DNA from: Dermatophagoides farinae
Taxonomy: Eukaryota > Arthropoda > Arachnida > Sarcoptiformes > Pyroglyphidae
Direction of reading: 5' to 3'
Length of the DNA: 64,000 bases
NCBI RefSeq assembly: GCF_024713945.1
Contig: NW_027461523.1
Coordinates: 1-64,000 of the forward strand
Shown here one piece after another: positions 1 to 64,000 of this stretch (within the stretch, counting starts at the first letter, position 1; each line of letters opens with the position of its first letter). Both the position numbers and the translations under genes were made by a program. The notes under the pieces are model-generated. The model did no database searches. It saw nothing but the letters and a program-made list of their open reading frames with translations, and had not been told where the DNA came from.

Positions 1-1
1 A

Positions 2-562
2 CACATAGTAGAGGCAGCTGAACTTAAAAACTGCAACAATGTAATGTTTTTTGAAGCTAAGAAATATGAACATCTGTATCTTTATCTGGTACGTTGCCCA
101 GACGGTCCGACGGCGAAGTTTCAAGTTTTCAACATACACACAATGAACGAAACGCGCTTTCTCGGTAACTGTACTAAAAACAGTCGACCAATCATGGTTT
201 TCAGCAAAGAATTCTCTGTCGAGCCGCATTTAGGACTGCTCGAAGAAATGTTTGTACAAATTATAGGTTGTCCTAAATACCACCCTAAATCATCTCCATT
301 TTTTGACCATATCCTTTCTTTTTTCTACCTCCAGGGAAAAATCCTTATTCGACATTACCAAATTATCAGCAAAAAGCTAGATAATGTCATTGCAAATCAA
401 GAACTTAGAGAGATCGGTCCTCGACTCGTGCTTGAACCAATAAGAATTTTCTCTGGCTGCTTTGGCGGAGCCACTCTGTGGAAGAACCCAGATTATAAAA
501 CTCCTACCGCTCTTTCGATCGAGGCAAAAAAAAAACTTGCTGAGCAAGCCGAAACGAGCTAA
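2..562 (+). CDS. BRX1: BRX1 ribosome biogenesis protein (5' truncated)
   Basis: C-terminal part of the Brix-domain protein BRX1, a nucleolar factor needed for 60S ribosomal subunit assembly. The reading frame stays open to the left edge, and the residues before the first visible Met (ELKNCNNVMFFEA) match the conserved BRX1 block, so the gene continues off the window. Other family hallmarks are GPTAKFQV, NIHTMNE, GNCTKNSRPI, EEMFVQIIGCPKYH, the EIGPRLVLEPIRIF block and the closing FGGATLWKNP. The visible part is 186 residues of a family usually about 300-350 long. It converges on the RPAP1-like gene with 64 bp between stops. Identity is secure; only the 5' end is missing. Confidence 0.93.
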   Translation, partial: HIVEAAELKNCNNVMFFEAKKYEHLYLYLVRCPDGPTAKFQVFNIHTMNETRFLGNCTKNSRPIMVFSKEFSVEPHLGLLEEMFVQIIGCPKYHPKSSPFFDHILSFFYLQGKILIRHYQIISKKLDNVIANQELREIGPRLVLEPIRIFSGCFGGATLWKNPDYKTPTALSIEAKKKLAEQAETS

Positions 563-626
563 ACAAGAAAATGAATTTTTCTAATAAAATAATTTAAAAT
601 TGATTATTGATATATGCTAATCACAG

Positions 627-3600
627 TTATTGAGTTATTTCTAAAAGTGTTTCTTTACAAATTCGGTAATATGTATTGAAACAGTCGTTAGCTACTTTTC
701 TTATAAACTTTTTGATTTGTTCAGTCGAAAAAGCAGCCTTTTCTTCAATAACGGCATCGTCAAAACTGAGCGCAATAAGTGCAAGCAAAGGATGTGAAAT
801 AGTTTTCGAATTCAACACATGGTCGAAGATTCTTTGCAATGTAAGCTTAGCAGACTCGTTTAATTCGTCGTAAATGGGGTTAGTTTTTTGTTGTAACTCA
901 GAGAAAAACAATAAAAGTGATGCTCCCTTGACATTAGATTCCAGCTTTTCCAATAAAATGTAACGCGTCGATTCTAACTTGTCTTCTTGCACAGAAATGG
1001 TGTTGTCGTAATTGAGGGAACAGTCTAGCAAAAACAATATCAGTTTGAAAACATCAGCGAGTTCGTTGCAGTGTTCAATCTGAATATTTATCAACTGTGA
1101 TATGGTGTCGCAATAATCCGAGTTAGCGTCTAAATTGGATTTCATGAGTTTGAAGAAGTAGTTATTGATGGAAAAAAAGTTGTAAGGGTTCGAAGAAACA
1201 AACAATTTGTTAATTGGAACTTCAGCTTTTTGTAGTCCTGATCCTGCGAAAATGTAAGCGAGTAAATTTTGTTGAACCGTCTCTGGCAAGAAATTCTTGA
1301 TGTGCTCCAAACAGTACAAAACAGTGGTGAGTCTGCTACAAAGCGCGAGAGTCTTAATCGAGTCAGGCTGTTTGAAGAAGTCTGGGCTGATTGCTGATGC
1401 AGTAAGAATGACAAAGTCCAGGTGATAAAAGGGAATCAAAAAGTATGTGTAATCAGAAATACGTGTGTCGATCAAAGGGATGCTTGTGATGGAAGAGTAA
1501 GAAGAAACCTGAGATATAGTTTGGATAACAGTATTTGCCAAGTCGAAAATGGTTTTTTCCTGATTTTCTACTAAAAGCTTGGCTTTGACTGCAAAATAAG
1601 CTACTACCCAGTAATGATTATGTTTCAGCGAGATAGTATCGAATTCGTTGAAAGAGAAATACCTGGTGATTGTGTTAGAGTGGTAATTTCTAGCAGCATT
1701 TAAATAAGTTTCCGAACAGAAATTCAAACTTTCTTCTGAACACAAAAATTTGCGTACCTGAGTTTTGATACAGTCTATCTGAAAAACATCTGGTTCGGCC
1801 TGGAATTGGTTCTGTAAGTCTTTTGTACGTTCCAAAAAAGAAATATACAAGTGTATGGAACTGGAATTGTAAGACATGTTCTGTAAAAGGTATTTCGTCA
1901 AGCCGACATAGCGGTCAACAAGTAACAACTCAGGAAATTCGAAAGATTCCAGTTTAAGTTCGCAACCTATGGAAATGCATCTGTATAAAAGCTCGCTGTA
2001 TTCTAAAAGCCATTTGTTGATTTGTTGCAGGTGTTTTTGGTTCTTAGTTTTGTTTGCGCTTGCAGAAATACACTCTTGGAAAAGAGTATACATGAAGACG
2101 TCGGTTTTGACTTCGTAATATTTTGGAAAAGCCACTAAACTTAACTGGAGAGCTATTTTAGCTGCAAATGAGTTTCGATGAGCTGTTTCGAGGAAGTCAA
2201 TGGTAACAACTTGGACAAGTTTTTGGAAATCGTCGTTGTTGATTAACGAAATGATATTTTGATCGTCGTCGGAAAGAATCAAATGTTTTGTCAAAAACAA
2301 AAACAAATTAAGCGTAAGAGAATGAGCGGCATAATTTTTAGAGGCCAGAATTATCTTGTCAAACAAGAAGTTTACAAATCGTATGAAAATAGACTTATCT
2401 AGAGCGGAAACGGAACCACTAGAGTTGCAAAACAAGCAATCAATAACAAGTTTTGCTAAAGTAGAAGAATGCAAAGCAAATTGAACCAGGAGCCATAGGC
2501 AAGCGGAGATGCAGAGTTCGTTTTTAGAATAAATCAACCTTTTGCAAATCTCTGCAATAAATCCTACGCTAGACGTGTTCTGTCCCCAAAGAAGTAAGCT
2601 AGCCAAAGGATCGTCTGTGCGCATGTAGTTTATGTCTTCTGCATCCAGATTTTCTTGAATAAATGCGAGTTGATTTTCAGAATTGAGGTAGTCAAATAGA
2701 AAGTTGGACAAATCGTTACCTTTGTTTGCGTTATCAACAGTGATATTGTCGTCGTTTCGCTTCAAACATCGTAAAGCTCGCATTTTGTCGGAATATTCGT
2801 CTGCATCGAAGAAAAAGTCTCTCATAGTAATTGATTTTGTTTGTAGTTTTGACTCGCGGTGAATGAAAAAATTGTTACTTGATAAGTCAGATTTTTCAAG
2901 AATTGAGAATGTGCTTAGTCCAAACAAGTAAGCCATACAAATCAAACAATGCTCCTTAACTTTGGTAGAGTTGGCACTGGAAATGAGGAACAAAAGTTTT
3001 TCGTGTAGCTGAAGGTATGAAAATAGGTAGTGGTCGAATTTAACCAAGTCTACAACGATATTTTGGTTTAGGCAGTCTTTTGGAACTTGGCTGTCTTCAA
3101 ATGCTGAAGGGGTGTATCGGTTTTGCAATATATTAGACAAAATGTTCAAAGAGATTAAAACCTGGCTTTCGTTTTGGCTAGCCAAGTATGTTATTAATTG
3201 CGGAATTGAACGGCTCTCTGTCTGTGAAGACGCGTGATTAAAAATTAACACACCAGCATCAGTATCATCGGGAGTCGAAAGCTCGCCTTCATAGGTAAAT
3301 TTTAAATTATTTATGGCGCCAATGAAATTTGGCAACGATACTGAATTGTTCGAAGCGTTATCTGAAGTCCAACTTAGCTTCTGAACCGTTTCGACAAAGT
3401 CTAAGTCGAAGTCTTGCTCAATTCCGTTCTTGTTGAGATCTATTTTAAGTTTAATTACGTTTTCGTTAATAGTAATGGGTTCGTTAAAATCTGTTTTAGC
3501 AAAATAACTTTTAATTATATCTTCTCCACAATTTAAAGTGAGCTTGGATTTACAATATTCAGTGTTGTCAGTCTCGCTCAATTTGAATACAACGTCACCC

Positions 3601-3749
3601 ACACACTCATCGCCTGATGAATCAGTAATATCTTCACAAGTCGTCGATGAAGCAAACAACTTGTTTGTTGAATCGTTGTCACATTTTTTACTATGGGCGT
3701 TCTCTTTCTCGCTTATCTTTGCTGACGAAAATTTATTTTTGGTTATCAT
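627..3749 (-). CDS. RPAP1-like (RNA polymerase II-associated protein 1) helical protein
   Basis: A 1040-residue, mostly alpha-helical protein. The first 110 residues are acidic and Ser/Asn-rich. Around residues 110-220 an order of elements recalls RPAP1/Rba50: a hydrophobic beta segment, KLSWT, a short strand reading LKFTYEGEL, then a helical stretch beginning RSIPQLITYLAS that resembles the RPAP1 segment following its LHHHG motif. The His-rich motif itself is degenerate (FNHAS). The rest is armadillo-like helices without a catalytic motif. RPAP1 proteins help assemble and import RNA polymerase II. The assignment rests on motif order, not on strong identity; another ARM/HEAT scaffold is possible. 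Its ATG is 160 bp from the divergent VPS35-like gene, so the two may share a promoter region. Confidence 0.45.
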   Translation of the reverse strand: MITKNKFSSAKISEKENAHSKKCDNDSTNKLFASSTTCEDITDSSGDECVGDVVFKLSETDNTEYCKSKLTLNCGEDIIKSYFAKTDFNEPITINENVIKLKIDLNKNGIEQDFDLDFVETVQKLSWTSDNASNNSVSLPNFIGAINNLKFTYEGELSTPDDTDAGVLIFNHASSQTESRSIPQLITYLASQNESQVLISLNILSNILQNRYTPSAFEDSQVPKDCLNQNIVVDLVKFDHYLFSYLQLHEKLLFLISSANSTKVKEHCLICMAYLFGLSTFSILEKSDLSSNNFFIHRESKLQTKSITMRDFFFDADEYSDKMRALRCLKRNDDNITVDNANKGNDLSNFLFDYLNSENQLAFIQENLDAEDINYMRTDDPLASLLLWGQNTSSVGFIAEICKRLIYSKNELCISACLWLLVQFALHSSTLAKLVIDCLFCNSSGSVSALDKSIFIRFVNFLFDKIILASKNYAAHSLTLNLFLFLTKHLILSDDDQNIISLINNDDFQKLVQVVTIDFLETAHRNSFAAKIALQLSLVAFPKYYEVKTDVFMYTLFQECISASANKTKNQKHLQQINKWLLEYSELLYRCISIGCELKLESFEFPELLLVDRYVGLTKYLLQNMSYNSSSIHLYISFLERTKDLQNQFQAEPDVFQIDCIKTQVRKFLCSEESLNFCSETYLNAARNYHSNTITRYFSFNEFDTISLKHNHYWVVAYFAVKAKLLVENQEKTIFDLANTVIQTISQVSSYSSITSIPLIDTRISDYTYFLIPFYHLDFVILTASAISPDFFKQPDSIKTLALCSRLTTVLYCLEHIKNFLPETVQQNLLAYIFAGSGLQKAEVPINKLFVSSNPYNFFSINNYFFKLMKSNLDANSDYCDTISQLINIQIEHCNELADVFKLILFLLDCSLNYDNTISVQEDKLESTRYILLEKLESNVKGASLLLFFSELQQKTNPIYDELNESAKLTLQRIFDHVLNSKTISHPLLALIALSFDDAVIEEKAAFSTEQIKKFIRKVANDCFNTYYRICKETLLEITQ

Positions 3750-3909
3750 AAATTATCATTAATAAACTAAATTATTTTTATTAGAAATATCTTGAAAAAG
3801 TTTTGAAATCAAAAATTACTACTGTCAAAAATAAATTCTTCGATCATTAATCTGTGGTAATAAAAAATTTAGTTATTTTTGCTAAAATAATGCATTTTAG
3901 AAGTGTTGT

Positions 3910-6585
3910 ATGTTGATTCCGTCTTCAGATATTTCGTTAAGTTCCATTGTAGATTGCTTGTCTCATATTGACTCGACTATCCACGAAAAACTAGCGAAAA
4001 ACTCGTTGCCGGAATGTCTGACTGTAATAGCAGATTCAATAAACATCTGTAATGAATCTTCATTATCTGTGGAAGAGTTTAGCTATTGTGTAAAGTACAT
4101 TGAGAAACTAATATCCATATTGAACGAGTATTTATGTTTAGATTCGTTTTTATGGGCAGATCGAATATTTGAGCTGTACGTATCATCAATGCACAATTAT
4201 TGCGTACTTTCGAGAGTATATATCCAGGGTTGCGTTCTAGCAGCTATTTTTCATTGGTTACTTGAAAAACCCGAATTATTTAAAGAACTTATTGCTACTT
4301 TTGCTAATGAAAAACTTGAAGGCAACGAAGAAAGCTTGTTGGACAACAACTCTAGCGAACGATTGAACAACGCAGAATCTGTTGTTTTAGACAACAAGCA
4401 TAAGCTGATACTATACTACTTGGATCACTACAACAAATGCATGTCGCAAATTCAATCTCCGCATATTTCCCTGTATCTTCGAATGTTCATGACTGAAAAG
4501 TTTACAATCAAATTCAACGACATGAATCCACAATTGAAAGCAGAAGTAATGTATGATTATTTGCTGGACAATATCGCTACATGCTTGAAACAACTAGTTC
4601 GTCTCGAGTATTACAGTTTGAACGAAAATTTAGGCGGCATACGTAGGATAAACCATGTTTGGCTTTTGGAAAGCATTACGCGAATTTTCATTGGCAACTG
4701 CAAATCTATTCGTCAGTGGAATAATAGGTACTTGCCAGCTCTTCTACAACTTATTAAACAATCGAAAAACCTAAAGTCGATCGAGTTTATAGCGATGAGA
4801 ATAGTAGAGTTTAGTGAATTTTTTCAGCTATTGTTTAGTGTGATCCAGCTTCTGGAGGTACTGCCTAGCGCTTGCTTACACAATGATTTCTTCGAAAAAT
4901 TAACAGTGAGGTTGTTGGAAAAACAGGAAATAATGGATGAAACTCTAGCGTCGGACGAAGAAACTAAACAGGCCGAGCTTATCGCATGTGGGTGTTTAGA
5001 ATTATTTAGGTACATCGAGGAAAATCTAGGCAAGCTTGCTGCCTATATTGAACAGTTCGTCAAAGACCCGTCAAACCCTCATCAAATAATCAATAATTGG
5101 GGTTACTATTTACGATTTTTGGAGTTTTGCTCTAAGCGAGGGTACAATACACTAAACGCTTTGACTAAGTTATTGTTTACGTTCTGTTGCTCGTTTGAGG
5201 AGCTCATTGAACATTACAATTTGACAGCCATTTTTAGAAACAATAATGCAGACGATGACCAAGAAATAGAGGATAAACCAGCAACTATGGATGAAGTTAA
5301 CGCGGTCTGGAATGAAATACAGGAAAAAAACGCTCGAAGCGAAATCGTTAACTCGCTTGCCAATATGTGCAAAAACACGATTTCCAAGTTTGGCATAAAA
5401 GAAAAAAATATCGCAGAACTTATCGATCGCATTTTCCAATTTATTTACAAACCTGAATCTGAGGGCAGAATAATAGGAGCGATTATCGAAGGAATAGTGG
5501 AAAACAATATAGTCGCAGATGTAAGCATCTTGTTTGAAGTTATTAGCTTGCATATACAACCTGCTCAACTCGAAAAGCTATCGCTGTTGATTAATTCGTG
5601 TCATAATTTGCCTCTTCGCGAGCAGCAAAGAATGTTTTACTTGTTCAGCAGTATGCAAGAAATTTCCAGGTTTCAAAAGTTCGATTTATGTTCTGTGTAT
5701 TATGACTTGGTTACGGCTTGGATAAAACTGATAGAACGTAATGTAGAAAAAATCGAATTTAATAGTCTGGAAAATAAAAGCCAAAAAGAAGAAGATAAGG
5801 GTTTTGAAATTAAACACGATAATACGTCTGATAATCAAGAATCAGATTTTACCGAAGTGTCTATTGCACAAAACCAAAATGAATGTTCCGATAATGCTGC
5901 ATTTAAAAACCCAGTTAATGATGGTTATGACAGTTCTGGCGACGAAGAAATGCCAAAACAGACTGATAATAAACTCACATCGCTCGCAACTAATTCTACA
6001 CGAAATTTGAGTGATAATGGTTCGCGTGATTCTGAGGCCTATTTGACAGAAGCCGAAGTTCAGCAAATAATAAAAGAATGTTCCAAATTAATTATCTTGA
6101 TCGAAGACACGTGTCTCTCAAAAAGCATCAACTCTTGCATTTACGTAGCCAAAGTAGCGATGAGATATAACTATGAAAATATTGTCAAAACATTTTTATC
6201 CAGAGCTATTTATAACTTCGAAGCCCGTTTCTTAACGGTATCTGAAGAAATAGATATCATAAAAGGCTTTCTCGACTTGTTCACTTCTAACGATGTGAAA
6301 GTGCCGAGAGAAGACTTCCTCAACTACTTATCTCGAATTTACCACAAATGTAAAAGCTTGCTAAACGACGAAGACAAATGCTTCTTTATTGTTAAGTGTG
6401 CATTACTGTTATGGAAAAACAATTTTACAGAGGAAGTAGGCCAGTGTTTCGCTCAGTGTAGAATGATATTGGCTGAATCTTATTTTCCCAAGGAAAAATT
6501 GAAGGATAAACTACGCGAATTGTTTGTTGAAGCAAACTATTTGAAAACCGACTATGAATTGAAAAAAATGTTTGACGTTAATTAA
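3910..6585 (+). CDS. VPS35/VPS35L-type retromer or retriever core subunit
   Basis: An 891-residue alpha-solenoid protein. A region near residues 165-260 (a helix rich in Gln and His, then SLYLRMFM, later LLESITRIF) resembles VPS35-family blocks such as the LFLRNYLL and MECIIQVFP segments. The C-terminal 180 residues have the helical-hairpin pattern of the VPS35 C-terminal solenoid, ending near KCALLLWKNN, which parallels the family's closing LFW segment. The N-terminal PRLYLL motif of true VPS35 is replaced by SRVYIQG, which fits the VPS35L (retriever) branch at least as well. A low-complexity acidic insert lies at about residues 610-700. These proteins form the cargo scaffold for endosome-to-Golgi or endosome-to-surface recycling. 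Its TAA overlaps the stop of the convergent Fes1-like gene. Confidence 0.5.
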   Translation: MLIPSSDISLSSIVDCLSHIDSTIHEKLAKNSLPECLTVIADSINICNESSLSVEEFSYCVKYIEKLISILNEYLCLDSFLWADRIFELYVSSMHNYCVLSRVYIQGCVLAAIFHWLLEKPELFKELIATFANEKLEGNEESLLDNNSSERLNNAESVVLDNKHKLILYYLDHYNKCMSQIQSPHISLYLRMFMTEKFTIKFNDMNPQLKAEVMYDYLLDNIATCLKQLVRLEYYSLNENLGGIRRINHVWLLESITRIFIGNCKSIRQWNNRYLPALLQLIKQSKNLKSIEFIAMRIVEFSEFFQLLFSVIQLLEVLPSACLHNDFFEKLTVRLLEKQEIMDETLASDEETKQAELIACGCLELFRYIEENLGKLAAYIEQFVKDPSNPHQIINNWGYYLRFLEFCSKRGYNTLNALTKLLFTFCCSFEELIEHYNLTAIFRNNNADDDQEIEDKPATMDEVNAVWNEIQEKNARSEIVNSLANMCKNTISKFGIKEKNIAELIDRIFQFIYKPESEGRIIGAIIEGIVENNIVADVSILFEVISLHIQPAQLEKLSLLINSCHNLPLREQQRMFYLFSSMQEISRFQKFDLCSVYYDLVTAWIKLIERNVEKIEFNSLENKSQKEEDKGFEIKHDNTSDNQESDFTEVSIAQNQNECSDNAAFKNPVNDGYDSSGDEEMPKQTDNKLTSLATNSTRNLSDNGSRDSEAYLTEAEVQQIIKECSKLIILIEDTCLSKSINSCIYVAKVAMRYNYENIVKTFLSRAIYNFEARFLTVSEEIDIIKGFLDLFTSNDVKVPREDFLNYLSRIYHKCKSLLNDEDKCFFIVKCALLLWKNNFTEEVGQCFAQCRMILAESYFPKEKLKDKLRELFVEANYLKTDYELKKMFDVN

Positions 6586-7331
6586 GCTGTTAAACTTAAG
6601 GGCTTATCTGATGAACACTTTTTGTTTTCAGACTCGGAAGTTTGTCTGTCTTTAATGTATTTAATGTGTTCAACGAGGTTTTCGATTTTGTTTTTGCAGT
6701 TGCTGTAAGCGATATTTTCAAACTTGGACAATAATGCTTCTCCGCTGTTTGCCAAGAAGCAGTCTTCTATTTCGTTTTGGTTTTTAATTAAACCCGATAA
6801 AACAGAAAAAATTCTCGTTAGGTATTCGTTTTTCTTATCGTCATACGCGCTAAAGTCTTCTTCGCTGTGTTCTGCAAGTTTGTTCAGAATATCAGTAAGG
6901 AAATTTTTTTTGTAAAATTCCTGCTGTACTTCTGGATTGTTTGGAAGTATTAACGCTAAAAAGATGCAACAAGCGCGCTTAACTTCTTGGGTGTCGTTTT
7001 TGAAACAAGATATCAGATGATCTGTTAAACCGACTCTGCAAACATTTCTGGCTAGCTCAGGGCAAATGTCTAAGTAGTCTTGCAACGTGTTGAACGTGTC
7101 TATTTTTTCTTCATCAGTGCCGTTCACTATAACTTCTATGTGTTTAGGAATTTGTTTGTAAACATCGATGGTTTCGCTCATAAATTCATTCATAGCGTTT
7201 TGCAGGAACTCAAAGTCTTTTTTGCTGTAGGTAAACTTTTTCGACTCGGCCATATCGTTTTTTTTTGTGTGTTTGGTAGCCAGACCCAACAAACTGGTCA
7301 ACTGAGTGAAGTCACACGTATCTTTAGACAT
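6582..7331 (-). CDS. Fes1/HspBP1-type Hsp70 nucleotide exchange factor
   Basis: A 249-residue helical-repeat protein resembling Fes1/HspBP1, cytosolic exchange factors that release ADP from Hsp70. It has a short N-terminal helix (FTQLTSLLGLA), like the Fes1 LLKLAI segment, a helical block starting YSKKDFEFLQNAM, an armadillo repeat reading TLQDYLDICPELARNVCRVGL (compare the family's EELVE-IDNANDL-KLGGL), and the diagnostic ALILPNNPEVQQEFYKKNFL (compare QNNPKAQ). The first ATG in this frame is at 7331; upstream codons include only non-ATG starts, so the longer reading is not used. The stop codon overlaps the convergent VPS35-like gene by three to four bases. Confidence 0.68.
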   Translation of the reverse strand: MSKDTCDFTQLTSLLGLATKHTKKNDMAESKKFTYSKKDFEFLQNAMNEFMSETIDVYKQIPKHIEVIVNGTDEEKIDTFNTLQDYLDICPELARNVCRVGLTDHLISCFKNDTQEVKRACCIFLALILPNNPEVQQEFYKKNFLTDILNKLAEHSEEDFSAYDDKKNEYLTRIFSVLSGLIKNQNEIEDCFLANSGEALLSKFENIAYSNCKNKIENLVEHIKYIKDRQTSESENKKCSSDKPLSLTA

Positions 7332-7420
7332 GGCAATAGCAAAACAGCCGGAGTTTAAAGTCAAAATATATGTAAATAAATAAAAAAAAGCTAGAAAATT
7401 TTATCTAAGCTTTTTTCTAG

Positions 7421-9613
7421 TTAAAATGTATACTGACTCCAGTAATGTGGAATTTTGGGGAAAAAAAAACTTGATACATTAATTTTCAAAGGTATATTAG
7501 ATGGAGCGTAGTTCGGGTTCATAAACAAGTGTTTTTTGCTGAGTATTGTTCTAAAAAGCGATCCAGATTGGAGTGTTTTAGCGTTGAAAGCGGTGACTCG
7601 TTCCAAATGCGAGTCGAAGAACCATTCTCTCCAGCAAAATACGTTGCAGTGTTCTTGCAAACATTCTAAGAGCAGTGGTGTAAATTCAAATACGTTGGGG
7701 AACAGATCCAAAATTTGGTTTAGGACCATCAAAAATTGCAAAAAAATCGGACTTTTTTGATTTGTTTTTTCTGAATGTACGCCATGTCTAGTGCGGAATT
7801 TGTGACCAAACCAGAGAAATTCACGTTCAATCAGCTCAAGCAGTCCGTTAGTTGTTCGAAATCTAGAATCCATTATCACACAACACAGACTAGCTAACTG
7901 CGCAGTTCTATCCCACCCATCACTGCAATGCACTAAAATATTTTTGCCGTTTTGCAGCAAATTCGCCATTTTTACGGAAGCATTTAGAATCATAGACAAG
8001 TTTTTAAACCATTGGGACGATAATATCGTGGGCAGCAGCGAATCATGTAGGTTTTTAATTAAGACAATGCCTGATTCGCTATGTTTTTCGTACTTTATAG
8101 AAGCAATGCAGCTATTCATAGCTTTAAATGCATTGTTCACTTTGTGAATATTGTTTATCGATGCGAAATCAATTTCGCAACCGAAGTAATTTATGATTGT
8201 GTCTTCGTACCCCGCGCCTTTGAATTTGCACGCAAAAGCGTTGGTAAACGGCCTAGCGTCAATGATATAGCAAGGAGAAGACTGGTTGGGATGTAATTTG
8301 TACTTTACCAGCTGTTCATCTTCAATACATCTGCGGTCGTTAAAACTCGCAAGCGGTTGGCTCGATCTCCATAAACTAGCATGTTTGGTTCGGTAAGACA
8401 TTAAAGGTAATCGGCCGTTAGACCTAAAGTTTGCAATTTCAACGATTTCTTCGTTAGTCAGCTCAGCTCCTCCGAAAGGCAAATAGTCAGGATACGTAGG
8501 ACAAAGTTCAAACGATTTATTAATTTCCGAGAAGATAGGTCCGTCGAAATACTGAATAGATTTATAATACGTTGGAGCGTCAAACAAGACGTAAATCGAT
8601 TCATCAGCATCCTTATTGTTATTTAAGCTGCTGTCAGACGTGCTGAAAACGTCAAAGCAAACTGATAATTTCTTCACAGCGTTAATCAATTCTATTTCTT
8701 TTTTGTATACTACATTGGAACGAAGAATAATATTAAACTCGCGAAAATGTTTGAGATCAATAACAAAACCATGCGGTTGCATTGAATCGGGTAGATTAAA
8801 AAAGTTCTCGTGGTTCTTGTCAAACAGTATTTCTACATGTATCTTGACCAAGTTTCCGTGAAATATTGAATACAGCCCAGTATCGATCATGTTCTTAATA
8901 AACTCTTTTTCACGTTCATCTTTATAGTCATGAAACCGAAAGATTATTCGAAAGTTTGTTGCGATAAAGTCGCAGTCTATAGAGTGGGTCTCGCCATCTT
9001 TTTTTTTGTCGCGTGGTGATCCAGCATTAGCACTGGTGTTATAATCGTTAGACTCTATAATTTTATTTTCTAGCGACGAGTCGTGTTTGTCGATCGAGAA
9101 TTTGTTACGCGGCAGGATTGATTTAGTGGACATCTTGCAATCTCTGAACGTATGAATAACCTGTTCATTTTGAACAAAATATAACCCGTACTCACTATTG
9201 TACTTAAAATCAAATAATAAATTGACTGGTAACTTTAAAAATTCATCGTGCTGACTTTTTGAAATTTTGTAATAAGTTGGCTCTTTGGCATCGGACCTCG
9301 GAACAGAGCGACCTTGGATAGATCTAATGATAATAAGTTGGCTGTTAGAGTTAGTTCCAGACAAATTGAAATCTTTAATTACTTTAGCAGCAGTTTGCGC
9401 TATGTTGATTGTGGGAGCTAGATATTTTTGGGTATCAACGTGGGAAACAGCCGTGGTGAGTTTCGAAAACCAGGAATCAACTTCTTTTGAAGCGTTGAGG
9501 GGGCTGGACAATGTTGTCTTGCTGAGAAAAACTTTGGATGTTGCATTTTTTGACTCGTTTACTGCAAAGGGATTTCGGACTTTTGGTTTTTTCAAATCAT
9601 TTCTTTTTTCCAT
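7421..9613 (-). CDS. Myotubularin-family 3-phosphoinositide phosphatase
   Basis: A 730-residue myotubularin. The active-site loop reads HCSDGWDR (Cys563 to Arg569, Cx5R), followed by TAQLASLCCVIMDSRFRT and GLLELIEREFLWFGHKF, all typical of catalytically competent MTMs, which remove the 3-phosphate from PI3P and PI(3,5)P2 on endosomes. The N-terminal 100 residues are basic and Ser/Asn-rich. Residues about 100-350 should contain the PH-GRAM domain, although no crisp motif is visible. The segment FRSNGRLPLMSYR (about residues 403-415) is the family's block before the phosphatase core. No FYVE finger or C-terminal coiled coil is present. Identity and predicted activity are well supported. Confidence 0.93.
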   Translation of the reverse strand: MEKRNDLKKPKVRNPFAVNESKNATSKVFLSKTTLSSPLNASKEVDSWFSKLTTAVSHVDTQKYLAPTINIAQTAAKVIKDFNLSGTNSNSQLIIIRSIQGRSVPRSDAKEPTYYKISKSQHDEFLKLPVNLLFDFKYNSEYGLYFVQNEQVIHTFRDCKMSTKSILPRNKFSIDKHDSSLENKIIESNDYNTSANAGSPRDKKKDGETHSIDCDFIATNFRIIFRFHDYKDEREKEFIKNMIDTGLYSIFHGNLVKIHVEILFDKNHENFFNLPDSMQPHGFVIDLKHFREFNIILRSNVVYKKEIELINAVKKLSVCFDVFSTSDSSLNNNKDADESIYVLFDAPTYYKSIQYFDGPIFSEINKSFELCPTYPDYLPFGGAELTNEEIVEIANFRSNGRLPLMSYRTKHASLWRSSQPLASFNDRRCIEDEQLVKYKLHPNQSSPCYIIDARPFTNAFACKFKGAGYEDTIINYFGCEIDFASINNIHKVNNAFKAMNSCIASIKYEKHSESGIVLIKNLHDSLLPTILSSQWFKNLSMILNASVKMANLLQNGKNILVHCSDGWDRTAQLASLCCVIMDSRFRTTNGLLELIEREFLWFGHKFRTRHGVHSEKTNQKSPIFLQFLMVLNQILDLFPNVFEFTPLLLECLQEHCNVFCWREWFFDSHLERVTAFNAKTLQSGSLFRTILSKKHLFMNPNYAPSNIPLKINVSSFFFPKIPHYWSQYTF

Positions 9614-9801
9614 AAAAGGTGAACTGAAAAAATCAAAAAAAAACTTTATAAAATTTTAATGAACCATTTTTTTAATAAACAAATAATGATAATCTAGAAA
9701 TCTGATCAAATAACATAGAATGATTTTTTGCCAAAGTGTTCTCGATCAGTGCAAATTTTATTGAATAACCAATTGAGACGCATTTGTTTATCCAACGATC
9801 T

Positions 9802-10842
9802 ATGAGATTAGTTCCATCTTTATGGTTGGTGATGCACACATTAGTATCATGTAAAAATGAGGCTTCCGTCAAAGAGCCCGACCTTCCCATGGTGAAGCTT
9901 TCTTTGGAAGCCGGAAGTAAGCCGTTTGGCGCTGAGATAGAAAACTATTTGGACGATTTCATTATAAAACTGTTGCAGAGACACGAGGTGCTACTAAACG
10001 CATCTAAAAATAAGTTTGACAAAGACCTAGGCGACGCTAAAAATAAAGTAGACCAGCTCATAACTCTGCAGTTCAATAAGCTAACAATGAATGGGTCTCC
10101 CCAGAATATGCATGGAACGACGGCTAAAAACAGTAAAAGTTTGAGAAAAACCAATAAAAAGACAAATTCAAAAACAGGAAGATCGATGTCTGGCACTGAG
10201 GAGATCATGCTGAACGATGAAAAACTCACTTTTTTCACGGATAAGTTATCAAGCACAAAAGGCAGTCCACAGGCCCGCCAACTAGGCGGAGTTATTAATG
10301 GAATTAAAAAAATGGCGAACCAGAAAGCGCCTGCCGCGTTTTTGGTACAGGTGGAACCTGCTAAAATTGATAGAGCTAAACTGCTTAATCAAATAAAAAC
10401 AGTATTTTCTGAATTCGACAAATACTTAATCAAGTACGAAAAGTCTTTAGACAAGAATTTTGATACACTATTAGCTAGTTTTGAAAAGCACCTGTTAGAC
10501 ATATTGACTATTTTTGTGGAAGCGAAAAGCAGTGAATTTAAAAAATCTGCTAACAGACACCAGATAGAGAGAAAACTTTTATCATCAGATAACGTAAAAC
10601 CCCAAAGACATTTAAGTGAATACAGTCCTGACGACTTAATTGTGGCGATATCCCCCATACAAGACACGTCAGCTTCCATTGGATCATATCTAAACAAATG
10701 GATAATGTTGATAATCCAAAATACAAGTAACCTATTTCAGACAAACTTGGTGATGTGCAATAACTTAATGGACATTATGCTGGAGTACACGAGAAAAAAG
10801 TTAACAGAAGAGTTAATCAAAACAATGATTGATAGCGAGTAG
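9802..10842 (+). CDS. Predicted secreted helical protein, unrecognised family
   Basis: A 346-residue protein of unknown family. The first ATG is at 9802 and opens with a hydrophobic stretch (RLVPSLWLVMHTLVSC) that looks like a signal peptide. The remainder is strongly charged and helical, with heptad-like Leu/Ile spacing near residues 35-85 and 190-250 and a Lys/Ser/Thr-rich linker at about 100-140. No transmembrane segment follows the signal peptide, and mature Cys residues are nearly absent. In an apicomplexan such a protein could enter secretory organelles, but nothing in the sequence proves this. An antisense open frame at 9672-9890 is regarded as a shadow. Confidence 0.6.
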   Translation: MRLVPSLWLVMHTLVSCKNEASVKEPDLPMVKLSLEAGSKPFGAEIENYLDDFIIKLLQRHEVLLNASKNKFDKDLGDAKNKVDQLITLQFNKLTMNGSPQNMHGTTAKNSKSLRKTNKKTNSKTGRSMSGTEEIMLNDEKLTFFTDKLSSTKGSPQARQLGGVINGIKKMANQKAPAAFLVQVEPAKIDRAKLLNQIKTVFSEFDKYLIKYEKSLDKNFDTLLASFEKHLLDILTIFVEAKSSEFKKSANRHQIERKLLSSDNVKPQRHLSEYSPDDLIVAISPIQDTSASIGSYLNKWIMLIIQNTSNLFQTNLVMCNNLMDIMLEYTRKKLTEELIKTMIDSE

Positions 10843-10911
10843 TCTTTTTTTTCATTTTAGTTTAATTTTTTACAGTATTATTGCACCAAAAAAAAACCTG
10901 CTGGTAGTCCA

Positions 10912-11952
10912 ATGTCTATTCAGTATCTAAGTCAAGATGTTGAGCTTGCAAAGTGGTATGTGTACACAATATTAGCCATTACTTTTCTTATTTTTTTGGC
11001 TTTATTTTGCATAACCATATTTTTCAGCAGTTTGTCCAAAGAAAGTTTCACTCTTAAAAATTCTACGTATGTGTGTATTCTGTTTGGAGCGTCTTATCAC
11101 TCGTTGAACAAGTCTAATGATTGGATATCACGGTTAATCACGTCTACTTATTTGCATTTAAATTTGTTTCACTTTGCGTCAAATATGCTTTCGTTTCTCG
11201 CGTCAGTTTACCAGTTAAACTACCATTGTAACGAACCGGTGTTTTTTATTTATTGCTACCCAATAATAATTTTAGGTTCGATATTTGGTTCCTTGCACAG
11301 CTATTTCTTAGATTTCAATCTTTCCTCGTTTGGGCTGGGCGCTTCCGGAGGTTCTATGGCTTTGAACTCTTACGTCGTTACCTTTTTGATTTTTTCGCAG
11401 TACAATAATTTCAATACGGAAATCACACCTACGTTTTTGTACAACATAATAAACACGATTGTGCAGTGCACGCCACTGGCATCCATCGGCTCAGACCTGA
11501 AAATTAACTATAAGTCTCACTTAAGTGGACTGATTACAGGTGTGATTTGCTATTTCACGGTAGAGTTCGTTGTGAAGCACTCGATTTTAAGTTTGTCCAC
11601 TCATATCAAGATTCTAAAATATTTTACTATAATTAACTACATCGTTTTGATTGTTGCGTTTATGGATATTATAAGGCAATACAAAAAATCCAATAGTAAC
11701 CGGCAATATGAAGTTCATGCACAGTTCTTGAAACTTAATACGATAAAGTTAAACAAAAAGTTTTATAAAAGCAAAGGCTGCAATGACAGAAATTCTATCG
11801 GCGAATATGAGTTGTTGAACGAACGCTACAATCATAACACAGAAAAGTTTTGGACAGACCATGCAAGATTGGTGACATACGACAAAATAGAAGACTACTG
11901 CTCGATAGCTGTGCCAGAAGAAGACCGCGTTAGCGACGTTCAGAGCATTTAA
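10912..11952 (+). CDS. Rhomboid intramembrane serine protease
   Basis: A 346-residue polytopic membrane protein with rhomboid hallmarks: the helix carrying HFASNM (the HxxxN oxyanion helix), the GASGG motif with catalytic Ser145, and the His203 of SHLSG, which completes the Ser-His dyad. One hydrophobic helix (about residues 15-40) precedes the core. A hydrophilic tail of about 100 residues follows the last helix. Rhomboids cleave transmembrane substrates; apicomplexan members shed adhesins or, in the PARL group, process mitochondrial inner-membrane proteins. The extra N-terminal helix suggests the PARL-like topology, but without a clear targeting peptide that remains a guess. The ATG sits directly after a stop-containing AT-rich leader. 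Confidence 0.85.
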   Translation: MSIQYLSQDVELAKWYVYTILAITFLIFLALFCITIFFSSLSKESFTLKNSTYVCILFGASYHSLNKSNDWISRLITSTYLHLNLFHFASNMLSFLASVYQLNYHCNEPVFFIYCYPIIILGSIFGSLHSYFLDFNLSSFGLGASGGSMALNSYVVTFLIFSQYNNFNTEITPTFLYNIINTIVQCTPLASIGSDLKINYKSHLSGLITGVICYFTVEFVVKHSILSLSTHIKILKYFTIINYIVLIVAFMDIIRQYKKSNSNRQYEVHAQFLKLNTIKLNKKFYKSKGCNDRNSIGEYELLNERYNHNTEKFWTDHARLVTYDKIEDYCSIAVPEEDRVSDVQSI

Positions 11953-11977
11953 CGATTAATTAGCTTATTAAATTGCG

Positions 11978-13360
11978 CTAATAATCCTCAACCTTCATGT
12001 CTGCAATTCCTAAAAAAATGTTTTGGTCTTCATTTCGCTCATAAAATTCCTTTGTAAGGTTCGCATCTTCTTTTGTTTTTTGTTCGTTTGGCTTTCCGGG
12101 GTTGGAAAAGAATAAAAGTTCGTCTCCTATAGAACCAATGTGCGATAAATCTGCACAGTCGTCCAGTATAAGCGTGAAAGGCAAATTAGTCCCTTCTGTG
12201 TACCCTTTCAACTGTTGCAAAACGAACAATAGAATTTGTTTGTTTTTTTCGTCTTTACTATCTCCTAAAATTAATTTAAACTTATCAATAATTTCATCGT
12301 GGATTCTGACTAAAAGCCCTTCGATGGTCGTAAAAACACCGCCAAGTGTTCCAGGTTCAAGATCGAGTTCCAGCGAGGGTAGGCTGATAGACGCAGAATC
12401 ACTTTTTAAAATATCTCTTGATAAGTCTTCTATACATGTTACATTTAACGTCCACTTGGCACCTTTGTCGCCGTATTGTGCAGTGGGCTTTACTTCGTTA
12501 GACTTGTAACCACAGTGGTCACATAAAAACGACATAATCAGACATTTTCGGAACCCTGGTATGTCGATTTCCATCATTTTTACTTTTCCCGCTTTACCGC
12601 ATTGACTGCAACTTTCGACAAAAACGAATAAATCGTCGTCGTTAGGGAGATCAAACTCAGTAGTTACCTTATAGCTAGTTTTAGATTTTGGTCGTAAATA
12701 GTCAGGTAGCGAAGCACCTTGCTTATCCTCATTTTTGACTAAGCTCTTGTCTTTGGTGGCGTATCCCATGCTTGCGTTCATTTCGTCTGTGCGTTCGTAC
12801 AGCTCAGTTTCAAGCACACTGGTACTTTCTTCGTTGAAATTCGGCTCTATCTGTGAATTTCCACTAGGATCGTCGATTTCTAGCACAAATGGCACGAATG
12901 TTTCTTCTGACAATAAACCTCCGAGCCGACTGACGAAGTCGTCGATTTTTTTAGCGGTTTCGGGGTCAACTTCGCGTCTGGCCTCCTGATTTAGCATTAA
13001 ATCTTCGCAGACACTGTTTATAAGTCCTTCTATTGTTGTTACTAAGCCATTACGCTTTTTCACCGGGGCAGAAAACTCAAACGTGGGAATTGAAAAATTC
13101 GCAAAATCTGACAGAACTATTTGTCTGTAAATGTCTTTTATGCCGTTGACGTGGAATTTCTGTTTCACCCCTTTTTCTTGAATTTCCGAAAGTCCTTCAG
13201 TAGTGTTGTTTTTGTAAAAGCAGTGAGGACATTCAAATGACGAGATCAGAAACGTACGGAAAAACGGAATTTCTATGGGTAATAGTTTGGTAGTTCCTTT
13301 TTTAAAACATTTCATGCAAAGTGACTCAATGATAGTTGTTTTACCTGCTTCTGCAATCAT
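11978..13360 (-). CDS. ZPR1: ZPR1 zinc-finger protein
   Basis: A 460-residue ZPR1 with the family's duplicated architecture: a Cys4 finger at about residues 16-48 (CMKC...CPHC) and a second at about 250-285 (CSQCG...CDHCG), each followed by a beta-helical A/B domain. The stretches before the second Cys pair (PFFRTFLISSFECPHC and PGFRKCLIMSFLCDHCGYKSNEVK) are diagnostic. ZPR1 binds eEF1A and acts in its folding as well as in nuclear signalling and proliferation. Length matches the family (about 450-480). It is convergent with the rhomboid gene, with 25 bp between stops. Confidence 0.95.
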   Translation of the reverse strand: MIAEAGKTTIIESLCMKCFKKGTTKLLPIEIPFFRTFLISSFECPHCFYKNNTTEGLSEIQEKGVKQKFHVNGIKDIYRQIVLSDFANFSIPTFEFSAPVKKRNGLVTTIEGLINSVCEDLMLNQEARREVDPETAKKIDDFVSRLGGLLSEETFVPFVLEIDDPSGNSQIEPNFNEESTSVLETELYERTDEMNASMGYATKDKSLVKNEDKQGASLPDYLRPKSKTSYKVTTEFDLPNDDDLFVFVESCSQCGKAGKVKMMEIDIPGFRKCLIMSFLCDHCGYKSNEVKPTAQYGDKGAKWTLNVTCIEDLSRDILKSDSASISLPSLELDLEPGTLGGVFTTIEGLLVRIHDEIIDKFKLILGDSKDEKNKQILLFVLQQLKGYTEGTNLPFTLILDDCADLSHIGSIGDELLFFSNPGKPNEQKTKEDANLTKEFYERNEDQNIFLGIADMKVEDY

Positions 13361-13578
13361 TTTTTATACTGAAAAGTTGTAATAGGTCCTAACTAATTTA
13401 ATAAATAATTCGAAAAATTTTCTTTTCTTATCGGAAAAGAAATTTCATCATCTTTAAACAAAAAATAAACTAATCATTATTTTGAAGAATTTCGTGAACA
13501 ACAAAGTGAATATTTTGAACGGTGGTTTTCGTTAAGTTGTATTACCACGTAACTTGCACTTATTTCACGTATCTTTAA

Positions 13579-16500
13579 ATGTTTCAAGAAAAGCTATGGC
13601 TAATATATGTGTTTTATAATCTGTTCAGAGATGTAACTTTATATAGGTATCATAGATTGGTGGCTTTTATTTTAGGCTTAAAGTTTTCTTTCAGAAACGT
13701 AAAACAAACAAATATAGAACTACTTTTGCCGATCCACGCGAATGAGTTTAAGTTCTACACTATTAAACTATTTGAACTTCAAATTCAGAAAGCGTGGGAA
13801 ACGAAACAGAAAAAACATGACTCAATATTTACTTCATGGATAAAAAAAAAAATAGCTAGTTTACTCGCTAATGTCTATAACAAACTGTATTTTTCAGGGC
13901 AAAATACATTTTTTAAAACGATTCATTTCCTCGTGTTTACAAAATCCAAACAACTAATTTTCAAGTTGAGTTTTAATTCCATCCGCAACGCAAAGGTTAA
14001 AGTAAATTTTTTCAATCTTAATCTTAAGTTCCGTGTTACGTTTAATCTCCTTGATCACGAGCTATCTTTTCGCAAACTAAATGTTGAAGCAAGATTGAAG
14101 TCCAGTGTATTCGATTACGTTTTGCAGGTTCCGAGCGAAGAAATTGAAAACTTTAAGAAAGAATTTCATTCGCAACTACTTTCGCAGTTTAAAAATTTAA
14201 ACTGCAAATTGCTAATTAAGAGTGCATCCGTTGAGATTAACGGTATTAAAGAACTAAAAGAATTCAATTTTAACATCCCAGTCTTCACTGTATATAGCAA
14301 GTTCGTAAATGCGAATGTTAACAATATTAATGTCGCTTATCGAAAAGAGTTAAAGGATAAGACTGTTATCAAATTTGATCTTAATAACATTAGTATTGCT
14401 GAAACTATAGAGACATTGCCACTGTTAGTTTTGCAAAATGTCAGTTCTGATGTGGAGAACTACGGCAAGTTTATTTTGATTCTTAAGTTGAACTGTGCAA
14501 AAGCCGGCATTAGTCTAGCAAGGTTAGGTAGCATGGTTCAGAACGCACAATCTTTTTGCTTAAATATTGACGCAAAAAAAATTATAGAAAGCTTGAATCG
14601 GAAGGGTTTAAACTATGATAAAGCTCATAGCTTAGTTTTAAAGTTAGCAAACGTTCAGCTTGACGAATTCAACTTTGACAACTTTTTAGCTTTAAGAAGT
14701 CTGAGTGTTAAGTTCAGCGAGTCAACCACTTTAATAAGGCTGATTTCTTTCGGCTTAGCGGTTCCAGGGTTAAAATTCGAGCTGCAAGATGTTGCTATTT
14801 TAAAATGTACGGGAAATGCAGAATTGCCTGATGTGGACCAGCAGGTCGAACTTATTGAAAAATTAAACGAATTTTGCCAGAAAAACAACGTTCTAGATGT
14901 AGCCACATGCACAAGAGGTTACTCGCACAAGAGTTTTAAGTTTAGGGTTAATGCAAACGAACTGTTGTCAAATTTAACTGGAATATTATCAAGTGTCAGT
15001 TATTTAACGCATGTGTTTTTGAATGAAAACCAAATACAAACTCTAATCAAGATCGTAAAAAGCGTTCAACCACTGACAAAAGAGTTGCTTGGAACTGAAA
15101 TTCTTATAACAAAAAAATGTGATATTCTTTTACCAGGGGGTATGGCTAATATCACGATAAAAGACGTCGAAACGGTTTTTTTAAATTCCTGTTTATTGTT
15201 GTTTTTGCCTCTTTTCTCGTTGGAAATCGATAACCGGAACCAAACCATCAATAAAAATTACACCTTCAAATACAATATTTCAAATCTTACGGTGAACAGC
15301 TTGCATTTTATCTACTTATTCAAGATTCACGGGGAAAGCATGGGTCTTCCTACCCATATATTATGGGTTAAATTGAATTCAGTGCTGATGTTTCCAATAA
15401 TAAACAGCATAATTAAAATTACTTTGAGCGAAGCAACTTCGAAATTAGATTACGGAACGCTTAAAACGCTTATATCCAATCCAGCTTCGTCCGACCATTT
15501 AAACGAAATTCTGATTAATAAAATTTTAGAAACCTCAGCCTTGAAAATCCAAACTTTCTACTCAGAATACAGCTTGACATTCACGTTGGTATCAACAAAT
15601 CTGATCGAGCTTGACGACCCGCGGAATCTAATACACCTCATTGAGGATTACCATGTTCCAAAGTTCCGCCGGCTGATCGCAGATGCTTCAGCTTTGTCCA
15701 AAAAATTGAAGTTAGTAGAGAAAGCAGATAAGAACCAAGACGCACTCCAAGTGCGTTTCAACATTGCTAAAGATGATAGCGTGATAGTGAGCACTCGCAA
15801 AGACTTTAAGGTGTTCAACATAATGGTCGTTTCGAATTTACTTTTAAACGTAAATACCCAACTTTCTACTGTGTCATTTGGGTCAGATATGAAAATTGTT
15901 CTGGACAAACTGGTGTTGAGTTTTGAAGAAATCTTTTTGTTTTACTCAGTTCAAAACAAAGAAAGCGTGGTGAACATAAACTTGATTGAAATTTCTAAGT
16001 TCCACGCAGAGTACAGCAAACTGCCTGAAGGCGAATCGAGCAAGTTTTTTCGTCACTTTGTGAAACTCAGAAATTGTACTCCGTACAACGTTCTGCTTCC
16101 TCACGAGACGGGATGGCTAATACTGAAAGAGTCTGTTGTTGAAACCGTCAACATTTACGAAAAGAGGCTGTTTTTCAAGAATAAGAAAAACAAAAAAATA
16201 GAACTCTTAAAGTTAATCAATTTGAGTGGCAAGATAGAACATGTTGATGTCAGCAAAAAAATAAAAATTGATATTAAGTGTGTAAATACGCCCAGTTCAG
16301 AGGTAGAGATTGTGTTTACAGTTATGAGTGACATAAAAACATTATTTACAAACCAATACAAGCCTCGAACTAGAGTTGTTTTGATTTCACTCGACATAAT
16401 CGAGAACGTTTCGATAAAAGGCCGTTTTTTGACGAAGTCTGTGTGTGAGTTAATCGTTAAGCATAACAGCTTTGACGAAACTAAAACGGAGCTGACGAAC

Positions 16501-18135
16501 GAGAAAAATTTGTTTCTCATTCCGATGGTCAATTTAGAAGCGCTATCGTTCAATCACTTGACAATCAACATTGTTGACGTTTCGAATCAAGTAATTCCAA
16601 TTGAACCTCTTTTCGTCAGTGCAAGAATAATGAACAGTTCATTGTTTTTTCAAACAAGTGACTACGTAATCGTTAAATCTGGCACGTCGTTACCGAAAAA
16701 CTTCGTCTTTATTTGGAACAAAGAGACAATTGTTGAAGATAATTATGTCACATTTGAAGAATTAAGAAACTTTAGTTTGTTCGACAAGGAATCTAAACTG
16801 ACATACCGTTGTTTTGACAGTTTAGCATTAAGTCTTGGCATGAAACTCTATAGGCTGCATCTAACGCTAAATTCAAACGATAAGGACATGATTGGGCGAA
16901 AAACGATGAACTTGCTGCACAATGTCAGTATAAGGTGCGATCTTGACTGTGAAACTCAAATCCCGACGTTTCACATCGAAAAGATTATTGCTGGCAAATG
17001 CCAACTGGATTATCTTGATCGTGGCTGTAATGAAACAGTCGATAATAAACTTTGCTTGGTAAATAAAACCAAAGTTTCTTTTTTTGTATCAATTAACAGA
17101 ACGACAATAGTGACTCTTACAAACTACATCCATATTGATGCAGCTTTGTTTGAAATGAAATTTTTTCAGCTTTTAGACGAAAATGGCCACGTGTTGTATT
17201 CAGCTCAATCAAATGAATTCCCTTCAGGATACTTCCACACGGATAATAAGCAATACTGTTTAAGGTTTTCCGCTAAGAAAAGTTTGCAAGTGATAATATC
17301 AGAACTTTTTTTTGAGCAGCCTTCTGAGCTGCTAAATGTCAATTCTTTTCAACGGTTAGGTAGTACTGGTACCGACGCTGTAGATGAAACCGTGTACCTA
17401 AACAAACTAAAAAAATCAATTTCTGTATCTGAGAAAACTTTCGTTTTTTCTATTTCAATTGAAAATATAAAACTGGATAATCTGGATATAATTCAGCAAG
17501 TTCAGTTGCGCTGTAAATTTTTCGACGTGTTATTCAAAGCTTTGACAGGCGTAAAACCAAACAAAAATTTAAACGACACAGAATTCGTTGACAAAAAACT
17601 TGTTAATAGCAAAGAACAGTCAGGTGCTTACGTCCTCTACAGAATTGCAAAATGCAGCTTCTTTGAAATTCAGTTGGATTGTGTCTTTCCTACAGACGAG
17701 GATATCGCCATAGCAAACTTTAACTGTAACGCTTTCGTGGATACGTCTGTTGGCAACTTTTTGTTGTTTAAGCTCTATAATATAGTGCTAACACCACCAA
17801 AGTCCATTAAAATACAGCTTATTCAATGTGTAAAAACATTATATAAGTTTAAGGATGCCTTTAAAAAAGAGCTAGATAAAGATATTATAGTTTTGATCCA
17901 AAATTGCGAGATATATTTTTCCGAGGCGAACTTTGAGTTGCATTTGAACCACAACTCGCTGTTCGTCATTCAGTTGAAAATGAAAGATTTCACATTGCGT
18001 TCTGAATGTGAGATCGACGAGTTTATCAACGTTTTGGGAAAGCACTTAACCAGTAACTTTTTGACACTGAATCTGTTTCGCCGCTCTGTGACGAAGTTTA
18101 TTGCGGATCTTTTGAATAAACTAATACAGCAATAA
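13579..18135 (+). CDS. Giant beta-rich protein, candidate VPS13/chorein-type bridge lipid-transfer protein
   Basis: A 1518-residue protein with no enzymatic motif. It alternates hydrophobic and polar residues over long distances, the pattern of the extended beta-groove of bridge-like lipid-transfer proteins. The N-terminus starts with an aromatic and basic helix plus a hydrophobic segment (VFYNLFRDVTLY to HRLVAFILGLKF), which could be a membrane anchor. Around residues 830-900 and 1155-1200 are segments such as LRNCTPYNVLLPHETGWLIL and LVNKTKVSFFVSINRT, resembling the Asn-containing strand repeats of the VPS13 adaptor-binding (VAB) domain. A stop codon lies immediately before the ATG. The assignment is fold-level inference; a lineage-specific structural protein is the alternative. 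Confidence 0.42.
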   Translation: MFQEKLWLIYVFYNLFRDVTLYRYHRLVAFILGLKFSFRNVKQTNIELLLPIHANEFKFYTIKLFELQIQKAWETKQKKHDSIFTSWIKKKIASLLANVYNKLYFSGQNTFFKTIHFLVFTKSKQLIFKLSFNSIRNAKVKVNFFNLNLKFRVTFNLLDHELSFRKLNVEARLKSSVFDYVLQVPSEEIENFKKEFHSQLLSQFKNLNCKLLIKSASVEINGIKELKEFNFNIPVFTVYSKFVNANVNNINVAYRKELKDKTVIKFDLNNISIAETIETLPLLVLQNVSSDVENYGKFILILKLNCAKAGISLARLGSMVQNAQSFCLNIDAKKIIESLNRKGLNYDKAHSLVLKLANVQLDEFNFDNFLALRSLSVKFSESTTLIRLISFGLAVPGLKFELQDVAILKCTGNAELPDVDQQVELIEKLNEFCQKNNVLDVATCTRGYSHKSFKFRVNANELLSNLTGILSSVSYLTHVFLNENQIQTLIKIVKSVQPLTKELLGTEILITKKCDILLPGGMANITIKDVETVFLNSCLLLFLPLFSLEIDNRNQTINKNYTFKYNISNLTVNSLHFIYLFKIHGESMGLPTHILWVKLNSVLMFPIINSIIKITLSEATSKLDYGTLKTLISNPASSDHLNEILINKILETSALKIQTFYSEYSLTFTLVSTNLIELDDPRNLIHLIEDYHVPKFRRLIADASALSKKLKLVEKADKNQDALQVRFNIAKDDSVIVSTRKDFKVFNIMVVSNLLLNVNTQLSTVSFGSDMKIVLDKLVLSFEEIFLFYSVQNKESVVNINLIEISKFHAEYSKLPEGESSKFFRHFVKLRNCTPYNVLLPHETGWLILKESVVETVNIYEKRLFFKNKKNKKIELLKLINLSGKIEHVDVSKKIKIDIKCVNTPSSEVEIVFTVMSDIKTLFTNQYKPRTRVVLISLDIIENVSIKGRFLTKSVCELIVKHNSFDETKTELTNEKNLFLIPMVNLEALSFNHLTINIVDVSNQVIPIEPLFVSARIMNSSLFFQTSDYVIVKSGTSLPKNFVFIWNKETIVEDNYVTFEELRNFSLFDKESKLTYRCFDSLALSLGMKLYRLHLTLNSNDKDMIGRKTMNLLHNVSIRCDLDCETQIPTFHIEKIIAGKCQLDYLDRGCNETVDNKLCLVNKTKVSFFVSINRTTIVTLTNYIHIDAALFEMKFFQLLDENGHVLYSAQSNEFPSGYFHTDNKQYCLRFSAKKSLQVIISELFFEQPSELLNVNSFQRLGSTGTDAVDETVYLNKLKKSISVSEKTFVFSISIENIKLDNLDIIQQVQLRCKFFDVLFKALTGVKPNKNLNDTEFVDKKLVNSKEQSGAYVLYRIAKCSFFEIQLDCVFPTDEDIAIANFNCNAFVDTSVGNFLLFKLYNIVLTPPKSIKIQLIQCVKTLYKFKDAFKKELDKDIIVLIQNCEIYFSEANFELHLNHNSLFVIQLKMKDFTLRSECEIDEFINVLGKHLTSNFLTLNLFRRSVTKFIADLLNKLIQQ

Positions 18136-18231
18136 ATTAAATTAAAGTGCAAAATCGATAAATATGGAAATTAATTATATTAGTAAATTAAGGTGTAAAG
18201 TGTCATTGAGGCTGAACGGTCTGTTGTTTGA

Positions 18232-19347
18232 ATGATAGAGTATATTATTTGCGTAACGACAAAGGACCTGAGCAAAACTGAGATAGACAATATTAATAGT
18301 TTGGCGATCCACCACAAATATGTAGACTATATTCAAGAATTGAACGTTCCGAGAATAACAGAACGTGTAACGCTGGACCAACTCATCACTTTGGCCGGGT
18401 CACTAGAGTCTGATCTAGAACACAGTCGTTCGGCCTACTTTTACGTCGAACGCATAGCCAAAGAACACAACCTCGAGCTGCAGTTTTTAATAAAAAAAAA
18501 CCATTGCAATTCGACGGTTGACGTGTTTCTCAGAAACTTTGAGTGGGACGGAGAATTGTACACCAACAATATGAAACTGACAGCGATGGTGCAATCGATG
18601 ATACAATTAATGTCTCGCTACGAAACACAGGTGACGGCTCAACACAACAAATTGGTCGAGGTTAGCAAGGAACTTAAAAATTACCAACTGTCTAAACTGC
18701 AAGACATGAGTGTAGACCAATTGATAGCCGAGAACTACATTGAACCATCAACAAACTGGGTGTATTCTCAGCATTTGACCACTGTTTTTTGTTTCGTCCC
18801 TCGACGAGACGAAAACCACTTTAAAAGTTCGTACAGCAAGGCTGTTGCCAATGTAGTCCCATCTTCAGCTGAGTTGTTGCATACCTCAAAAGACTTAAGC
18901 ATTTACAGCGTCTCGCTATTCAAACAGTCTGTTATGGAATTTTCCAATAAAATGAAACAACAAAACGTGACGGTAAAAAAATACGAATACAACCCGAGCA
19001 ACGTAAACAAATTCAATCAGCAATTCCACAATTTGTTGAACTCAAGCGAAGAACTGCGAGCAAAATTGATGAACACAATTAACGTTGCGTGGTCTGAAAT
19101 TTTCGTGATCCACGTTCAAATTTCAATCATCCGGATGTATGTCGAGGCATTACTCCAGAACGGTTTGAACTGCAACTTTAAATTTTTGCTTATCCGTGCT
19201 CAAACGTCGAAATACGCTGCTCTCGACACTCATGTTTTTCCAAAGCTGGGTATTGTTGATCCCAAGAACAAAAAAAAGAATGAGGAGGCTGAAGACCTGA
19301 TTAAAATTCCGCTAAAAACGACTATTAAACTGACTAGTTCAACTTAG
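18232..19347 (+). CDS. V-type H+-ATPase subunit C
   Basis: A 371-residue V-ATPase subunit C (Vma5 family), the elongated V1 stalk protein whose release controls reversible V1-Vo disassembly; the pump acidifies vacuoles and endolysosomes. Diagnostic blocks are VTLDQLITLAGSLESDLEHS near the N-terminus, FLRNFEWDGELY at about residues 100-115, then VPRRDENHFKSSYSKAVANVVPSSAELLH, and the C-terminal foot with AWSEIFVIHVQISIIRMYVEALLQNGL. Length agrees with the family (about 380). The ATG follows 96 bp after the upstream giant gene in the same direction. Confidence 0.96.
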   Translation: MIEYIICVTTKDLSKTEIDNINSLAIHHKYVDYIQELNVPRITERVTLDQLITLAGSLESDLEHSRSAYFYVERIAKEHNLELQFLIKKNHCNSTVDVFLRNFEWDGELYTNNMKLTAMVQSMIQLMSRYETQVTAQHNKLVEVSKELKNYQLSKLQDMSVDQLIAENYIEPSTNWVYSQHLTTVFCFVPRRDENHFKSSYSKAVANVVPSSAELLHTSKDLSIYSVSLFKQSVMEFSNKMKQQNVTVKKYEYNPSNVNKFNQQFHNLLNSSEELRAKLMNTINVAWSEIFVIHVQISIIRMYVEALLQNGLNCNFKFLLIRAQTSKYAALDTHVFPKLGIVDPKNKKKNEEAEDLIKIPLKTTIKLTSST

Positions 19348-19607
19348 TAAATCTATTTCTGTCTCACATAAAACAAAATTAATAAAAACAAGTATAAATT
19401 TTCGATAGAGCCAGAGATACAGGAGAGATCTATACGCAATGGCAAAAGCTAGAAGTATTTTTTTTTAATAAAAAAATATTAACAAGAAGGCGTCATCTTG
19501 CCATTATTTTTTTTGGAAATTAATTTCAAACAATTAACGCTTTTACGCGCCATTTATAAATTTTTTGTTTTTGTAATAAAAATTATTAATTTACAAACTT
19601 ATTAATC
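19348..19607. other. AT-rich spacer upstream of the H3 gene
   Basis: A 260-bp gene-free spacer between the V-ATPase C and H3-like genes. It holds a TATAAA at 19393-19398, a nine-T run at 19458-19466, an eight-T run from about 19507, and an 8-bp inverted pair (19438-19445 with 19498-19505). No open frame of note is seen. A TATA box followed about 60 nt later by a T run could mark a short RNA polymerase III transcript, but there is no recognisable RNA family, so no RNA gene is called. Confidence 0.4.
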
Positions 19608-20036
19608 ATGTCCAAGACTCAAAGAATTTCGAGAAAAACTACTACCGGAAGTGGTAAGGCACCAGCTCGGGCTACCAAATCTTTGACCAGCAAGGCCGCT
19701 AGAAAATCTCTTTCGAATTCAGTCATTGCTTCCAAAAAGCCACGAAGATTCAAGCCAGGAGTCGTTGCTTTGAGAGAAATCAGAAAATACCAAAAATCTA
19801 CTGAGTTACTTATCAGAAAACTCCCTTTCCAAAGACTCGTAAAAGAAATTGCGTCTGATTTCAAAACCGAATTAAGATTCCAATCCAGTGCTGTTCTCGC
19901 TCTTCAAGAAGCTTCCGAATCGTACTTGGTAGGTTTGTTTGAAGATACCAACCTTTGCGCAATCCACGCGAAGCGTGTAACTATCATGCCCAAAGATATT
20001 TCTCTTGCGAGACGCATTCGTGGGGAACGAAATTAG
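19608..20036 (+). CDS. Divergent histone H3
   Basis: A 142-residue H3-class histone (canonical H3 has 136 with Met). The histone fold is nearly canonical from [26 protein letters not shown] through [16 protein letters not shown] to ARRIRGER, with no loop-1 insertion of the CENP-A kind, so it is an H3 or H3 variant, not the centromeric form. The tail is unusual: aligned by position it begins [13 protein letters not shown], so Lys4 is Gln and Ser10 is Thr. The Lys9 context (SRKT), GKAP, AARKS (Lys27 context) and KKP (Lys36/37 context) remain. It packages DNA in nucleosomes. A histone-type stem-loop lies 73 nt after the TAG stop. Confidence 0.95.
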
Positions 20037-20108
20037 GCTGGTAATTTGATCTATACATGATATTTAAGCACTGGATTATGTTTTACGTAACGTTTTATAT
20101 TTTTACCT

Positions 20109-20124
20109 AGTCTTTTTCAAGACT
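20109..20124 (+). promoter_or_regulatory. Histone-type 3' mRNA stem-loop
   Basis: AGTCTTTTTCAAGACT forms a perfect 6-bp stem with a TTTC tetraloop. Stem length, loop length and loop sequence are those of the metazoan replication-dependent histone mRNA 3' element bound by SLBP, and the bases TCTTTTTCA across the loop align with the canonical TCTTTTCA-type core. It sits 73 nt downstream of the H3-like stop, the expected place. Stem base pairs differ from the GGCTCT consensus, and the ACCCA flank is not seen. Function is inferred. Confidence 0.5.
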
Positions 20125-20299
20125 CTATGTATAATAACACTGTATTTTTTTGAAAAATGAATATTTGTCTATTCGTTTATCATAATTTATAATACGACAC
20201 ACAACTGCATAATTAATGTGGTATAAAAAAAAAACATTTAGATTATATATGCACACAGTAGTGCCAAATTATTAAATAAAAAATAGAGTTGATCCAATT

Positions 20300-21892
20300 A
20301 TGACTACTGATAATGCATCTTTAGCTCTGACGCCGGAAAATTTAGACAAACTCAGTTCTTTTGAACAGACGTTGACAATTTCTAAACTTCCCCAAATCGT
20401 CGAGGAATTGTCAGAGCACCCGTTAATGTTGCTGGAACAAACTATCTTGCTGTTCCAGTCGAGTCGAATAGAAGAGTTGTATGAAAACCCGCAAATCGCT
20501 TTGCAAGTGTTTGAAATGCTTGCTGAACGAGTTGTTCCGACATTTGATAACCATATTGGCAACACAACTATTTTAAATTACCTTTTGTTTGAAAGAGACC
20601 TGCATTCGCACGAAGTTCGGTTTGCTAAGCTAGAGCTTAAGAGGTTTTCCAGGTTTGTCGAGTATGTTGTTTCAGTCTTAAAAAAGTATATACAAGCCCT
20701 TAAAATCAAAAGCAACGAATCTGAACACCAATTTCTAGCAGAACAACGCAAAGAGAATGCAGATCAATCAAATACTATCAACACTTCAATTTTAAAACAG
20801 CTCGAACGCGATGCTGTTTCGGTAATTAATATTTGCAGGGAATTTTTTTTTAATTTCAGACCTCAATTTGTAGGAATTTCCATGCGAAGTTGCATTAACA
20901 ACCTCAAAAATACTTGTTTGGAACTTCTTGCTTTATCCGAAAATAATATTGAACACTTTCACATACATAAAGAGCTGTGCGAGTTAATGTTATTTGTTCC
21001 GTTGATACCGTATGGAAAAGAAGTTTCATATACGATGACATATTACAACTTTACATTTAACCATCATGTCCACATAGACAAATTTTTAAGATGTTGGTGC
21101 GAAAATTGCGAAGATCGACGAAACGTGCTCACGTTATTCAAAACCAACAACTTATGCTCGCTAGACCTACAAGCCACCGACTTTTTAAATCCAAGCGAAC
21201 TATTCGAAGTACTTAATAAATATCTCGTTTTTTCAGAAGTCGATTTAGTGCTTGTGCTAGTTGTTGCTAATTTGTATCTTCTCTTGTCGAAGTCGAAAAA
21301 AAATCCATCAGACATTGCCCAGATTGAAAAAATTACAGACTTGATAATTAAAAAAATCGAAAAACTGGAACTCTATTCTCATAGTGGGCTAAGTGATCAA
21401 GTATTACTGTTCATATCAATATTTAAAGACGATTCTATTAGTTTAGTTAAAAATGTGATTTTGGACAGAATATATTCTAGTTGTGAGAATAACGAATTAA
21501 ATTTAATCATAGAGCTATGGTATCTTTTTTCCTCACTCAGCGACAAAAAGAAAATTGAATCTACCCTTTCTTGTGAAGTAATTTTAAACACACTCAACAA
21601 AGTTGTAGAGAAATACAAAGATTCCCAAAATAGCCTCGAACAGTACCTTTTTAATGTGATCCTATGTAACATTATTAGCAAACTGCTCGATATGCAAACT
21701 TATTTAGCGCTAGACGAAGACTGCAGAGTGGCATTCATGAACGACAATTATTCTTTCAGCGAAGAAACAACTGAACAACTAAGAAAGTTAAATGATTTGC
21801 TAGAGAATTTCCGATGTTCATATGTCAAATCGCAGTGCAAATTAAATAATAGGCTGATAGACTTTTACTTAAAAAAAACATATATTGTCTAA
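20300..21892 (+). CDS. Unrecognised helical protein
   Basis: A 530-residue protein that is almost entirely predicted helix, with Leu/Glu/Lys-rich amphipathic repeats and no transmembrane segment, signal peptide or catalytic motif. The opening (SFEQTLTISKLPQIVEELSEHPLML) and the regular hydrophobic spacing suggest an armadillo or other alpha-solenoid fold. It could be a scaffold or chaperone-type factor such as the S5b/PSMD5 class, but no diagnostic block is present and no name is given. The ATG at 20300 follows a long AT-rich leader; the gene converges on the TPR gene with 7 bp between stops. Confidence 0.7.
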   Translation: MTTDNASLALTPENLDKLSSFEQTLTISKLPQIVEELSEHPLMLLEQTILLFQSSRIEELYENPQIALQVFEMLAERVVPTFDNHIGNTTILNYLLFERDLHSHEVRFAKLELKRFSRFVEYVVSVLKKYIQALKIKSNESEHQFLAEQRKENADQSNTINTSILKQLERDAVSVINICREFFFNFRPQFVGISMRSCINNLKNTCLELLALSENNIEHFHIHKELCELMLFVPLIPYGKEVSYTMTYYNFTFNHHVHIDKFLRCWCENCEDRRNVLTLFKTNNLCSLDLQATDFLNPSELFEVLNKYLVFSEVDLVLVLVVANLYLLLSKSKKNPSDIAQIEKITDLIIKKIEKLELYSHSGLSDQVLLFISIFKDDSISLVKNVILDRIYSSCENNELNLIIELWYLFSSLSDKKKIESTLSCEVILNTLNKVVEKYKDSQNSLEQYLFNVILCNIISKLLDMQTYLALDEDCRVAFMNDNYSFSEETTEQLRKLNDLLENFRCSYVKSQCKLNNRLIDFYLKKTYIV

Positions 21893-21899
21893 ACCATGA

Positions 21900-23111
21900 T
21901 TAATCTGAACCGATGCCTACGTATATATCTCGCAGATTTTCTCGTAAATATTTGACACAGTTCGTGACTTTCTTTTCGACATTCGCGAAATCCTTCGAAT
22001 AGTAGACGAAAACTTTATCGAGATGACTTTTTAGTTGTTCGTCCGTAAAATCACGTGGCAATTCAATATTGCATAAGTCTTTTAAGCTTCCATAATTTTT
22101 TAACACATATGGTCTAATTTTTTTTAATATTAATTCATAATTATAGTCAGACTGTAAATGTATAGATTCAAAGTTTCTTTTTGTTTTGATTGCTTGTAAT
22201 GTCAAAAGCTTTAGTAACTTTAAAACTTCTTCAACTTCGTATCCATATTTTTCTAGAGACATGTATTCTTGCGGTTCGTTGACTTTTGAGACTTTTTTAT
22301 TATATTGTTCTTTATGATTGATAGGCTTATTAATTTCATGGGAGTCGTTTATTTCTAAAAAATCGCCGTTTTGTAACACTCGTGAAATCGAAAGTAGAGT
22401 GCTATCTTTGTTTTTTAGTATCTGTTGATACAATAATTTACTAGCGTTTATTGTAATTTGATCAGTCTTTTCTTTTTCTAAAATAAAGTCAATTATGTTG
22501 AGACTTTCTTCATATTTTCCAAGATGATTTAATAATAAAGCCTGGTAATATCTTATTTTTGTATTTTCAGGGTATTTTTTTAAATATTCCTCACAACTTT
22601 GAATTCCTGATTGATACTGTCCAGCTTTGATGCAAGCCAAACTTTTGTTTTTGACAAGACTACAACGACGCTCAAACATGCGGGCATTTTGCTCGTCAAT
22701 CAACGAATAAACGTTTTTCAAAATTTCGATACCTTGACTCCAAAGTGTAATTGCTTTTTGATAATCGTTCGCATAGTACGCAATTTTTCCTTCTTCATAG
22801 ACTTTCTCTAAAAACTGCATCCGCTCGACATATTCAACATCGGTTATGGCGCAATCGGTAACACCCGGCATTTTGGGCTGCGAAATGATTTCTCCTCTGG
22901 CAAATCTTCTTGAGAGTTCCATTGGTGTAATCAATTTTATGTCAGTTGTCTCATTTAAAGCACATTCCAGGAAAAACGAACTGCGCTTAAAATTTTGAGA
23001 GTTGAGTTTTGAGCTTTTATAGCTCTTTCTTACACATGTGGCTAAAAAGCTATGTGCTAAAAAATTAGCATACTTAGTTTGCAAATCTAACAAATACTGG
23101 AAATCTGCCAT
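21900..23111 (-). CDS. TPR-repeat protein
   Basis: A 403-residue protein with a run of tetratricopeptide repeats at about residues 105-220: a unit with EEGKIAYYANDYQKAITLW, one with KNKSLACIKAGQYQSGIQSC, and one with YYQALLLNHLGKYEESLNII. These resemble the three-repeat TPR blocks that bind Hsp90/Hsp70 tails in TTC4- and immunophilin-type co-chaperones. The C-terminal 130 residues are helical and charged, without an FKBP or wheel domain. The first ATG is at 23111 (MADFQYLLD); the extra upstream codons begin with a non-ATG start. Co-chaperone function is an inference from the TPR type. Confidence 0.72.
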   Translation of the reverse strand: MADFQYLLDLQTKYANFLAHSFLATCVRKSYKSSKLNSQNFKRSSFFLECALNETTDIKLITPMELSRRFARGEIISQPKMPGVTDCAITDVEYVERMQFLEKVYEEGKIAYYANDYQKAITLWSQGIEILKNVYSLIDEQNARMFERRCSLVKNKSLACIKAGQYQSGIQSCEEYLKKYPENTKIRYYQALLLNHLGKYEESLNIIDFILEKEKTDQITINASKLLYQQILKNKDSTLLSISRVLQNGDFLEINDSHEINKPINHKEQYNKKVSKVNEPQEYMSLEKYGYEVEEVLKLLKLLTLQAIKTKRNFESIHLQSDYNYELILKKIRPYVLKNYGSLKDLCNIELPRDFTDEQLKSHLDKVFVYYSKDFANVEKKVTNCVKYLRENLRDIYVGIGSD

Positions 23112-23311
23112 ATAAAAAAAAAGAAATGTTAAATGACACACACTAGAAAATTAATAGAAATCCATCATTCAAGATCCAAATAGAGATTATGATGATTTTT
23201 GGAAAATCAATTCAAATTATTTATTTAATCTAAAAATAATACTCGGAACAATTATCTATTCGAATATGAAAATTAGTCAGGTAGAGTCGAAACCGAGTTT
23301 TTACTGATCTA

Positions 23312-25159
23312 ATGACTATTAGAACCAAAGCTTCTCAGCCTGAAAACGAGAAAAATAGTCAGGAATCACTTCTACTTGAAGAACATAAATCATCGATAGC
23401 TGAACTGTTCAACTTAGTTGATCAACAGAATTTACTCGACATACGCGATTTTATTCAGAATAAGTTTCCTAAAGACTTAAGTTTAAGTTCGGTCCATAAC
23501 GATCTTTATCATACAGTTGTCACTCGTGCTATCTTACATGAAAACCCTTACTTATTGCTTTTCTTACTCGGCCTTGGCGCTTCCATTTTGGAACATGATA
23601 ATCTAAACATATCTCACGGGCACCTCGCCAGCTTTAATGGTTCTTTTATGATAATAGCCATTCTTGCTGCGTTTGGCGAAACGTTCATGAGAAAATACGA
23701 CAGCAAAGGAATGTATCCAATCCACACATTGCTAGTCTTAGAACATTTTGGATGCGCAAAAGCTTTATTACAATTCATGGCACTTAATTCGCATGTAACA
23801 GTAAAAGAAATACTAAACTCAGTGATGACTCAAGACGGCTTGTCGTTAGATGAATTCGCTAGTAAATACGAAATCTCGAATTACCGTCAATTCAAAAAAA
23901 TTTGCATTTCTTCACCAAAGTCGTCGCTAGGGAATTCACGAACTATTCTGTTGTCATTACTACCTACGAAAAATCATTCGTTAAAAACGTCGTACACGAA
24001 TTTCAAGATGAAGTTACCCAACACAAATCATGTAATTCTACTGTTTTTAGCAACTTTATTTTTGTTTCTAATATCATACACGTGTTCATTTGATTCACTT
24101 ATGGAGTCCAAATTTCCATCTGAATACAACAATAATTTCGTCAGACTGTTAAAACATTATATTACGTTTACAACTTCTTTGCTCTATCTCAGATATATCA
24201 ACTTCACACTGTTTGTCTTGTTAGTGATAAATGATTGCAAAACATTGAAGACAAACATGTCAAAGCTGAAAAGTGAATTCAAGGCTATTTCTGAAAAGTT
24301 GACGGACAAAAGAAATTTAGAATGTTTATACCTCACGAACTATGCAAAGCCAGGTTTGGCTATTTCTGATATTTCATTGTACTCTTATTATAAATTAAAG
24401 CAGCTTATATATGACATCAATTTGGATAGACTTTGTTTGTCATGTTGGCGATTTAAGCAATACCGATGTAAGCATTGCAGAATTTGCAACATCTGTGTGG
24501 AGATGATGGATCATCATTGCATTTGGTTAAATAAATGTATTGGATCGGGAAACCACTTTCTTTTTATTGTCACTATCTACTGTGTCACGACTTACATATT
24601 GTTATCCACACTCACTCATTTAAAAGTATTCAGCTTGTTGGTATTTAGAAGGCCGAGCTTCAATTTAAATTTTTCAATCTACTTTTTCGTTTCGATTCTG
24701 ATTTGCATTTTTCAGTATTATTGCTTGCACTGGGGGATAGCATTATGTTGCAACCAAGCACGTTTTATCTACAAAAATATACTGTACAACGAGCAATTAA
24801 ATATAGGCAGGTACCTGTATTTTTCTTTGGTTTACAAACCTGACGCAACTGACCCGAACTGCTTTGTTATCGCGAGAAGCACGCCTAAAGTAAACTTTTT
24901 GTACAATGAAAAACAAAAAAGAGAATATAAATCATTTGTGCAAATCGATGAGTCCAAAGATGACTATCATTTTGACGAAGAAAAATTGGCGATAATCGAA
25001 AAAAATGTCATGAGAAAGATTCGATCCCCTTTTTACTCTGAAGTTGAATCAACTAATTGCAAAAGTTTTGTTTATTTTATTAAAAGTTTGTGTTCGTACA
25101 AGATAAATTATTTAAATCTACTTGCGCAAGACATGAAACTACTTAAAAAACTTTCTTAA
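23312..25159 (+). CDS. Ankyrin-repeat DHHC palmitoyltransferase
   Basis: A 615-residue S-acyltransferase with the full zinc-binding Cys-rich domain CLSCWRFKQYRCKHCRICNICVEMMDHHC, catalytic DHHC at residues 400-403 (Cys403), followed by NKCIGSGNH. Transmembrane segments flank it: two before (about residues 240-310) and two after (about 410-490). Residues about 25-180 are helical pairs that look like degenerate ankyrin repeats, the Akr1/HIP14 arrangement. It attaches palmitate to cytosolic cysteines of membrane-associated proteins, such as the acylated GTPase encoded at 49387-50043 (link speculative). The family call is certain; the ankyrin call is less so. Confidence 0.92.
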   Translation: MTIRTKASQPENEKNSQESLLLEEHKSSIAELFNLVDQQNLLDIRDFIQNKFPKDLSLSSVHNDLYHTVVTRAILHENPYLLLFLLGLGASILEHDNLNISHGHLASFNGSFMIIAILAAFGETFMRKYDSKGMYPIHTLLVLEHFGCAKALLQFMALNSHVTVKEILNSVMTQDGLSLDEFASKYEISNYRQFKKICISSPKSSLGNSRTILLSLLPTKNHSLKTSYTNFKMKLPNTNHVILLFLATLFLFLISYTCSFDSLMESKFPSEYNNNFVRLLKHYITFTTSLLYLRYINFTLFVLLVINDCKTLKTNMSKLKSEFKAISEKLTDKRNLECLYLTNYAKPGLAISDISLYSYYKLKQLIYDINLDRLCLSCWRFKQYRCKHCRICNICVEMMDHHCIWLNKCIGSGNHFLFIVTIYCVTTYILLSTLTHLKVFSLLVFRRPSFNLNFSIYFFVSILICIFQYYCLHWGIALCCNQARFIYKNILYNEQLNIGRYLYFSLVYKPDATDPNCFVIARSTPKVNFLYNEKQKREYKSFVQIDESKDDYHFDEEKLAIIEKNVMRKIRSPFYSEVESTNCKSFVYFIKSLCSYKINYLNLLAQDMKLLKKLS

Positions 25160-25203
25160 TCTTTTACATCGCACTTGCTCCTTGTATTGCACCAAACGCA
25201 CAT

Positions 25204-25509
25204 ATGTCATTAAAAGAAAAGTACGTCCAATCAAAATCACAAAAAGCTTCAAACCTTATATCACAGGATATAGCACGTAATGCGCCGCTGCAAAGCGTTT
25301 GTCAAGAAAATCCTGAATCATGTTCGAATCTAATACAAGAGCCGAGCCTTGCTTCTTCGACCCTCCGACTCCCATTAGGATCATATTTATGGGATAGTCG
25401 TATTGTGAATTCAAAGAACACTAATCATATAATATATGAACCCACAATTGATATAGAAAAATCTCGACTTAAAAAAAATTTACTTAATATATTATGTTGC
25501 AGTAATTAA
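25204..25509 (+). CDS. Small hypothetical protein with Cys-Cys tail
   Basis: A 101-residue open frame starting 45 bp after the palmitoyltransferase stop. It is polar and Ser/Asn-rich, has no signal peptide, and ends ILCCSN, a hydrophobic-Cys-Cys tail that could be lipidated. No homologous family is recognised. It is kept because it fills the spacer with an ATG, sits on the same strand, and no competing frame covers the region; conservation has not been shown. Confidence 0.4.
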   Translation: MSLKEKYVQSKSQKASNLISQDIARNAPLQSVCQENPESCSNLIQEPSLASSTLRLPLGSYLWDSRIVNSKNTNHIIYEPTIDIEKSRLKKNLLNILCCSN

Positions 25510-25571
25510 TAAAAATAAACGCTGATTTAAAAAATGGATCAGCTGGTTGAACACAATTTTTAAATTTATTT

Positions 25572-27071
25572 TTAACTGTGAGTGTGTTTTGAATGACCTA
25601 TTGGCAAAGCTACAAGATCACTGAAAATCACTTCTTTTTGTAGTGGCTTGCATACACCTCTTTCTAATCTAAAACCAGATGGACATTGTAAAACGTAAGG
25701 TTCAATGCTTGTTCTCATACACTTTCCGTTATTAGACATAGTGAACCCTTTCATACACGTCATTTCAGGCATGAGATAAATAACTTCTTCGCATATAGCA
25801 TTTCCAACGTCGGTAAATCCTGGAGGGCACTTCACAAGAGGAGGAATGAGTGTTGTTTTGACACAACTATTAGCACTCTTCTTGTAGTTCAGAGGACACG
25901 TTTCTACTGGCTTTACAACATTTACGATTAAGCATCTGTTATCCATAGTAAGAATACCTTTTGGACATTTGAAATCAGGGTCTATCATTTCGATTTCATC
26001 AGTACATTTGGGAACTTGTTTGGCAACTTTGCTAGTAGAAACACAAAGATCGCTATCATTATCATAATGATGGTTTTTAGGACAATGTCTTTGGACTTCT
26101 CTTTCAATATGTTTAATGCAAACGTTGTCGTTGAGAGTATACCCTTCTTCACAGCTAACGTTTGGCAATATCTCAGTAGTAGATATGCACTGTCCGTTTT
26201 GAGTGATTATACCATTGGAACATTGCAATTTGGGCTGTTCCTGGCGTTTTTGCACACATTCTCCATTTTTCAACGTAAAGTTTGGTGGGCATTCAATGAC
26301 TGGATCAACGTTGTGAATTGTTGTACAAACCGTACCATTTAAAAATGAATTTTTAGGACAATTAATTATGGCGTCTACTTCGGTAACAACGCTGCACATC
26401 TTATTTTGTAGGGTTCCAGACTCGCAGAATAGTTCTCCACTCACTCTAGAGCTTGTTACGCATTCATTACCTTGAAGTTTGTAATCTCTACCACAATACA
26501 ATTTAGGGGGTACTTTTTCCCGACGAACACATTCCCCATTTGTATAAGTGTATCCGGGAAGACAATTAATAATTGGTTCACTATGTTCTTCTAATAAGCA
26601 AAATTTACCTGAGAGAATAGAATTGTTTGGACAATTCACGTCCTTCGCATTACAAATGGTTTTCTTGATACAACCAGATGGGGTACTAGTGAAACCTTTA
26701 GGACATGATTTTGTTATTGGTGTATACTCCTGCTTAACACATTTTGAATTATCAAAAACAAAATTAGTTGACGGGCATTCAGCTGTAGCATCAATTATTT
26801 GGACAGTCTCACATGATTTTTTAATCATTTGTGAGTTTAGAGGACAAGTTAACTTGGAGTTCGACCTAGTGATTGATAGACATTGATTGTTTTTCAGCGT
26901 CGAGTCTCGCATACATTTAGCTATGGGCTTAACGGATTCTACGTGAACACAAGCTACTCCATTATCTGAATACCCTAGCGGACACAACACGTTAGGAGTG
27001 ATAGTGCTCAAGTAAGTCGACGCTAATACGTTTCCTGCGAAAAGAAAAATATACAGTTGTTTATATTTCAT
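25572..27071 (-). CDS. Oocyst wall protein (COWP-type Cys repeats)
   Basis: A 499-residue secreted protein. It opens with a signal peptide (KYKQLYIFLFAGNVLAS). The rest is about 15 tandem units of some 30 residues, each with two cysteines in a pattern like ECPPNFTLKNGECVQKR or KCPPGFTDVGNAICEE. This is the type I repeat of oocyst wall proteins of Cryptosporidium and coccidia, where disulfides cross-link the proteins into the environmentally resistant wall. The tail has His residues (HSKHTHS). No transmembrane anchor is present. The repeat type strongly suggests an apicomplexan host genome. Naming as COWP family is firm; which paralogue it matches cannot be said. Confidence 0.9.
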   Translation of the reverse strand: MKYKQLYIFLFAGNVLASTYLSTITPNVLCPLGYSDNGVACVHVESVKPIAKCMRDSTLKNNQCLSITRSNSKLTCPLNSQMIKKSCETVQIIDATAECPSTNFVFDNSKCVKQEYTPITKSCPKGFTSTPSGCIKKTICNAKDVNCPNNSILSGKFCLLEEHSEPIINCLPGYTYTNGECVRREKVPPKLYCGRDYKLQGNECVTSSRVSGELFCESGTLQNKMCSVVTEVDAIINCPKNSFLNGTVCTTIHNVDPVIECPPNFTLKNGECVQKRQEQPKLQCSNGIITQNGQCISTTEILPNVSCEEGYTLNDNVCIKHIEREVQRHCPKNHHYDNDSDLCVSTSKVAKQVPKCTDEIEMIDPDFKCPKGILTMDNRCLIVNVVKPVETCPLNYKKSANSCVKTTLIPPLVKCPPGFTDVGNAICEEVIYLMPEMTCMKGFTMSNNGKCMRTSIEPYVLQCPSGFRLERGVCKPLQKEVIFSDLVALPIGHSKHTHS

Positions 27072-27214
27072 AGATTAAAAACACTTTGACAAACGTGTTT
27101 GTCCGTGAATATCAAACATATCTTATCCAACACATAACAACAATCATTAATTGGGCCTGGTCCGTGTTTTATTGCAGGACAGTTTTTAATAGCATATTTT
27201 TTTTTTATTCAAAT

Positions 27215-27767
27215 ATGGGCGTTCGAAGAGTCAAGAGAAAACCACTTTCTGAAAAAAAATCCTCAATCATTAAACTATCAAAATTAGCTTCTGAACAAGA
27301 TGATATTTTTTTAAAGGTACGAAAATGACTAACAACAATTTTATTAGAAAGCTCTTAGAGAAAAAAAAAATGCTATCAAAAAAAATAAGAGCAGCTTTGG
27401 CCAAGATGAATTGAACTTGTTTTTAAGTATCTTGAATGTTTCAACTAAGTCCGTGAAAACCGAAGATCCGTTTATTACTCATGCTAATCATATATCAGAA
27501 AAAAAAAAAGAATTTATGAATGACTTGAAAAGACGAATAAAAACATTGAGATCGAGAAAATCGAAAATTAATAAGAGTGCCTATAGTGGAAAACAACAGA
27601 TAAAACTTATCAAAAAAGAAATCAAGGAAGCTAGAAAGATGATTAAAAATCCAGAAAATTATTTGTCCGACTATATCGAAGAGATTTCTAACAAAGACAG
27701 TGAAGAATCGCCTAATGATCAAGAAATTTGTTCTGATTCTGAAATTTTATCTGACGAGGACGAATAA
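27215..27767 (+). CDS. Basic coiled-coil protein, two exons
   Basis: A 173-residue Lys/Arg-rich protein encoded by exons 27215-27316 and 27348-27767. The frame ends soon after FLK unless a 31-nt GT-AG intron with a CTAAC branch-like motif is removed, after which it continues in phase as KALREKKNAIKK. The body is a charged helix with Lys/Arg clusters (RRIKTLRSRKSK) and the tail is acidic (DSEILSDEDE). This recalls small nucleolar ribosome-biogenesis factors, but no family motif is recognised and no function is assigned. The ATG at 27215 (MGVRRVKRKP) is the first in frame near the gene. Confidence 0.62.
27317..27347 (+). other. 31-nt spliceosomal intron
   Basis: Starts GTACGA and ends TTATTAG, with a CTAAC branch-point-like motif in the middle. 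Removing it joins two open frames in phase (FLK to KALREK). Confidence 0.8.
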
Positions 27768-27838
27768 CAAAATAATTGTTAAAATTTATATCGCATTTGA
27801 AATTTCTCTTTTTTTTTTTTATAGCAAGCTATACTTGA

Positions 27839-29338
27839 ATGTCTGAATTGACAAGCAGTAGCGATGAATACAATAGCAAAATCAATAACGTATGTGTTTG
27901 TTAAGTTTTATCATTTTAAATGCTTTGTTAGTTATTAAACCAACTTAAACTGGTAATTGACCCTGACTTGCACAAGGATATTATTAGTTTAGGGTTTGTG
28001 AAAAATTTGAAAATAGAACATGGAGATGTATCATTCGACTTGAAACTGACAACCCCAGCTTGTCCATTAAAGGACTGGTTCATCAACACGTGCCAAATGG
28101 TTGTAAAAAAACTCTCTTGGGTCGGCACTGTATCAATTAATATTCTATACAATGAGAGGAAAACGCAAAAAAAAGAAATGTTTGATTTGATCTCGAACAT
28201 TATTTGTGTTAGTTCATGCAAAGGCGGCGTAGGAAAATCTACCTTTGCAGTCAATCTTGCATTCGAAATAAGTGAGTCAAACTGTAAAGTTGGTATTGTG
28301 GATTTAGATATTTATGGGCCAAGTTTTGGCACGCTCCTGCCGTTAAATAAATCGAAAATTCCAGGTCTTATCAAAGCAAAACAGGTTGGTAACGACGGAA
28401 CAACCAAACTCGTGCCGGTTTATTATAATAACGTTGCTATTATGTCTACCGCATTTCTTCTCAATGACAATCAGTTTCTCGGTTATAGAGGCCCGATGGC
28501 TGAAGCATTGGCCATGGAACTAATAACAAGAACAGATTGGGGTGAATTAGACTATTTAATCGTTGATTTGCCTCCGGGAACGGGCGATGTAAATATCACG
28601 GTAATTGAAAATCTCCCAGTTACTGCAGTTATAATTATATCTACGCCGTCACTTTTGGCATTTGAGGACGTAAAAAGAGGCGTTGAATTTTTTGAAAAGC
28701 ATAATGTAAATATAATTGCGATTATTGAAAATATGACGTTAGAGATTTCAGATTACGAGCACAACGCTAATGAAGACATATTACCGATCATTGAAAAGTC
28801 GGTTTATCCATACGCTTACTATTTTAATACTTTACCTTTATGCCAAGAGTTGAGAACGTTCAAGTTTCTAAACCCCGAAACGGGCAGGGTTCTTTTTCCA
28901 TTTAGCCTTGCTTACAAAGGTAAAAATAATCTCGTCAAAAAAAAGTTGTCACTGATTTGTGATAACATTATTCGACAAGTGAGCGTCATCAACAACCCAT
29001 GTCTAGAAGTCGCGGCTTTCGAGATTCAAGACGATTACAATGTGAGAATTGTACTCAAGAACACTGACTACGAAAATGAAGTTTTCTCAATACCAATCAA
29101 GCTTTTAAGATCAATGTGTGAATGTGACGAGTGTAAAAAAAATAATAAAAACACATTTAACAGTAAATTCGCGTTGAACCTGACAATTACAAATATAATA
29201 GATAACTCGCAGTTCGGAATGGTTTTAGAGTTTTCCGATGCTCACGTTAGTTTAATTACATTCAATCAGCTGCTTTCGTACTATCACAAAAACGAAAACA
29301 AGGCAGGTAGCTGTTCTGATAAACAAATCTACTGGTAA
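27839..29338 (+). CDS. HCF101-type Mrp/NBP35 iron-sulfur carrier ATPase, two exons
   Basis: A 485-residue protein from exons 27839-27889 and 27932-29338. Domain order is MIP18/DUF59 (about residues 18-95, with LKLTTPACPLKDW), Mrp/NBP35 P-loop ATPase (deviant Walker A CKGGVGKST at 113-121, DLDIYGPSFGTLLP, YRGPMAEALAMELI, VDLPPGTGDVNIT), and a C-terminal DUF971-like domain with CECDEC. This three-domain layout is that of HCF101, which hands Fe4S4 clusters to target proteins. The first exon encodes only MSELTSSSDEYNSKINN, and splicing restores LVIDPDLHKDI at the start of the DUF59 domain. No transit peptide is visible, which suggests a cytosolic location. Call secure; targets unknown. Confidence 0.92.
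27890..27931 (+). other. 42-nt intron in the HCF101-type gene
   Basis: Starts GTATGT and ends TTGTTAG. Its removal joins the short first exon to the DUF59 domain in phase; without it the frame stops after five further codons. Confidence 0.8.
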
Positions 29339-29347
29339 CTGTAAATC

Positions 29348-29812
29348 TTAGGCATTAAGTTTGAGAATACGCTTTTCAAGCTCGTTGTGACGTAAGTAAG
29401 TGTAAAACGAACAATTCACCAACTCGTCAGCTAAAGTTTGAATGGCACCGAGTACCTGAGTGCAGGCATTGACCGAAATTTTGTTACTGCACAGCTTAGT
29501 GAGCATAGCAACGATAAAAGATATTTGTTCGCTTATTAATATCTCATTGGACTCTTCTGTGCAAACGAACATTATATAAATGTTGTTTTCAAAGTAGTAT
29601 ATTATTCTTTCGTCGATTTCAATGATTTGCTCGGTCTTTTTTTCAACAGCACGGGAAGCTAGCTTTCCCACTAAACTATGTTCAAAGGCAGTTTGATTTT
29701 CTGGCGTGCTGAATTTACTAGAAGTTAATGCAGTTTGCGTATATTTACACGCCAACCGCTGTCCCGCTTGTGTTAAAACCAAAAACGCTTTAAGGCTAAA
29801 TGCTGAACTCAT
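29348..29812 (-). CDS. Coatomer zeta subunit (COPI)
   Basis: A 154-residue longin-fold small adaptor subunit. Signature stretches are FSLKAFLVLTQAGQRLACKY at the start (compare the family's VKAILILDNDGDRLFAKYY), the central IIEIDERIIYYFENNIYIMFVC, and VNACTQVLGAIQTLADELVNCSF near the end, matching the zeta-COP helix before VDGGVI. AP-complex sigma subunits are similar, but the block order fits zeta better. It is part of the COPI coat for retrograde Golgi-to-ER traffic. The stop lies 9 bp from the convergent HCF101-type gene. Confidence 0.75.
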   Translation of the reverse strand: MSSAFSLKAFLVLTQAGQRLACKYTQTALTSSKFSTPENQTAFEHSLVGKLASRAVEKKTEQIIEIDERIIYYFENNIYIMFVCTEESNEILISEQISFIVAMLTKLCSNKISVNACTQVLGAIQTLADELVNCSFYTYLRHNELEKRILKLNA

Positions 29813-29968
29813 TTTTATTCCAAACGCACATCAACTATTTTATAACTGATTAATAAACCAAGCAGTTTAGGCGCTCTAATTAAAATTTATTAAAGATGGA
29901 TTTATTTATGTTAAAATATTATTACTAGATTAAGAAGACATAATATTGTTCTGATCATTTTCCGATTT

Positions 29969-31762
29969 TCACTTAAAAAAACAAAAGCATGAACGTAGCC
30001 AACCTCTTGTGGTTTTTTTAGTATTAGTTGATTCTAATTCATCGGTTAAAATTTGAGGTTTTTCGCTAGTAGCGAGCGTAGCAGGAGCTATTAAGCCTTG
30101 TTTTATTTCAGTTATTTCGATTTTTTCGACGTAACGCTCTTTTTCGATTTCGCTCTCATCAGTCGTGGCGTCATTGCATTGAACTACAGCTTTGGTTTCG
30201 ATGGGTTTTATTTTACTAGCACACAATTTAGTTTCGTTGATTGTTTTTGATTTAGGTTCAGAAGGGACGCTTTCGAGCGTGCTATCTGGTATAGAAGCAA
30301 ATTTGTCAGTTGCAGTATCAGTGGATATGCTAGTCTCGGACTGTTGATCAACCTCAACTTCATTTTTAGTCGCAACGTCAACTGGTCCAGTCACAAAATA
30401 AATATCTTGAGAAATTTCATCATTATATACTGTTTTTATATTTTGACTTTGTTGGCTATCAAAGGATGATCGAGCTTTAGTTTGTTTTATTTGCCTATGC
30501 GTGTCGCCGGTCCATTTCAAGCCTTTTGTCTCTTTGCTAGGAGACAACGTGCACTGACTAACAGCATCAGTCAAAAATGATTTGAATGCCGGCAGTTTGT
30601 TTCCTCCATGCAGCCAGTAGTCAACGCTGGCAGGATCCTGGTAGCTAGGAAAAACTGAGTAGTACTTAGAGCTAACTTTGTTATTTAGATCTACTCTACC
30701 AATCGTGAAGCTAGATACGTTGATTGATCGCGTTTCACTCGTCAATCTATAACAGCGAAGAATTTCATTTTTACTAACATCTAAACCTCTTGACGGAAGA
30801 AAAGCAAACGAAGAAACTTCTCTGTCGAAAACAGCATCTTGTAGTTTGCAGCACGTCTGGTCTTTTGTTTGATACATATAGCATCTTTGGTCTCCTCTGT
30901 TAATCACGGACAAAATTTGTGAGTGTAGATCATAGTTTGTCATCATTACGGTACTGTTCCCTTTTATCTTAGATGTGTATAAAGGTGTTTTCAGGTCACG
31001 AATATCATAGAAATAAACGGTTCTTTGACCTTTTTCGCAAGGGCCAAACGTCATTAGAGCGGACATGTCAATCCGGTTGTGACTAGCGACAGCTTGAGCG
31101 CGGCAAAAGCGATTTGTCGAGTATATAGAATCAGTCTTGACAACGCAAGCTTTGTTGCGGATATCGTAAATAGCTGCCTCTTGCGAGCTGTTCATACCAT
31201 ATATAAGTTTTCCGTCGAAACTCCAGTCAGCATAATACAAGGATTTTGTCACATCGTAAGACAAGCAGTTTACTCCATTGTCTAAATCCCACAATCGAAG
31301 CATTGCATCTTTACTATTTGACAATAGTAAATTGTCGACAGTAGGGTTCCAAGCGATATTTGAAATAGCTTTTGAATTATTGGATACGTCTTCGAACGCA
31401 ATTATAACGTTTTCTATGTTATCACCTGTTTGTATCACTTTAGTGACCATTAACTCACCCGTGTTAGAAGACGACGCGAAAATGTCGTCGTGGAAATACG
31501 AATGCCGGACATCAGATATCCCGTCTCCGTGTAAACAGAAGCTAACGGGTTTTTTACTGTATGTGGCATAAGGATCACTCAAAGGGTAAATTTCTACGAT
31601 TCCTTTTTTTCGTGTTGATGTCACTATGTTCTGGGTTGAAGCTGATATTTCAAACCCTTCCGAGAAATTCGGAGTATTAACATCTTTGATAGTGCTTTTT
31701 AAATCTGCAAAGCGCAGATTTCTGTAAGTTATATGCGTATCAGCTATTGGTATGTCGAACAT
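29969..31762 (-). CDS. Coronin, actin-binding WD-repeat protein
   Basis: A 597-residue protein. A seven-bladed propeller covers about residues 1-340, with WD-type strands such as AISNIAWNPTVDNLLLSNSKDAMLRLWDLDNG and YYADWSFDGKLIYGMNSSQEAAIYDIR. Then comes the coronin-specific DUF1900-like stretch: LPSRGLDVSKNEILRCYRLT (compare PKRGLNVNKCEIARFYKL) and YYSVFPSYQDPASVDYWLHG (compare the family's DIYPDTPG...AEEWL). Residues about 400-580 are a low-complexity linker, and the end reads RGWLRSCFCFFK in place of a clear trimeric coiled coil. Coronins bundle F-actin; in apicomplexans they influence motility and endocytosis. Identity is strong, with an atypical tail. Confidence 0.85.
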   Translation of the reverse strand: MFDIPIADTHITYRNLRFADLKSTIKDVNTPNFSEGFEISASTQNIVTSTRKKGIVEIYPLSDPYATYSKKPVSFCLHGDGISDVRHSYFHDDIFASSSNTGELMVTKVIQTGDNIENVIIAFEDVSNNSKAISNIAWNPTVDNLLLSNSKDAMLRLWDLDNGVNCLSYDVTKSLYYADWSFDGKLIYGMNSSQEAAIYDIRNKACVVKTDSIYSTNRFCRAQAVASHNRIDMSALMTFGPCEKGQRTVYFYDIRDLKTPLYTSKIKGNSTVMMTNYDLHSQILSVINRGDQRCYMYQTKDQTCCKLQDAVFDREVSSFAFLPSRGLDVSKNEILRCYRLTSETRSINVSSFTIGRVDLNNKVSSKYYSVFPSYQDPASVDYWLHGGNKLPAFKSFLTDAVSQCTLSPSKETKGLKWTGDTHRQIKQTKARSSFDSQQSQNIKTVYNDEISQDIYFVTGPVDVATKNEVEVDQQSETSISTDTATDKFASIPDSTLESVPSEPKSKTINETKLCASKIKPIETKAVVQCNDATTDESEIEKERYVEKIEITEIKQGLIAPATLATSEKPQILTDELESTNTKKTTRGWLRSCFCFFK

Positions 31763-31920
31763 GTTTTATTTTTACAACTCTCTTATATTACATGCAAATC
31801 TATTTGTGTTACAGCGTTTTTATGAAATTGTTTTAACTCGTAAATGTACATATAATATTAGTCATGTCTAAACGTTATAGTATCTCGAACGATTTGTTTT
31901 GGACGTTGTTTTTTTATATT

Positions 31921-32709
31921 TCAGTTTAGCAATTCATAGGCTCCTAACAATTCTTTGGTAATAAACAACATGTATTCGGAAGCTGCATTTTTTATTTTTT
32001 CTACATTTGAAATCGAAATTGGATGTTTTTTTTGCAAACAATGCAGTTCGGCGCTCGTTTCAGATTTGTTGAAAATCAAGTCGTGCTCCAGAGGTACGAC
32101 GTGCCTGTGTTTGTATATTCCAACTTCGATGACAAAAACGTTTTCTGAACTTATCATGCCGTCGATTGAATAAAGCGGCACGAGTTTAAGAGGAATTTTG
32201 CCAATCTGATATTGCGCTTCTTTGATTTTTAGTTTTGTACTACTAGCAAGGAATTTTGCCGAGTTGTGGTTTACATGTTTTTTGAATTGTAACAAATCGG
32301 AAACAAACAAGTTTGTTTTTTTCCGTGTTGACGAAATAATGACTTCGTCATGGTCGGATACCACGTTGAGTATCAAACTAGGGTTAATTTTTTTGATAAA
32401 TTTTTTTAGATCAATCACTTGTTTAGAAATAGGGTATACCGTAGCGTAAGGACCTTCAAACCAGTTTAAATGAATATCATCATATTTAGCCGCAGTATAA
32501 GGACAGTAAATACCATTTTCTTCAACCGTCCTTCGTCCCTGAATATTCAGAACTGGCACAACGAACAGTTGGTAGTTTGAAAATTCATTTTTTTTTGGTA
32601 ACGTACAATAAAGTTCGACAAACTTTGTTAAGACTTCTGTCGACAGCAAATCTAGCGTGTTGGCTCCAGCGATATAAAAAATTTTCATGTCAGATTTTGC
32701 ATTACCCAT
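31921..32709 (-). CDS. Degenerate M14 metallocarboxypeptidase-like protein
   Basis: A 262-residue protein that keeps the M14 fold landmarks in order: a strand-helix start (IFYIAGANTLDLLSTEVLTKFVEL), LFVVPVLNIQGR (compare VPVLNPDG), a DIHLNW where M14 enzymes have DLNRNF, PYATVYPISKQV (compare GPxAxSEPET), VVSDHDEVII at the second zinc-ligand strand, and FVIEVG around the catalytic Glu. The first zinc-ligand pair (HxxE) is replaced by ANTLD, so activity is doubtful. The N-terminus MGNAKSD could be N-myristoylated. No signal peptide is seen. This is a remote-homology assignment. Confidence 0.5.
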   Translation of the reverse strand: MGNAKSDMKIFYIAGANTLDLLSTEVLTKFVELYCTLPKKNEFSNYQLFVVPVLNIQGRRTVEENGIYCPYTAAKYDDIHLNWFEGPYATVYPISKQVIDLKKFIKKINPSLILNVVSDHDEVIISSTRKKTNLFVSDLLQFKKHVNHNSAKFLASSTKLKIKEAQYQIGKIPLKLVPLYSIDGMISSENVFVIEVGIYKHRHVVPLEHDLIFNKSETSAELHCLQKKHPISISNVEKIKNAASEYMLFITKELLGAYELLN

Positions 32710-33042
32710 TTGTACATAATTTATACTATCGTAATTATTGAAAATCTAATTATGCAATTTTAAACTTTTATTACATACTAAATTTAGATTAGGACAAGGC
32801 AAATTGTTAATTTTGTTAAACAATAAGGCTATCGAAGAATAAGCAGCTGGGAGGTACATAGACGATTTAAATCTCTTAAGAACCCTGTAATAACATGCTC
32901 ACAAATCTGTGATTTATTAATTATAATTATTAAGACTACTGTATTTAGCAAAAAATAAAAACAAAAAATGCTGGACTAAAAACTATTAGAAGTTACATAT
33001 AAGTAATCTAAGGGTCAAATATTATAAAGCGTCGGCATAACA
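32710..33042. other. Gene-free AT-rich spacer
   Basis: A 333-bp spacer between the upstream end of the M14-like gene and the stop of the HEAT-repeat gene. It holds A/T runs and a moderately GC-richer island near 32825-32905. No long open frame, tRNA cloverleaf or known snRNA motif was found. It must contain the promoter of the M14-like gene. Confidence 0.5.
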
Positions 33043-34722
33043 CTACTCTTCATCGCTGAAAAGTGCAAAAAAAGGGTTGTTTTGTAGTTGTGGATTAGGG
33101 TTTTCAGGTGACTTGATGCGACTATTAGTCAGGACTTGATCATCGAGTTGTGAATCGGACTCAGAAGTTCGTTCCCGCTTTAGATTGGAAAAATTAAACA
33201 TAGCAGTCAACTTTATCGGTTTAATAGTTTGATTCTTAAGATCTGACGAAACAGTATGGAGAAATTGTTCCAGAGAAATGAGCTTGCGGAGAAATGATTC
33301 AGAAGATTTATTTTTTTTGTCTAAGTTACAGAGTTCATTATAAACGCGTTTTGGTGCGTATTTGTCAAATGATTCTTTATCGATGTGATAATACAAAATA
33401 ATATAGTGGTATACGACATGCGAAAGTGCGGCTGAGATGTCAGAGCAATAGTCAAAAGTAACGATGTGCTGTATTAAAAAAAGCATATCGTTAAGAAACT
33501 TCTGTTTAAAGTACGCTTTAAAATTTAGTTGTACGTCGTTTGATGTTAGCAAAATTAAGTCGAAACAGTGTGTATAAGTAAGTTCCGGGCCGATATTTAT
33601 AACTCGCTCAGAATTATTGTTAAGCAAGGCGTGAACAAAACAGAAAAAGATTTTCAAAACCACAAGCGAACTAGTGACAAGGATCATGCTGTTTTCATGG
33701 TCGTTTTGGGAGCTCGAGCGTAAATGTAGAAACAACTCAGATAAGAGGCCAAAACAGCGGTGAATAGTATTGGTTTGAAGACTGCTGTGAGAATCAAAAC
33801 TATCTAGATTGGGTTCTGCGGGAGCTTGTTCTCGCGGTTGCATAAAGGTTGACTTAGAGTAATCGTTGCGCAAGTTTTCCATGATTGCTGAAAATTCAGT
33901 CCATTTTAAATCAATCAAGTTTTCTTCTGCCTTAGTATCTAAACTAGCTTCCACGGTTTTTGAGAATATTTTAATACATTTGTTTATAAGCGAGAAAGCC
34001 GTATCGTTTTTGTTTTTACCTGGAAGCGTATGGCTGTGCGCAAGTTGTTGTCTCGCAATTAGAGGAAGCAAAGGAAAAATGTCAGTAATGAAGTAAAAAC
34101 TTGTAACTGGAAGTTTGATTGTCGTAACTAAATAATGTAAAGTGTCAACAGCTTCGGTGCGGATAGCCGTTGAAACATTCGTCAGTGCATTGCGCAGAAT
34201 ACTCCAAATCTTGTCGGGCTGGTGATATTGAAATTGCGAGCTAGAGTCGCTGCAAATGGTAGTATTGTTGATTGAAGAAATTTTTTTTAAAAGCAGTATG
34301 AGGGTTTTATGGGTAGTTTTTCTTATCTCCTTGTTAGAGTCTAATACAAGTTTATAGAACAAACTCAGGTAAAAATTGTAAAATGGACGTACATCATCGG
34401 GAACTGATTTCAAAAACTCGAATAAATTTCGGATAGCATCGAGCCGTTTTTGCTCGAGTCCGTCTGAGCAATTGACACCGTAAAATAAAATAGGTTTGCC
34501 ATTGTAGAAAAGCTCATCTAGTTGCGTCGAAAGTTGGCTCAAATTCGTGTAAATACCCTCAATTTTGTCGTCGTGCGACTTTATATTGATAGTGCCAACA
34601 GTTGTCGAGCTTTCTATGTCGAATTGGTTATCAGGGATGATTTTACGCAGCTTTTTCATGCGTTTCTTTGTATTTATAGACTCTTGAGGTCTAGTTATTT
34701 TTGGAGCAACCCGTTTTCTCAT
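33043..34722 (-). CDS. HEAT-repeat protein, Ipi1/TEX10-like
   Basis: A 559-residue protein. The N-terminus is basic (RKRVAPKITRPQESINTKKRMKK), then comes a stretch with STTVGTINIKS that resembles the Ipi1/TEX10 segment N-x-T-x-TSFKSKxI, then helical repeats: VRPFYNFYLSLFYKLVLDSNKEIRKTTHKTLILLL and AIRTEAVDTLHYLVTTIK. Ipi1 belongs to the Rix1 complex, which with Rea1 matures pre-60S ribosomes. The tail ends in an acidic NPFFALFSDEE. Assignment is by motif order and is tentative; another nucleolar HEAT protein remains possible. Confidence 0.45.
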   Translation of the reverse strand: MRKRVAPKITRPQESINTKKRMKKLRKIIPDNQFDIESSTTVGTINIKSHDDKIEGIYTNLSQLSTQLDELFYNGKPILFYGVNCSDGLEQKRLDAIRNLFEFLKSVPDDVRPFYNFYLSLFYKLVLDSNKEIRKTTHKTLILLLKKISSINNTTICSDSSSQFQYHQPDKIWSILRNALTNVSTAIRTEAVDTLHYLVTTIKLPVTSFYFITDIFPLLPLIARQQLAHSHTLPGKNKNDTAFSLINKCIKIFSKTVEASLDTKAEENLIDLKWTEFSAIMENLRNDYSKSTFMQPREQAPAEPNLDSFDSHSSLQTNTIHRCFGLLSELFLHLRSSSQNDHENSMILVTSSLVVLKIFFCFVHALLNNNSERVINIGPELTYTHCFDLILLTSNDVQLNFKAYFKQKFLNDMLFLIQHIVTFDYCSDISAALSHVVYHYIILYYHIDKESFDKYAPKRVYNELCNLDKKNKSSESFLRKLISLEQFLHTVSSDLKNQTIKPIKLTAMFNFSNLKRERTSESDSQLDDQVLTNSRIKSPENPNPQLQNNPFFALFSDEE

Positions 34723-35183
34723 AGCGCTAGTCAGTTTAAGAGATGTTACATCTACGCCAAACCCTAAATTATTTTGCGTATCTCATATAAAAATAAAGAG
34801 GGTTCAAAAAAAATTCTATTTATTTATTTGTATTTTGGCATCATATACAACAAATTGAGTAATATTCGCTTTTAAATAAGAATCAAGCTAGCAGATCGTT
34901 TTCAGTAGTGATCCAAGTTCGAGTTACCTCAGTAATGTGATTTCAACGTAAATTAGATCCTTTCACATCACCTTAATATAAAGCTAAAAATATTTTTGAT
35001 TAATATTTTCTTTATTGTAAATTAAATCTATCGTGCTTACATGTAACACAGCTATAATAACATCTTATTGTTCGCCCATTGGACAAATTTGTTTTATTTT
35101 AGGATTTGTGACCGCAAATTCAATCTTATGTGCGTACCTCGAAACTGCGTTGATAGTAATTATTTCGTATAAAATCGTCCCAT
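34723..35183. other. Divergent promoter region, no gene seen
   Basis: A 461-bp spacer between two divergent ATGs, the longest gap in the window. It contains poly-A/T tracts and mixed sequence at 34880-34960, but no convincing open frame. A GTTCGAGTT stretch near 34914 resembles a tRNA T-loop, but no cloverleaf can be built around it. Confidence 0.5.
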
Positions 35184-36641
35184 ATGCAAATTGACTCAGA
35201 TGAAACCATAGAAAATTATAAAGAAAGTTTAAAAAGAGCCGTGAGCAAAGATACGATTGATGAAGACTCAAGCAAACATCATCGAATAAGTCCGGAAATT
35301 GAATACTTTTTGGACGCAGTAGAATTTGAAGTGGAATGGCTGTTGAGGAGAAGCGAAAAGTTTTTTAACAACAAGTCCGTTCAAACGTCTTGTACAACAA
35401 TTCCATCCCTTGTACAGCTTTTGGGCTCTGTACCGATTGATTATTTAGTGGAACCTCAAACTAACAAATTCGTAGTAGAACACAAACTAATTTCTGAGCA
35501 AGTTCCAAGCAAATTGAACGTTCGGTTTGAGCGACATTCAAAGGACAAGTTTGTCGTGATCAGCCCGGTTAAGGTATACGGAGACCACTTAAATCCGTGT
35601 TTGCCTGTCGCGATAATTGAAAACAAACCCTTCATCTACTTGGCTCCAACTATGACTGATTACAATATCCACGAAATAGCAGCGACTATTGCGAAAGATT
35701 TTGAAAAGTTTAAATGTTTTATTGGCTGCGGCGTACCTATGCAACCTCTTTCATACACAATGACAGAGCTAAAACGGTATGGAAAATGTGCATTTTGCTC
35801 GGACCATTTACCCAATCTCGAAAAATATAAGAATCAAGATTCTAAAAACGAACAAGAAAACGATGAGTTCAAGCTGCTGTTCGAGAAAATTACCCTTGTT
35901 AAAAAAAAGGATTTGATTTGGACGAAGGATTGCCCGTTTTCGATTCCTCCGGTTTGCACTTGCGGTAATAAATTGAGTGTGGAAAACCTGAGTAATTTAA
36001 ACCTTTCTGAATGCTCGATTTTAGAACTTCAAGAATTGCATGAAAAAACAGTATGTCCAGGAATTTGCAAGGAATGTTCGGGAATCACGTTCATTCCGTA
36101 TTCGGTAATTGAAATTTACTTGACGCAAGCGTTGAGCAACGTGTTTTTTCTCGTTGTGAATGTTAACTTGCCCCCACAAACCGTTCTTTACTCTGATCCG
36201 CGAGGTTTAACAATGCTGATTTTTACTTTATCCCCCGCAGACGAATTAGATATCGTAAGTCGCTTACACCAAAATGAAATAAATTTCGCAATCTTCAACG
36301 TGTGTACTAACAATTTTAAAAGCTCCGATAAAGAATATTTTGAATCCCCCGTAATTAGTGAAGGAATATCTATTTTACACGGGCCTCCTCAGTATTTATT
36401 TAATTTAAAATTTTATCCAGTCGACGGAGATTTAACGAAGCAACAGTTTAGACGATGTTTGTGCTTTTTTTCCAGACCGGAAATAGATTGGCAAACTATT
36501 CATTTAGAAACCCCAAAAAATGAAGAATGGTTTGAACTTCAACAGAAAAAGATGTTTGAGCTGAGGGATTATTTAGAAAGTTTAAACGACACAAACTACA
36601 AGCAAGAAAAATCGCTTTCCTATTTGTACGCTAATTTATAA
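35184..36641 (+). CDS. Unrecognised Cys-rich protein
   Basis: A 485-residue protein of unknown family. The N-terminal 180 residues are mixed alpha/beta with a WLLRRSEKFF helix. The middle has three Cys clusters that look zinc-binding: CAFCSDHL (about residue 210), CTCGNKL (about 257) and CPGICKECSG (about 290). The following 170 residues contain strands such as NVFFLVVNVNLPP and DPRGLTMLIFTLS. No signal peptide or membrane segment is seen. The frame is long and has a clean ATG, so the gene is real, but no function is proposed. Confidence 0.75.
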   Translation: MQIDSDETIENYKESLKRAVSKDTIDEDSSKHHRISPEIEYFLDAVEFEVEWLLRRSEKFFNNKSVQTSCTTIPSLVQLLGSVPIDYLVEPQTNKFVVEHKLISEQVPSKLNVRFERHSKDKFVVISPVKVYGDHLNPCLPVAIIENKPFIYLAPTMTDYNIHEIAATIAKDFEKFKCFIGCGVPMQPLSYTMTELKRYGKCAFCSDHLPNLEKYKNQDSKNEQENDEFKLLFEKITLVKKKDLIWTKDCPFSIPPVCTCGNKLSVENLSNLNLSECSILELQELHEKTVCPGICKECSGITFIPYSVIEIYLTQALSNVFFLVVNVNLPPQTVLYSDPRGLTMLIFTLSPADELDIVSRLHQNEINFAIFNVCTNNFKSSDKEYFESPVISEGISILHGPPQYLFNLKFYPVDGDLTKQQFRRCLCFFSRPEIDWQTIHLETPKNEEWFELQQKKMFELRDYLESLNDTNYKQEKSLSYLYANL

Positions 36642-36817
36642 AGTTTTTTTGTAAAAGGTATACGGCTGGTTTCAATATTGTCTATTATAAATTTCTGTAC
36701 CTGATAACTAGCTGTTGATTGTTCAAAATTGTAACTATTGTACATGCATTCAATTTAACAGTAAAAAGTTAAATTATGAATTTTATTTCGTGTTAATTTC
36801 AATAAGTTACTGGAAAC

Positions 36818-38585
36818 ATGTTATCGCAGTTTATGTCTTCTGTCTGGAAGGCTTTGAAGCTTAATACGGCAACTTTGTCGGGTTGCAGTGATGTAATCGT
36901 CATTAAAAAACAGGACGGATCTTTAGACGTAAGTTTGTCTGAGTATCATGTTTCAGTCGACAGCCTTCCACGTTCGATTTGGAAGAACTAAACTGCTGTG
37001 GCCTGAGGCTCAGCCAGTGAAAATTCGAATTAACGGAAAGGAAGTTCCAGTAAAAATGCAGCTTAGCGCTGCTGGAGAAGGCTTTTTTAAAAAAGAGGCG
37101 GAAGTGGAAAAAGTTGCGGATTTTTCTGAAGAAATAGCCAATGACGAATCAATGTCACCCAATTTTTTAGGCTCATGCAGTGGTTGTAATTTTGAAAGCG
37201 TTGCTACTAAAATCCTTGATGAAGATAGATCCGTTGCCGAAGAAAAACACTTGAATAATGACTACAAAACTTGCTGGTCGCGTGCCTTTAGTTCGAATAA
37301 TGAAGAGTTTTTGCGACAGCTCTCGATCAATCAGAACGATTTTGGATATGCTTTGGGCTATTCCAGCATAGAAATATCAATGTGTGCCAATTTAATAATT
37401 GGCAAGAAAGATTCTCGCGAAGCAGACAATGAAATATTTGAGAAAAACCTAATTGCCTCAGAGGAACTGGAAAAAGATCCAACTTTATGGTATAACCCTT
37501 ATGTAATTTTTCGCTTCGACAAAGAAGGTCCTTTCATTCCTAGCTGGGTTGCGCTGCCCATAATAACTTCCTTGTTCCTTTTTAAAAAACCAATTTCGCC
37601 AGAAGCGTTTGTGAAACTGTTATCGGCGAACGTCACATGTAAAATAAACGAACCTTTACTGAATGAAATATGTAACGGCTCTAATTTTCACGATCTTTTG
37701 AACGAAAACCAATTAAATCATTCGTTTAAGAACAAAAAGAACAAAATAGAAAGTTCAACAGTTACAAACGGGCTGATAGCTGAAAACATTATTGAATCAG
37801 TGCTCGACTCAGCAATGCCTTTGAAACCGACGCATGTTCAGCTTAAGCAAATGAATTTGAAGGACGGAGCTAACGTCGTTGAATACATTGTCAATTCACA
37901 AGTGTTAGGCGTTCGGCATTTGATTGGAACAATTTATCTTTGGAGCGACGATACAAAAATCATTGTGTCAGACATAGACGGTACTATCACGAAAAGTGAC
38001 GTTTGGGGACAGGTTTTACCTATTTTGGGTAAAGATTGGTCTCACAGAGGCGTGGCTAATTTATTTTCTCGCTGCAGTAAACATGGATATGAAATAGTTT
38101 ATATTACTGCTCGGGCTATTGGGCAAGCCAATACAACTAGGGATTATTTGTTTAGTCTGCAACAAGACGAAAAATATTGCTTACCTGACGGACCTTTGTT
38201 TTTATCTCCAGACAGACTGTTTGATTCATTTAAAAGAGAAGTAATCGATCGTAAATCATTTATGTTTAAAATCGCAGTGTTAAACGATATTAAAAAAACT
38301 TTCCCTGCAAATAAGAACCCGTTTGTAGCTGGTTTTGGAAATAAACATACAGATTACGTGGCGTACAAAAATGCGGGAATTCCAAATGACAAAATTTACA
38401 TAATTGATTCAAAAGGTGTAGTTAAACATATGGATAGCGGTAACAGTAAAACATACGGTGAACTGGCTGAAAACATTGATGAAATATTTCCTAGTCGAAA
38501 AGAATTTTTTGCCGGAGATTCTCAAAATAAAAAAAATAGCGAAAAAAAAAGACTTTCGCATTTTAGAGCAAAACTAAAGTCATAA
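36818..38585 (+). CDS. Lipin (phosphatidate phosphatase), two exons
   Basis: A 579-residue lipin from exons 36818-36928 and 36957-38585. The N-terminal lipin domain (MLSQFMSSVWKALK, LSGCSDVIVIKKQDGSLD, then STAFHVRFGRTKLL) is only complete when a 28-nt intron is removed. The C-terminal LNS2/HAD domain has the catalytic DIDGT at 376-380 (DxDGT), SDVWGQVLPILGKDWSHRGVANLF and FGNKHTDYVAYKNAGIP. Lipins convert phosphatidate to diacylglycerol on ER and nuclear membranes, feeding phospholipid and triacylglycerol synthesis. The linker is shorter than in animal lipins. CDP-diacylglycerol synthase and WS/DGAT lie about 13-15 kb away. Confidence 0.96.
36929..36956 (+). other. 28-nt intron in lipin
   Basis: Starts GTAAGTTT and ends GTTTCAG. 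Splicing joins GSLD to STAFHVRFG in phase, restoring the conserved lipin N-terminal block. Confidence 0.9.
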
Positions 38586-38633
38586 AGTCTTTTACTTAGA
38601 AATATAAAGGATTGATAATTGTTGTGTTGTCGC

Positions 38634-40715
38634 ATGACGGTAATTACTGGTTATAACGCCACGAAATATGCTGAAAGTGCTCGCCAGCTTGTTGACAGTA
38701 TCTTTGCTGATAATCCTGAGATTTCTAAATTTGAGCTCGTCAATTTGCTCAAACAAAAAACAATTGTAAAAATTAAAGGTTTTGTTTATCCTGCTAACAA
38801 AAATGAAATTTGCGAAGAAATCGCTTTGGAACATTTGCGAAACAATTTGAAAATTGATCATTCGCCAATTTTGCCTAGTGGTTCTCTCAAAACTAAAATA
38901 ACAGCGAATTTCGAGAGGTCTAAAAAACTTAGGCAAAGAGTTGAGAATCAAGAATCGAGTTTCGATTTGATTTTCAATGCCGTGTCTGAACTAAAATGCC
39001 ATTCCTCGATTTTTGGAAATTACAACATTGCAACTCGTTTAATTAGACTGCTTTATGATTTTTTTGAGGAACCTCATTCGATAGCTTGTGGCGACCCTAC
39101 TTTAGTTTCGGGGGATCCTGGCTCAGGAAAATCAGAGTTAATTAAATTTAGTCTATTGAAAGCCCACTCTATAATAAGACGGAATGGAGTTACTGATCTG
39201 CACATCCTTTACAAAATAATAGACTGTTCGGAAATGTCTTTCCTTCAAAACACCGTTTCTACCTACAACAACAGATATTTAGACGTTTTGTATGAACGAC
39301 TTGAATCTTTTAACGAAAAAGTCGTATTGATTATAGAAGATTTAGAAGATATTTTCTATTTTACAACTACGAAAAAAAAAGAAAATGCCGGTCAGGATAG
39401 CAAATATTCTCAGTTCCTCAAGCAATTTGCTTATTTTTGTAATGTAGTCAGCAAAAACTTGAAAAACGTATTTTTAATATTAACTGCTAAGTCCCGTTCT
39501 GTGCTTGATCAAACTTTACTGTACAGATGTTTTATTTCCGTTGTAGAATATCATTTGAAGCCTTTAAGTGCGGACGATAAATTAAAACTTATATTGTTCA
39601 TAATTTCGAACAAGACGAACGAAATAAACAACCAAGTAACTGAAACTTTAATAAATAAATGCAGATTAATGAGTTCGTGGACTTTAGCAAACGTTGCGAT
39701 GTTTGCTAAAGCGATAATTCGTTTTGCCTACGAAATTCAAAACAAGCAGTTTGACGATTTGTTGCTTAAGGAGATAGCACCGGGTTCAGCAGATGAGACT
39801 CTTTCAATAGACTCGTCTGATTTGTTTAACAAAGACGAAAAAAAAAATTCGGAGCTGGTACTGTGCACTGAAGCAGTTAATCTAGCTTTTAATCAGGTAG
39901 TAAATGAATTTTTAGTTGAAGGTTTTGTAGAAACACCCACTGTTCAATTTAGTCATGTTGGAGGAATGCAAGATATCAAGACGTATGTAGAGCAGAATTT
40001 GATTGATATAATTAGAAATATAAACGAATATAAATCAATGGGATTTAAGGTTGCGACAGGTTTATTATTGCACGGGCCTCCTGGATGTGGAAAAACGTAC
40101 CTGGCTCGCGCGATAGCAAATGATTGTGCAGCTAATTTCATCTTAGTTAATGGCAGTGAACTTTTAGACAAATATATGGGAGAAAGCGAACGGAAGATTC
40201 GCGATGTTTTTTCAAAAGCTTGTGCAAATAGTCCTTGCATCATATTTTTTGATGAATTTGACGCGCTGTGTCCTTCGCGAGATTCAGACCAGACGCATGA
40301 CCTCTTAAGAAGAGTTGTGAACACATTTTTAGCTGAGCTGGATGGCGCTACTAACCGTAGTGGTGTTTTTGTAATTGCTGCAACTAACCGCCCAGCACTA
40401 ATTGATCCGGCTTTACTTCGAAGTGGAAGGTTTGAACACAGATTATACGTACCGCTGCCGGACTATGAATCCCGACTCGACATTATTTCTGTAATACTGG
40501 ATCTAAAATCGTGGCACATGTGTAAAAAAGATATCCAACTTCTTGCGCTAAAATCTGAAGGCTTTTCATGTGCAGACATCAGTTTCGCGCTTGAAACTGC
40601 TGCTGTTACGAAATGGAGAGCGCAAAACAAAAAAGTGTCTAGAATTGAATTGAATTGTGAAGATGTTTTAAGCAAATTAGAAAATACAAATCTTTCAAAA
40701 ACGTTATTAGTATAG
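38634..40715 (+). CDS. Two-cassette AAA+ ATPase, PEX1/AFG2-like
   Basis: A 693-residue type II AAA ATPase. The first cassette is degenerate (Walker A SGDPGSGKS near residue 160, no clear second-region-of-homology arginine). The second is complete: GPPGCGKT at 481-488, KYMGESERKIRD, Walker B IIFFDEFDAL, LLRRVVNTFLAELDG and AATNRPALIDPALLRSGRFE. The pattern of a weak D1, a strong D2 and FFDEF with RVVN is closest to PEX1; Cdc48-type AFG2/SPATA5 is the alternative. The N-terminus has no recognisable double-psi barrel. The first ATG is at 38634 (MTVITGYN). Whether it acts in peroxisome import or ribosome maturation cannot be decided here. Confidence 0.8.
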   Translation: MTVITGYNATKYAESARQLVDSIFADNPEISKFELVNLLKQKTIVKIKGFVYPANKNEICEEIALEHLRNNLKIDHSPILPSGSLKTKITANFERSKKLRQRVENQESSFDLIFNAVSELKCHSSIFGNYNIATRLIRLLYDFFEEPHSIACGDPTLVSGDPGSGKSELIKFSLLKAHSIIRRNGVTDLHILYKIIDCSEMSFLQNTVSTYNNRYLDVLYERLESFNEKVVLIIEDLEDIFYFTTTKKKENAGQDSKYSQFLKQFAYFCNVVSKNLKNVFLILTAKSRSVLDQTLLYRCFISVVEYHLKPLSADDKLKLILFIISNKTNEINNQVTETLINKCRLMSSWTLANVAMFAKAIIRFAYEIQNKQFDDLLLKEIAPGSADETLSIDSSDLFNKDEKKNSELVLCTEAVNLAFNQVVNEFLVEGFVETPTVQFSHVGGMQDIKTYVEQNLIDIIRNINEYKSMGFKVATGLLLHGPPGCGKTYLARAIANDCAANFILVNGSELLDKYMGESERKIRDVFSKACANSPCIIFFDEFDALCPSRDSDQTHDLLRRVVNTFLAELDGATNRSGVFVIAATNRPALIDPALLRSGRFEHRLYVPLPDYESRLDIISVILDLKSWHMCKKDIQLLALKSEGFSCADISFALETAAVTKWRAQNKKVSRIELNCEDVLSKLENTNLSKTLLV

Positions 40716-40850
40716 TTATTCAAGTAGGTTTTGACATTGTTTGTGTTTGAAATTGGATTTTATGATTTGGGAGACTTTGCAGGAGGTTTTCCAAAATTGT
40801 TTTTCTTATATACACAACGTAAATAAGTGTGTAGTTGGTCAAATGTTATT

Positions 40851-41561
40851 ATGAACCAACGTTCGGAACAAACAAAATATAACTGCTATCTAAACTCATA
40901 TATTGACGAAAACGGTTTTAACTTGTCAACGTTTAGAACTGAGCTATGTCCTTTTATTTCAAAGTTCTCAACTTGTTCTCACGGAGAAGATTGCAAATTT
41001 TCCCACTGCCTGAGCTGGAGTCGACGAAATCCTTTTGCTTTTCAGTATCGAAGCAGCTTATGCCCGAACATGAAGTTTTGGAAGGAGAATAAACGCATGC
41101 GGGTGAAATCTTGGTGTAAGCGCGGACGTTCTTGTCTGTTTAGCCATACAAAAGAAGAGCAAATGTATCATCCTGAAGTGTACAAAACTCTACTTTGTAA
41201 GAACTACCCTGATTGTGATAAAATATTTTGTCCGTTTGCTCATGGCATCAAAGACTTACGTTACCCAGAGTTGCAACATCCGTTCACGCGGGTTGCAGGT
41301 CCCGAAAATTTCGAAGAAGATATGATAAATTCACTATCTACACACGACTTAAACAAGTTAATTAATGAAAATTCACAAAAAACTGGCGAGCTATCATTAA
41401 TGGAAACTATTAAAAACGAATTTTCAAGTTTACTGAGCAAATCTGATCCGTTTTCCTTTTCCATCTTCATGGACGAACATTTTCAAATTTTTTCAGCTAC
41501 ATTTGATCCAGCTTCTGTCAAAGTTTTACGAAGTGGTTTTATTGCATTAGATATTGTATAA
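40851..41561 (+). CDS. CCCH zinc-finger RNA-binding protein
   Basis: A 236-residue protein with a tandem of C-x8-C-x5-C-x3-H-type fingers: TELCPFISKFSTCSHGEDCKFSH, CPNMKFWKENKRM...WCKRGRSCLFSH and YKTLLCKNYPDCDKIFCPFAH. The RNPFAFQYRSSLCPNM and YHPEVYKTLLC spacers match the plant RR-TZF and Unkempt-type arrangement, which binds AU-rich mRNA elements and controls decay or translation. The ATG at 40851 (MNQRSEQTK) is the first ATG in frame. The C-terminal 90 residues are unstructured. Confidence 0.88.
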   Translation: MNQRSEQTKYNCYLNSYIDENGFNLSTFRTELCPFISKFSTCSHGEDCKFSHCLSWSRRNPFAFQYRSSLCPNMKFWKENKRMRVKSWCKRGRSCLFSHTKEEQMYHPEVYKTLLCKNYPDCDKIFCPFAHGIKDLRYPELQHPFTRVAGPENFEEDMINSLSTHDLNKLINENSQKTGELSLMETIKNEFSSLLSKSDPFSFSIFMDEHFQIFSATFDPASVKVLRSGFIALDIV

Positions 41562-41704
41562 ATTATTTATGATTGTTATTGATGCTAATCTTAATTCGTG
41601 TAAAATATGTTTTGTATTATTATTAATAAGCTTCTGCATATTCTTATAAAATTATTTTGTTCTTAAAAATTTTAGAAAAAAAAAATAAATTCAAGTTACG
41701 AAAA

Positions 41705-42058
41705 ATGGAGAACCAAGATGGAGTTGAAACAAACAAAAGATTCTGCATCGAGAATGATCTGGAATACGAAATTATCAAAAAAGGAGGTGGAGACTGCGTA
41801 TGCGAAGGTAACAAAGTATTTATTAAGTACGTAGGTTATCTAGCTAGTGGAAAACGCTTCGACTCAGGGCACTTAAATGTGAACGTTGGAACGGGCGAGG
41901 TAATTCGAGGATTTGATATGGGTTTAGTGTCAATGCGGGTCGGCGAAACGAGAAAAATCTACATTCCTTCCGCTTACGGATACGGTAAACGTCGCATGGG
42001 CCCCATTCCACCTAATTCTGATTTGGTTTTTGAAGTGACTTTGATTCGATTCAAATAG
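41705..42058 (+). CDS. FKBP-type peptidyl-prolyl isomerase
   Basis: A 117-residue single-domain FKBP. It keeps the active-site framework: VFIKYVGYLASGKRFDS, GTGEVIRGFDMGLVSMRVGE (the usual Trp of VIxGWD is Phe), AYGYGKR and IPPNSDLVFEVTLIRF. It catalyses cis-trans isomerisation of Xaa-Pro bonds in the cytosol and would be the FK506/rapamycin-binding class. The ATG at 41705 is chosen because it begins the normal FKBP12-length protein; the upstream codons are Lys/Asn-rich leader. Confidence 0.93.
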   Translation: MENQDGVETNKRFCIENDLEYEIIKKGGGDCVCEGNKVFIKYVGYLASGKRFDSGHLNVNVGTGEVIRGFDMGLVSMRVGETRKIYIPSAYGYGKRRMGPIPPNSDLVFEVTLIRFK

Positions 42059-42142
42059 TTTTTTTTTGAAAAATAATTTTAAAATTATCGTGAAAATAAT
42101 ATCCGCAAGGAAAATCATTTTTGTGATATTTCGTCCGCTTTT

Positions 42143-44371
42143 ATGTCTATAGGACATGTAAATACCGTTGAAAAATACAGTGAAGTTATCGATACTTTAT
42201 GTTGTCGGGCAGAATTTAACGACTCAGGCGCAAACAGCAGCAAAATAATAAGCTTGTTACAATCGCTCACAAGTTTCTTTGAAAAAAATGCATTGGATTT
42301 CAACGGATTCTCCGACGATAAGCTTTTAAGCAACCAAACCGAATTTGTGCTTCTTATCCAGGCTTTGCATAAGTTACACGAATTCAATAATGAGACACAA
42401 AAAACTCAAGAGTTGAACAAGAAATCCCGCTTCATTTATATATTCAAATTTTTTTTTTCTGTTGAATGTACTTCTGAGTACAAGTCCTTGTTGAATACGG
42501 CCTACAAACTTATTCAAAACCACGATTCATTAGATAGGTTGAGCAGCAAGGATTACAAAGAATATTATGCCGATTTGGTCAAAACCTTTAACTATTCAGT
42601 GGTCGCTTTGACTTATTGTTTTTTTTTTGGCCAGTGGAAAAGCATGTTGAAACTGCTAGTAGTATGCTCTTACAGAAATGATTTGTTAGTGAGCGTTTTT
42701 CTTGATACGTTTTTTGCTTGTTTTGCACAAGACAGAAAGTTGGAGGATTGCTTTGAGCAGGTTATTCGAAATCTTGATAATATAGAATCGTTTAAGTTTA
42801 AGCTATTCAGTAATATCAAAAAACAAAAGATCAGTTGTTTGAAGCACCATATATTGTTTGGCATACTAGGAATTTTCTTTGGCAGTAATTTCGCGACAAA
42901 GCTTGCCATCTGGGTTCAAAAGTCTTCAAATTACCAAAACCTGTCGTCGAGCAATTTGGCTCTCAAGCGGCTCTTTACTCCTTATGTTAAATCTGCTGCT
43001 TCTGAAACTAGTGCTGTGGCCGCTTCGTCCATCGGTGAAAAAACCGTTTCAAAATGTAACGAATTTGAATTAGGTATTTTCAACTGTCCTATCATTCGTT
43101 TGTTTGTTAAATGGATCTGGTGTGGCGATCCTAAATCTGACATATTGATGGACCAGACTGCAAGTTTTAATAATTTCAAAGCCACCCCGTTGTTTCTCAA
43201 GTCATCTGTGGCTCTTTTCAGCTCTCCATTCAAACAATCAAAGTATTTTTACTACTTGTTCTATTTGTTAGCTAGTGGAAAAGTTGACGGCGTAATCCAG
43301 GCTGGTTTACATTCTTCTGACTTCTACAGTATAATTCTGAGCTATGCAGCAGCTTTTGTTTCTAACGAGAATATTTATGAGATCATTAGTAACAGTTTTA
43401 AATTAATCAATCACATGGTATTAAATTCTTTCAAATTGTTTATCCAGAACAATCAGACCGCGAATTTAGATGTTTTAGTAACCATTAATTCAAAGCTGGT
43501 CAGTATGAACCATGCACTATTTGAAGAAAAAGCTGTTTTGGCTGCTTTTCCTTACTTTGAGTTCAATTTAAAAAATGAAAAGAATTTACTACATTATTTA
43601 CTTCTTGTGGAAATTCACAAGTGCAATTTTTCATATGCCAATTTATGTCACTTGTACGACATGCAGTTAGTTGTGTCAAAAGCAATACTTCGCAGCGAAT
43701 TTCTGCTAGTAGAATACAATACAGAATTGTCTTTTATATTCTGGAAGAATCTACAAGAGTTAGCAGAACGAAAACGCAACAACGATTCGGATCTAGGCTT
43801 GTTCGCTACCTACGTTGATTTTTTTTCAGATTTTATCTACTTGGTGAACAATAATTTCAAGCTTTATTCTCACTTACTCGCGTTAAACATCAACTACTTA
43901 GCAATGTTCATCAAATTAAGCCCGCGTCTTGTATTTGCGGAAACCATCGAAGTTGGTGTTTTAATGGCTTTGCTCAAAACACAAAATGTTGAAGCTTTTT
44001 TTATTCCAGAAGTGTTTTTCTTTTTGCTTTACGTTCTAAAAGAAGTAGCGTATCGCGAAAAGCTGTGTGACATCATAATTAGATATGTAATTTCTTTAGT
44101 TGATAAATTTACGAAGATCGAAAAAAGTTTGATCATTCAAAAAAATTACTTTACCAACCTTGTAGTTCAGCTTAACGATACTTTGAATGAATTGTCGTCG
44201 AATTCGTGTTCAAATCGCATCGTTGAAGATAGAATGCTACAATTGTTCAAAACATTTGAAATCGTGGAAGAAGACGAGGATACATCGTATAAGCCTGTTT
44301 TATTTGCTTCCCAAGTTCGTTGTTTTTCATTGTGCGAAAACTTTATTAATAACGATAAAAGTTTTTTTTAA
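42143..44371 (+). CDS. Unrecognised large helical protein
   Basis: A 742-residue protein, nearly all predicted helix and rich in Leu, Phe, Tyr and Asn. Several hydrophobic stretches (VVALTYCFFFGQ, FFIPEVFFFLLYVL) look like buried solenoid helices and not like certain membrane spans. There is no signal peptide or catalytic motif. The pattern would suit a nucleoporin, tether or HEAT-type scaffold, but no diagnostic block was recognised. It starts at an ATG 85 bp after the FKBP stop, and its stop lies 56 bp before the LNR gene on the same strand. Confidence 0.7.
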   Translation: MSIGHVNTVEKYSEVIDTLCCRAEFNDSGANSSKIISLLQSLTSFFEKNALDFNGFSDDKLLSNQTEFVLLIQALHKLHEFNNETQKTQELNKKSRFIYIFKFFFSVECTSEYKSLLNTAYKLIQNHDSLDRLSSKDYKEYYADLVKTFNYSVVALTYCFFFGQWKSMLKLLVVCSYRNDLLVSVFLDTFFACFAQDRKLEDCFEQVIRNLDNIESFKFKLFSNIKKQKISCLKHHILFGILGIFFGSNFATKLAIWVQKSSNYQNLSSSNLALKRLFTPYVKSAASETSAVAASSIGEKTVSKCNEFELGIFNCPIIRLFVKWIWCGDPKSDILMDQTASFNNFKATPLFLKSSVALFSSPFKQSKYFYYLFYLLASGKVDGVIQAGLHSSDFYSIILSYAAAFVSNENIYEIISNSFKLINHMVLNSFKLFIQNNQTANLDVLVTINSKLVSMNHALFEEKAVLAAFPYFEFNLKNEKNLLHYLLLVEIHKCNFSYANLCHLYDMQLVVSKAILRSEFLLVEYNTELSFIFWKNLQELAERKRNNDSDLGLFATYVDFFSDFIYLVNNNFKLYSHLLALNINYLAMFIKLSPRLVFAETIEVGVLMALLKTQNVEAFFIPEVFFFLLYVLKEVAYREKLCDIIIRYVISLVDKFTKIEKSLIIQKNYFTNLVVQLNDTLNELSSNSCSNRIVEDRMLQLFKTFEIVEEDEDTSYKPVLFASQVRCFSLCENFINNDKSFF

Positions 44372-44426
44372 GGTATAGAAATGCTGATTTTTCGTTGTTC
44401 AATTTAGGTACTCAAAATTGTAGAAC

Positions 44427-45299
44427 ATGAATTACTTACGGCTGTATCAGTTAGTAGTTTTGGCTTTATCGAGACTGGCTCTGCAAGAAAACTCTACTGA
44501 AAATTTATTTAACAGTAACCGCCACGTTGTTATCAACTACGGCAACTCCTATGCACCGCATATATACGATCTTAATTTATTTGACGACGATGACTGTGAA
44601 CTTGATGACTATAAAGAAGTTGTAAATAACGGCTGGTGTGATTCCAAGTTCTTTAAAGATAAATGCACTGTGGACAAGAAAGACTGTGAAGGCTGGTGCC
44701 GTCCTGAATGCAAACCAGGCTGGGTTGGAGACGGAGTTTGCGATCTGTCTTGCTTCAACGAAGAATGCAACTGGGACGGCGGCGATTGCGACGTGCAATT
44801 CCAACGTACCTCTTTAAAAACTAAAAGTGCAAACACCTGTAAATGTCCTTTGATCAAACTAGGAGACGGGGTGTGTGATTTTGAATGCAATAATCCTGAA
44901 TGTGATTTTGATAAAGGAGATTGTTCTGAGTTTTGTAGCAAGAACTGTCGATACAGTCAACTGGGCAACGGCACTTGCGACACGAGTTGCTTCACTGAGC
45001 AATGTGGATTCGACAAAGGCGACTGCAAAGAATGTGCTCCTGGATGTCGACCAGACCGCATCGGGAACGGCCTTTGCGATTTGGAATGTATGAACGACAA
45101 ATGTTTTTGGGATATGGGTGATTGCGCGGGCTTCTGTAAAATTCACCCTTTTGACTATTCAGCCATACCATTCGTTTATAAAGCTTGCAGAAAAGAGTGG
45201 ATCTCTGATGGTTTTTGTGATTGCGCTTGCTTTAACGAAGAATGCGATTGGGACGGCCACGATTGTGACGCCTTTGACTGTTCTTTCATGTCAAACTGA
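44427..45299 (+). CDS. Secreted LNR (Lin12/Notch) repeat protein
   Basis: A 290-residue secreted protein. A signal peptide (NYLRLYQLVVLALSRLALQ) is followed from about residue 45 by five to six Lin12/Notch repeats. Examples are CKPGWVGDGVCDLSCFNEECNWDGGDC, CRYSQLGNGTCDTSCFTEQCGFDKGDC, and CRKEWISDGFCDCACFNEECDWDGHDC: each has the LNR Cys spacing and the acidic calcium-binding D/N-x-D-G-x-D-C ending. No transmembrane or GPI signal follows. In Notch these repeats form a calcium-stabilised compact module; secreted multi-LNR proteins are known in protists including apicomplexans. The exact role is unknown. It converges with the sugar transporter, only 12 bp between stops. Confidence 0.9.
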   Translation: MNYLRLYQLVVLALSRLALQENSTENLFNSNRHVVINYGNSYAPHIYDLNLFDDDDCELDDYKEVVNNGWCDSKFFKDKCTVDKKDCEGWCRPECKPGWVGDGVCDLSCFNEECNWDGGDCDVQFQRTSLKTKSANTCKCPLIKLGDGVCDFECNNPECDFDKGDCSEFCSKNCRYSQLGNGTCDTSCFTEQCGFDKGDCKECAPGCRPDRIGNGLCDLECMNDKCFWDMGDCAGFCKIHPFDYSAIPFVYKACRKEWISDGFCDCACFNEECDWDGHDCDAFDCSFMSN

Positions 45300-45311
45300 G
45301 TTTGCGTCTTT

Positions 45312-46247
45312 TTATTTCGTCACAGAGTAGTCGTAACTGTAAAAGAAAACACTCATCGTGCCAACTATTGCCAACATTACTTTAGAAACTACTATATCAG
45401 TGTCTTTCAGCCAAACTAAACTTATAAAATAGTTGACCAAAGACGACATGGTGATTATAAGACATTTAAAAGTGCTATCGGTTGACTTCACAAGCAATCC
45501 TACCAAAAACCCTCCTAGCGATTTAATTATTATGTCTATAAAATTTATTAAGCACATTTTTCTTCGTAGCCAATAGTATTGGACGACGCTGAAGACTGAC
45601 ATCTTCAATTTAAGCGATTGCATCGCTAGCATTACAATAACTGTATCGGTAGATAAAATGAAATTGAGCATCCAAAAGTTAATTTCTTTGTTTTTAACGA
45701 TTTTTTCAAATACCATCGAGTTGGTCACCGAAAGCAACACCGAACAGAATGCGAGAAGTTCGCCAGTTCCAAGCGACAATCGCATAGATCGGTTGTCGTA
45801 TGCCATAAGTGCCACCGCGACGCCTGTGATCAACAAAGCGAAGATTTGTTTCCGACTGAGTCTTTTGTTGTTAAAACCGTACGCCGCCAAACCACTAAAA
45901 ATTAACTTCATTTGCATGATTGTTTGATAATTTGTCAAAGGTACGATCTGCATGGACTTAATCGTTAAAATGTTTTGTACAAGGTACAACGTGGCCAAGA
46001 AAAAGGTGGCTAAAGCGAAACTGACGAACTGGCCTGTTTTCAAGCCACCCGTAATTGACTTATTACAATCGTTTTGCGCTACAAAAAAAATAAAACTTAG
46101 AATAACTTTAAAAAACTCGATGTAAAAAACGATTATTTGTAGTTCTAAAGATGCATTTTGTGAACGTGATGTTTTTTGCAATAAAATGGAGAGCGTATTT
46201 TGAACAGTTATCAAAACCGAGGTCGCCAACACATTGAATTTTATCAT
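45312..46247 (-). CDS. Nucleotide-sugar transporter (SLC35A-like)
   Basis: A 311-residue membrane protein with about nine to ten hydrophobic helices, the drug/metabolite-transporter fold. The segment LYLVQNILTIKSMQIVPLTNYQTIMQMKLIFSGLAAYGF followed by NNKRLSRKQIFALLITGVAVALM matches the SLC35A block (YALQNNLLFxALSxLxAATFQVxxQLKIxxTALF, then RRLSRxQWxALxLLxxGVxxVQ). It moves nucleotide sugars such as UDP-GlcNAc or UDP-galactose into the Golgi or ER in exchange for the monophosphate. Substrate cannot be read from sequence. Confidence 0.82.
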   Translation of the reverse strand: MIKFNVLATSVLITVQNTLSILLQKTSRSQNASLELQIIVFYIEFFKVILSFIFFVAQNDCNKSITGGLKTGQFVSFALATFFLATLYLVQNILTIKSMQIVPLTNYQTIMQMKLIFSGLAAYGFNNKRLSRKQIFALLITGVAVALMAYDNRSMRLSLGTGELLAFCSVLLSVTNSMVFEKIVKNKEINFWMLNFILSTDTVIVMLAMQSLKLKMSVFSVVQYYWLRRKMCLINFIDIIIKSLGGFLVGLLVKSTDSTFKCLIITMSSLVNYFISLVWLKDTDIVVSKVMLAIVGTMSVFFYSYDYSVTK

Positions 46248-46343
46248 TGTGGGTACGGGAAAAATTTTATAATATTAAAAATTTCATCTAACATAAATTT
46301 AAATATAATTTATTTTTTGAATTGTATAAAATCAAATTGAATT

Positions 46344-47574
46344 ATGGCTCCCCCAAATGCAAAAAGCTCTGATTCTTCTTATTCCGCAGCACAATGGGAA
46401 TCACTCTCGTTGTACGAAAAGTTAGGAGTATCTAGGAATGCTACAACTAGAGAGATTACGACTGCATACCGAAAACTCGCAATGAAGTACCATCCGGATA
46501 AAGGTGGAGATGAAAATATTTTTAAAGAGATTACCCAAGCTCACGAAATCTTAACTGACGATAATAAAAGACAAATATACGATATGCACGGACTCGCTGG
46601 TCTGCAAGGCGGCATGAGCGGCGGTCCATCAGAAGGCATCAACATATTTGATCTTTTCTTTGGAGGCGGCGGTCCCAAGAATTCTGGGCCAAGAAAAGGA
46701 GCTAGCGAGACTCGTACTTTAGGATTTTACGCTTGAAGAATTCAATTCCGGCGTTTCGAAGAAAATTTCGATTAACCGTAAAAAGGTTTGTACAATTTGT
46801 AACGGCCGTGGAGCTGCTTCAGAGCACATCAAGACTTGTCACGTCTGTGGAGGAGCCGGTCGTGTAATAGAAACGTTCAAGACTGTAGGTTATATCAGTC
46901 AAAGAAACATTGACTGTGTAGCTTGTCGCTCTTCTGGTAAAATAATTGACCCTTCCAACCGCTGTAAATCTTGCAAAGGAGCGTGTATAATTCGAGAATC
47001 CGAAAACATAGACGTTATCCTGCCTCCAGGAGCGCCCAACGGATATAAAATTGTCTGTCATGGCAAGGCTGACGAAGCACCAAATGTTATCACTGGTGAC
47101 CTAATAATTGTGGCACAAGAAAAAGAACATCCGGTCTTCAAACGAAGAGGAAACGACTTAGTTTGTAACTGGACCATTTCGCTTCGCCAGTCTTTATTAA
47201 AAGAACCCTACGCCATCACAAATATTACTGGTCAGAAAATATTAATTAAACCCGAAAGCATAATAGCTCCAGACATGATCATCATGGTTCCCAACCACGG
47301 TATGACCATACTAAACTCGATGGGCCGTGGTAACTTGTACATTCATCACAAAGTGCAATTCCCCACTTCGATTTCGCGTGAACACTTGCCTATCCTCAAC
47401 AGCATATTCCCAGACCCAGCAAATATCAAGAAAATTTCGACTGATGGAGCAGTTCCTGTGCCTACTAAAATGGTTAACAGCATGCCAACTGCTTCAAACG
47501 ACAATTACCACAAACAAAGGTCTGAAACAGAAGATGAACACGCTAGCAACGAAGTTAGCTGCAACCAAATGTAA
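46344..47574 (+). CDS. Type I DnaJ (Ydj1/DNAJA-like), interrupted by a one-base frameshift
   Basis: A type A Hsp40. The J domain (about residues 20-85) has the YHPDKGG motif, followed by [10 protein letters not shown]. The zinc region then reads [24 protein letters not shown] (third motif degenerate) and CKSCKGAC, and the C-terminal peptide-binding domain includes [16 protein letters not shown]. The end reads SCNQM, a CaaX box for farnesylation as in Ydj1. The first frame runs 46344-46722 and stops at 46737; family alignment resumes one base later from 46723 ([10 protein letters not shown]). One base too many lies in the GG at 46722-46723. No canonical intron restores phase. It may be a sequencing error or a real mutation. 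Confidence 0.88.
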
Positions 47575-47714
47575 ATTGCTTTGCGTAGATAACGCAGTGT
47601 AGATCTGCTTTTTTGTAATTTTGCTTTTTTCATAATTATGCTTTGATTATATTATTTTAGTTATATTTCCTGGACAAGTTGTAGTGTTTACGAACTAAAC
47701 CAGTCATTTGCATA

Positions 47715-48194
47715 ATGTTGGACGAATATAAAAACGAAGTAGAGACTGTATTTCTGCTGCTCGACCCGAACTCGGCGGGAGCAATTATTCTGAACGATGC
47801 CATTATTGGACTCAAAGCCTTGGAAGTCAATGCTTCGAAACAAGAGCTTGAGGCGTTCTTGAAAAGAAATCTGCAAATTGAAAACACGACCGTGGTTAGC
47901 CAAAAACTTTTTTTGGAAACAGCGATCGCGTTTAAGCGAAACATCACTGACACGGAAAGCATAAAAAAGTCATTCTACCTCCTCGACGAAAAGCAAAAAG
48001 GCTACATCTGTGCTGACCAATTGAAAACAAAAATCATGCAATTAGGGCTGGATATTCCAGACGAATTGATCATGCAGATGATTAAAATTGCAGATCAAAA
48101 CGAAAAAGGATACGTAACGATGGATGATTTCATTCGCGTCATCAAGATAAGCTCAGAATATCTCACTTCAACCAAGTTAACCATTACTGAATAA
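47715..48194 (+). CDS. Centrin/calmodulin-like EF-hand protein with degenerate sites
   Basis: A 159-residue protein with four EF-hand-sized helix-loop-helix units in the centrin layout. The loops are weakened: DPNSAGAIILNDA in hand 1, a lost loop in hand 2, DEKQKGYICADQL in hand 3, and DQNEKGYVTMDDF in hand 4, the only one with most calcium-binding residues (the last position is Asp, not Glu). Phrases such as IKKSFYLLDEKQKGYI and LIMQMIKIADQNEKGY match centrin-type helices. It probably acts at centrosome or basal-body-like structures or as a light chain, with poor calcium binding. The stop overlaps the convergent gene by 11 bp. Confidence 0.75.
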   Translation: MLDEYKNEVETVFLLLDPNSAGAIILNDAIIGLKALEVNASKQELEAFLKRNLQIENTTVVSQKLFLETAIAFKRNITDTESIKKSFYLLDEKQKGYICADQLKTKIMQLGLDIPDELIMQMIKIADQNEKGYVTMDDFIRVIKISSEYLTSTKLTITE

Positions 48195-49227
48195 CCTCTT
48201 CCGTTATCTCTCGCAAACAAAGGCTCCAGTCGTCGACGCAAAGCGATACGCTAGAGGCGCTACTCGAGCCAGTGAATCTGAAAACTTTTTTTGTAAACAT
48301 TTTTGATTTCAACACAATTACTGCCTCTAAGCTGGCTGCATTTAGAACGACAAGATCACCATTTTTATATGTGATCCAGAGAAAACCGAAGCGTTTTTCG
48401 AATCCGACTGGAAAATCATATAATGGTCTGCCTAACAATTTATGTCTCATCTCAATCTCGACTTTCACTTCTGATGCGCCAGTTTCGTGAGCTGATTCGA
48501 CAATCAAAAGCTGTTCGCAGCTGATCGTAAACATTTTAACGTTATGATCTGTGTTGTATGTGTAAAGCGTGTTTCCGTCTGTTTCAACGTGCACAGGATA
48601 TCTCGTTCGGCCTGTTTCAAAAAACACGTTTGGAGTTATTTTTATCAATCTTTTGTCTTTTAAAAAAAATAAACCTTCCGAACAAAATATCACGCTGGTT
48701 TGCTTCAAAATGAAGTTGTGGCCTTCGGCCATACAATACACTTCGCAACTTTCCAAAATCTTTAAGGTTTCTATCTGAACCTCGTTGTCAGCTCGAACTG
48801 CCATTTGAACCAGAGCTAGGCGGCTTGCGTCGGAAACTAATAGCTGATTTGAGCTTTTTAAATATAACGGTTTTAGGAGTAACGGGCCAGACTGAAATAT
48901 TTCTCGCCCTTTGAGACGAAAAACAAAATCGGTTGATACGGAGACTAGCCCGTCCTCGGCTTCAATTACAAATTTAGTGTCTTTTTCTTCGCTGATTCGG
49001 ACTCTATCAGTCTTCTGGTTCGATTTGACTATTTGAAAAATTCCATTATCGTTACAGTATACAATGTCTCCTCTCGATGTTATTATTGCATCATTGCAAG
49101 GAAGCAGTGAAGTTTCGAAAAAGGCATATCTGATTGAGTAGGTCTTGCCTGAAAGTGACAATTGGCTATCAGTCGTTTTTAGTCCGTCGATAATGCAACA
49201 TTGCACTTTATGCAATGAGTCAGACAT
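48184..49227 (-). CDS. Beta-propeller-like protein, unrecognised
   Basis: A 347-residue protein made mainly of short beta strands with repeated turns (GDIVYCNDNGIFQIV, NQLLVSDASRLALVQM, KNGDLVVLNAASLEAVIVL), consistent with a WD-like propeller although no clear WD dipeptides are present. There is no membrane segment. The first ATG in frame is at 49227 (MSDSLHKVQC). No family is recognised. It overlaps the convergent centrin-like gene by 11 bp at the stops. Confidence 0.65.
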   Translation of the reverse strand: MSDSLHKVQCCIIDGLKTTDSQLSLSGKTYSIRYAFFETSLLPCNDAIITSRGDIVYCNDNGIFQIVKSNQKTDRVRISEEKDTKFVIEAEDGLVSVSTDFVFRLKGREIFQSGPLLLKPLYLKSSNQLLVSDASRLALVQMAVRADNEVQIETLKILESCEVYCMAEGHNFILKQTSVIFCSEGLFFLKDKRLIKITPNVFFETGRTRYPVHVETDGNTLYTYNTDHNVKMFTISCEQLLIVESAHETGASEVKVEIEMRHKLLGRPLYDFPVGFEKRFGFLWITYKNGDLVVLNAASLEAVIVLKSKMFTKKVFRFTGSSSASSVSLCVDDWSLCLREITEEVIQ

Positions 49228-49386
49228 TAATGTGTAATTAACATGGTATTTTGTGACAAATTTATTATTCAATTATAAATCAAGCAGACGGAACTCGAGT
49301 CGGAAAGTACGACGTACGTTTTAGACTATTTTATAAATATATTCAAGAATTAATAAACGAAAATGTACGAACATTTCTTGACCACG

Positions 49387-50043
49387 CTAAGCCAATTCGT
49401 TAAGTGTTGAAGATATTAAAGGAAAACTGCTGGCACGAGCGACGTTTGCAATACCCCAGGTGAAACGATTATCAAAAAGCTGTATATTCATTACCACGTC
49501 GAGTTGCAGTAATATGTTGGTAATGAAGGACGTGGCAGACTCTGTCAAGTTATTTTCTGCGTCCATGCTGGAATCGTCAATACTAATTAGCAGCACGAGT
49601 TTCGTGTTAGAAAGGTTGATTTCACAAAGTAACTGAAAAATCAAACATTTTGCATCCGTTAATTCTTCGTCTGACGCTTGTAGCGGTACCAAAAAAAAGA
49701 TACAACCGATGTGCAGATTCAACAGGCCCAGTATCATCTTCACCTGGATCTTGTGATCACCTGAAGTGTCCCACACGTTAATCACTGAAGAGTTAATTTT
49801 GATCGTTTGGCACACAATGGATAACTCATCAGGCGGTGGAAACTCAGGATACCGCTCGACTTTGTTTTGGAAAATCAAATTTTTCCATAAAAGAGTTTTT
49901 CCAGAGCGCGGAAGACCAGATATTATGACGTTGGTAGTTATTTTTAGGTTTTGAAGATCTTGCGTAGAATCATACATTTCATTTTCCGCGAGCGCTGTTG
50001 GAACGGCGGGTTTATCAGTGATCCTACAACATATCAAGCCCAT
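49387..50043 (-). CDS. Atypical Ras-like GTPase with predicted dual N-terminal acylation
   Basis: A 218-residue small GTPase-like protein. It starts MGLICC, an N-myristoylation site (Gly2) with two adjacent Cys for palmitoylation. The G1 P-loop is GLPRSGKT (43-50) and the G3 box is WDTSGD (Asp92, Gly95). Where the G4 NKxD box should be, the sequence is LLISIDDSS, so the guanine-specifying Asn and Lys are lost. The switch region is short and Pro-rich (EFPPPDEL). It is likely a divergent Arl/Rab-type membrane protein with altered or absent GTP specificity. The partner protein is unknown. Confidence 0.72.
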   Translation of the reverse strand: MGLICCRITDKPAVPTALAENEMYDSTQDLQNLKITTNVIISGLPRSGKTLLWKNLIFQNKVERYPEFPPPDELSIVCQTIKINSSVINVWDTSGDHKIQVKMILGLLNLHIGCIFFLVPLQASDEELTDAKCLIFQLLCEINLSNTKLVLLISIDDSSMDAENNLTESATSFITNILLQLDVVMNIQLFDNRFTWGIANVARASSFPLISSTLNELA

Positions 50044-50090
50044 TCAGAGCAAAATTATTGACGCACAAGATGGAATTGCTGATTTGTAGT

Positions 50091-51348
50091 CTATAGTTCC
50101 GCGTTTAAGCCAATTTGAGTGAAAAACGCAGACTTTTCGTTATTATCGAGCAAGTTTATTTGTCTTAGAAGAGAAGGAATCGAGGGTGCACTCGTAATCG
50201 ATCTGACGTATAACCATGTAAACATAGCCATGATCAACTGGCAGTCGAAACGGTCGGAATAACCTCCGTGACCTGGAAACGTGTTACTATAGTCTTTAAT
50301 TTTGAAATATCGCTTTATGGCACTAGATAAAAATCCGCCCAACGGTGCGCCGAACGACGCGAATAATCCGAAAATAATAAAATCAACCCAGGCATGACGA
50401 TAAAACAAATTCAAACCCAAAATTTTAATAGGCTGCAGCGCAAATCTCGAACTCACTTTACAGTCCTGCGTAACGTCGTGGAACAGCGGTATTGCTGGAG
50501 AAAATCCCAAATCCGCACATGTAAACAATTTGAATCGCTGAAGCACTTCACCAACCAGCAGAGTGAAAATCGGTGTCAATACCGCAGCACCTAAAAATCC
50601 TTCAATAGTCTTGTTGGGTGAAACGTTTATCAAAGATGTTTTTCCATACTGCCTTCCGACTAAGTACGCAAAAGTATCGTTCAGTGCTACACTCGCAATA
50701 CTAGTGGTAAACCAAATCAACCCTTTATCAATTGTTTTGATGTGTGAGATCGACTGGTAGACCACAGTAAGGCAAATAATAAAAATGAAAAACAGCGTCT
50801 TTAATTCTTTTTTTAACTGGTTTGTACGTATTTTAAATATCGATCGCAATAGACCTAACGTTATCAGCAGGTATTGCAGTACCGCCAAATAGTTGTCTAA
50901 ACGCGGTAATATGCGAATGAAAAATTGCAATAATTTATTGTCCACGTTCAGATTCTGGTACTTCGTATCCGGAATGCGAGACAACTTATCAACTATATAC
51001 GGCCGAAGTGTGGCGAACGCTGTGAATAACAACCAGTAAGCAGCTTGGAAGAACGGAAAGTCGTGATCTCGTAGCGTCACCCGCAAAACTTCAAAATACG
51101 TTAGCGTGCATAAGATTAATACGGTTAGAGCACAGTAAAAATGCCCAAGAGCTAACACAAACATAGTAGCAATCACCAAAAACAAAGATGTACTACAACA
51201 ATATTTCTCATTTTTCTTACATGAATCGTTTCATAAAACTAGAACTTTTCGTTGACTTTGATTTGATGTTTGAAAACGAAGTTGTTTTTTTTCCATTCTC
51301 TTGGGCTAGATCGCTCTTTTGTTTGCTTTCATTACTTTTCCTACTCAT
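50091..51348 (-). CDS. CDP-diacylglycerol synthase, two exons
   Basis: A 409-residue phosphatidate cytidylyltransferase from exons 51348-51221 and 51192-50091. The C-terminal signature SSAIKRYFKIKDYSNTFPGHGGYSDRFD matches the family pattern S-x-x-KR-x4-KD-x4-PGHGG-x2-DR-x-D. About eight transmembrane helices precede and surround it. The enzyme makes CDP-diacylglycerol from phosphatidate and CTP for phosphatidylinositol and cardiolipin. Exon 1 adds a Ser/Lys-rich cytosolic tail (MSRKSNESKQKSD...) and joins as FMKRF|ITSLFLVIATMFVLALGHFY, restoring the conserved first membrane helix; the second exon alone has no fitting ATG. The split is by a 28-nt intron. Confidence 0.95.
51193..51220 (-). other. 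28-nt intron in CDP-DAG synthase
   Basis: On the minus strand it starts GTAAGAA and ends GTTGTAG. Its removal joins MKRF to ITSLFLV in phase and restores the conserved first membrane helix. Confidence 0.88.
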
Positions 51349-51453
51349 TTTATTCGAAAAGAAATTAATAAATATTAATGATATTCAATCTTCAAAACAT
51401 TCTTATTTATTATACCTGTGAAGTTACAGAATAGACTTCTTATTGGGCTCATG

Positions 51454-53496
51454 TCAGTCTATGACCACACCTTCCATGTCGTATTTGGACAACGTATTTG
51501 CTAATATTTTCAATTTTTTTTGAACCATCATTCCTATAATCGATGGAGCCAATAAACTAATATTTCTAAATATCCATTTGTCCATTTCAGATCCGTCAAA
51601 GCATTTCACTAGTTGGTTCGATAACTCTTCAATTTCTGTCTCACTCATTATCGTCATGATTTGCATATTGTTTCCCAGAGAAATCCAAGACGTGCTCACT
51701 GAACAAGTTTCGTGTGGGGCTGGCCAAAACATCAATTTGTTTATTCGACAATTAGCAAAGTTCCCTGTGATAAAAGGCGCGGCGACATTAGTAGAACTGA
51801 ACTCGGTATGTGAATACATTGCTTTGTAGATTTTCTTTGAAAGACTTACCGGAAGAGCTGCTACAATTCCAAGCGAAAGTAAATAAACAACCATTCCCAT
51901 GTTTCGCTTTTTACATTTGTTTAAACTTTGTTTTATCTGCAGTAACTGTTTGCGAAACAAAGAGGAATCGCTAAAACTGATTTTCGACGTTTCAAAGCCA
52001 CTTGTTTCAGGAATTTGTAAATTCACCGACACCATTGACGTTTGATTATCGAAACATGTTGGGGCTGCAGTCCTACACATAAACGGAATAATAATTGCGC
52101 TATTCGCAAATTCTTGCGGTTTAATCGGATTGGTGTCCATAGAAAATGAATTTTCCATGGACATCACATCCATAGACGTTGTTCTTTCTTTGTACTGGCA
52201 ATTCAATATTATAGATTCAGTCGAACTACGAACTACGTTTTCTTTGTCCACATAATTTTCGTTTAAAGGAATTTCATCATTAGTTTTATACTTTTGGTTG
52301 GCGAGTTCGTACAAAGTACTTTTGATCTTATCTACAGATTTAAACTCTGCGTAAACGTGGCTTAGTAAAAATAATAAAATGTCATTCACCGTAAACTTAT
52401 TTTTGAATTTTGATCCATCGTGTTTTTTCTCTGAAAATAACCGGATAATTTTTTTAATCATTAATAGGTCGATTTCATTGTAGTCACTTAAGTAACGTTT
52501 ACCAAAAATTATATTATTCTTATCTATCAGTTGATTAGTAACAAAAGACTTTCTATCAGAACTTTTCAAATAATACTCCAACAACACGCCTAGGCCAACA
52601 ACAGATGTGTAGATTGCTTGTGTAAAATAATACAGTATTCTCAGTCCTAAATTTACATTTTTTTGATATTTTAAAGGTAGAATTGAACGATCCAACGGAA
52701 TATCAGCGAGTCTATCCGATGTAATTGTCATAAGGCTCGACCCGTCACAAATCGTATGATGTATTTTAAATAAAATATAAATTTTTGTGGGCAAGATGAT
52801 ATAATATACTCGCCAAAGCGGTTTGTCTTTTGGTAGTTTAAGCAAGTATACTTCTTGAATTTTTTGGGACAATTTTCGTTCGTCATCTAAATCAATTGTT
52901 ATTATATGGTTCGAAATGTCAAACTTTGCTCCGAGATTAATCCAAGTTGTGCGTCCGTACTTCTTTTTTATTACAGAAGTAAATTTTGAATCAAAAACAA
53001 TCCATCGTTTCCATAAATGATACTTGAAAGAACTAAAAGATAATGTTTTCTCTACTTCGTAACCCATTGTGATAAATAATGGTGTTTCTTCCATTAAGAA
53101 CAACAAATCATTGGCTGTAACTCTCTTGTCAGGTGGAAAGTAAGATAAATATTCACAAAACTGCGCTAAAGTACCTTCACGGTAGAAATATTTTAGTTTC
53201 ATGAGATAAAAAATTATCGTTACGTTTACCGTCTCATATGCTTTGAAATCATTCCTTAAATCATTCCCATATAACTTTTCTGGTTTATTTGGTTTAATTC
53301 TATTATCAACGTCTTTTTTATTTATAACTTTTATCCACTCTTCAAATCTTTCTATTATCGCTAATTGATTAAAAATTAGTAAAAACAAATAATCCACTAA
53401 CGCTAATACCATAATTACGCAAGCTACAATTGGAGAAATCAAACAGCATAAAAACTTTAAAACCCAGATGAAGACATTATAATAATTAACACTCAT
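51454..53496 (-). CDS. Wax ester synthase/diacylglycerol acyltransferase (WS/DGAT)
   Basis: A 680-residue enzyme of the bifunctional WS/DGAT family, which makes wax esters or triacylglycerol from acyl-CoA. The catalytic HHxxxDG is present as HHTICDG (246-252). The N-terminus has one or two hydrophobic helices (YYNVFIWVLKFLCCLISPIVACVIMV), an anchor to ER or lipid droplets. The C-terminal DUF1298-like region contains ITGNFANCRINKLMFWPAPHETCSVSTSWIS and a closing DGSEMD segment. The first ATG is at 53496 (MSVNYYNVF). A Ser/Thr-rich insert lies around residues 430-470. In an apicomplexan this would store lipid in resistant stages, though that is inference. Confidence 0.9.
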   Translation of the reverse strand: MSVNYYNVFIWVLKFLCCLISPIVACVIMVLALVDYLFLLIFNQLAIIERFEEWIKVINKKDVDNRIKPNKPEKLYGNDLRNDFKAYETVNVTIIFYLMKLKYFYREGTLAQFCEYLSYFPPDKRVTANDLLFLMEETPLFITMGYEVEKTLSFSSFKYHLWKRWIVFDSKFTSVIKKKYGRTTWINLGAKFDISNHIITIDLDDERKLSQKIQEVYLLKLPKDKPLWRVYYIILPTKIYILFKIHHTICDGSSLMTITSDRLADIPLDRSILPLKYQKNVNLGLRILYYFTQAIYTSVVGLGVLLEYYLKSSDRKSFVTNQLIDKNNIIFGKRYLSDYNEIDLLMIKKIIRLFSEKKHDGSKFKNKFTVNDILLFLLSHVYAEFKSVDKIKSTLYELANQKYKTNDEIPLNENYVDKENVVRSSTESIILNCQYKERTTSMDVMSMENSFSMDTNPIKPQEFANSAIIIPFMCRTAAPTCFDNQTSMVSVNLQIPETSGFETSKISFSDSSLFRKQLLQIKQSLNKCKKRNMGMVVYLLSLGIVAALPVSLSKKIYKAMYSHTEFSSTNVAAPFITGNFANCRINKLMFWPAPHETCSVSTSWISLGNNMQIMTIMSETEIEELSNQLVKCFDGSEMDKWIFRNISLLAPSIIGMMVQKKLKILANTLSKYDMEGVVID

Positions 53497-53796
53497 TTTA
53501 CGTTGTATAATTCTGATATTAACCAATGTCTAATTTTTCTTGCAGTAACTCGAGTCGAATCAAGTTCTTATGATGTGTACTGGGTATATTGTAATATAAT
53601 AAGTCTTTAATCTTTACTACTTGCTAAAATTTTAAAATACGCGCGTACTAGATGTATGTTAGTTTTGAATAAGGCGCATACGATCGTGTTATGAATTTTT
53701 AGAAAAATTTATTTAGTGACTGTTGCTACTTTCTTAAGGCTTCATTGCATTGTATTAATCTAGTCTGACGCTTAATATTTTCATATTATCTGTATT
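53497..53796. other. Gene-free spacer
   Basis: A 300-bp AT-rich spacer between WS/DGAT and MUS81 on the same (minus) strand. It includes the promoter of WS/DGAT and the 3' end of MUS81. No open frame, tRNA or repeat is recognised. Confidence 0.5.
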
Positions 53797-54969
53797 TTAG
53801 TAAGAACAAAGATAAGTTATTAAAATCTCAATCGAATTTTTTTTGTAGCTACAAATAATTTTTAATTCGTTGCTGAGCTGATTTTTATAGTGATAATTGT
53901 CTAGATCAACAACTAAAGCGTAAAAATTTCTATAATTTTTGGAAATTAGCAAAGCTAATTCGCTATTTATTTTTGGAATCATTCTTGTCAAAAACAAAAA
54001 TAAGTCTTTTGCAGATTGTGTTGATTTTTTTTTGCATAAACTATCAAATTCTCTTATAGGCAAAATATTCAATGCTGTTTTTTTTCGGTTAAAGATCATG
54101 TTTATGTGAGTATGAATTGCACCAACGAGCTTTGAAGTAAATTCAATATTTTTTGAAACTAATAAATAAGTAGATGGATTTACCGCAGTAGAAACCATTA
54201 CAGATCTTATCATAGCTGCATTAGATCCTGCGGGTAAAGGACATTGTTCACACAGCAGTATGGAATGTTGGAATTCCTTAAGAACTTCATTATCGTGAAA
54301 AAACGTTTTAATTCTTGTGGATTGATCGTGTAATCTGCCGTCAATAACGCTCTGTTGTAAATCAAAATAAGTTTTTCGTTCTATTATCGTAGGAATTATA
54401 TAGGTATCATGAATGACTTCTTCGACTGACTCTCTTATGTTGTCACTTCTGCGTCCAATTTGATAAATATTCCGCAATTTGTAAATTTTCACATAAGCCC
54501 AAACGAAATCTCCCAAGGTTATCTGTTGGATTAAATATTCATCCTTGGGCAATAAATCTGTGATTTTGTCATTATTTGTCTTTTCACGGAAATCTACTAA
54601 TATTTTAATTTTTTCCTCTATTGGCTCAATTTGAAAACTGTCAACAAGTTTTTTTGTAGTTTTCGAAACGGACTTATCAGATTTTTTCTCTGTTAAATCA
54701 GCGTGAAGAATTTCGTTTAATTTATTCAAAAGTATTTTAAGATCATTATAATCAATGTCTTGTTGTTCACATCGTTCCTGAGAAAGTTCAAAAATCAGTT
54801 TTTTTACAGTAGCTCCAGAACCTTTGAGTGGAATATCATAATTTTTTTTTGTAATAGTAAGTGGATAAAGCAATAAACCAGAAGGGGTTAAAAAGGTATT
54901 TCTATATCCTCTATGTTTTAAAGTTGAAATAATTTTTTTATAAAGCAGTTCGTTACTTTTATTTCGCAT
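53797..54969 (-). CDS. MUS81: MUS81 structure-specific endonuclease subunit
   Basis: A 390-residue XPF/ERCC4-family nuclease. The nuclease motif IIERKTYFDLQQSVIDGRLHDQSTRIK has the catalytic ERKxxxD at residues 197-203, with KILVDFREK and ITLGDFVWAYVKI upstream, as in MUS81. With its partner EME1/MMS4 it cuts replication forks and Holliday-type junctions. The N-terminal 120 residues are basic and could hold the HhH/winged-helix region; a C-terminal helix-hairpin-helix is weak (IPKINSELALLISKNY). Length is shorter than the human protein (551), so the N-terminal part is reduced. Confidence 0.88.
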   Translation of the reverse strand: MRNKSNELLYKKIISTLKHRGYRNTFLTPSGLLLYPLTITKKNYDIPLKGSGATVKKLIFELSQERCEQQDIDYNDLKILLNKLNEILHADLTEKKSDKSVSKTTKKLVDSFQIEPIEEKIKILVDFREKTNNDKITDLLPKDEYLIQQITLGDFVWAYVKIYKLRNIYQIGRRSDNIRESVEEVIHDTYIIPTIIERKTYFDLQQSVIDGRLHDQSTRIKTFFHDNEVLKEFQHSILLCEQCPLPAGSNAAMIRSVMVSTAVNPSTYLLVSKNIEFTSKLVGAIHTHINMIFNRKKTALNILPIREFDSLCKKKSTQSAKDLFLFLTRMIPKINSELALLISKNYRNFYALVVDLDNYHYKNQLSNELKIICSYKKNSIEILITYLCSY

Positions 54970-55160
54970 AGAAATTTAATATTCTAAGTAGAGAATCCGA
55001 TAGTCATAAAAGATGTTAAGAAAGATCACTATATTACCTCTAAGTTTCTTATATCATATTATATAAATCTTATCAACTTAAATAAATATTAGTATTATTT
55101 TATTAATTTTGAGAAAGAAGAAAATCATTACGTCTAATTTCAATGCAGATAACGAAGTAA

Positions 55161-55506
55161 ATGTCGATTTATTGTAAGTTTTAGAAACACAATATCTATA
55201 GTATACGGAGTACCCATTTGTGGGCAACCAGTAAACACATGCATTGGTTTACTTTGTCAAAAATGCAGTGGTAAATGTCCTATATGTGGTTCTTATGTTC
55301 ATCCAACAACTATTGTGCATATATGCAAAGATTGCAACGAAGCTCTATATGGTGAAAGATGTATTTTATGCGCAAGTTCTGCCAATACATCTGCTTATTA
55401 TTGCAAACAATGTACACTTTTGGGTAGAGATAGAGATGGGTGTCCAAGATTATTTTTTCGCAAAGAACTACATTCAAATTACATGACCAACGACAATTTA
55501 CAATAA
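55161..55506 (+). CDS. PHF5A: PHF5A/Rds3, SF3b splicing factor subunit, two exons
   Basis: A 105-residue zinc-knuckle protein from exons 55161-55173 and 55202-55506. The protein reads GVPICGQPVNTCIGLLCQKCSGKCPICGSYV, then ICKDCNEALYGERCILC, then AYYCKQCTLLGRDRDGCPRLF. These match PHF5A ([27 protein letters not shown], then ICDECNYGSYQGRCVICGG, then [20 protein letters not shown]) with conserved Cys spacing; human length is 110. PHF5A is the SF3b scaffold that grips SF3B1 and the branch-point adenosine in U2 snRNP. The first exon is only 13 nt (MSIY plus one base), followed by a 28-nt intron. Confidence 0.9.
55174..55201 (+). other. 28-nt intron in PHF5A
   Basis: Starts GTAAGTTTT and ends ATCTATAG. 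Removing it joins a 13-nt first exon to the PHF5A body in phase and provides an ATG. Confidence 0.82.
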
Positions 55507-55600
55507 AAATAATCTGGTCATTTTTTAACTACGTATTTTCATTTAAAACAACGGTTACTAAATCATAACGACGATATTATTCTAATTATTTGATAAAATT

Positions 55601-57055
55601 TTAAATGTAAGTGCTAGTTGTGTGTTGTGTGGTGATTAATTTTTCTTCCATGTCTTGTTTCAAGCTCCAGTCTTTGTCAGTTAGGGATTCCAAATAGCAT
55701 GTAATTTTAGCTCCATAAAAATAATACCAAATCATATTGACAAAAATCGACGAAATTCCAAAAATACAAATAGACACTTGAACTGGCAACACGATCAAAT
55801 CCACTAATTTTAGCACAACTATTGGCGGCCACTTCAATCCTAAATTTGCAAAAGTATTGAAAAGCGTCATATAACTTCCTCCTATTATCTCATCAGATAC
55901 GGATGCAAAATAGCTAATAGTAGAGATAAATATTGCATCTTGTGGGATGTTGTTGCAAACATTAGAAATCAAATAGGCAGCCATTTGAATTTTATATGAT
56001 GTTCTAAAGAAATAAATTACTTGAAATCCTATGATACTTATAAAAGTTGAGATAAGTTTGGATATAAAAGCTATACGCAAAATTTTCATACTAGTCATTT
56101 TTACGCCAATTATTTTCGCGAGATAGGAACTCGTAAAAATACTAAGAATGAATGAAAAAAGTACACCAGTTGCTATAATAGAACCTGGCATACCAATTTC
56201 TGTGCATTTTAAAACGTATATTGCATCTAATATGCTCGAACCCAATCGCAGCGTCAAGAGAAATGGAATTGTTGTAGTCATGCATTTTAGTTTTAGTGAC
56301 TTCAATAGCAGTAAATAAGAAGTTTTCAAGGAGTTTTTATTTTGTCTTCGCTCAGAAATCGTAAGTACCGCAATAAACGTGATTATAATCGTCATAACAC
56401 TAGCTATATATAATATTGTGTCTTGAGTAACTTCAAAATTTGGAAAGTACAATTTTATTAATGACGATTTCATTTTTGGATGAAATGACAATAGTGAAAA
56501 ATTTACGAGATAGTATCCAATATTTTGACCAATGGTGTTACAAGTTGCAGCGTGTCTATCATATATTTAACATCAAAAAACTTACTTTTTATACTCTTCT
56601 GGAAGCATTTCAATTGACCAGCCGTCAACAGTAATATCTTGTGTTGCCATGAGAAAATATAGAACTGTGTAATAGATTGTCAACATTTTTATGTTCGGTT
56701 GCAAACCTAGCTCTCCTGACCACTTTAGAGGCATCTTCGATACAGCTCCAAAATACATCAACAACGCAGCTATTATCTGCACAGAAATAAACCAAGTTTT
56801 TCTGCGATAAAATGGTTTGATGTACGTACTATCAACGATCGGCGCCCATAAAACTTTAAGTGAAAATGGAAGCGAAGTTAATGAAAATATAGAAAGTTCT
56901 GAATAGGATACGTCACATTGTTTCATAATTATTATCATTACACTAGAAATCCCGATAGGCACGGCTTGAAGCAAATAAATGATAATTAAAACAACCATTT
57001 TGAATGAGATATTACCCTCATGGCTTTTTTTAATTTTTCGTACGATTACCTCCAT
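55601..57055 (-). CDS. Acetyl-CoA transporter (SLC33A1-like), two exons
   Basis: A 474-residue, roughly 11-12-helix transporter from exons 57055-56586 and 56555-55601. Exon 1 carries YLLQAVPIGISSVMIIIM, SLPFSLKVLWAPIVDSTYIKPFYRRKTWF and ATQDITVDGWSIEMLPEEY. The join gives KKHAATCNTIGQNIGYYLVNF, which matches the SLC33A1 block YASTCNSVGQTAGYFLGN. Exon 2 includes IIGGSYMTLFNTFANLGLKWPPIVVLKLVD, matching GGTYMTLLNTVSNLGGNWP. SLC33A1 carries cytosolic acetyl-CoA into ER/Golgi lumen for O-acetylation of glycans. A 30-nt intron separates the exons. Confidence 0.93.
56556..56585 (-). other. 30-nt intron in the acetyl-CoA transporter
   Basis: On the minus strand it starts GTAAGTTTT and ends TATGATAG. 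Removal restores the conserved transporter block in phase. Confidence 0.88.
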
Positions 57056-57195
57056 CGAGCACGCTTTGTAAGATTTTGCATATTTATAATTAACTTTAAA
57101 AGTTCTATTTTAGTTATAACTTTTCGATCAAATTTACAATATAGCGGATATAAAATTGTTATTTAATAATATTTGTCAATTTATATAAACTAAAT

Positions 57196-58041
57196 TTACT
57201 TAACTATAAAATAAGCGTAAGCTTCTTGTGCAGCCTTGAGCTTAGCATTCTCTGGATTATGTCCTGACGCCATGGATCTTTGCCAAGTATTACTAGGCTT
57301 TTTGTCAAATTTAATAATGTTGGGTAAATTTTGAAATAATTGTTCAAGCTTTTCTTTTCCATAAGTTTCTAAATTGTCATAGGAATTAGAAGCGTTGAGC
57401 AGATTATCTTGTATGTTTTTTTCTTTAAACAAATCACTATATTGAAAATAAAAAGGGTGTTGCACATTTTTCATATTCAGATGAAATCCAGGTCCGTAAC
57501 TTAGTTTCACCAACTCATAAAAATTACCTTCCTCATCGAAAATTTTTTTAATTGATTCAAAGTGTTTCTTTTTCGCTCTTTCTTCCGTTTCTAATATTTT
57601 AGATTGATAAGTGATACTAAGGTTATGCAACAGCTCGTCGATCTTAGCAGCTTCTTCAGAATTTTGCTTGTTTATTAGTAGATCAATGTATTCCTCACGG
57701 CTTTCAATAAAATCGTTATAAGAAGGCGAGTCGTCAAAACAAGCACGGTCGAAGTTTAGAACATTCATTACCTTTTTCCTAATTCCTAGGGCTCTATTAT
57801 AAACACTTATTTCACTACTCCATGTTACAAAATTGTCGGCGGAAAAAGTTTCAGAGCACACCAAGCATTTTACAGTAGTATTATTTTTAGTAATTTTATC
57901 TTCATTTTGCTGAGAAATAAACGGATACGCGCTAACGACGCAATTTGCACAATATAAATGTCCGCAAACCACTGAACGATATAAGATATTATCTGTTTCG
58001 TTAATCAAACCATCACAGAGCGGACATTTTGTGATTTTCAT
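57196..58041 (-). CDS. MAT1/Tfb3, CDK-activating kinase assembly factor
   Basis: A 281-residue MAT1. It starts with a RING finger (CPLCDG...CGHLYCANCVV...CLVC) followed by FSADNFVTWSSE, then the diagnostic VYNRALGIRKKVMNVLN and SPSYNDFIESREEYIDLLIN (compare EVEIRKKVLKIYNK and [20 protein letters not shown]), then a long coiled coil. MAT1 joins CDK7 and cyclin H in TFIIH, linking transcription initiation and cell-cycle control. Length (281 against about 309 in human) is near normal. Confidence 0.92.
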   Translation of the reverse strand: MKITKCPLCDGLINETDNILYRSVVCGHLYCANCVVSAYPFISQQNEDKITKNNTTVKCLVCSETFSADNFVTWSSEISVYNRALGIRKKVMNVLNFDRACFDDSPSYNDFIESREEYIDLLINKQNSEEAAKIDELLHNLSITYQSKILETEERAKKKHFESIKKIFDEEGNFYELVKLSYGPGFHLNMKNVQHPFYFQYSDLFKEKNIQDNLLNASNSYDNLETYGKEKLEQLFQNLPNIIKFDKKPSNTWQRSMASGHNPENAKLKAAQEAYAYFIVK

Positions 58042-58125
58042 CGACTGAAAAAAATACTATTTTAGGCATTTTATAATATTAGTGTAAAATGCTAGAAAAT
58101 AAACTAGACTAAAAAATGTATATAA

Positions 58126-59589
58126 ATGAATGTTGATCAATTTCAAAACGCGAGAATTTTTGATTGGTCTAAGATAGAAACGCAAAGTTATGTCAAAGAC
58201 ATAAGCTTAGTAGCTCTAGGCCAAAGAGAAATCAAACTAGCTGAAGATGAAATGCCCGGTTTGGCTGCTATCGTCAATGAATACAAAGAAGTTAAACCGT
58301 TGAAAAATATTAGAATAAGTGGTTGCTTACATTTGACCATCCAGACTGCAGTTCTTATAAAAGTTTTGGTGTCATTAGGAGCTAAAGTTAGATGGTGTTC
58401 ATGTAACATGTTAAGCACTCAAGATCATGCTGCAGCTGCTATTTCTACCTTAGACAATGTTACAGTCTTTGCTTGGAAAAATGAAAATAGCTACGAATAC
58501 TGGTGGTGTGTTTATCAAGCACTGTTCTGGCCTTCTTCAAAACCTAAAAGTTTAGAAGGACCAACGCTAATTATCGATGATGGCGCCGATATGACATATT
58601 TACTGCATAAATTGCTCGTGAAAAAAAAAATAGTAAAAGATATCTCAATCGATCCAAACAATTTTACCGATGATGATGCCTGTGTCATGTTAAGAAAACT
58701 TTACAATGATGATCAAATCACAAATTTATTGAAAAATTTAAAAGGCATATGTGAAGAAACTACTACGGGTATTCAGAGAATAACATCATTATTCAAGTCA
58801 AAATTATTGAAATTTCCGGTTATGGATATAAACTCATCCGTTATAAAGTGCAAATTTGATAACGTTTATGGATGTCGACAATCATTAGTAGATAGTATCA
58901 TGAGGGCAACTGATGTAATGTTAGCGGGTAAATGCGCTCTAGTTTGCGGCTATGGAGAAGTAGGCAAAGGTTGTTGTCAGTCATTACGCGGTCTGGGAAT
59001 GAGAGTATTTGTTTCCGAAATAGATCCCATCTGTGCTTTGCAAGCACAACTTGAAGGTTACGAAGTCGTTAAAATTGAAACAGTGCTTGAAAAATTATCT
59101 TTAGTTGTCACTGCTACTGGATGCTGCGACGTAGTTACTATTGAACACATAAAGCAAATGAAAAAAGGCACGATACTATGCAACATTGGTCACTTCAACA
59201 ATGAAATAAATTTTGAAGGTATAGAAAAAATTGCAAAAAAGACAAATATTAAACCACAAATAGACATGTGGACGTTCTCTAATGGAAACTATATACTTTT
59301 GCTAGCTGAAGGTCGGTTAGTGAACCTGGGTTGTGCAACGGGTCATCCTTCGTTTGTAATGAGTTGTTCCTTCAGTGCTCAGGTGGTATCATGTTTAGAA
59401 ATCCTGAAAAACAATGAAAATTACCAAGAGCCAAAGTTGTATGCTGTTCCGAGAATATACGATGAAAAAATTGCAAAATATCACGTATTGGCTCTCAAAG
59501 GGAATATGACAACTTTGACAGAACAACAAAGTAGATATTTAAGCATATCCCGTGACGGTCCATACAAAGCAACCAACTATAAATACTAA
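58126..59589 (+). CDS. S-adenosylhomocysteinase
   Basis: A 487-residue SAHH, which hydrolyses S-adenosylhomocysteine to adenosine and homocysteine and so keeps methylation going. Landmarks are STQDHAAAAI, DDGADMT, EETTTGIQR, YGCRQSLVDSIMRATDVMLAGK, the NAD-binding GYGEVGKGCCQSLRGLG with SEIDPICALQAQLEGYEVV, ATGCCDVV, NIGHFNNEI, and LGCATGHPSFVMSCSFS. The C-terminus ends KATNYKY, the conserved Lys-Tyr tail that reaches the NAD of the neighbouring subunit. Length exceeds the 432-residue mammalian enzyme and fits the protozoan/plant form with an insertion. Confidence 0.97.
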   Translation: MNVDQFQNARIFDWSKIETQSYVKDISLVALGQREIKLAEDEMPGLAAIVNEYKEVKPLKNIRISGCLHLTIQTAVLIKVLVSLGAKVRWCSCNMLSTQDHAAAAISTLDNVTVFAWKNENSYEYWWCVYQALFWPSSKPKSLEGPTLIIDDGADMTYLLHKLLVKKKIVKDISIDPNNFTDDDACVMLRKLYNDDQITNLLKNLKGICEETTTGIQRITSLFKSKLLKFPVMDINSSVIKCKFDNVYGCRQSLVDSIMRATDVMLAGKCALVCGYGEVGKGCCQSLRGLGMRVFVSEIDPICALQAQLEGYEVVKIETVLEKLSLVVTATGCCDVVTIEHIKQMKKGTILCNIGHFNNEINFEGIEKIAKKTNIKPQIDMWTFSNGNYILLLAEGRLVNLGCATGHPSFVMSCSFSAQVVSCLEILKNNENYQEPKLYAVPRIYDEKIAKYHVLALKGNMTTLTEQQSRYLSISRDGPYKATNYKY

Positions 59590-59603
59590 TTAACACATAA
59601 CTT

Positions 59604-60593
59604 TTAAGAATTGGATTTAAACAATGCTAATATTGTGTTTTCCACAACACAAAAAGGCGGTATTAAAAGATGTTGATTTGACGGATCTACTTCGAAATGC
59701 TCTGTAAGCTCCTCCACAGCGTAGTGGCGCACAGCTAACTTTGCTACGCATGTTGCAGCTGTGTTTAAAATTTCATCGATTTCCGAATTCAGCTTGAATT
59801 CTTCAGGGGCTTTTATGTTTAAGTCTGAGTTTATTGCCTCGATCACGTTGTTAATTTCTTCGACTACATCCACTGAATGTTGTGCCAAATAACGCCTAGA
59901 ATATTCTAAGTAGCAGCCATATTTAAAAATGTGCTTTTGACATTTTAAAACAAACGAGTAGATACCATCCAAACGATCAGTTTTTACTTTATATTTAACC
60001 GCTTCGATGTAGTTTAACTGTTGTAAATATAAATTTAGAGACAGCTCTACTAGCTCCATCATATTAGTGGTTTTCTGGATATTTTTATAGATCGTAAACA
60101 AGTATTTTTCTAAGTGTTGCAAATAAGCAGCGAGGTCTTTTTTGTTTTTGGTCAACTCGAAATCTTTTTCTGAAACGCGATTTAAGGTATCGTGGATTTT
60201 ATTGATAGCCTCACTGTCATAATTGCAATACTGTTTTTTTTCTCTTTCTTCCAAAGTTGCAGTATCTTTCAATATTATTCTAAACCGTCGAACTAGAGAC
60301 AATAAGCTATTTCGTTTTGACTCAAGTAGTTCGACATATTCTGCAAGTTTCTTTTGTTCGAGTGGTTGGTATGGCTGGATGGTAAACGTTTTCAATTTGT
60401 CTGAAAAATAGTCTTTTTGTTCGTTGCTGACATTGAGATATTTTTTGTATTCTTCAATTGAATTGAACACTTTACCGTTGTCGGAATCAAAGATTATTTC
60501 TTTCACAATGTTAACGTTTTTGGGAAGATTAGTAACCACGTTTTTTTTTAACTCTTCTGGGTCTAATAATATTGAGTAGTCATTTTTGTTCAT
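59604..60593 (-). CDS. Unrecognised helical protein
   Basis: A 329-residue helical protein with a clear ATG at 60593. The N-terminal 60 residues are polar and the middle has long Lys/Glu/Leu-rich helices (about residues 80-220) typical of a coiled-coil complex subunit. No signal peptide, membrane helix or catalytic motif is present, and no family was recognised. It converges on the SAHH gene with 14 bp between stops. Confidence 0.68.
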   Translation of the reverse strand: MNKNDYSILLDPEELKKNVVTNLPKNVNIVKEIIFDSDNGKVFNSIEEYKKYLNVSNEQKDYFSDKLKTFTIQPYQPLEQKKLAEYVELLESKRNSLLSLVRRFRIILKDTATLEEREKKQYCNYDSEAINKIHDTLNRVSEKDFELTKNKKDLAAYLQHLEKYLFTIYKNIQKTTNMMELVELSLNLYLQQLNYIEAVKYKVKTDRLDGIYSFVLKCQKHIFKYGCYLEYSRRYLAQHSVDVVEEINNVIEAINSDLNIKAPEEFKLNSEIDEILNTAATCVAKLAVRHYAVEELTEHFEVDPSNQHLLIPPFCVVENTILALFKSNS

Positions 60594-60673
60594 AGATAAG
60601 CTGATTACTAATTATATGCAACACTATCGTTGACTTAAATAAATAGGTATTGTTTAAGAACTTCGTTGGTGCA

Positions 60674-63600
60674 TTAAACAAACAAGTGACACCACAAAAA
60701 AACTGGTCTGTGTGACCCTACGTTTATCTCTTTTATTCTATCGTATTCGAGTGAATGTAGTTGATGATTTTTGCTCAACACCGTGATAATTCTATCCGAC
60801 CATGAAGGACAAGTTTCGCGAGAATACTGATTTGTGTTTCGGTTGTATTTATAGTTCGGCCAATACTTGATTGGGGGTTCAATAATTCTAGAGTTCATAA
60901 CGGAATAATTAAACGTACGTCGATTAAACAAATCAAATGATAAGTATTCTTCAAAATTTTGCTCTTTAAACAACTGTTTCGCTTTTGGTACTGAGAGAGT
61001 GACGGGAACGTTCAAGTTTCCCAGTATAAAGTGCGTGGCGTTCTCGTCGAGTTCGTAGTAAGCAAACAGCCGGTCATATACGTCTTGCTTCTTTTCAAAT
61101 TCTGTTATTGAATTTGACACGTATAATGACACGAAAACTAGCTCGAACTTGCTGCAAAAAAATCGTATTTCAAGTATGTTGAAGTCATAGGCCTTGCAAA
61201 ACGTCAGGTTGCTGCTTGCATTGATTTGATAATTGGTAATATCGGAATTATGAACTAATATGATTAACACATTTCCGTCTGATGCGTCAAAAAATTTCAA
61301 TGAATGAGATGTACTGAAACACGAGCATACACTATTTACGATTTCTTGAACTTTTGGCAAATAGCTATCTACGTTTTTTTTATGCAGAGACGTGTTTTGG
61401 AAATTGAACACATAAAAGTCCATTTCTAACTCAATCAGAGACCAGTGATTAGTAAAACTAGCGAGGAATGTGTCAACACAATCCGCAATGTCAAAAGTGC
61501 AAAAAAACAAGTTCAAGTATTGATTATTTTTACGCTCAGCAAATCTAACGTTTTCAGCGCAAGACGCTGTTAAAGAAAAAAGCACGGAATCTTTAATTTT
61601 GTCTTCGAAAGTTTGGTTGTAAATTCTGGTAATACTCCTGGAATAGTGTACGATATTCGTTAAAAGAGAAGATTTCCCAGCTTTGAGCAGCGGCGAAAGA
61701 ACGCTTCCCGCTCCAGTGTAGCAAATGCTGATTAAATCTCCCATATCAACCCACAATGTAGACAAACAATTTCTCAATATAAACTCGTTTTTGTTTTGTT
61801 TTTGCACTTGAGGTTGATTTGTCTGTTTTCTCAAATTAGAAGTGGTATTCAAGTTACAATCGTCCGCTAACTTCCACAAATTAGCGTTCACCTTGTCAAT
61901 TGAAACGGCTTCGCTCAATACTTTGAAATTGACGTTTTGCAACACGTCAGTGCCTTGGGATCCGAGAATAAAAACGTGGTAGTAAAACGGGTTGATGTAA
62001 GTGAAACCTGCAAAAATTGGAAACGGTTTGTGCAGCAAAAGCTCTTGGTTATGATCCCATTTTTTTTCTGTACAAGCTACGTAATTTTCCTGCGCGACTA
62101 ACATGTCGCGCATTTTGCTATCTAAAAGAGACGATTTAAGTCCGTTATACAAGATCAACTCGGTTTGTCCCTTTGAAAGCAGTAATTTAAACAAAACGTT
62201 CTGGACCAAAATCCACTGTACGATGTTTGTGCGGTCCAAACAGTCCAGACAGTTAATTCTGTAGAAAATTCTTTGTATCGGCAACTGATAGGAACAAAAA
62301 ATATTGTCAATGTCGAGCGATTTGCAAATTAAATCTTTAGCTAGAAAAAATTGCAAAGCGCGCTCTAGACCGTAGTCTTCGACGAAATTATGGAAATCCC
62401 AGTGTACGTAGCTGACTGGTCCGCTTAGTTCGTCTTTCTTTTGATATAATAAGTTTAAGAATTTAAACGAATCTAGAACATTTAGTCCGCTGGACATTAA
62501 CGTCTTAGATCTCCAGTAACTGTCGATAAATTCTTTCGCAACGAGATTGCGGTAATGCAAACTCAACGAGCGTTCCGAAATTTTTTCATGAGAAAGGAGG
62601 TCTACAATAATGATGTTGCCGTATTTTTTCCTCAGATCGTCAAAGTGTTTTTTCATTGCGTCCTTGTTAATTTCTTTGTTGTTTTCAATTTGTAAAGCCG
62701 TTTTGATGGAAGAACTGGCTTGATTCCAGAAAATAGGCACGCTGCCCCGCAAAATAACGTACGAGTACCAACCTTTCATTTGGTTCGAGCCATGATATAC
62801 AGATTCATAAAACTTATAAGCCTGCGGATCATAGTTTCGAACGCAAAAAACCAACTCAGTTTCGCAAAAATTGGCCACCTGTCCTTGTTTGTTGATTCCA
62901 CGCGCTTGAAACCTCGAACCGCCGCGATCTGAAGCTCTTCGCGTAAACAAGTAATACTCCACCAAACGATTCCCCAAATTGACTACAGCCTTAGAAATAC
63001 TGCCTTGCACTAAAGGACAGAACCAGTAGTGCATGTTATCGCCTGGAATGTTTTTGTTCCAAACGAACTCGCGCTTGCAATACTTAAACAAAGGCAACAA
63101 AGTAATTTTCTTATCGTCGATGAAGTGTTCATTGTCTTTCAAACTTGCAAATTTGTCATAACTAACGCACAATTCACCTTTGTCTTTAAAGCGCAAAAAT
63201 TGCTGCTGCAAGTTTGTTGTAAGATCGATATCGTGTGAATAATAAAAACTCATTCTAGTCATCATCCGTTCCACATTTCCCACGGCCTGCTTAATTGTAT
63301 CTGAAAAAAGGTTGTTGTTTTGCATAGCTTCGTTGTTAGTAACACTTCTAAGCCGTAAAAACTCATACATGTTCACGTTTAGCGGAATGGCCATAATCTG
63401 TGTCAGGGCCATGATCGCTCGTCTCGCATTATAAAACTTCTTGCAGTTTTGCAAAACGTTTTCGAGCTTTTCGTCGCTGGCTACCGCCAAAGGACACAAA
63501 TCGGCCGGAACCAAACTCACGCAATTAGATTTTAATTCTACCAACAGCAATAACTGTTTTTCGTATTCAATTACACCGACGATACAATTAGTCTCGAAAC

Positions 63601-63799
63601 GCAGCGAGTTTTGCAGTTTCGAAACTATTTTCGCGTTAAGTACAACTTCTGATATGGAAAGTTTGTTCAAGGAGGAATATTTAATTTGCAAAGCTCGTGC
63701 GCTCTTATTCAACTTTTGCAAGTTCAAATTGTTGTCGTAAACCAAAATGAAGTGATCGAAAACGGCAAATTGAAACCGCTTTACTTGATCAACAGACAT
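60674..63799 (-). CDS. Synaptojanin-like Sac1 plus degenerate inositol 5-phosphatase
   Basis: A 1041-residue protein with two phosphoinositide-phosphatase domains. The N-terminal Sac domain has SRFQARGINKQGQVANFCETE, SYVILRGSVPIFWNQ, FHNFV and the catalytic CLDCLDR (Cys517, Arg523), so it can dephosphorylate PI3P/PI4P. The C-terminal part keeps the IPPc fold but with altered motifs: ILGNLNVPV in place of WLGDLNYRI, then PPIKYWPNYKYNRN and PSWSDRI (compare PSWCDRI), and a tail GSHRPVF where SDHRPV is expected. Loss of the Asp in GDLN and SDH suggests an inactive 5-phosphatase. The first ATG in frame is at 63799 (MSVDQVKR). Confidence 0.88.
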   Translation of the reverse strand: MSVDQVKRFQFAVFDHFILVYDNNLNLQKLNKSARALQIKYSSLNKLSISEVVLNAKIVSKLQNSLRFETNCIVGVIEYEKQLLLLVELKSNCVSLVPADLCPLAVASDEKLENVLQNCKKFYNARRAIMALTQIMAIPLNVNMYEFLRLRSVTNNEAMQNNNLFSDTIKQAVGNVERMMTRMSFYYSHDIDLTTNLQQQFLRFKDKGELCVSYDKFASLKDNEHFIDDKKITLLPLFKYCKREFVWNKNIPGDNMHYWFCPLVQGSISKAVVNLGNRLVEYYLFTRRASDRGGSRFQARGINKQGQVANFCETELVFCVRNYDPQAYKFYESVYHGSNQMKGWYSYVILRGSVPIFWNQASSSIKTALQIENNKEINKDAMKKHFDDLRKKYGNIIIVDLLSHEKISERSLSLHYRNLVAKEFIDSYWRSKTLMSSGLNVLDSFKFLNLLYQKKDELSGPVSYVHWDFHNFVEDYGLERALQFFLAKDLICKSLDIDNIFCSYQLPIQRIFYRINCLDCLDRTNIVQWILVQNVLFKLLLSKGQTELILYNGLKSSLLDSKMRDMLVAQENYVACTEKKWDHNQELLLHKPFPIFAGFTYINPFYYHVFILGSQGTDVLQNVNFKVLSEAVSIDKVNANLWKLADDCNLNTTSNLRKQTNQPQVQKQNKNEFILRNCLSTLWVDMGDLISICYTGAGSVLSPLLKAGKSSLLTNIVHYSRSITRIYNQTFEDKIKDSVLFSLTASCAENVRFAERKNNQYLNLFFCTFDIADCVDTFLASFTNHWSLIELEMDFYVFNFQNTSLHKKNVDSYLPKVQEIVNSVCSCFSTSHSLKFFDASDGNVLIILVHNSDITNYQINASSNLTFCKAYDFNILEIRFFCSKFELVFVSLYVSNSITEFEKKQDVYDRLFAYYELDENATHFILGNLNVPVTLSVPKAKQLFKEQNFEEYLSFDLFNRRTFNYSVMNSRIIEPPIKYWPNYKYNRNTNQYSRETCPSWSDRIITVLSKNHQLHSLEYDRIKEINVGSHRPVFLWCHLFV

Positions 63800-64000
63800 A
63801 GTCAAAAAAGGAATTATACAACTAATAAACTATTGATTCTATCTCTAAGGCATTTTTAGCTAAAAAGCTATTTTGCAACAGTTCAAAATATATAAATAAA
63901 ATATTGCATGAACTGCCCAGTCGTTTGGTTCATAAACAAAATATTTATGTTCAATTACTTAAATGGTGAAAAAATAAATATTATCATATTCCAATTTGGA

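Follow-up and report, generated by a model that had tools for sequence, protein, structure and literature searches.

Six short segments in a 64,000-nucleotide window, part of a 282 kb contig (C20), are almost certainly real introns judging from the sequence, as is the short intron class that they represent. It is very likely that these are ordinary U2-type spliceosomal introns which have shrunk to near the minimum length in an apicomplexan genome that is compact and poor in introns. The six segments were found letter for letter at the positions originally predicted, all beginning with GT and ending with AG, with donors that conform to the extended U2-type consensus (GTAAG in 4/6, GTACG and GTATG in the others). 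On the forward strand, a 31 nt intron (27317–27347, GTACG..TTAG) is proposed on the basis of the reading frame alone in a gene of no known family (27215–27767), where its removal at codon 34 extends the product from 37 to 173 aa. It is followed by a 42 nt intron (27890–27931, GTATG..TTAG) in a gene for a NUBPL-like Fe-S P-loop NTPase (27839–29338; 21 to 485 aa, codon 17) and by a 28 nt intron (36929–36956, GTAAG..TCAG) in a lipin gene (36818–38585; 57 to 579 aa, codon 37). A second 28 nt intron (51193–51220, reverse strand, GTAAG..GTAG) interrupts the gene for CDP-diacylglycerol synthase, CdsA (50091–51348; 43 to 409 aa, codon 42.7), and a third (55174–55201, forward strand, GTAAG..ATAG) the gene for PHF5A (55161–55506; 7 to 105 aa, codon 4.3). 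The last, of 30 nt (56556–56585, reverse strand, GTAAG..ATAG), lies in the gene for the acetyl-CoA transporter Acatn (55601–57055; 157 to 474 aa). Comparison of the open reading frames (ORFs) from the same start codons indicates that retention of any one segment breaks its protein. The 5'-proximal position claimed for five of the introns is borne out by the junction codons, the Acatn intron, at codon 156.7, being the exception.

The segments had also been described as breaking conserved protein blocks, a statement which holds to a varying degree and is borne out for lipin, Acatn and, narrowly, CdsA. In lipin, the Lipin_N match increases from 51.0 bits (profile positions 39–92) to 93.9 bits (11–92) once spliced, with the alignment crossing the junction. 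The best stretch of the Acatn match (PF13000, 206.1 bits) covers residues 20–227 and so spans the junction, while in CdsA the CTP_transf_1 score increases from 166.1 to 171.7 bits and the alignment passes the junction by about three residues. Outside the window, the junctions in the genes for Rpb7, eL14 and the primase large subunit lie inside alignments to a family or a solved structure. Restoration of a conserved protein on removal, a property expected of U2-type introns, was therefore observed for lipin, Acatn, Rpb7, eL14, primase and, barely, CdsA. For the NUBPL-like gene, the FeS_assembly_P score increases from 44.9 bits (in an ORF started at TTG) to 60.8 bits, with the increase coming from exon 2 residues; homology begins two residues past the junction, and exon 1 is therefore without homology support. 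In exon 2 the reading frame is open from the acceptor onwards and its first ATG occurs 165 nt further, so that removal of the intron supplies an otherwise missing start codon. The same is observed for PHF5A, where the first ATG of the exon 2 frame lies 281 nt past the acceptor. Homology in this protein begins past the junction and splicing adds only 2.4 bits to the Pfam score; the spliced N-terminus is as long as that of another PHF5A in the assembly, on contig C2 (residue 10 aligned with residue 10, no gaps). The gene at 27317 gave two weak Pfam matches, both below the cut-off, and thus no convincing family.

The existence of a short class, also beyond the window, is supported by a scan of 243 kb for segments of 18–60 nt of the form GTAAG..[CT]AG whose removal rescues an ORF, with all 5-mers serving as comparison. 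At 26–31 nt, 16 such segments were detected, whereas 1.43 would be expected on the basis of all 5-mers; of the words that occur 50 times or more, no other has so high a rate per occurrence. AAAAT had a higher raw count (18), yet it occurs 2874 times and GTAAG 327 times. When the window was excluded, 12 segments were detected versus 1.13 expected (rank 1 of 1008 words seen at least 50 times), a test which is not fully independent since the 26–31 nt bin had been set after viewing the scan of C20:1–200000. A test on 42,756 bases from loci fetched afterwards, which is independent of the bin choice, gave 6 versus 0.25 expected, placing GTAAG first among 928 words with 20 or more occurrences. Replacement of [CT]AG by wrong acceptors in C20:1–200000 left 1/10, 1/11 and 1/10 of the GTAAG matches at 26–31 nt, versus 10/12 with the correct one. 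Within the 18–60 nt scan, 16 of the 22 GTAAG matches fall at 26–31 nt and none at 18–25 nt, and above 60 nt there is no excess (16 versus 17.1 expected). This narrow hump is tied to GTAAG donors and does not single out exactly 28 nt, as had been suggested, because lengths of 27, 28 and 29 nt are about equally common among 18 pooled GTAAG candidates (26 nt, 2; 27 nt, 4; 28 nt, 4; 29 nt, 5; 30 nt, 2; 31 nt, 1). Seventeen of these have 26–30 nt, but the pool was picked mainly for the 26–31 nt range, and it includes a weak candidate at C20:123409 and one at L031 8520 on the opposite strand of another candidate. The introns are sparse and appear to be mostly 5'-proximal; the 19 used for this were chosen by hand and are favoured by the 5' scan, so that the P value obtained from them is inflated and was disregarded. 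An earlier scan design, which demanded long ORFs on both sides of the segment, yielded little because most introns lie near the start codon, and was replaced.

With regard to splice signals, the donor would be defined by a strong GTAAG 5' site usually followed by T, which occupies position +6 in 13/18 pooled candidates, whereas a short run rich in T, often TTTTAG, forms the 3' site. The A-rich interior probably harbours the branch adenine, at some 8–13 nt before the acceptor, which would place it about 15–20 nt from the donor. The strongest A column is found at −13 (13/18 candidates), a borderline signal reached by 3.5% of shuffles. A motif search returned a best 5-mer present in 17/19 introns, a value of at least 17 being reached by 48/60 shuffled sets, and canonical branch words in the introns did not exceed shuffles. 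Intron length may be set by deletion pressure acting against a spliceosomal floor.

A published precedent for introns of this kind is found in the gregarine Porospora, a parasite of lobsters. As correctly stated in the original prediction, very short introns are established there: in the available part of the account of Porospora cf. gigantea, the small introns have a median of 28 bp [27–30] and a mode of 28, form a class of about 25–30 bp comprising 71–72% of introns, and carry their own donor and acceptor patterns (PMC9250747). The class described here is a further member of this already known kind. It resembles that of Porospora in length and in coding density, with ATG-started ORFs of at least 100 aa summing to 85% of C20:1–200000 (partial overlaps allowed) and 84% of the Porospora genome being coding (PMC9250747). 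It differs in GC content (35% here, 54% in Porospora) and in the strongly conserved A reported 6 bp upstream of the Porospora acceptor (PMC9250747), since A occurs here at −6 in 4/18, at −7 in 4/18 and at −8 in 9/18 candidates, in a pool with at least one likely false match. It may tentatively be proposed that a second, low-GC apicomplexan lineage has a 26–31 nt class that lacks the fixed branch adenine seen in Porospora; if so, length and not branch position would be held constant by selection or the spliceosome, and introns this short could be spliced even when the branch point moves.

It is possible, though doubtful, that two classes occur as in Porospora, the short GTAAG introns and the longer ones that have other donors each being recognised in a different way. 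The fractions of matches at 26–31 nt in the 243 kb scan would agree with this for GTAAG (16/22), GTATG (0/9) and GTACG (1/7), as would the distinct splice site patterns of the small Porospora introns, but GTTAG (4/22), GTATA (4/21) and GTAAA (3/19) resemble background. The non-GTAAG introns are few, several being only candidates, a continuum of 26–42 nt fits equally well, and the fixed adenine of Porospora is absent from the pool. Far less probable is that the segments reflect errors of assembly or sequencing, or that the genes are decaying pseudogenes, with GT..AG arising by chance. The evidence for introns does come from DNA alone, and the gene at 27317 is without family support, but frame breaks would not concentrate on a single donor word and a single range of lengths. 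GTAAG takes first rank both when the window is excluded and in the contigs fetched later, and the products otherwise bear conserved domains.

Ordinary U2-type splicing would require a spliceosome, the presence of which is indicated by PHF5A in the window and by a Prp8 PROCN domain on the sister contig C14, in a single open frame of 2341 aa. None of U2, U6 and RED_N was found on the small contigs, with U2 and RED_N found only on C6 and U6 on C3 and C10; the parasite sequence is probably incomplete. The occurrence of PHF5A among the interrupted genes looks like coincidence.

The assembly holding C20 probably derives mainly from another organism, an animal, according to thin evidence. A universal rRNA primer pattern matched only C1, C4, C5 and C8. 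An apicomplexan identity for the intron-bearing organism, as implied by the original prediction, is supported by a CERLI1-like PH domain on C20 (98.2 bits), an IMCp (alveolin) domain on C14 (34.2 bits) and AP2 domains over the cut-off on C14, C16 and C19, the IMCp and AP2 domains each also matching in 1/14 bacterial or archaeal control genomes. A gregarine affiliation is plausible. The best solved-structure match of SAHH is 1v8b, a P. falciparum structure, while the best matches of V-ATPase C, eL14, Rpb7, CDC48 and proteasome alpha-2 are presumably not apicomplexan, so that these five proteins lend the lineage no support. An origin of the introns in the animal host is scarcely credible, for although C20 shares its assembly with the animal-like PHF5A on C2 and U2 and U6 occur only on larger contigs, the two PHF5A genes are 49% identical over 79 aa and the apicomplexan domains lie on C20 and its sister contigs.

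Comparison with other lineages, as far as the consulted sections of the reports describe them, indicates that the suggestion of a length close to the physical limit was too strong, because introns of 15–16 bp in heterotrich ciliates and 18–21 bp in chlorarachniophyte nucleomorphs are likewise near-minimal and clearly shorter (PMC10245619). Mikrocytids share a narrow length class and a reduced parasite genome, but their introns have 16–17 nt and a highly conserved sequence (PMC10245619), in contrast to the 26–31 nt and loose interior observed here. Paramecium bursaria also has short, U2-dependent introns (median about 24 nt), with 39,715 annotated (PMC12862383) as opposed to the sparse, mostly 5'-proximal ones of the present genome. 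A donor-to-branch spacing of 46 nt has been reported to abolish splicing of the MINX substrate in human extract (PMC6692369). Considering that whole introns here have about 28 nt, a further lineage helps in asking which spliceosomal parts permit such shortness. Gene prediction that assumes a usual minimum for intron length would be expected to cut off the N-termini of these proteins, and contigs of parasites within animal assemblies would warrant flagging.

Additional loci were noted during the analysis. The scan match at L031 8520–8548 is likely due to chance, as a further candidate gene occupies part of this stretch on the other strand. At C20:151254, a GTATG candidate was rejected because the ORF that encloses it carries an NMD3 domain. 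A frame break was observed in a CCT gene near C20:130407. Within the window, a further candidate intron of 33 nt (32746–32778, reverse strand, GTATG..TTAG) is suggested by ORF rescue only in a gene at 31921–32859, the product of which has no Pfam family.

The six segments proposed as ultra-short introns agreed to the letter with the original prediction in position, length, ends and donors, with GT..AG ends in all six and a GTAAG start in four. On the forward strand, reading through the 31 nt at 27317-27347 yields 37 aa as against 173 aa with the segment removed, the corresponding values being 21 and 485 aa for the 42 nt at 27890-27931 (NUBPL-like gene), 57 and 579 aa for the 28 nt at 36929-36956 (lipin) and 7 and 105 aa for the 28 nt at 55174-55201 (PHF5A). 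On the reverse strand they are 43 and 409 aa for the 28 nt at 51193-51220 (CDP-DAG synthase) and 157 and 474 aa for the 30 nt at 56556-56585 (Acatn transporter). Lipin is the clearest case of homology spanning a junction, its Lipin_N match rising from 51.0 bits (profile 39-92) unspliced to 93.9 bits (profile 11-92) spliced, with the alignment crossing the junction. The family alignment of the Acatn transporter also crosses its junction, while in the CDP-DAG synthase splicing raises the score by 5.6 bits and extends the match some three residues upstream of the junction. The NUBPL-like protein gains 15.9 bits to FeS_assembly_P, a gain made up of exon 2 residues absent from the TTG-started ORF, the match starting two residues past the junction. 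Splicing of PHF5A adds 2.4 bits only, and its spliced N-terminus equals in length that of a second PHF5A, on contig C2; a family search of the spliced 27317 product returned no convincing family.

Every 5-mer was scanned as a possible donor in 200 kb of C20 (281,835 bases, beginning with the window, in a 22-contig assembly of 62.4 Mb) and in 42,756 bases of contigs C14, C16, C17 and C19. Segments of 18-60 nt headed by the word and ending [CT]AG were counted where their removal linked an open frame beginning at ATG with a downstream one of 80 codons or more and read-through stopped soon. At 26-31 nt, GTAAG gave 16 matches against 1.43 expected over all the scanned DNA, the top rate per occurrence among words seen at least 50 times, and outside the window 12 against 1.13 (rank 1 of 1008). 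The later-fetched 42,756 bases constitute a cleaner test, because the C20 lengths were known before the 26-31 nt bin was set; they gave 6 matches, one of them likely false, against 0.25 expected, first among the 928 words with 20 or more occurrences. The 26-31 nt range holds 16 of the 22 GTAAG matches of 18-60 nt and the 18-25 nt range holds none, and no excess was detected above 60 nt (16 against 17.1 expected). In C20:1-200000, the wrong acceptors [CT]GA, [CT]AC and [CT]TG gave 10, 11 and 10 GTAAG matches in total, comparable with the 12 for [CT]AG, but only one each at 26-31 nt as against ten of the 12. A special class at exactly 28 nt, as had been proposed, was not borne out: 18 pooled GTAAG candidates, two from other scan designs, are spread over 26-31 nt (two of 26, four of 27, four of 28, five of 29, two of 30 and one of 31 nt), and the class is therefore a hump without a spike at 28 nt.

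Further introns were recovered outside the window, including 29 nt in Rpb7 (a solved Rpb7 aligns across the junction), 29 nt in the primase large subunit (junction within PF04104), 33 nt in eL14 (GTACG donor), 31 and 27 nt in two CCT genes (homology from 7 and 12 residues past the junction) and 27 nt in a DEAD-box helicase (junction at residue 11, homology from residue 16-20). The junction lies within the first 66 codons in 17 of 19 introns, a hand-chosen set from a scan design that favours 5' positions. A mirror-image 3' scan gave four GTAAG matches at 26-31 nt where 1.27 were expected (rank 43 of 1016), and again four, with 0.44 expected (rank 5), when at least 15 codons were required on the right, three of the four being common to the 5' scan. 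A 5' bias is therefore likely, although its measurement is not clean; intron-poor genomes typically show one. In the 18 pooled candidates, T occupies +6 in 13 and accounts for 64% of positions -4 to -7 as against 32% of the remaining interior. A is most frequent at -12 (12/18) and -13 (13/18, a count reached by 3.5% of shuffles), and a motif search of the introns found nothing above shuffled sets. The gregarine Porospora has a strongly conserved A located 6 bp before the acceptor (PMC9250747); this is not found here, where A occurs in 4/18 at -6, 4/18 at -7 and 9/18 at -8.

Removal by the major spliceosome is by far the likeliest mechanism for these introns. In human extract, the MINX substrate is no longer spliced when 46 nt separate donor and branch site (PMC6692369), and the spliceosome here must therefore tolerate a far shorter distance. 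The suggestion that 28 nt approaches a physical limit was too strong: the length is short, yet introns of 15-21 nt are described for other lineages (PMC10245619). In human cells, it is predominantly short introns that require RED (PMC6692369); a contig search placed RED on C6 only, which says little because the parasite sequence is probably incomplete. Slu7, Prp18 and Cdc40 are listed as absent from Stentor, whose introns are tiny (PMC9505925).

As regards the genome concerned, the PHF5A on C2 reads, in our estimation, as an animal protein, and on this protein alone the main genome of the assembly is therefore probably animal. The window PHF5A (55161-55506, +) shares 49% identity with the other copy over 79 aa, in an alignment ending short of the C-terminus, an unusual pattern for so conserved a protein. 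A CERLI1-like PH domain protein (98.2 bits) lies at C20:138542-139879 (+), its family not being known outside apicomplexans. In Plasmodium falciparum, PfCERLI1 is described as conserved and associated with the rhoptries (PMC7075938). An alveolin (IMCp) domain was detected on C14 (34.2 bits). AP2 domains exceeded the cut-off on C14, C16 and C19, whereas one on C11 scored below it; IMCp and AP2 each matched in one of 14 control genomes. Prp8 was found on C7 and again on C14, within one 2341-aa frame. C17 and C21 also carry intact CCT or proteasome frames, and C15, C18 and C22 gave no match in any search run. We interpret C14-C22 as part of the genome of an apicomplexan, with apicomplexan markers seen on C14, C16, C19 and C20 only; these four, and perhaps C17 and C21, probably represent an apicomplexan-like cobiont or parasite in an assembly with an animal-like C2 PHF5A. 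Intron length and compactness would suggest a gregarine affiliation. The best solved-structure relative of SAHH is from Plasmodium, but the first-ranked solved relatives of five other proteins are not apicomplexan. A GC content of 27% is given for Ophryocystis elektroscirrha (PMC10210345), and among the excerpted sources gregarine intron statistics were found in one only (PMC9250747).

In C20:1-200000, ARAGORN (bacterial code setting) reported no tRNA and no Rfam family reached its gathering score over the 200 kb. The window also encodes a 499-aa protein with many cysteines (25572-27071, -), which has a weak cEGF match only and resembles oocyst-wall type proteins, and a protein of 290 aa that contains five LNR (Notch) stretches (44427-45299, +).
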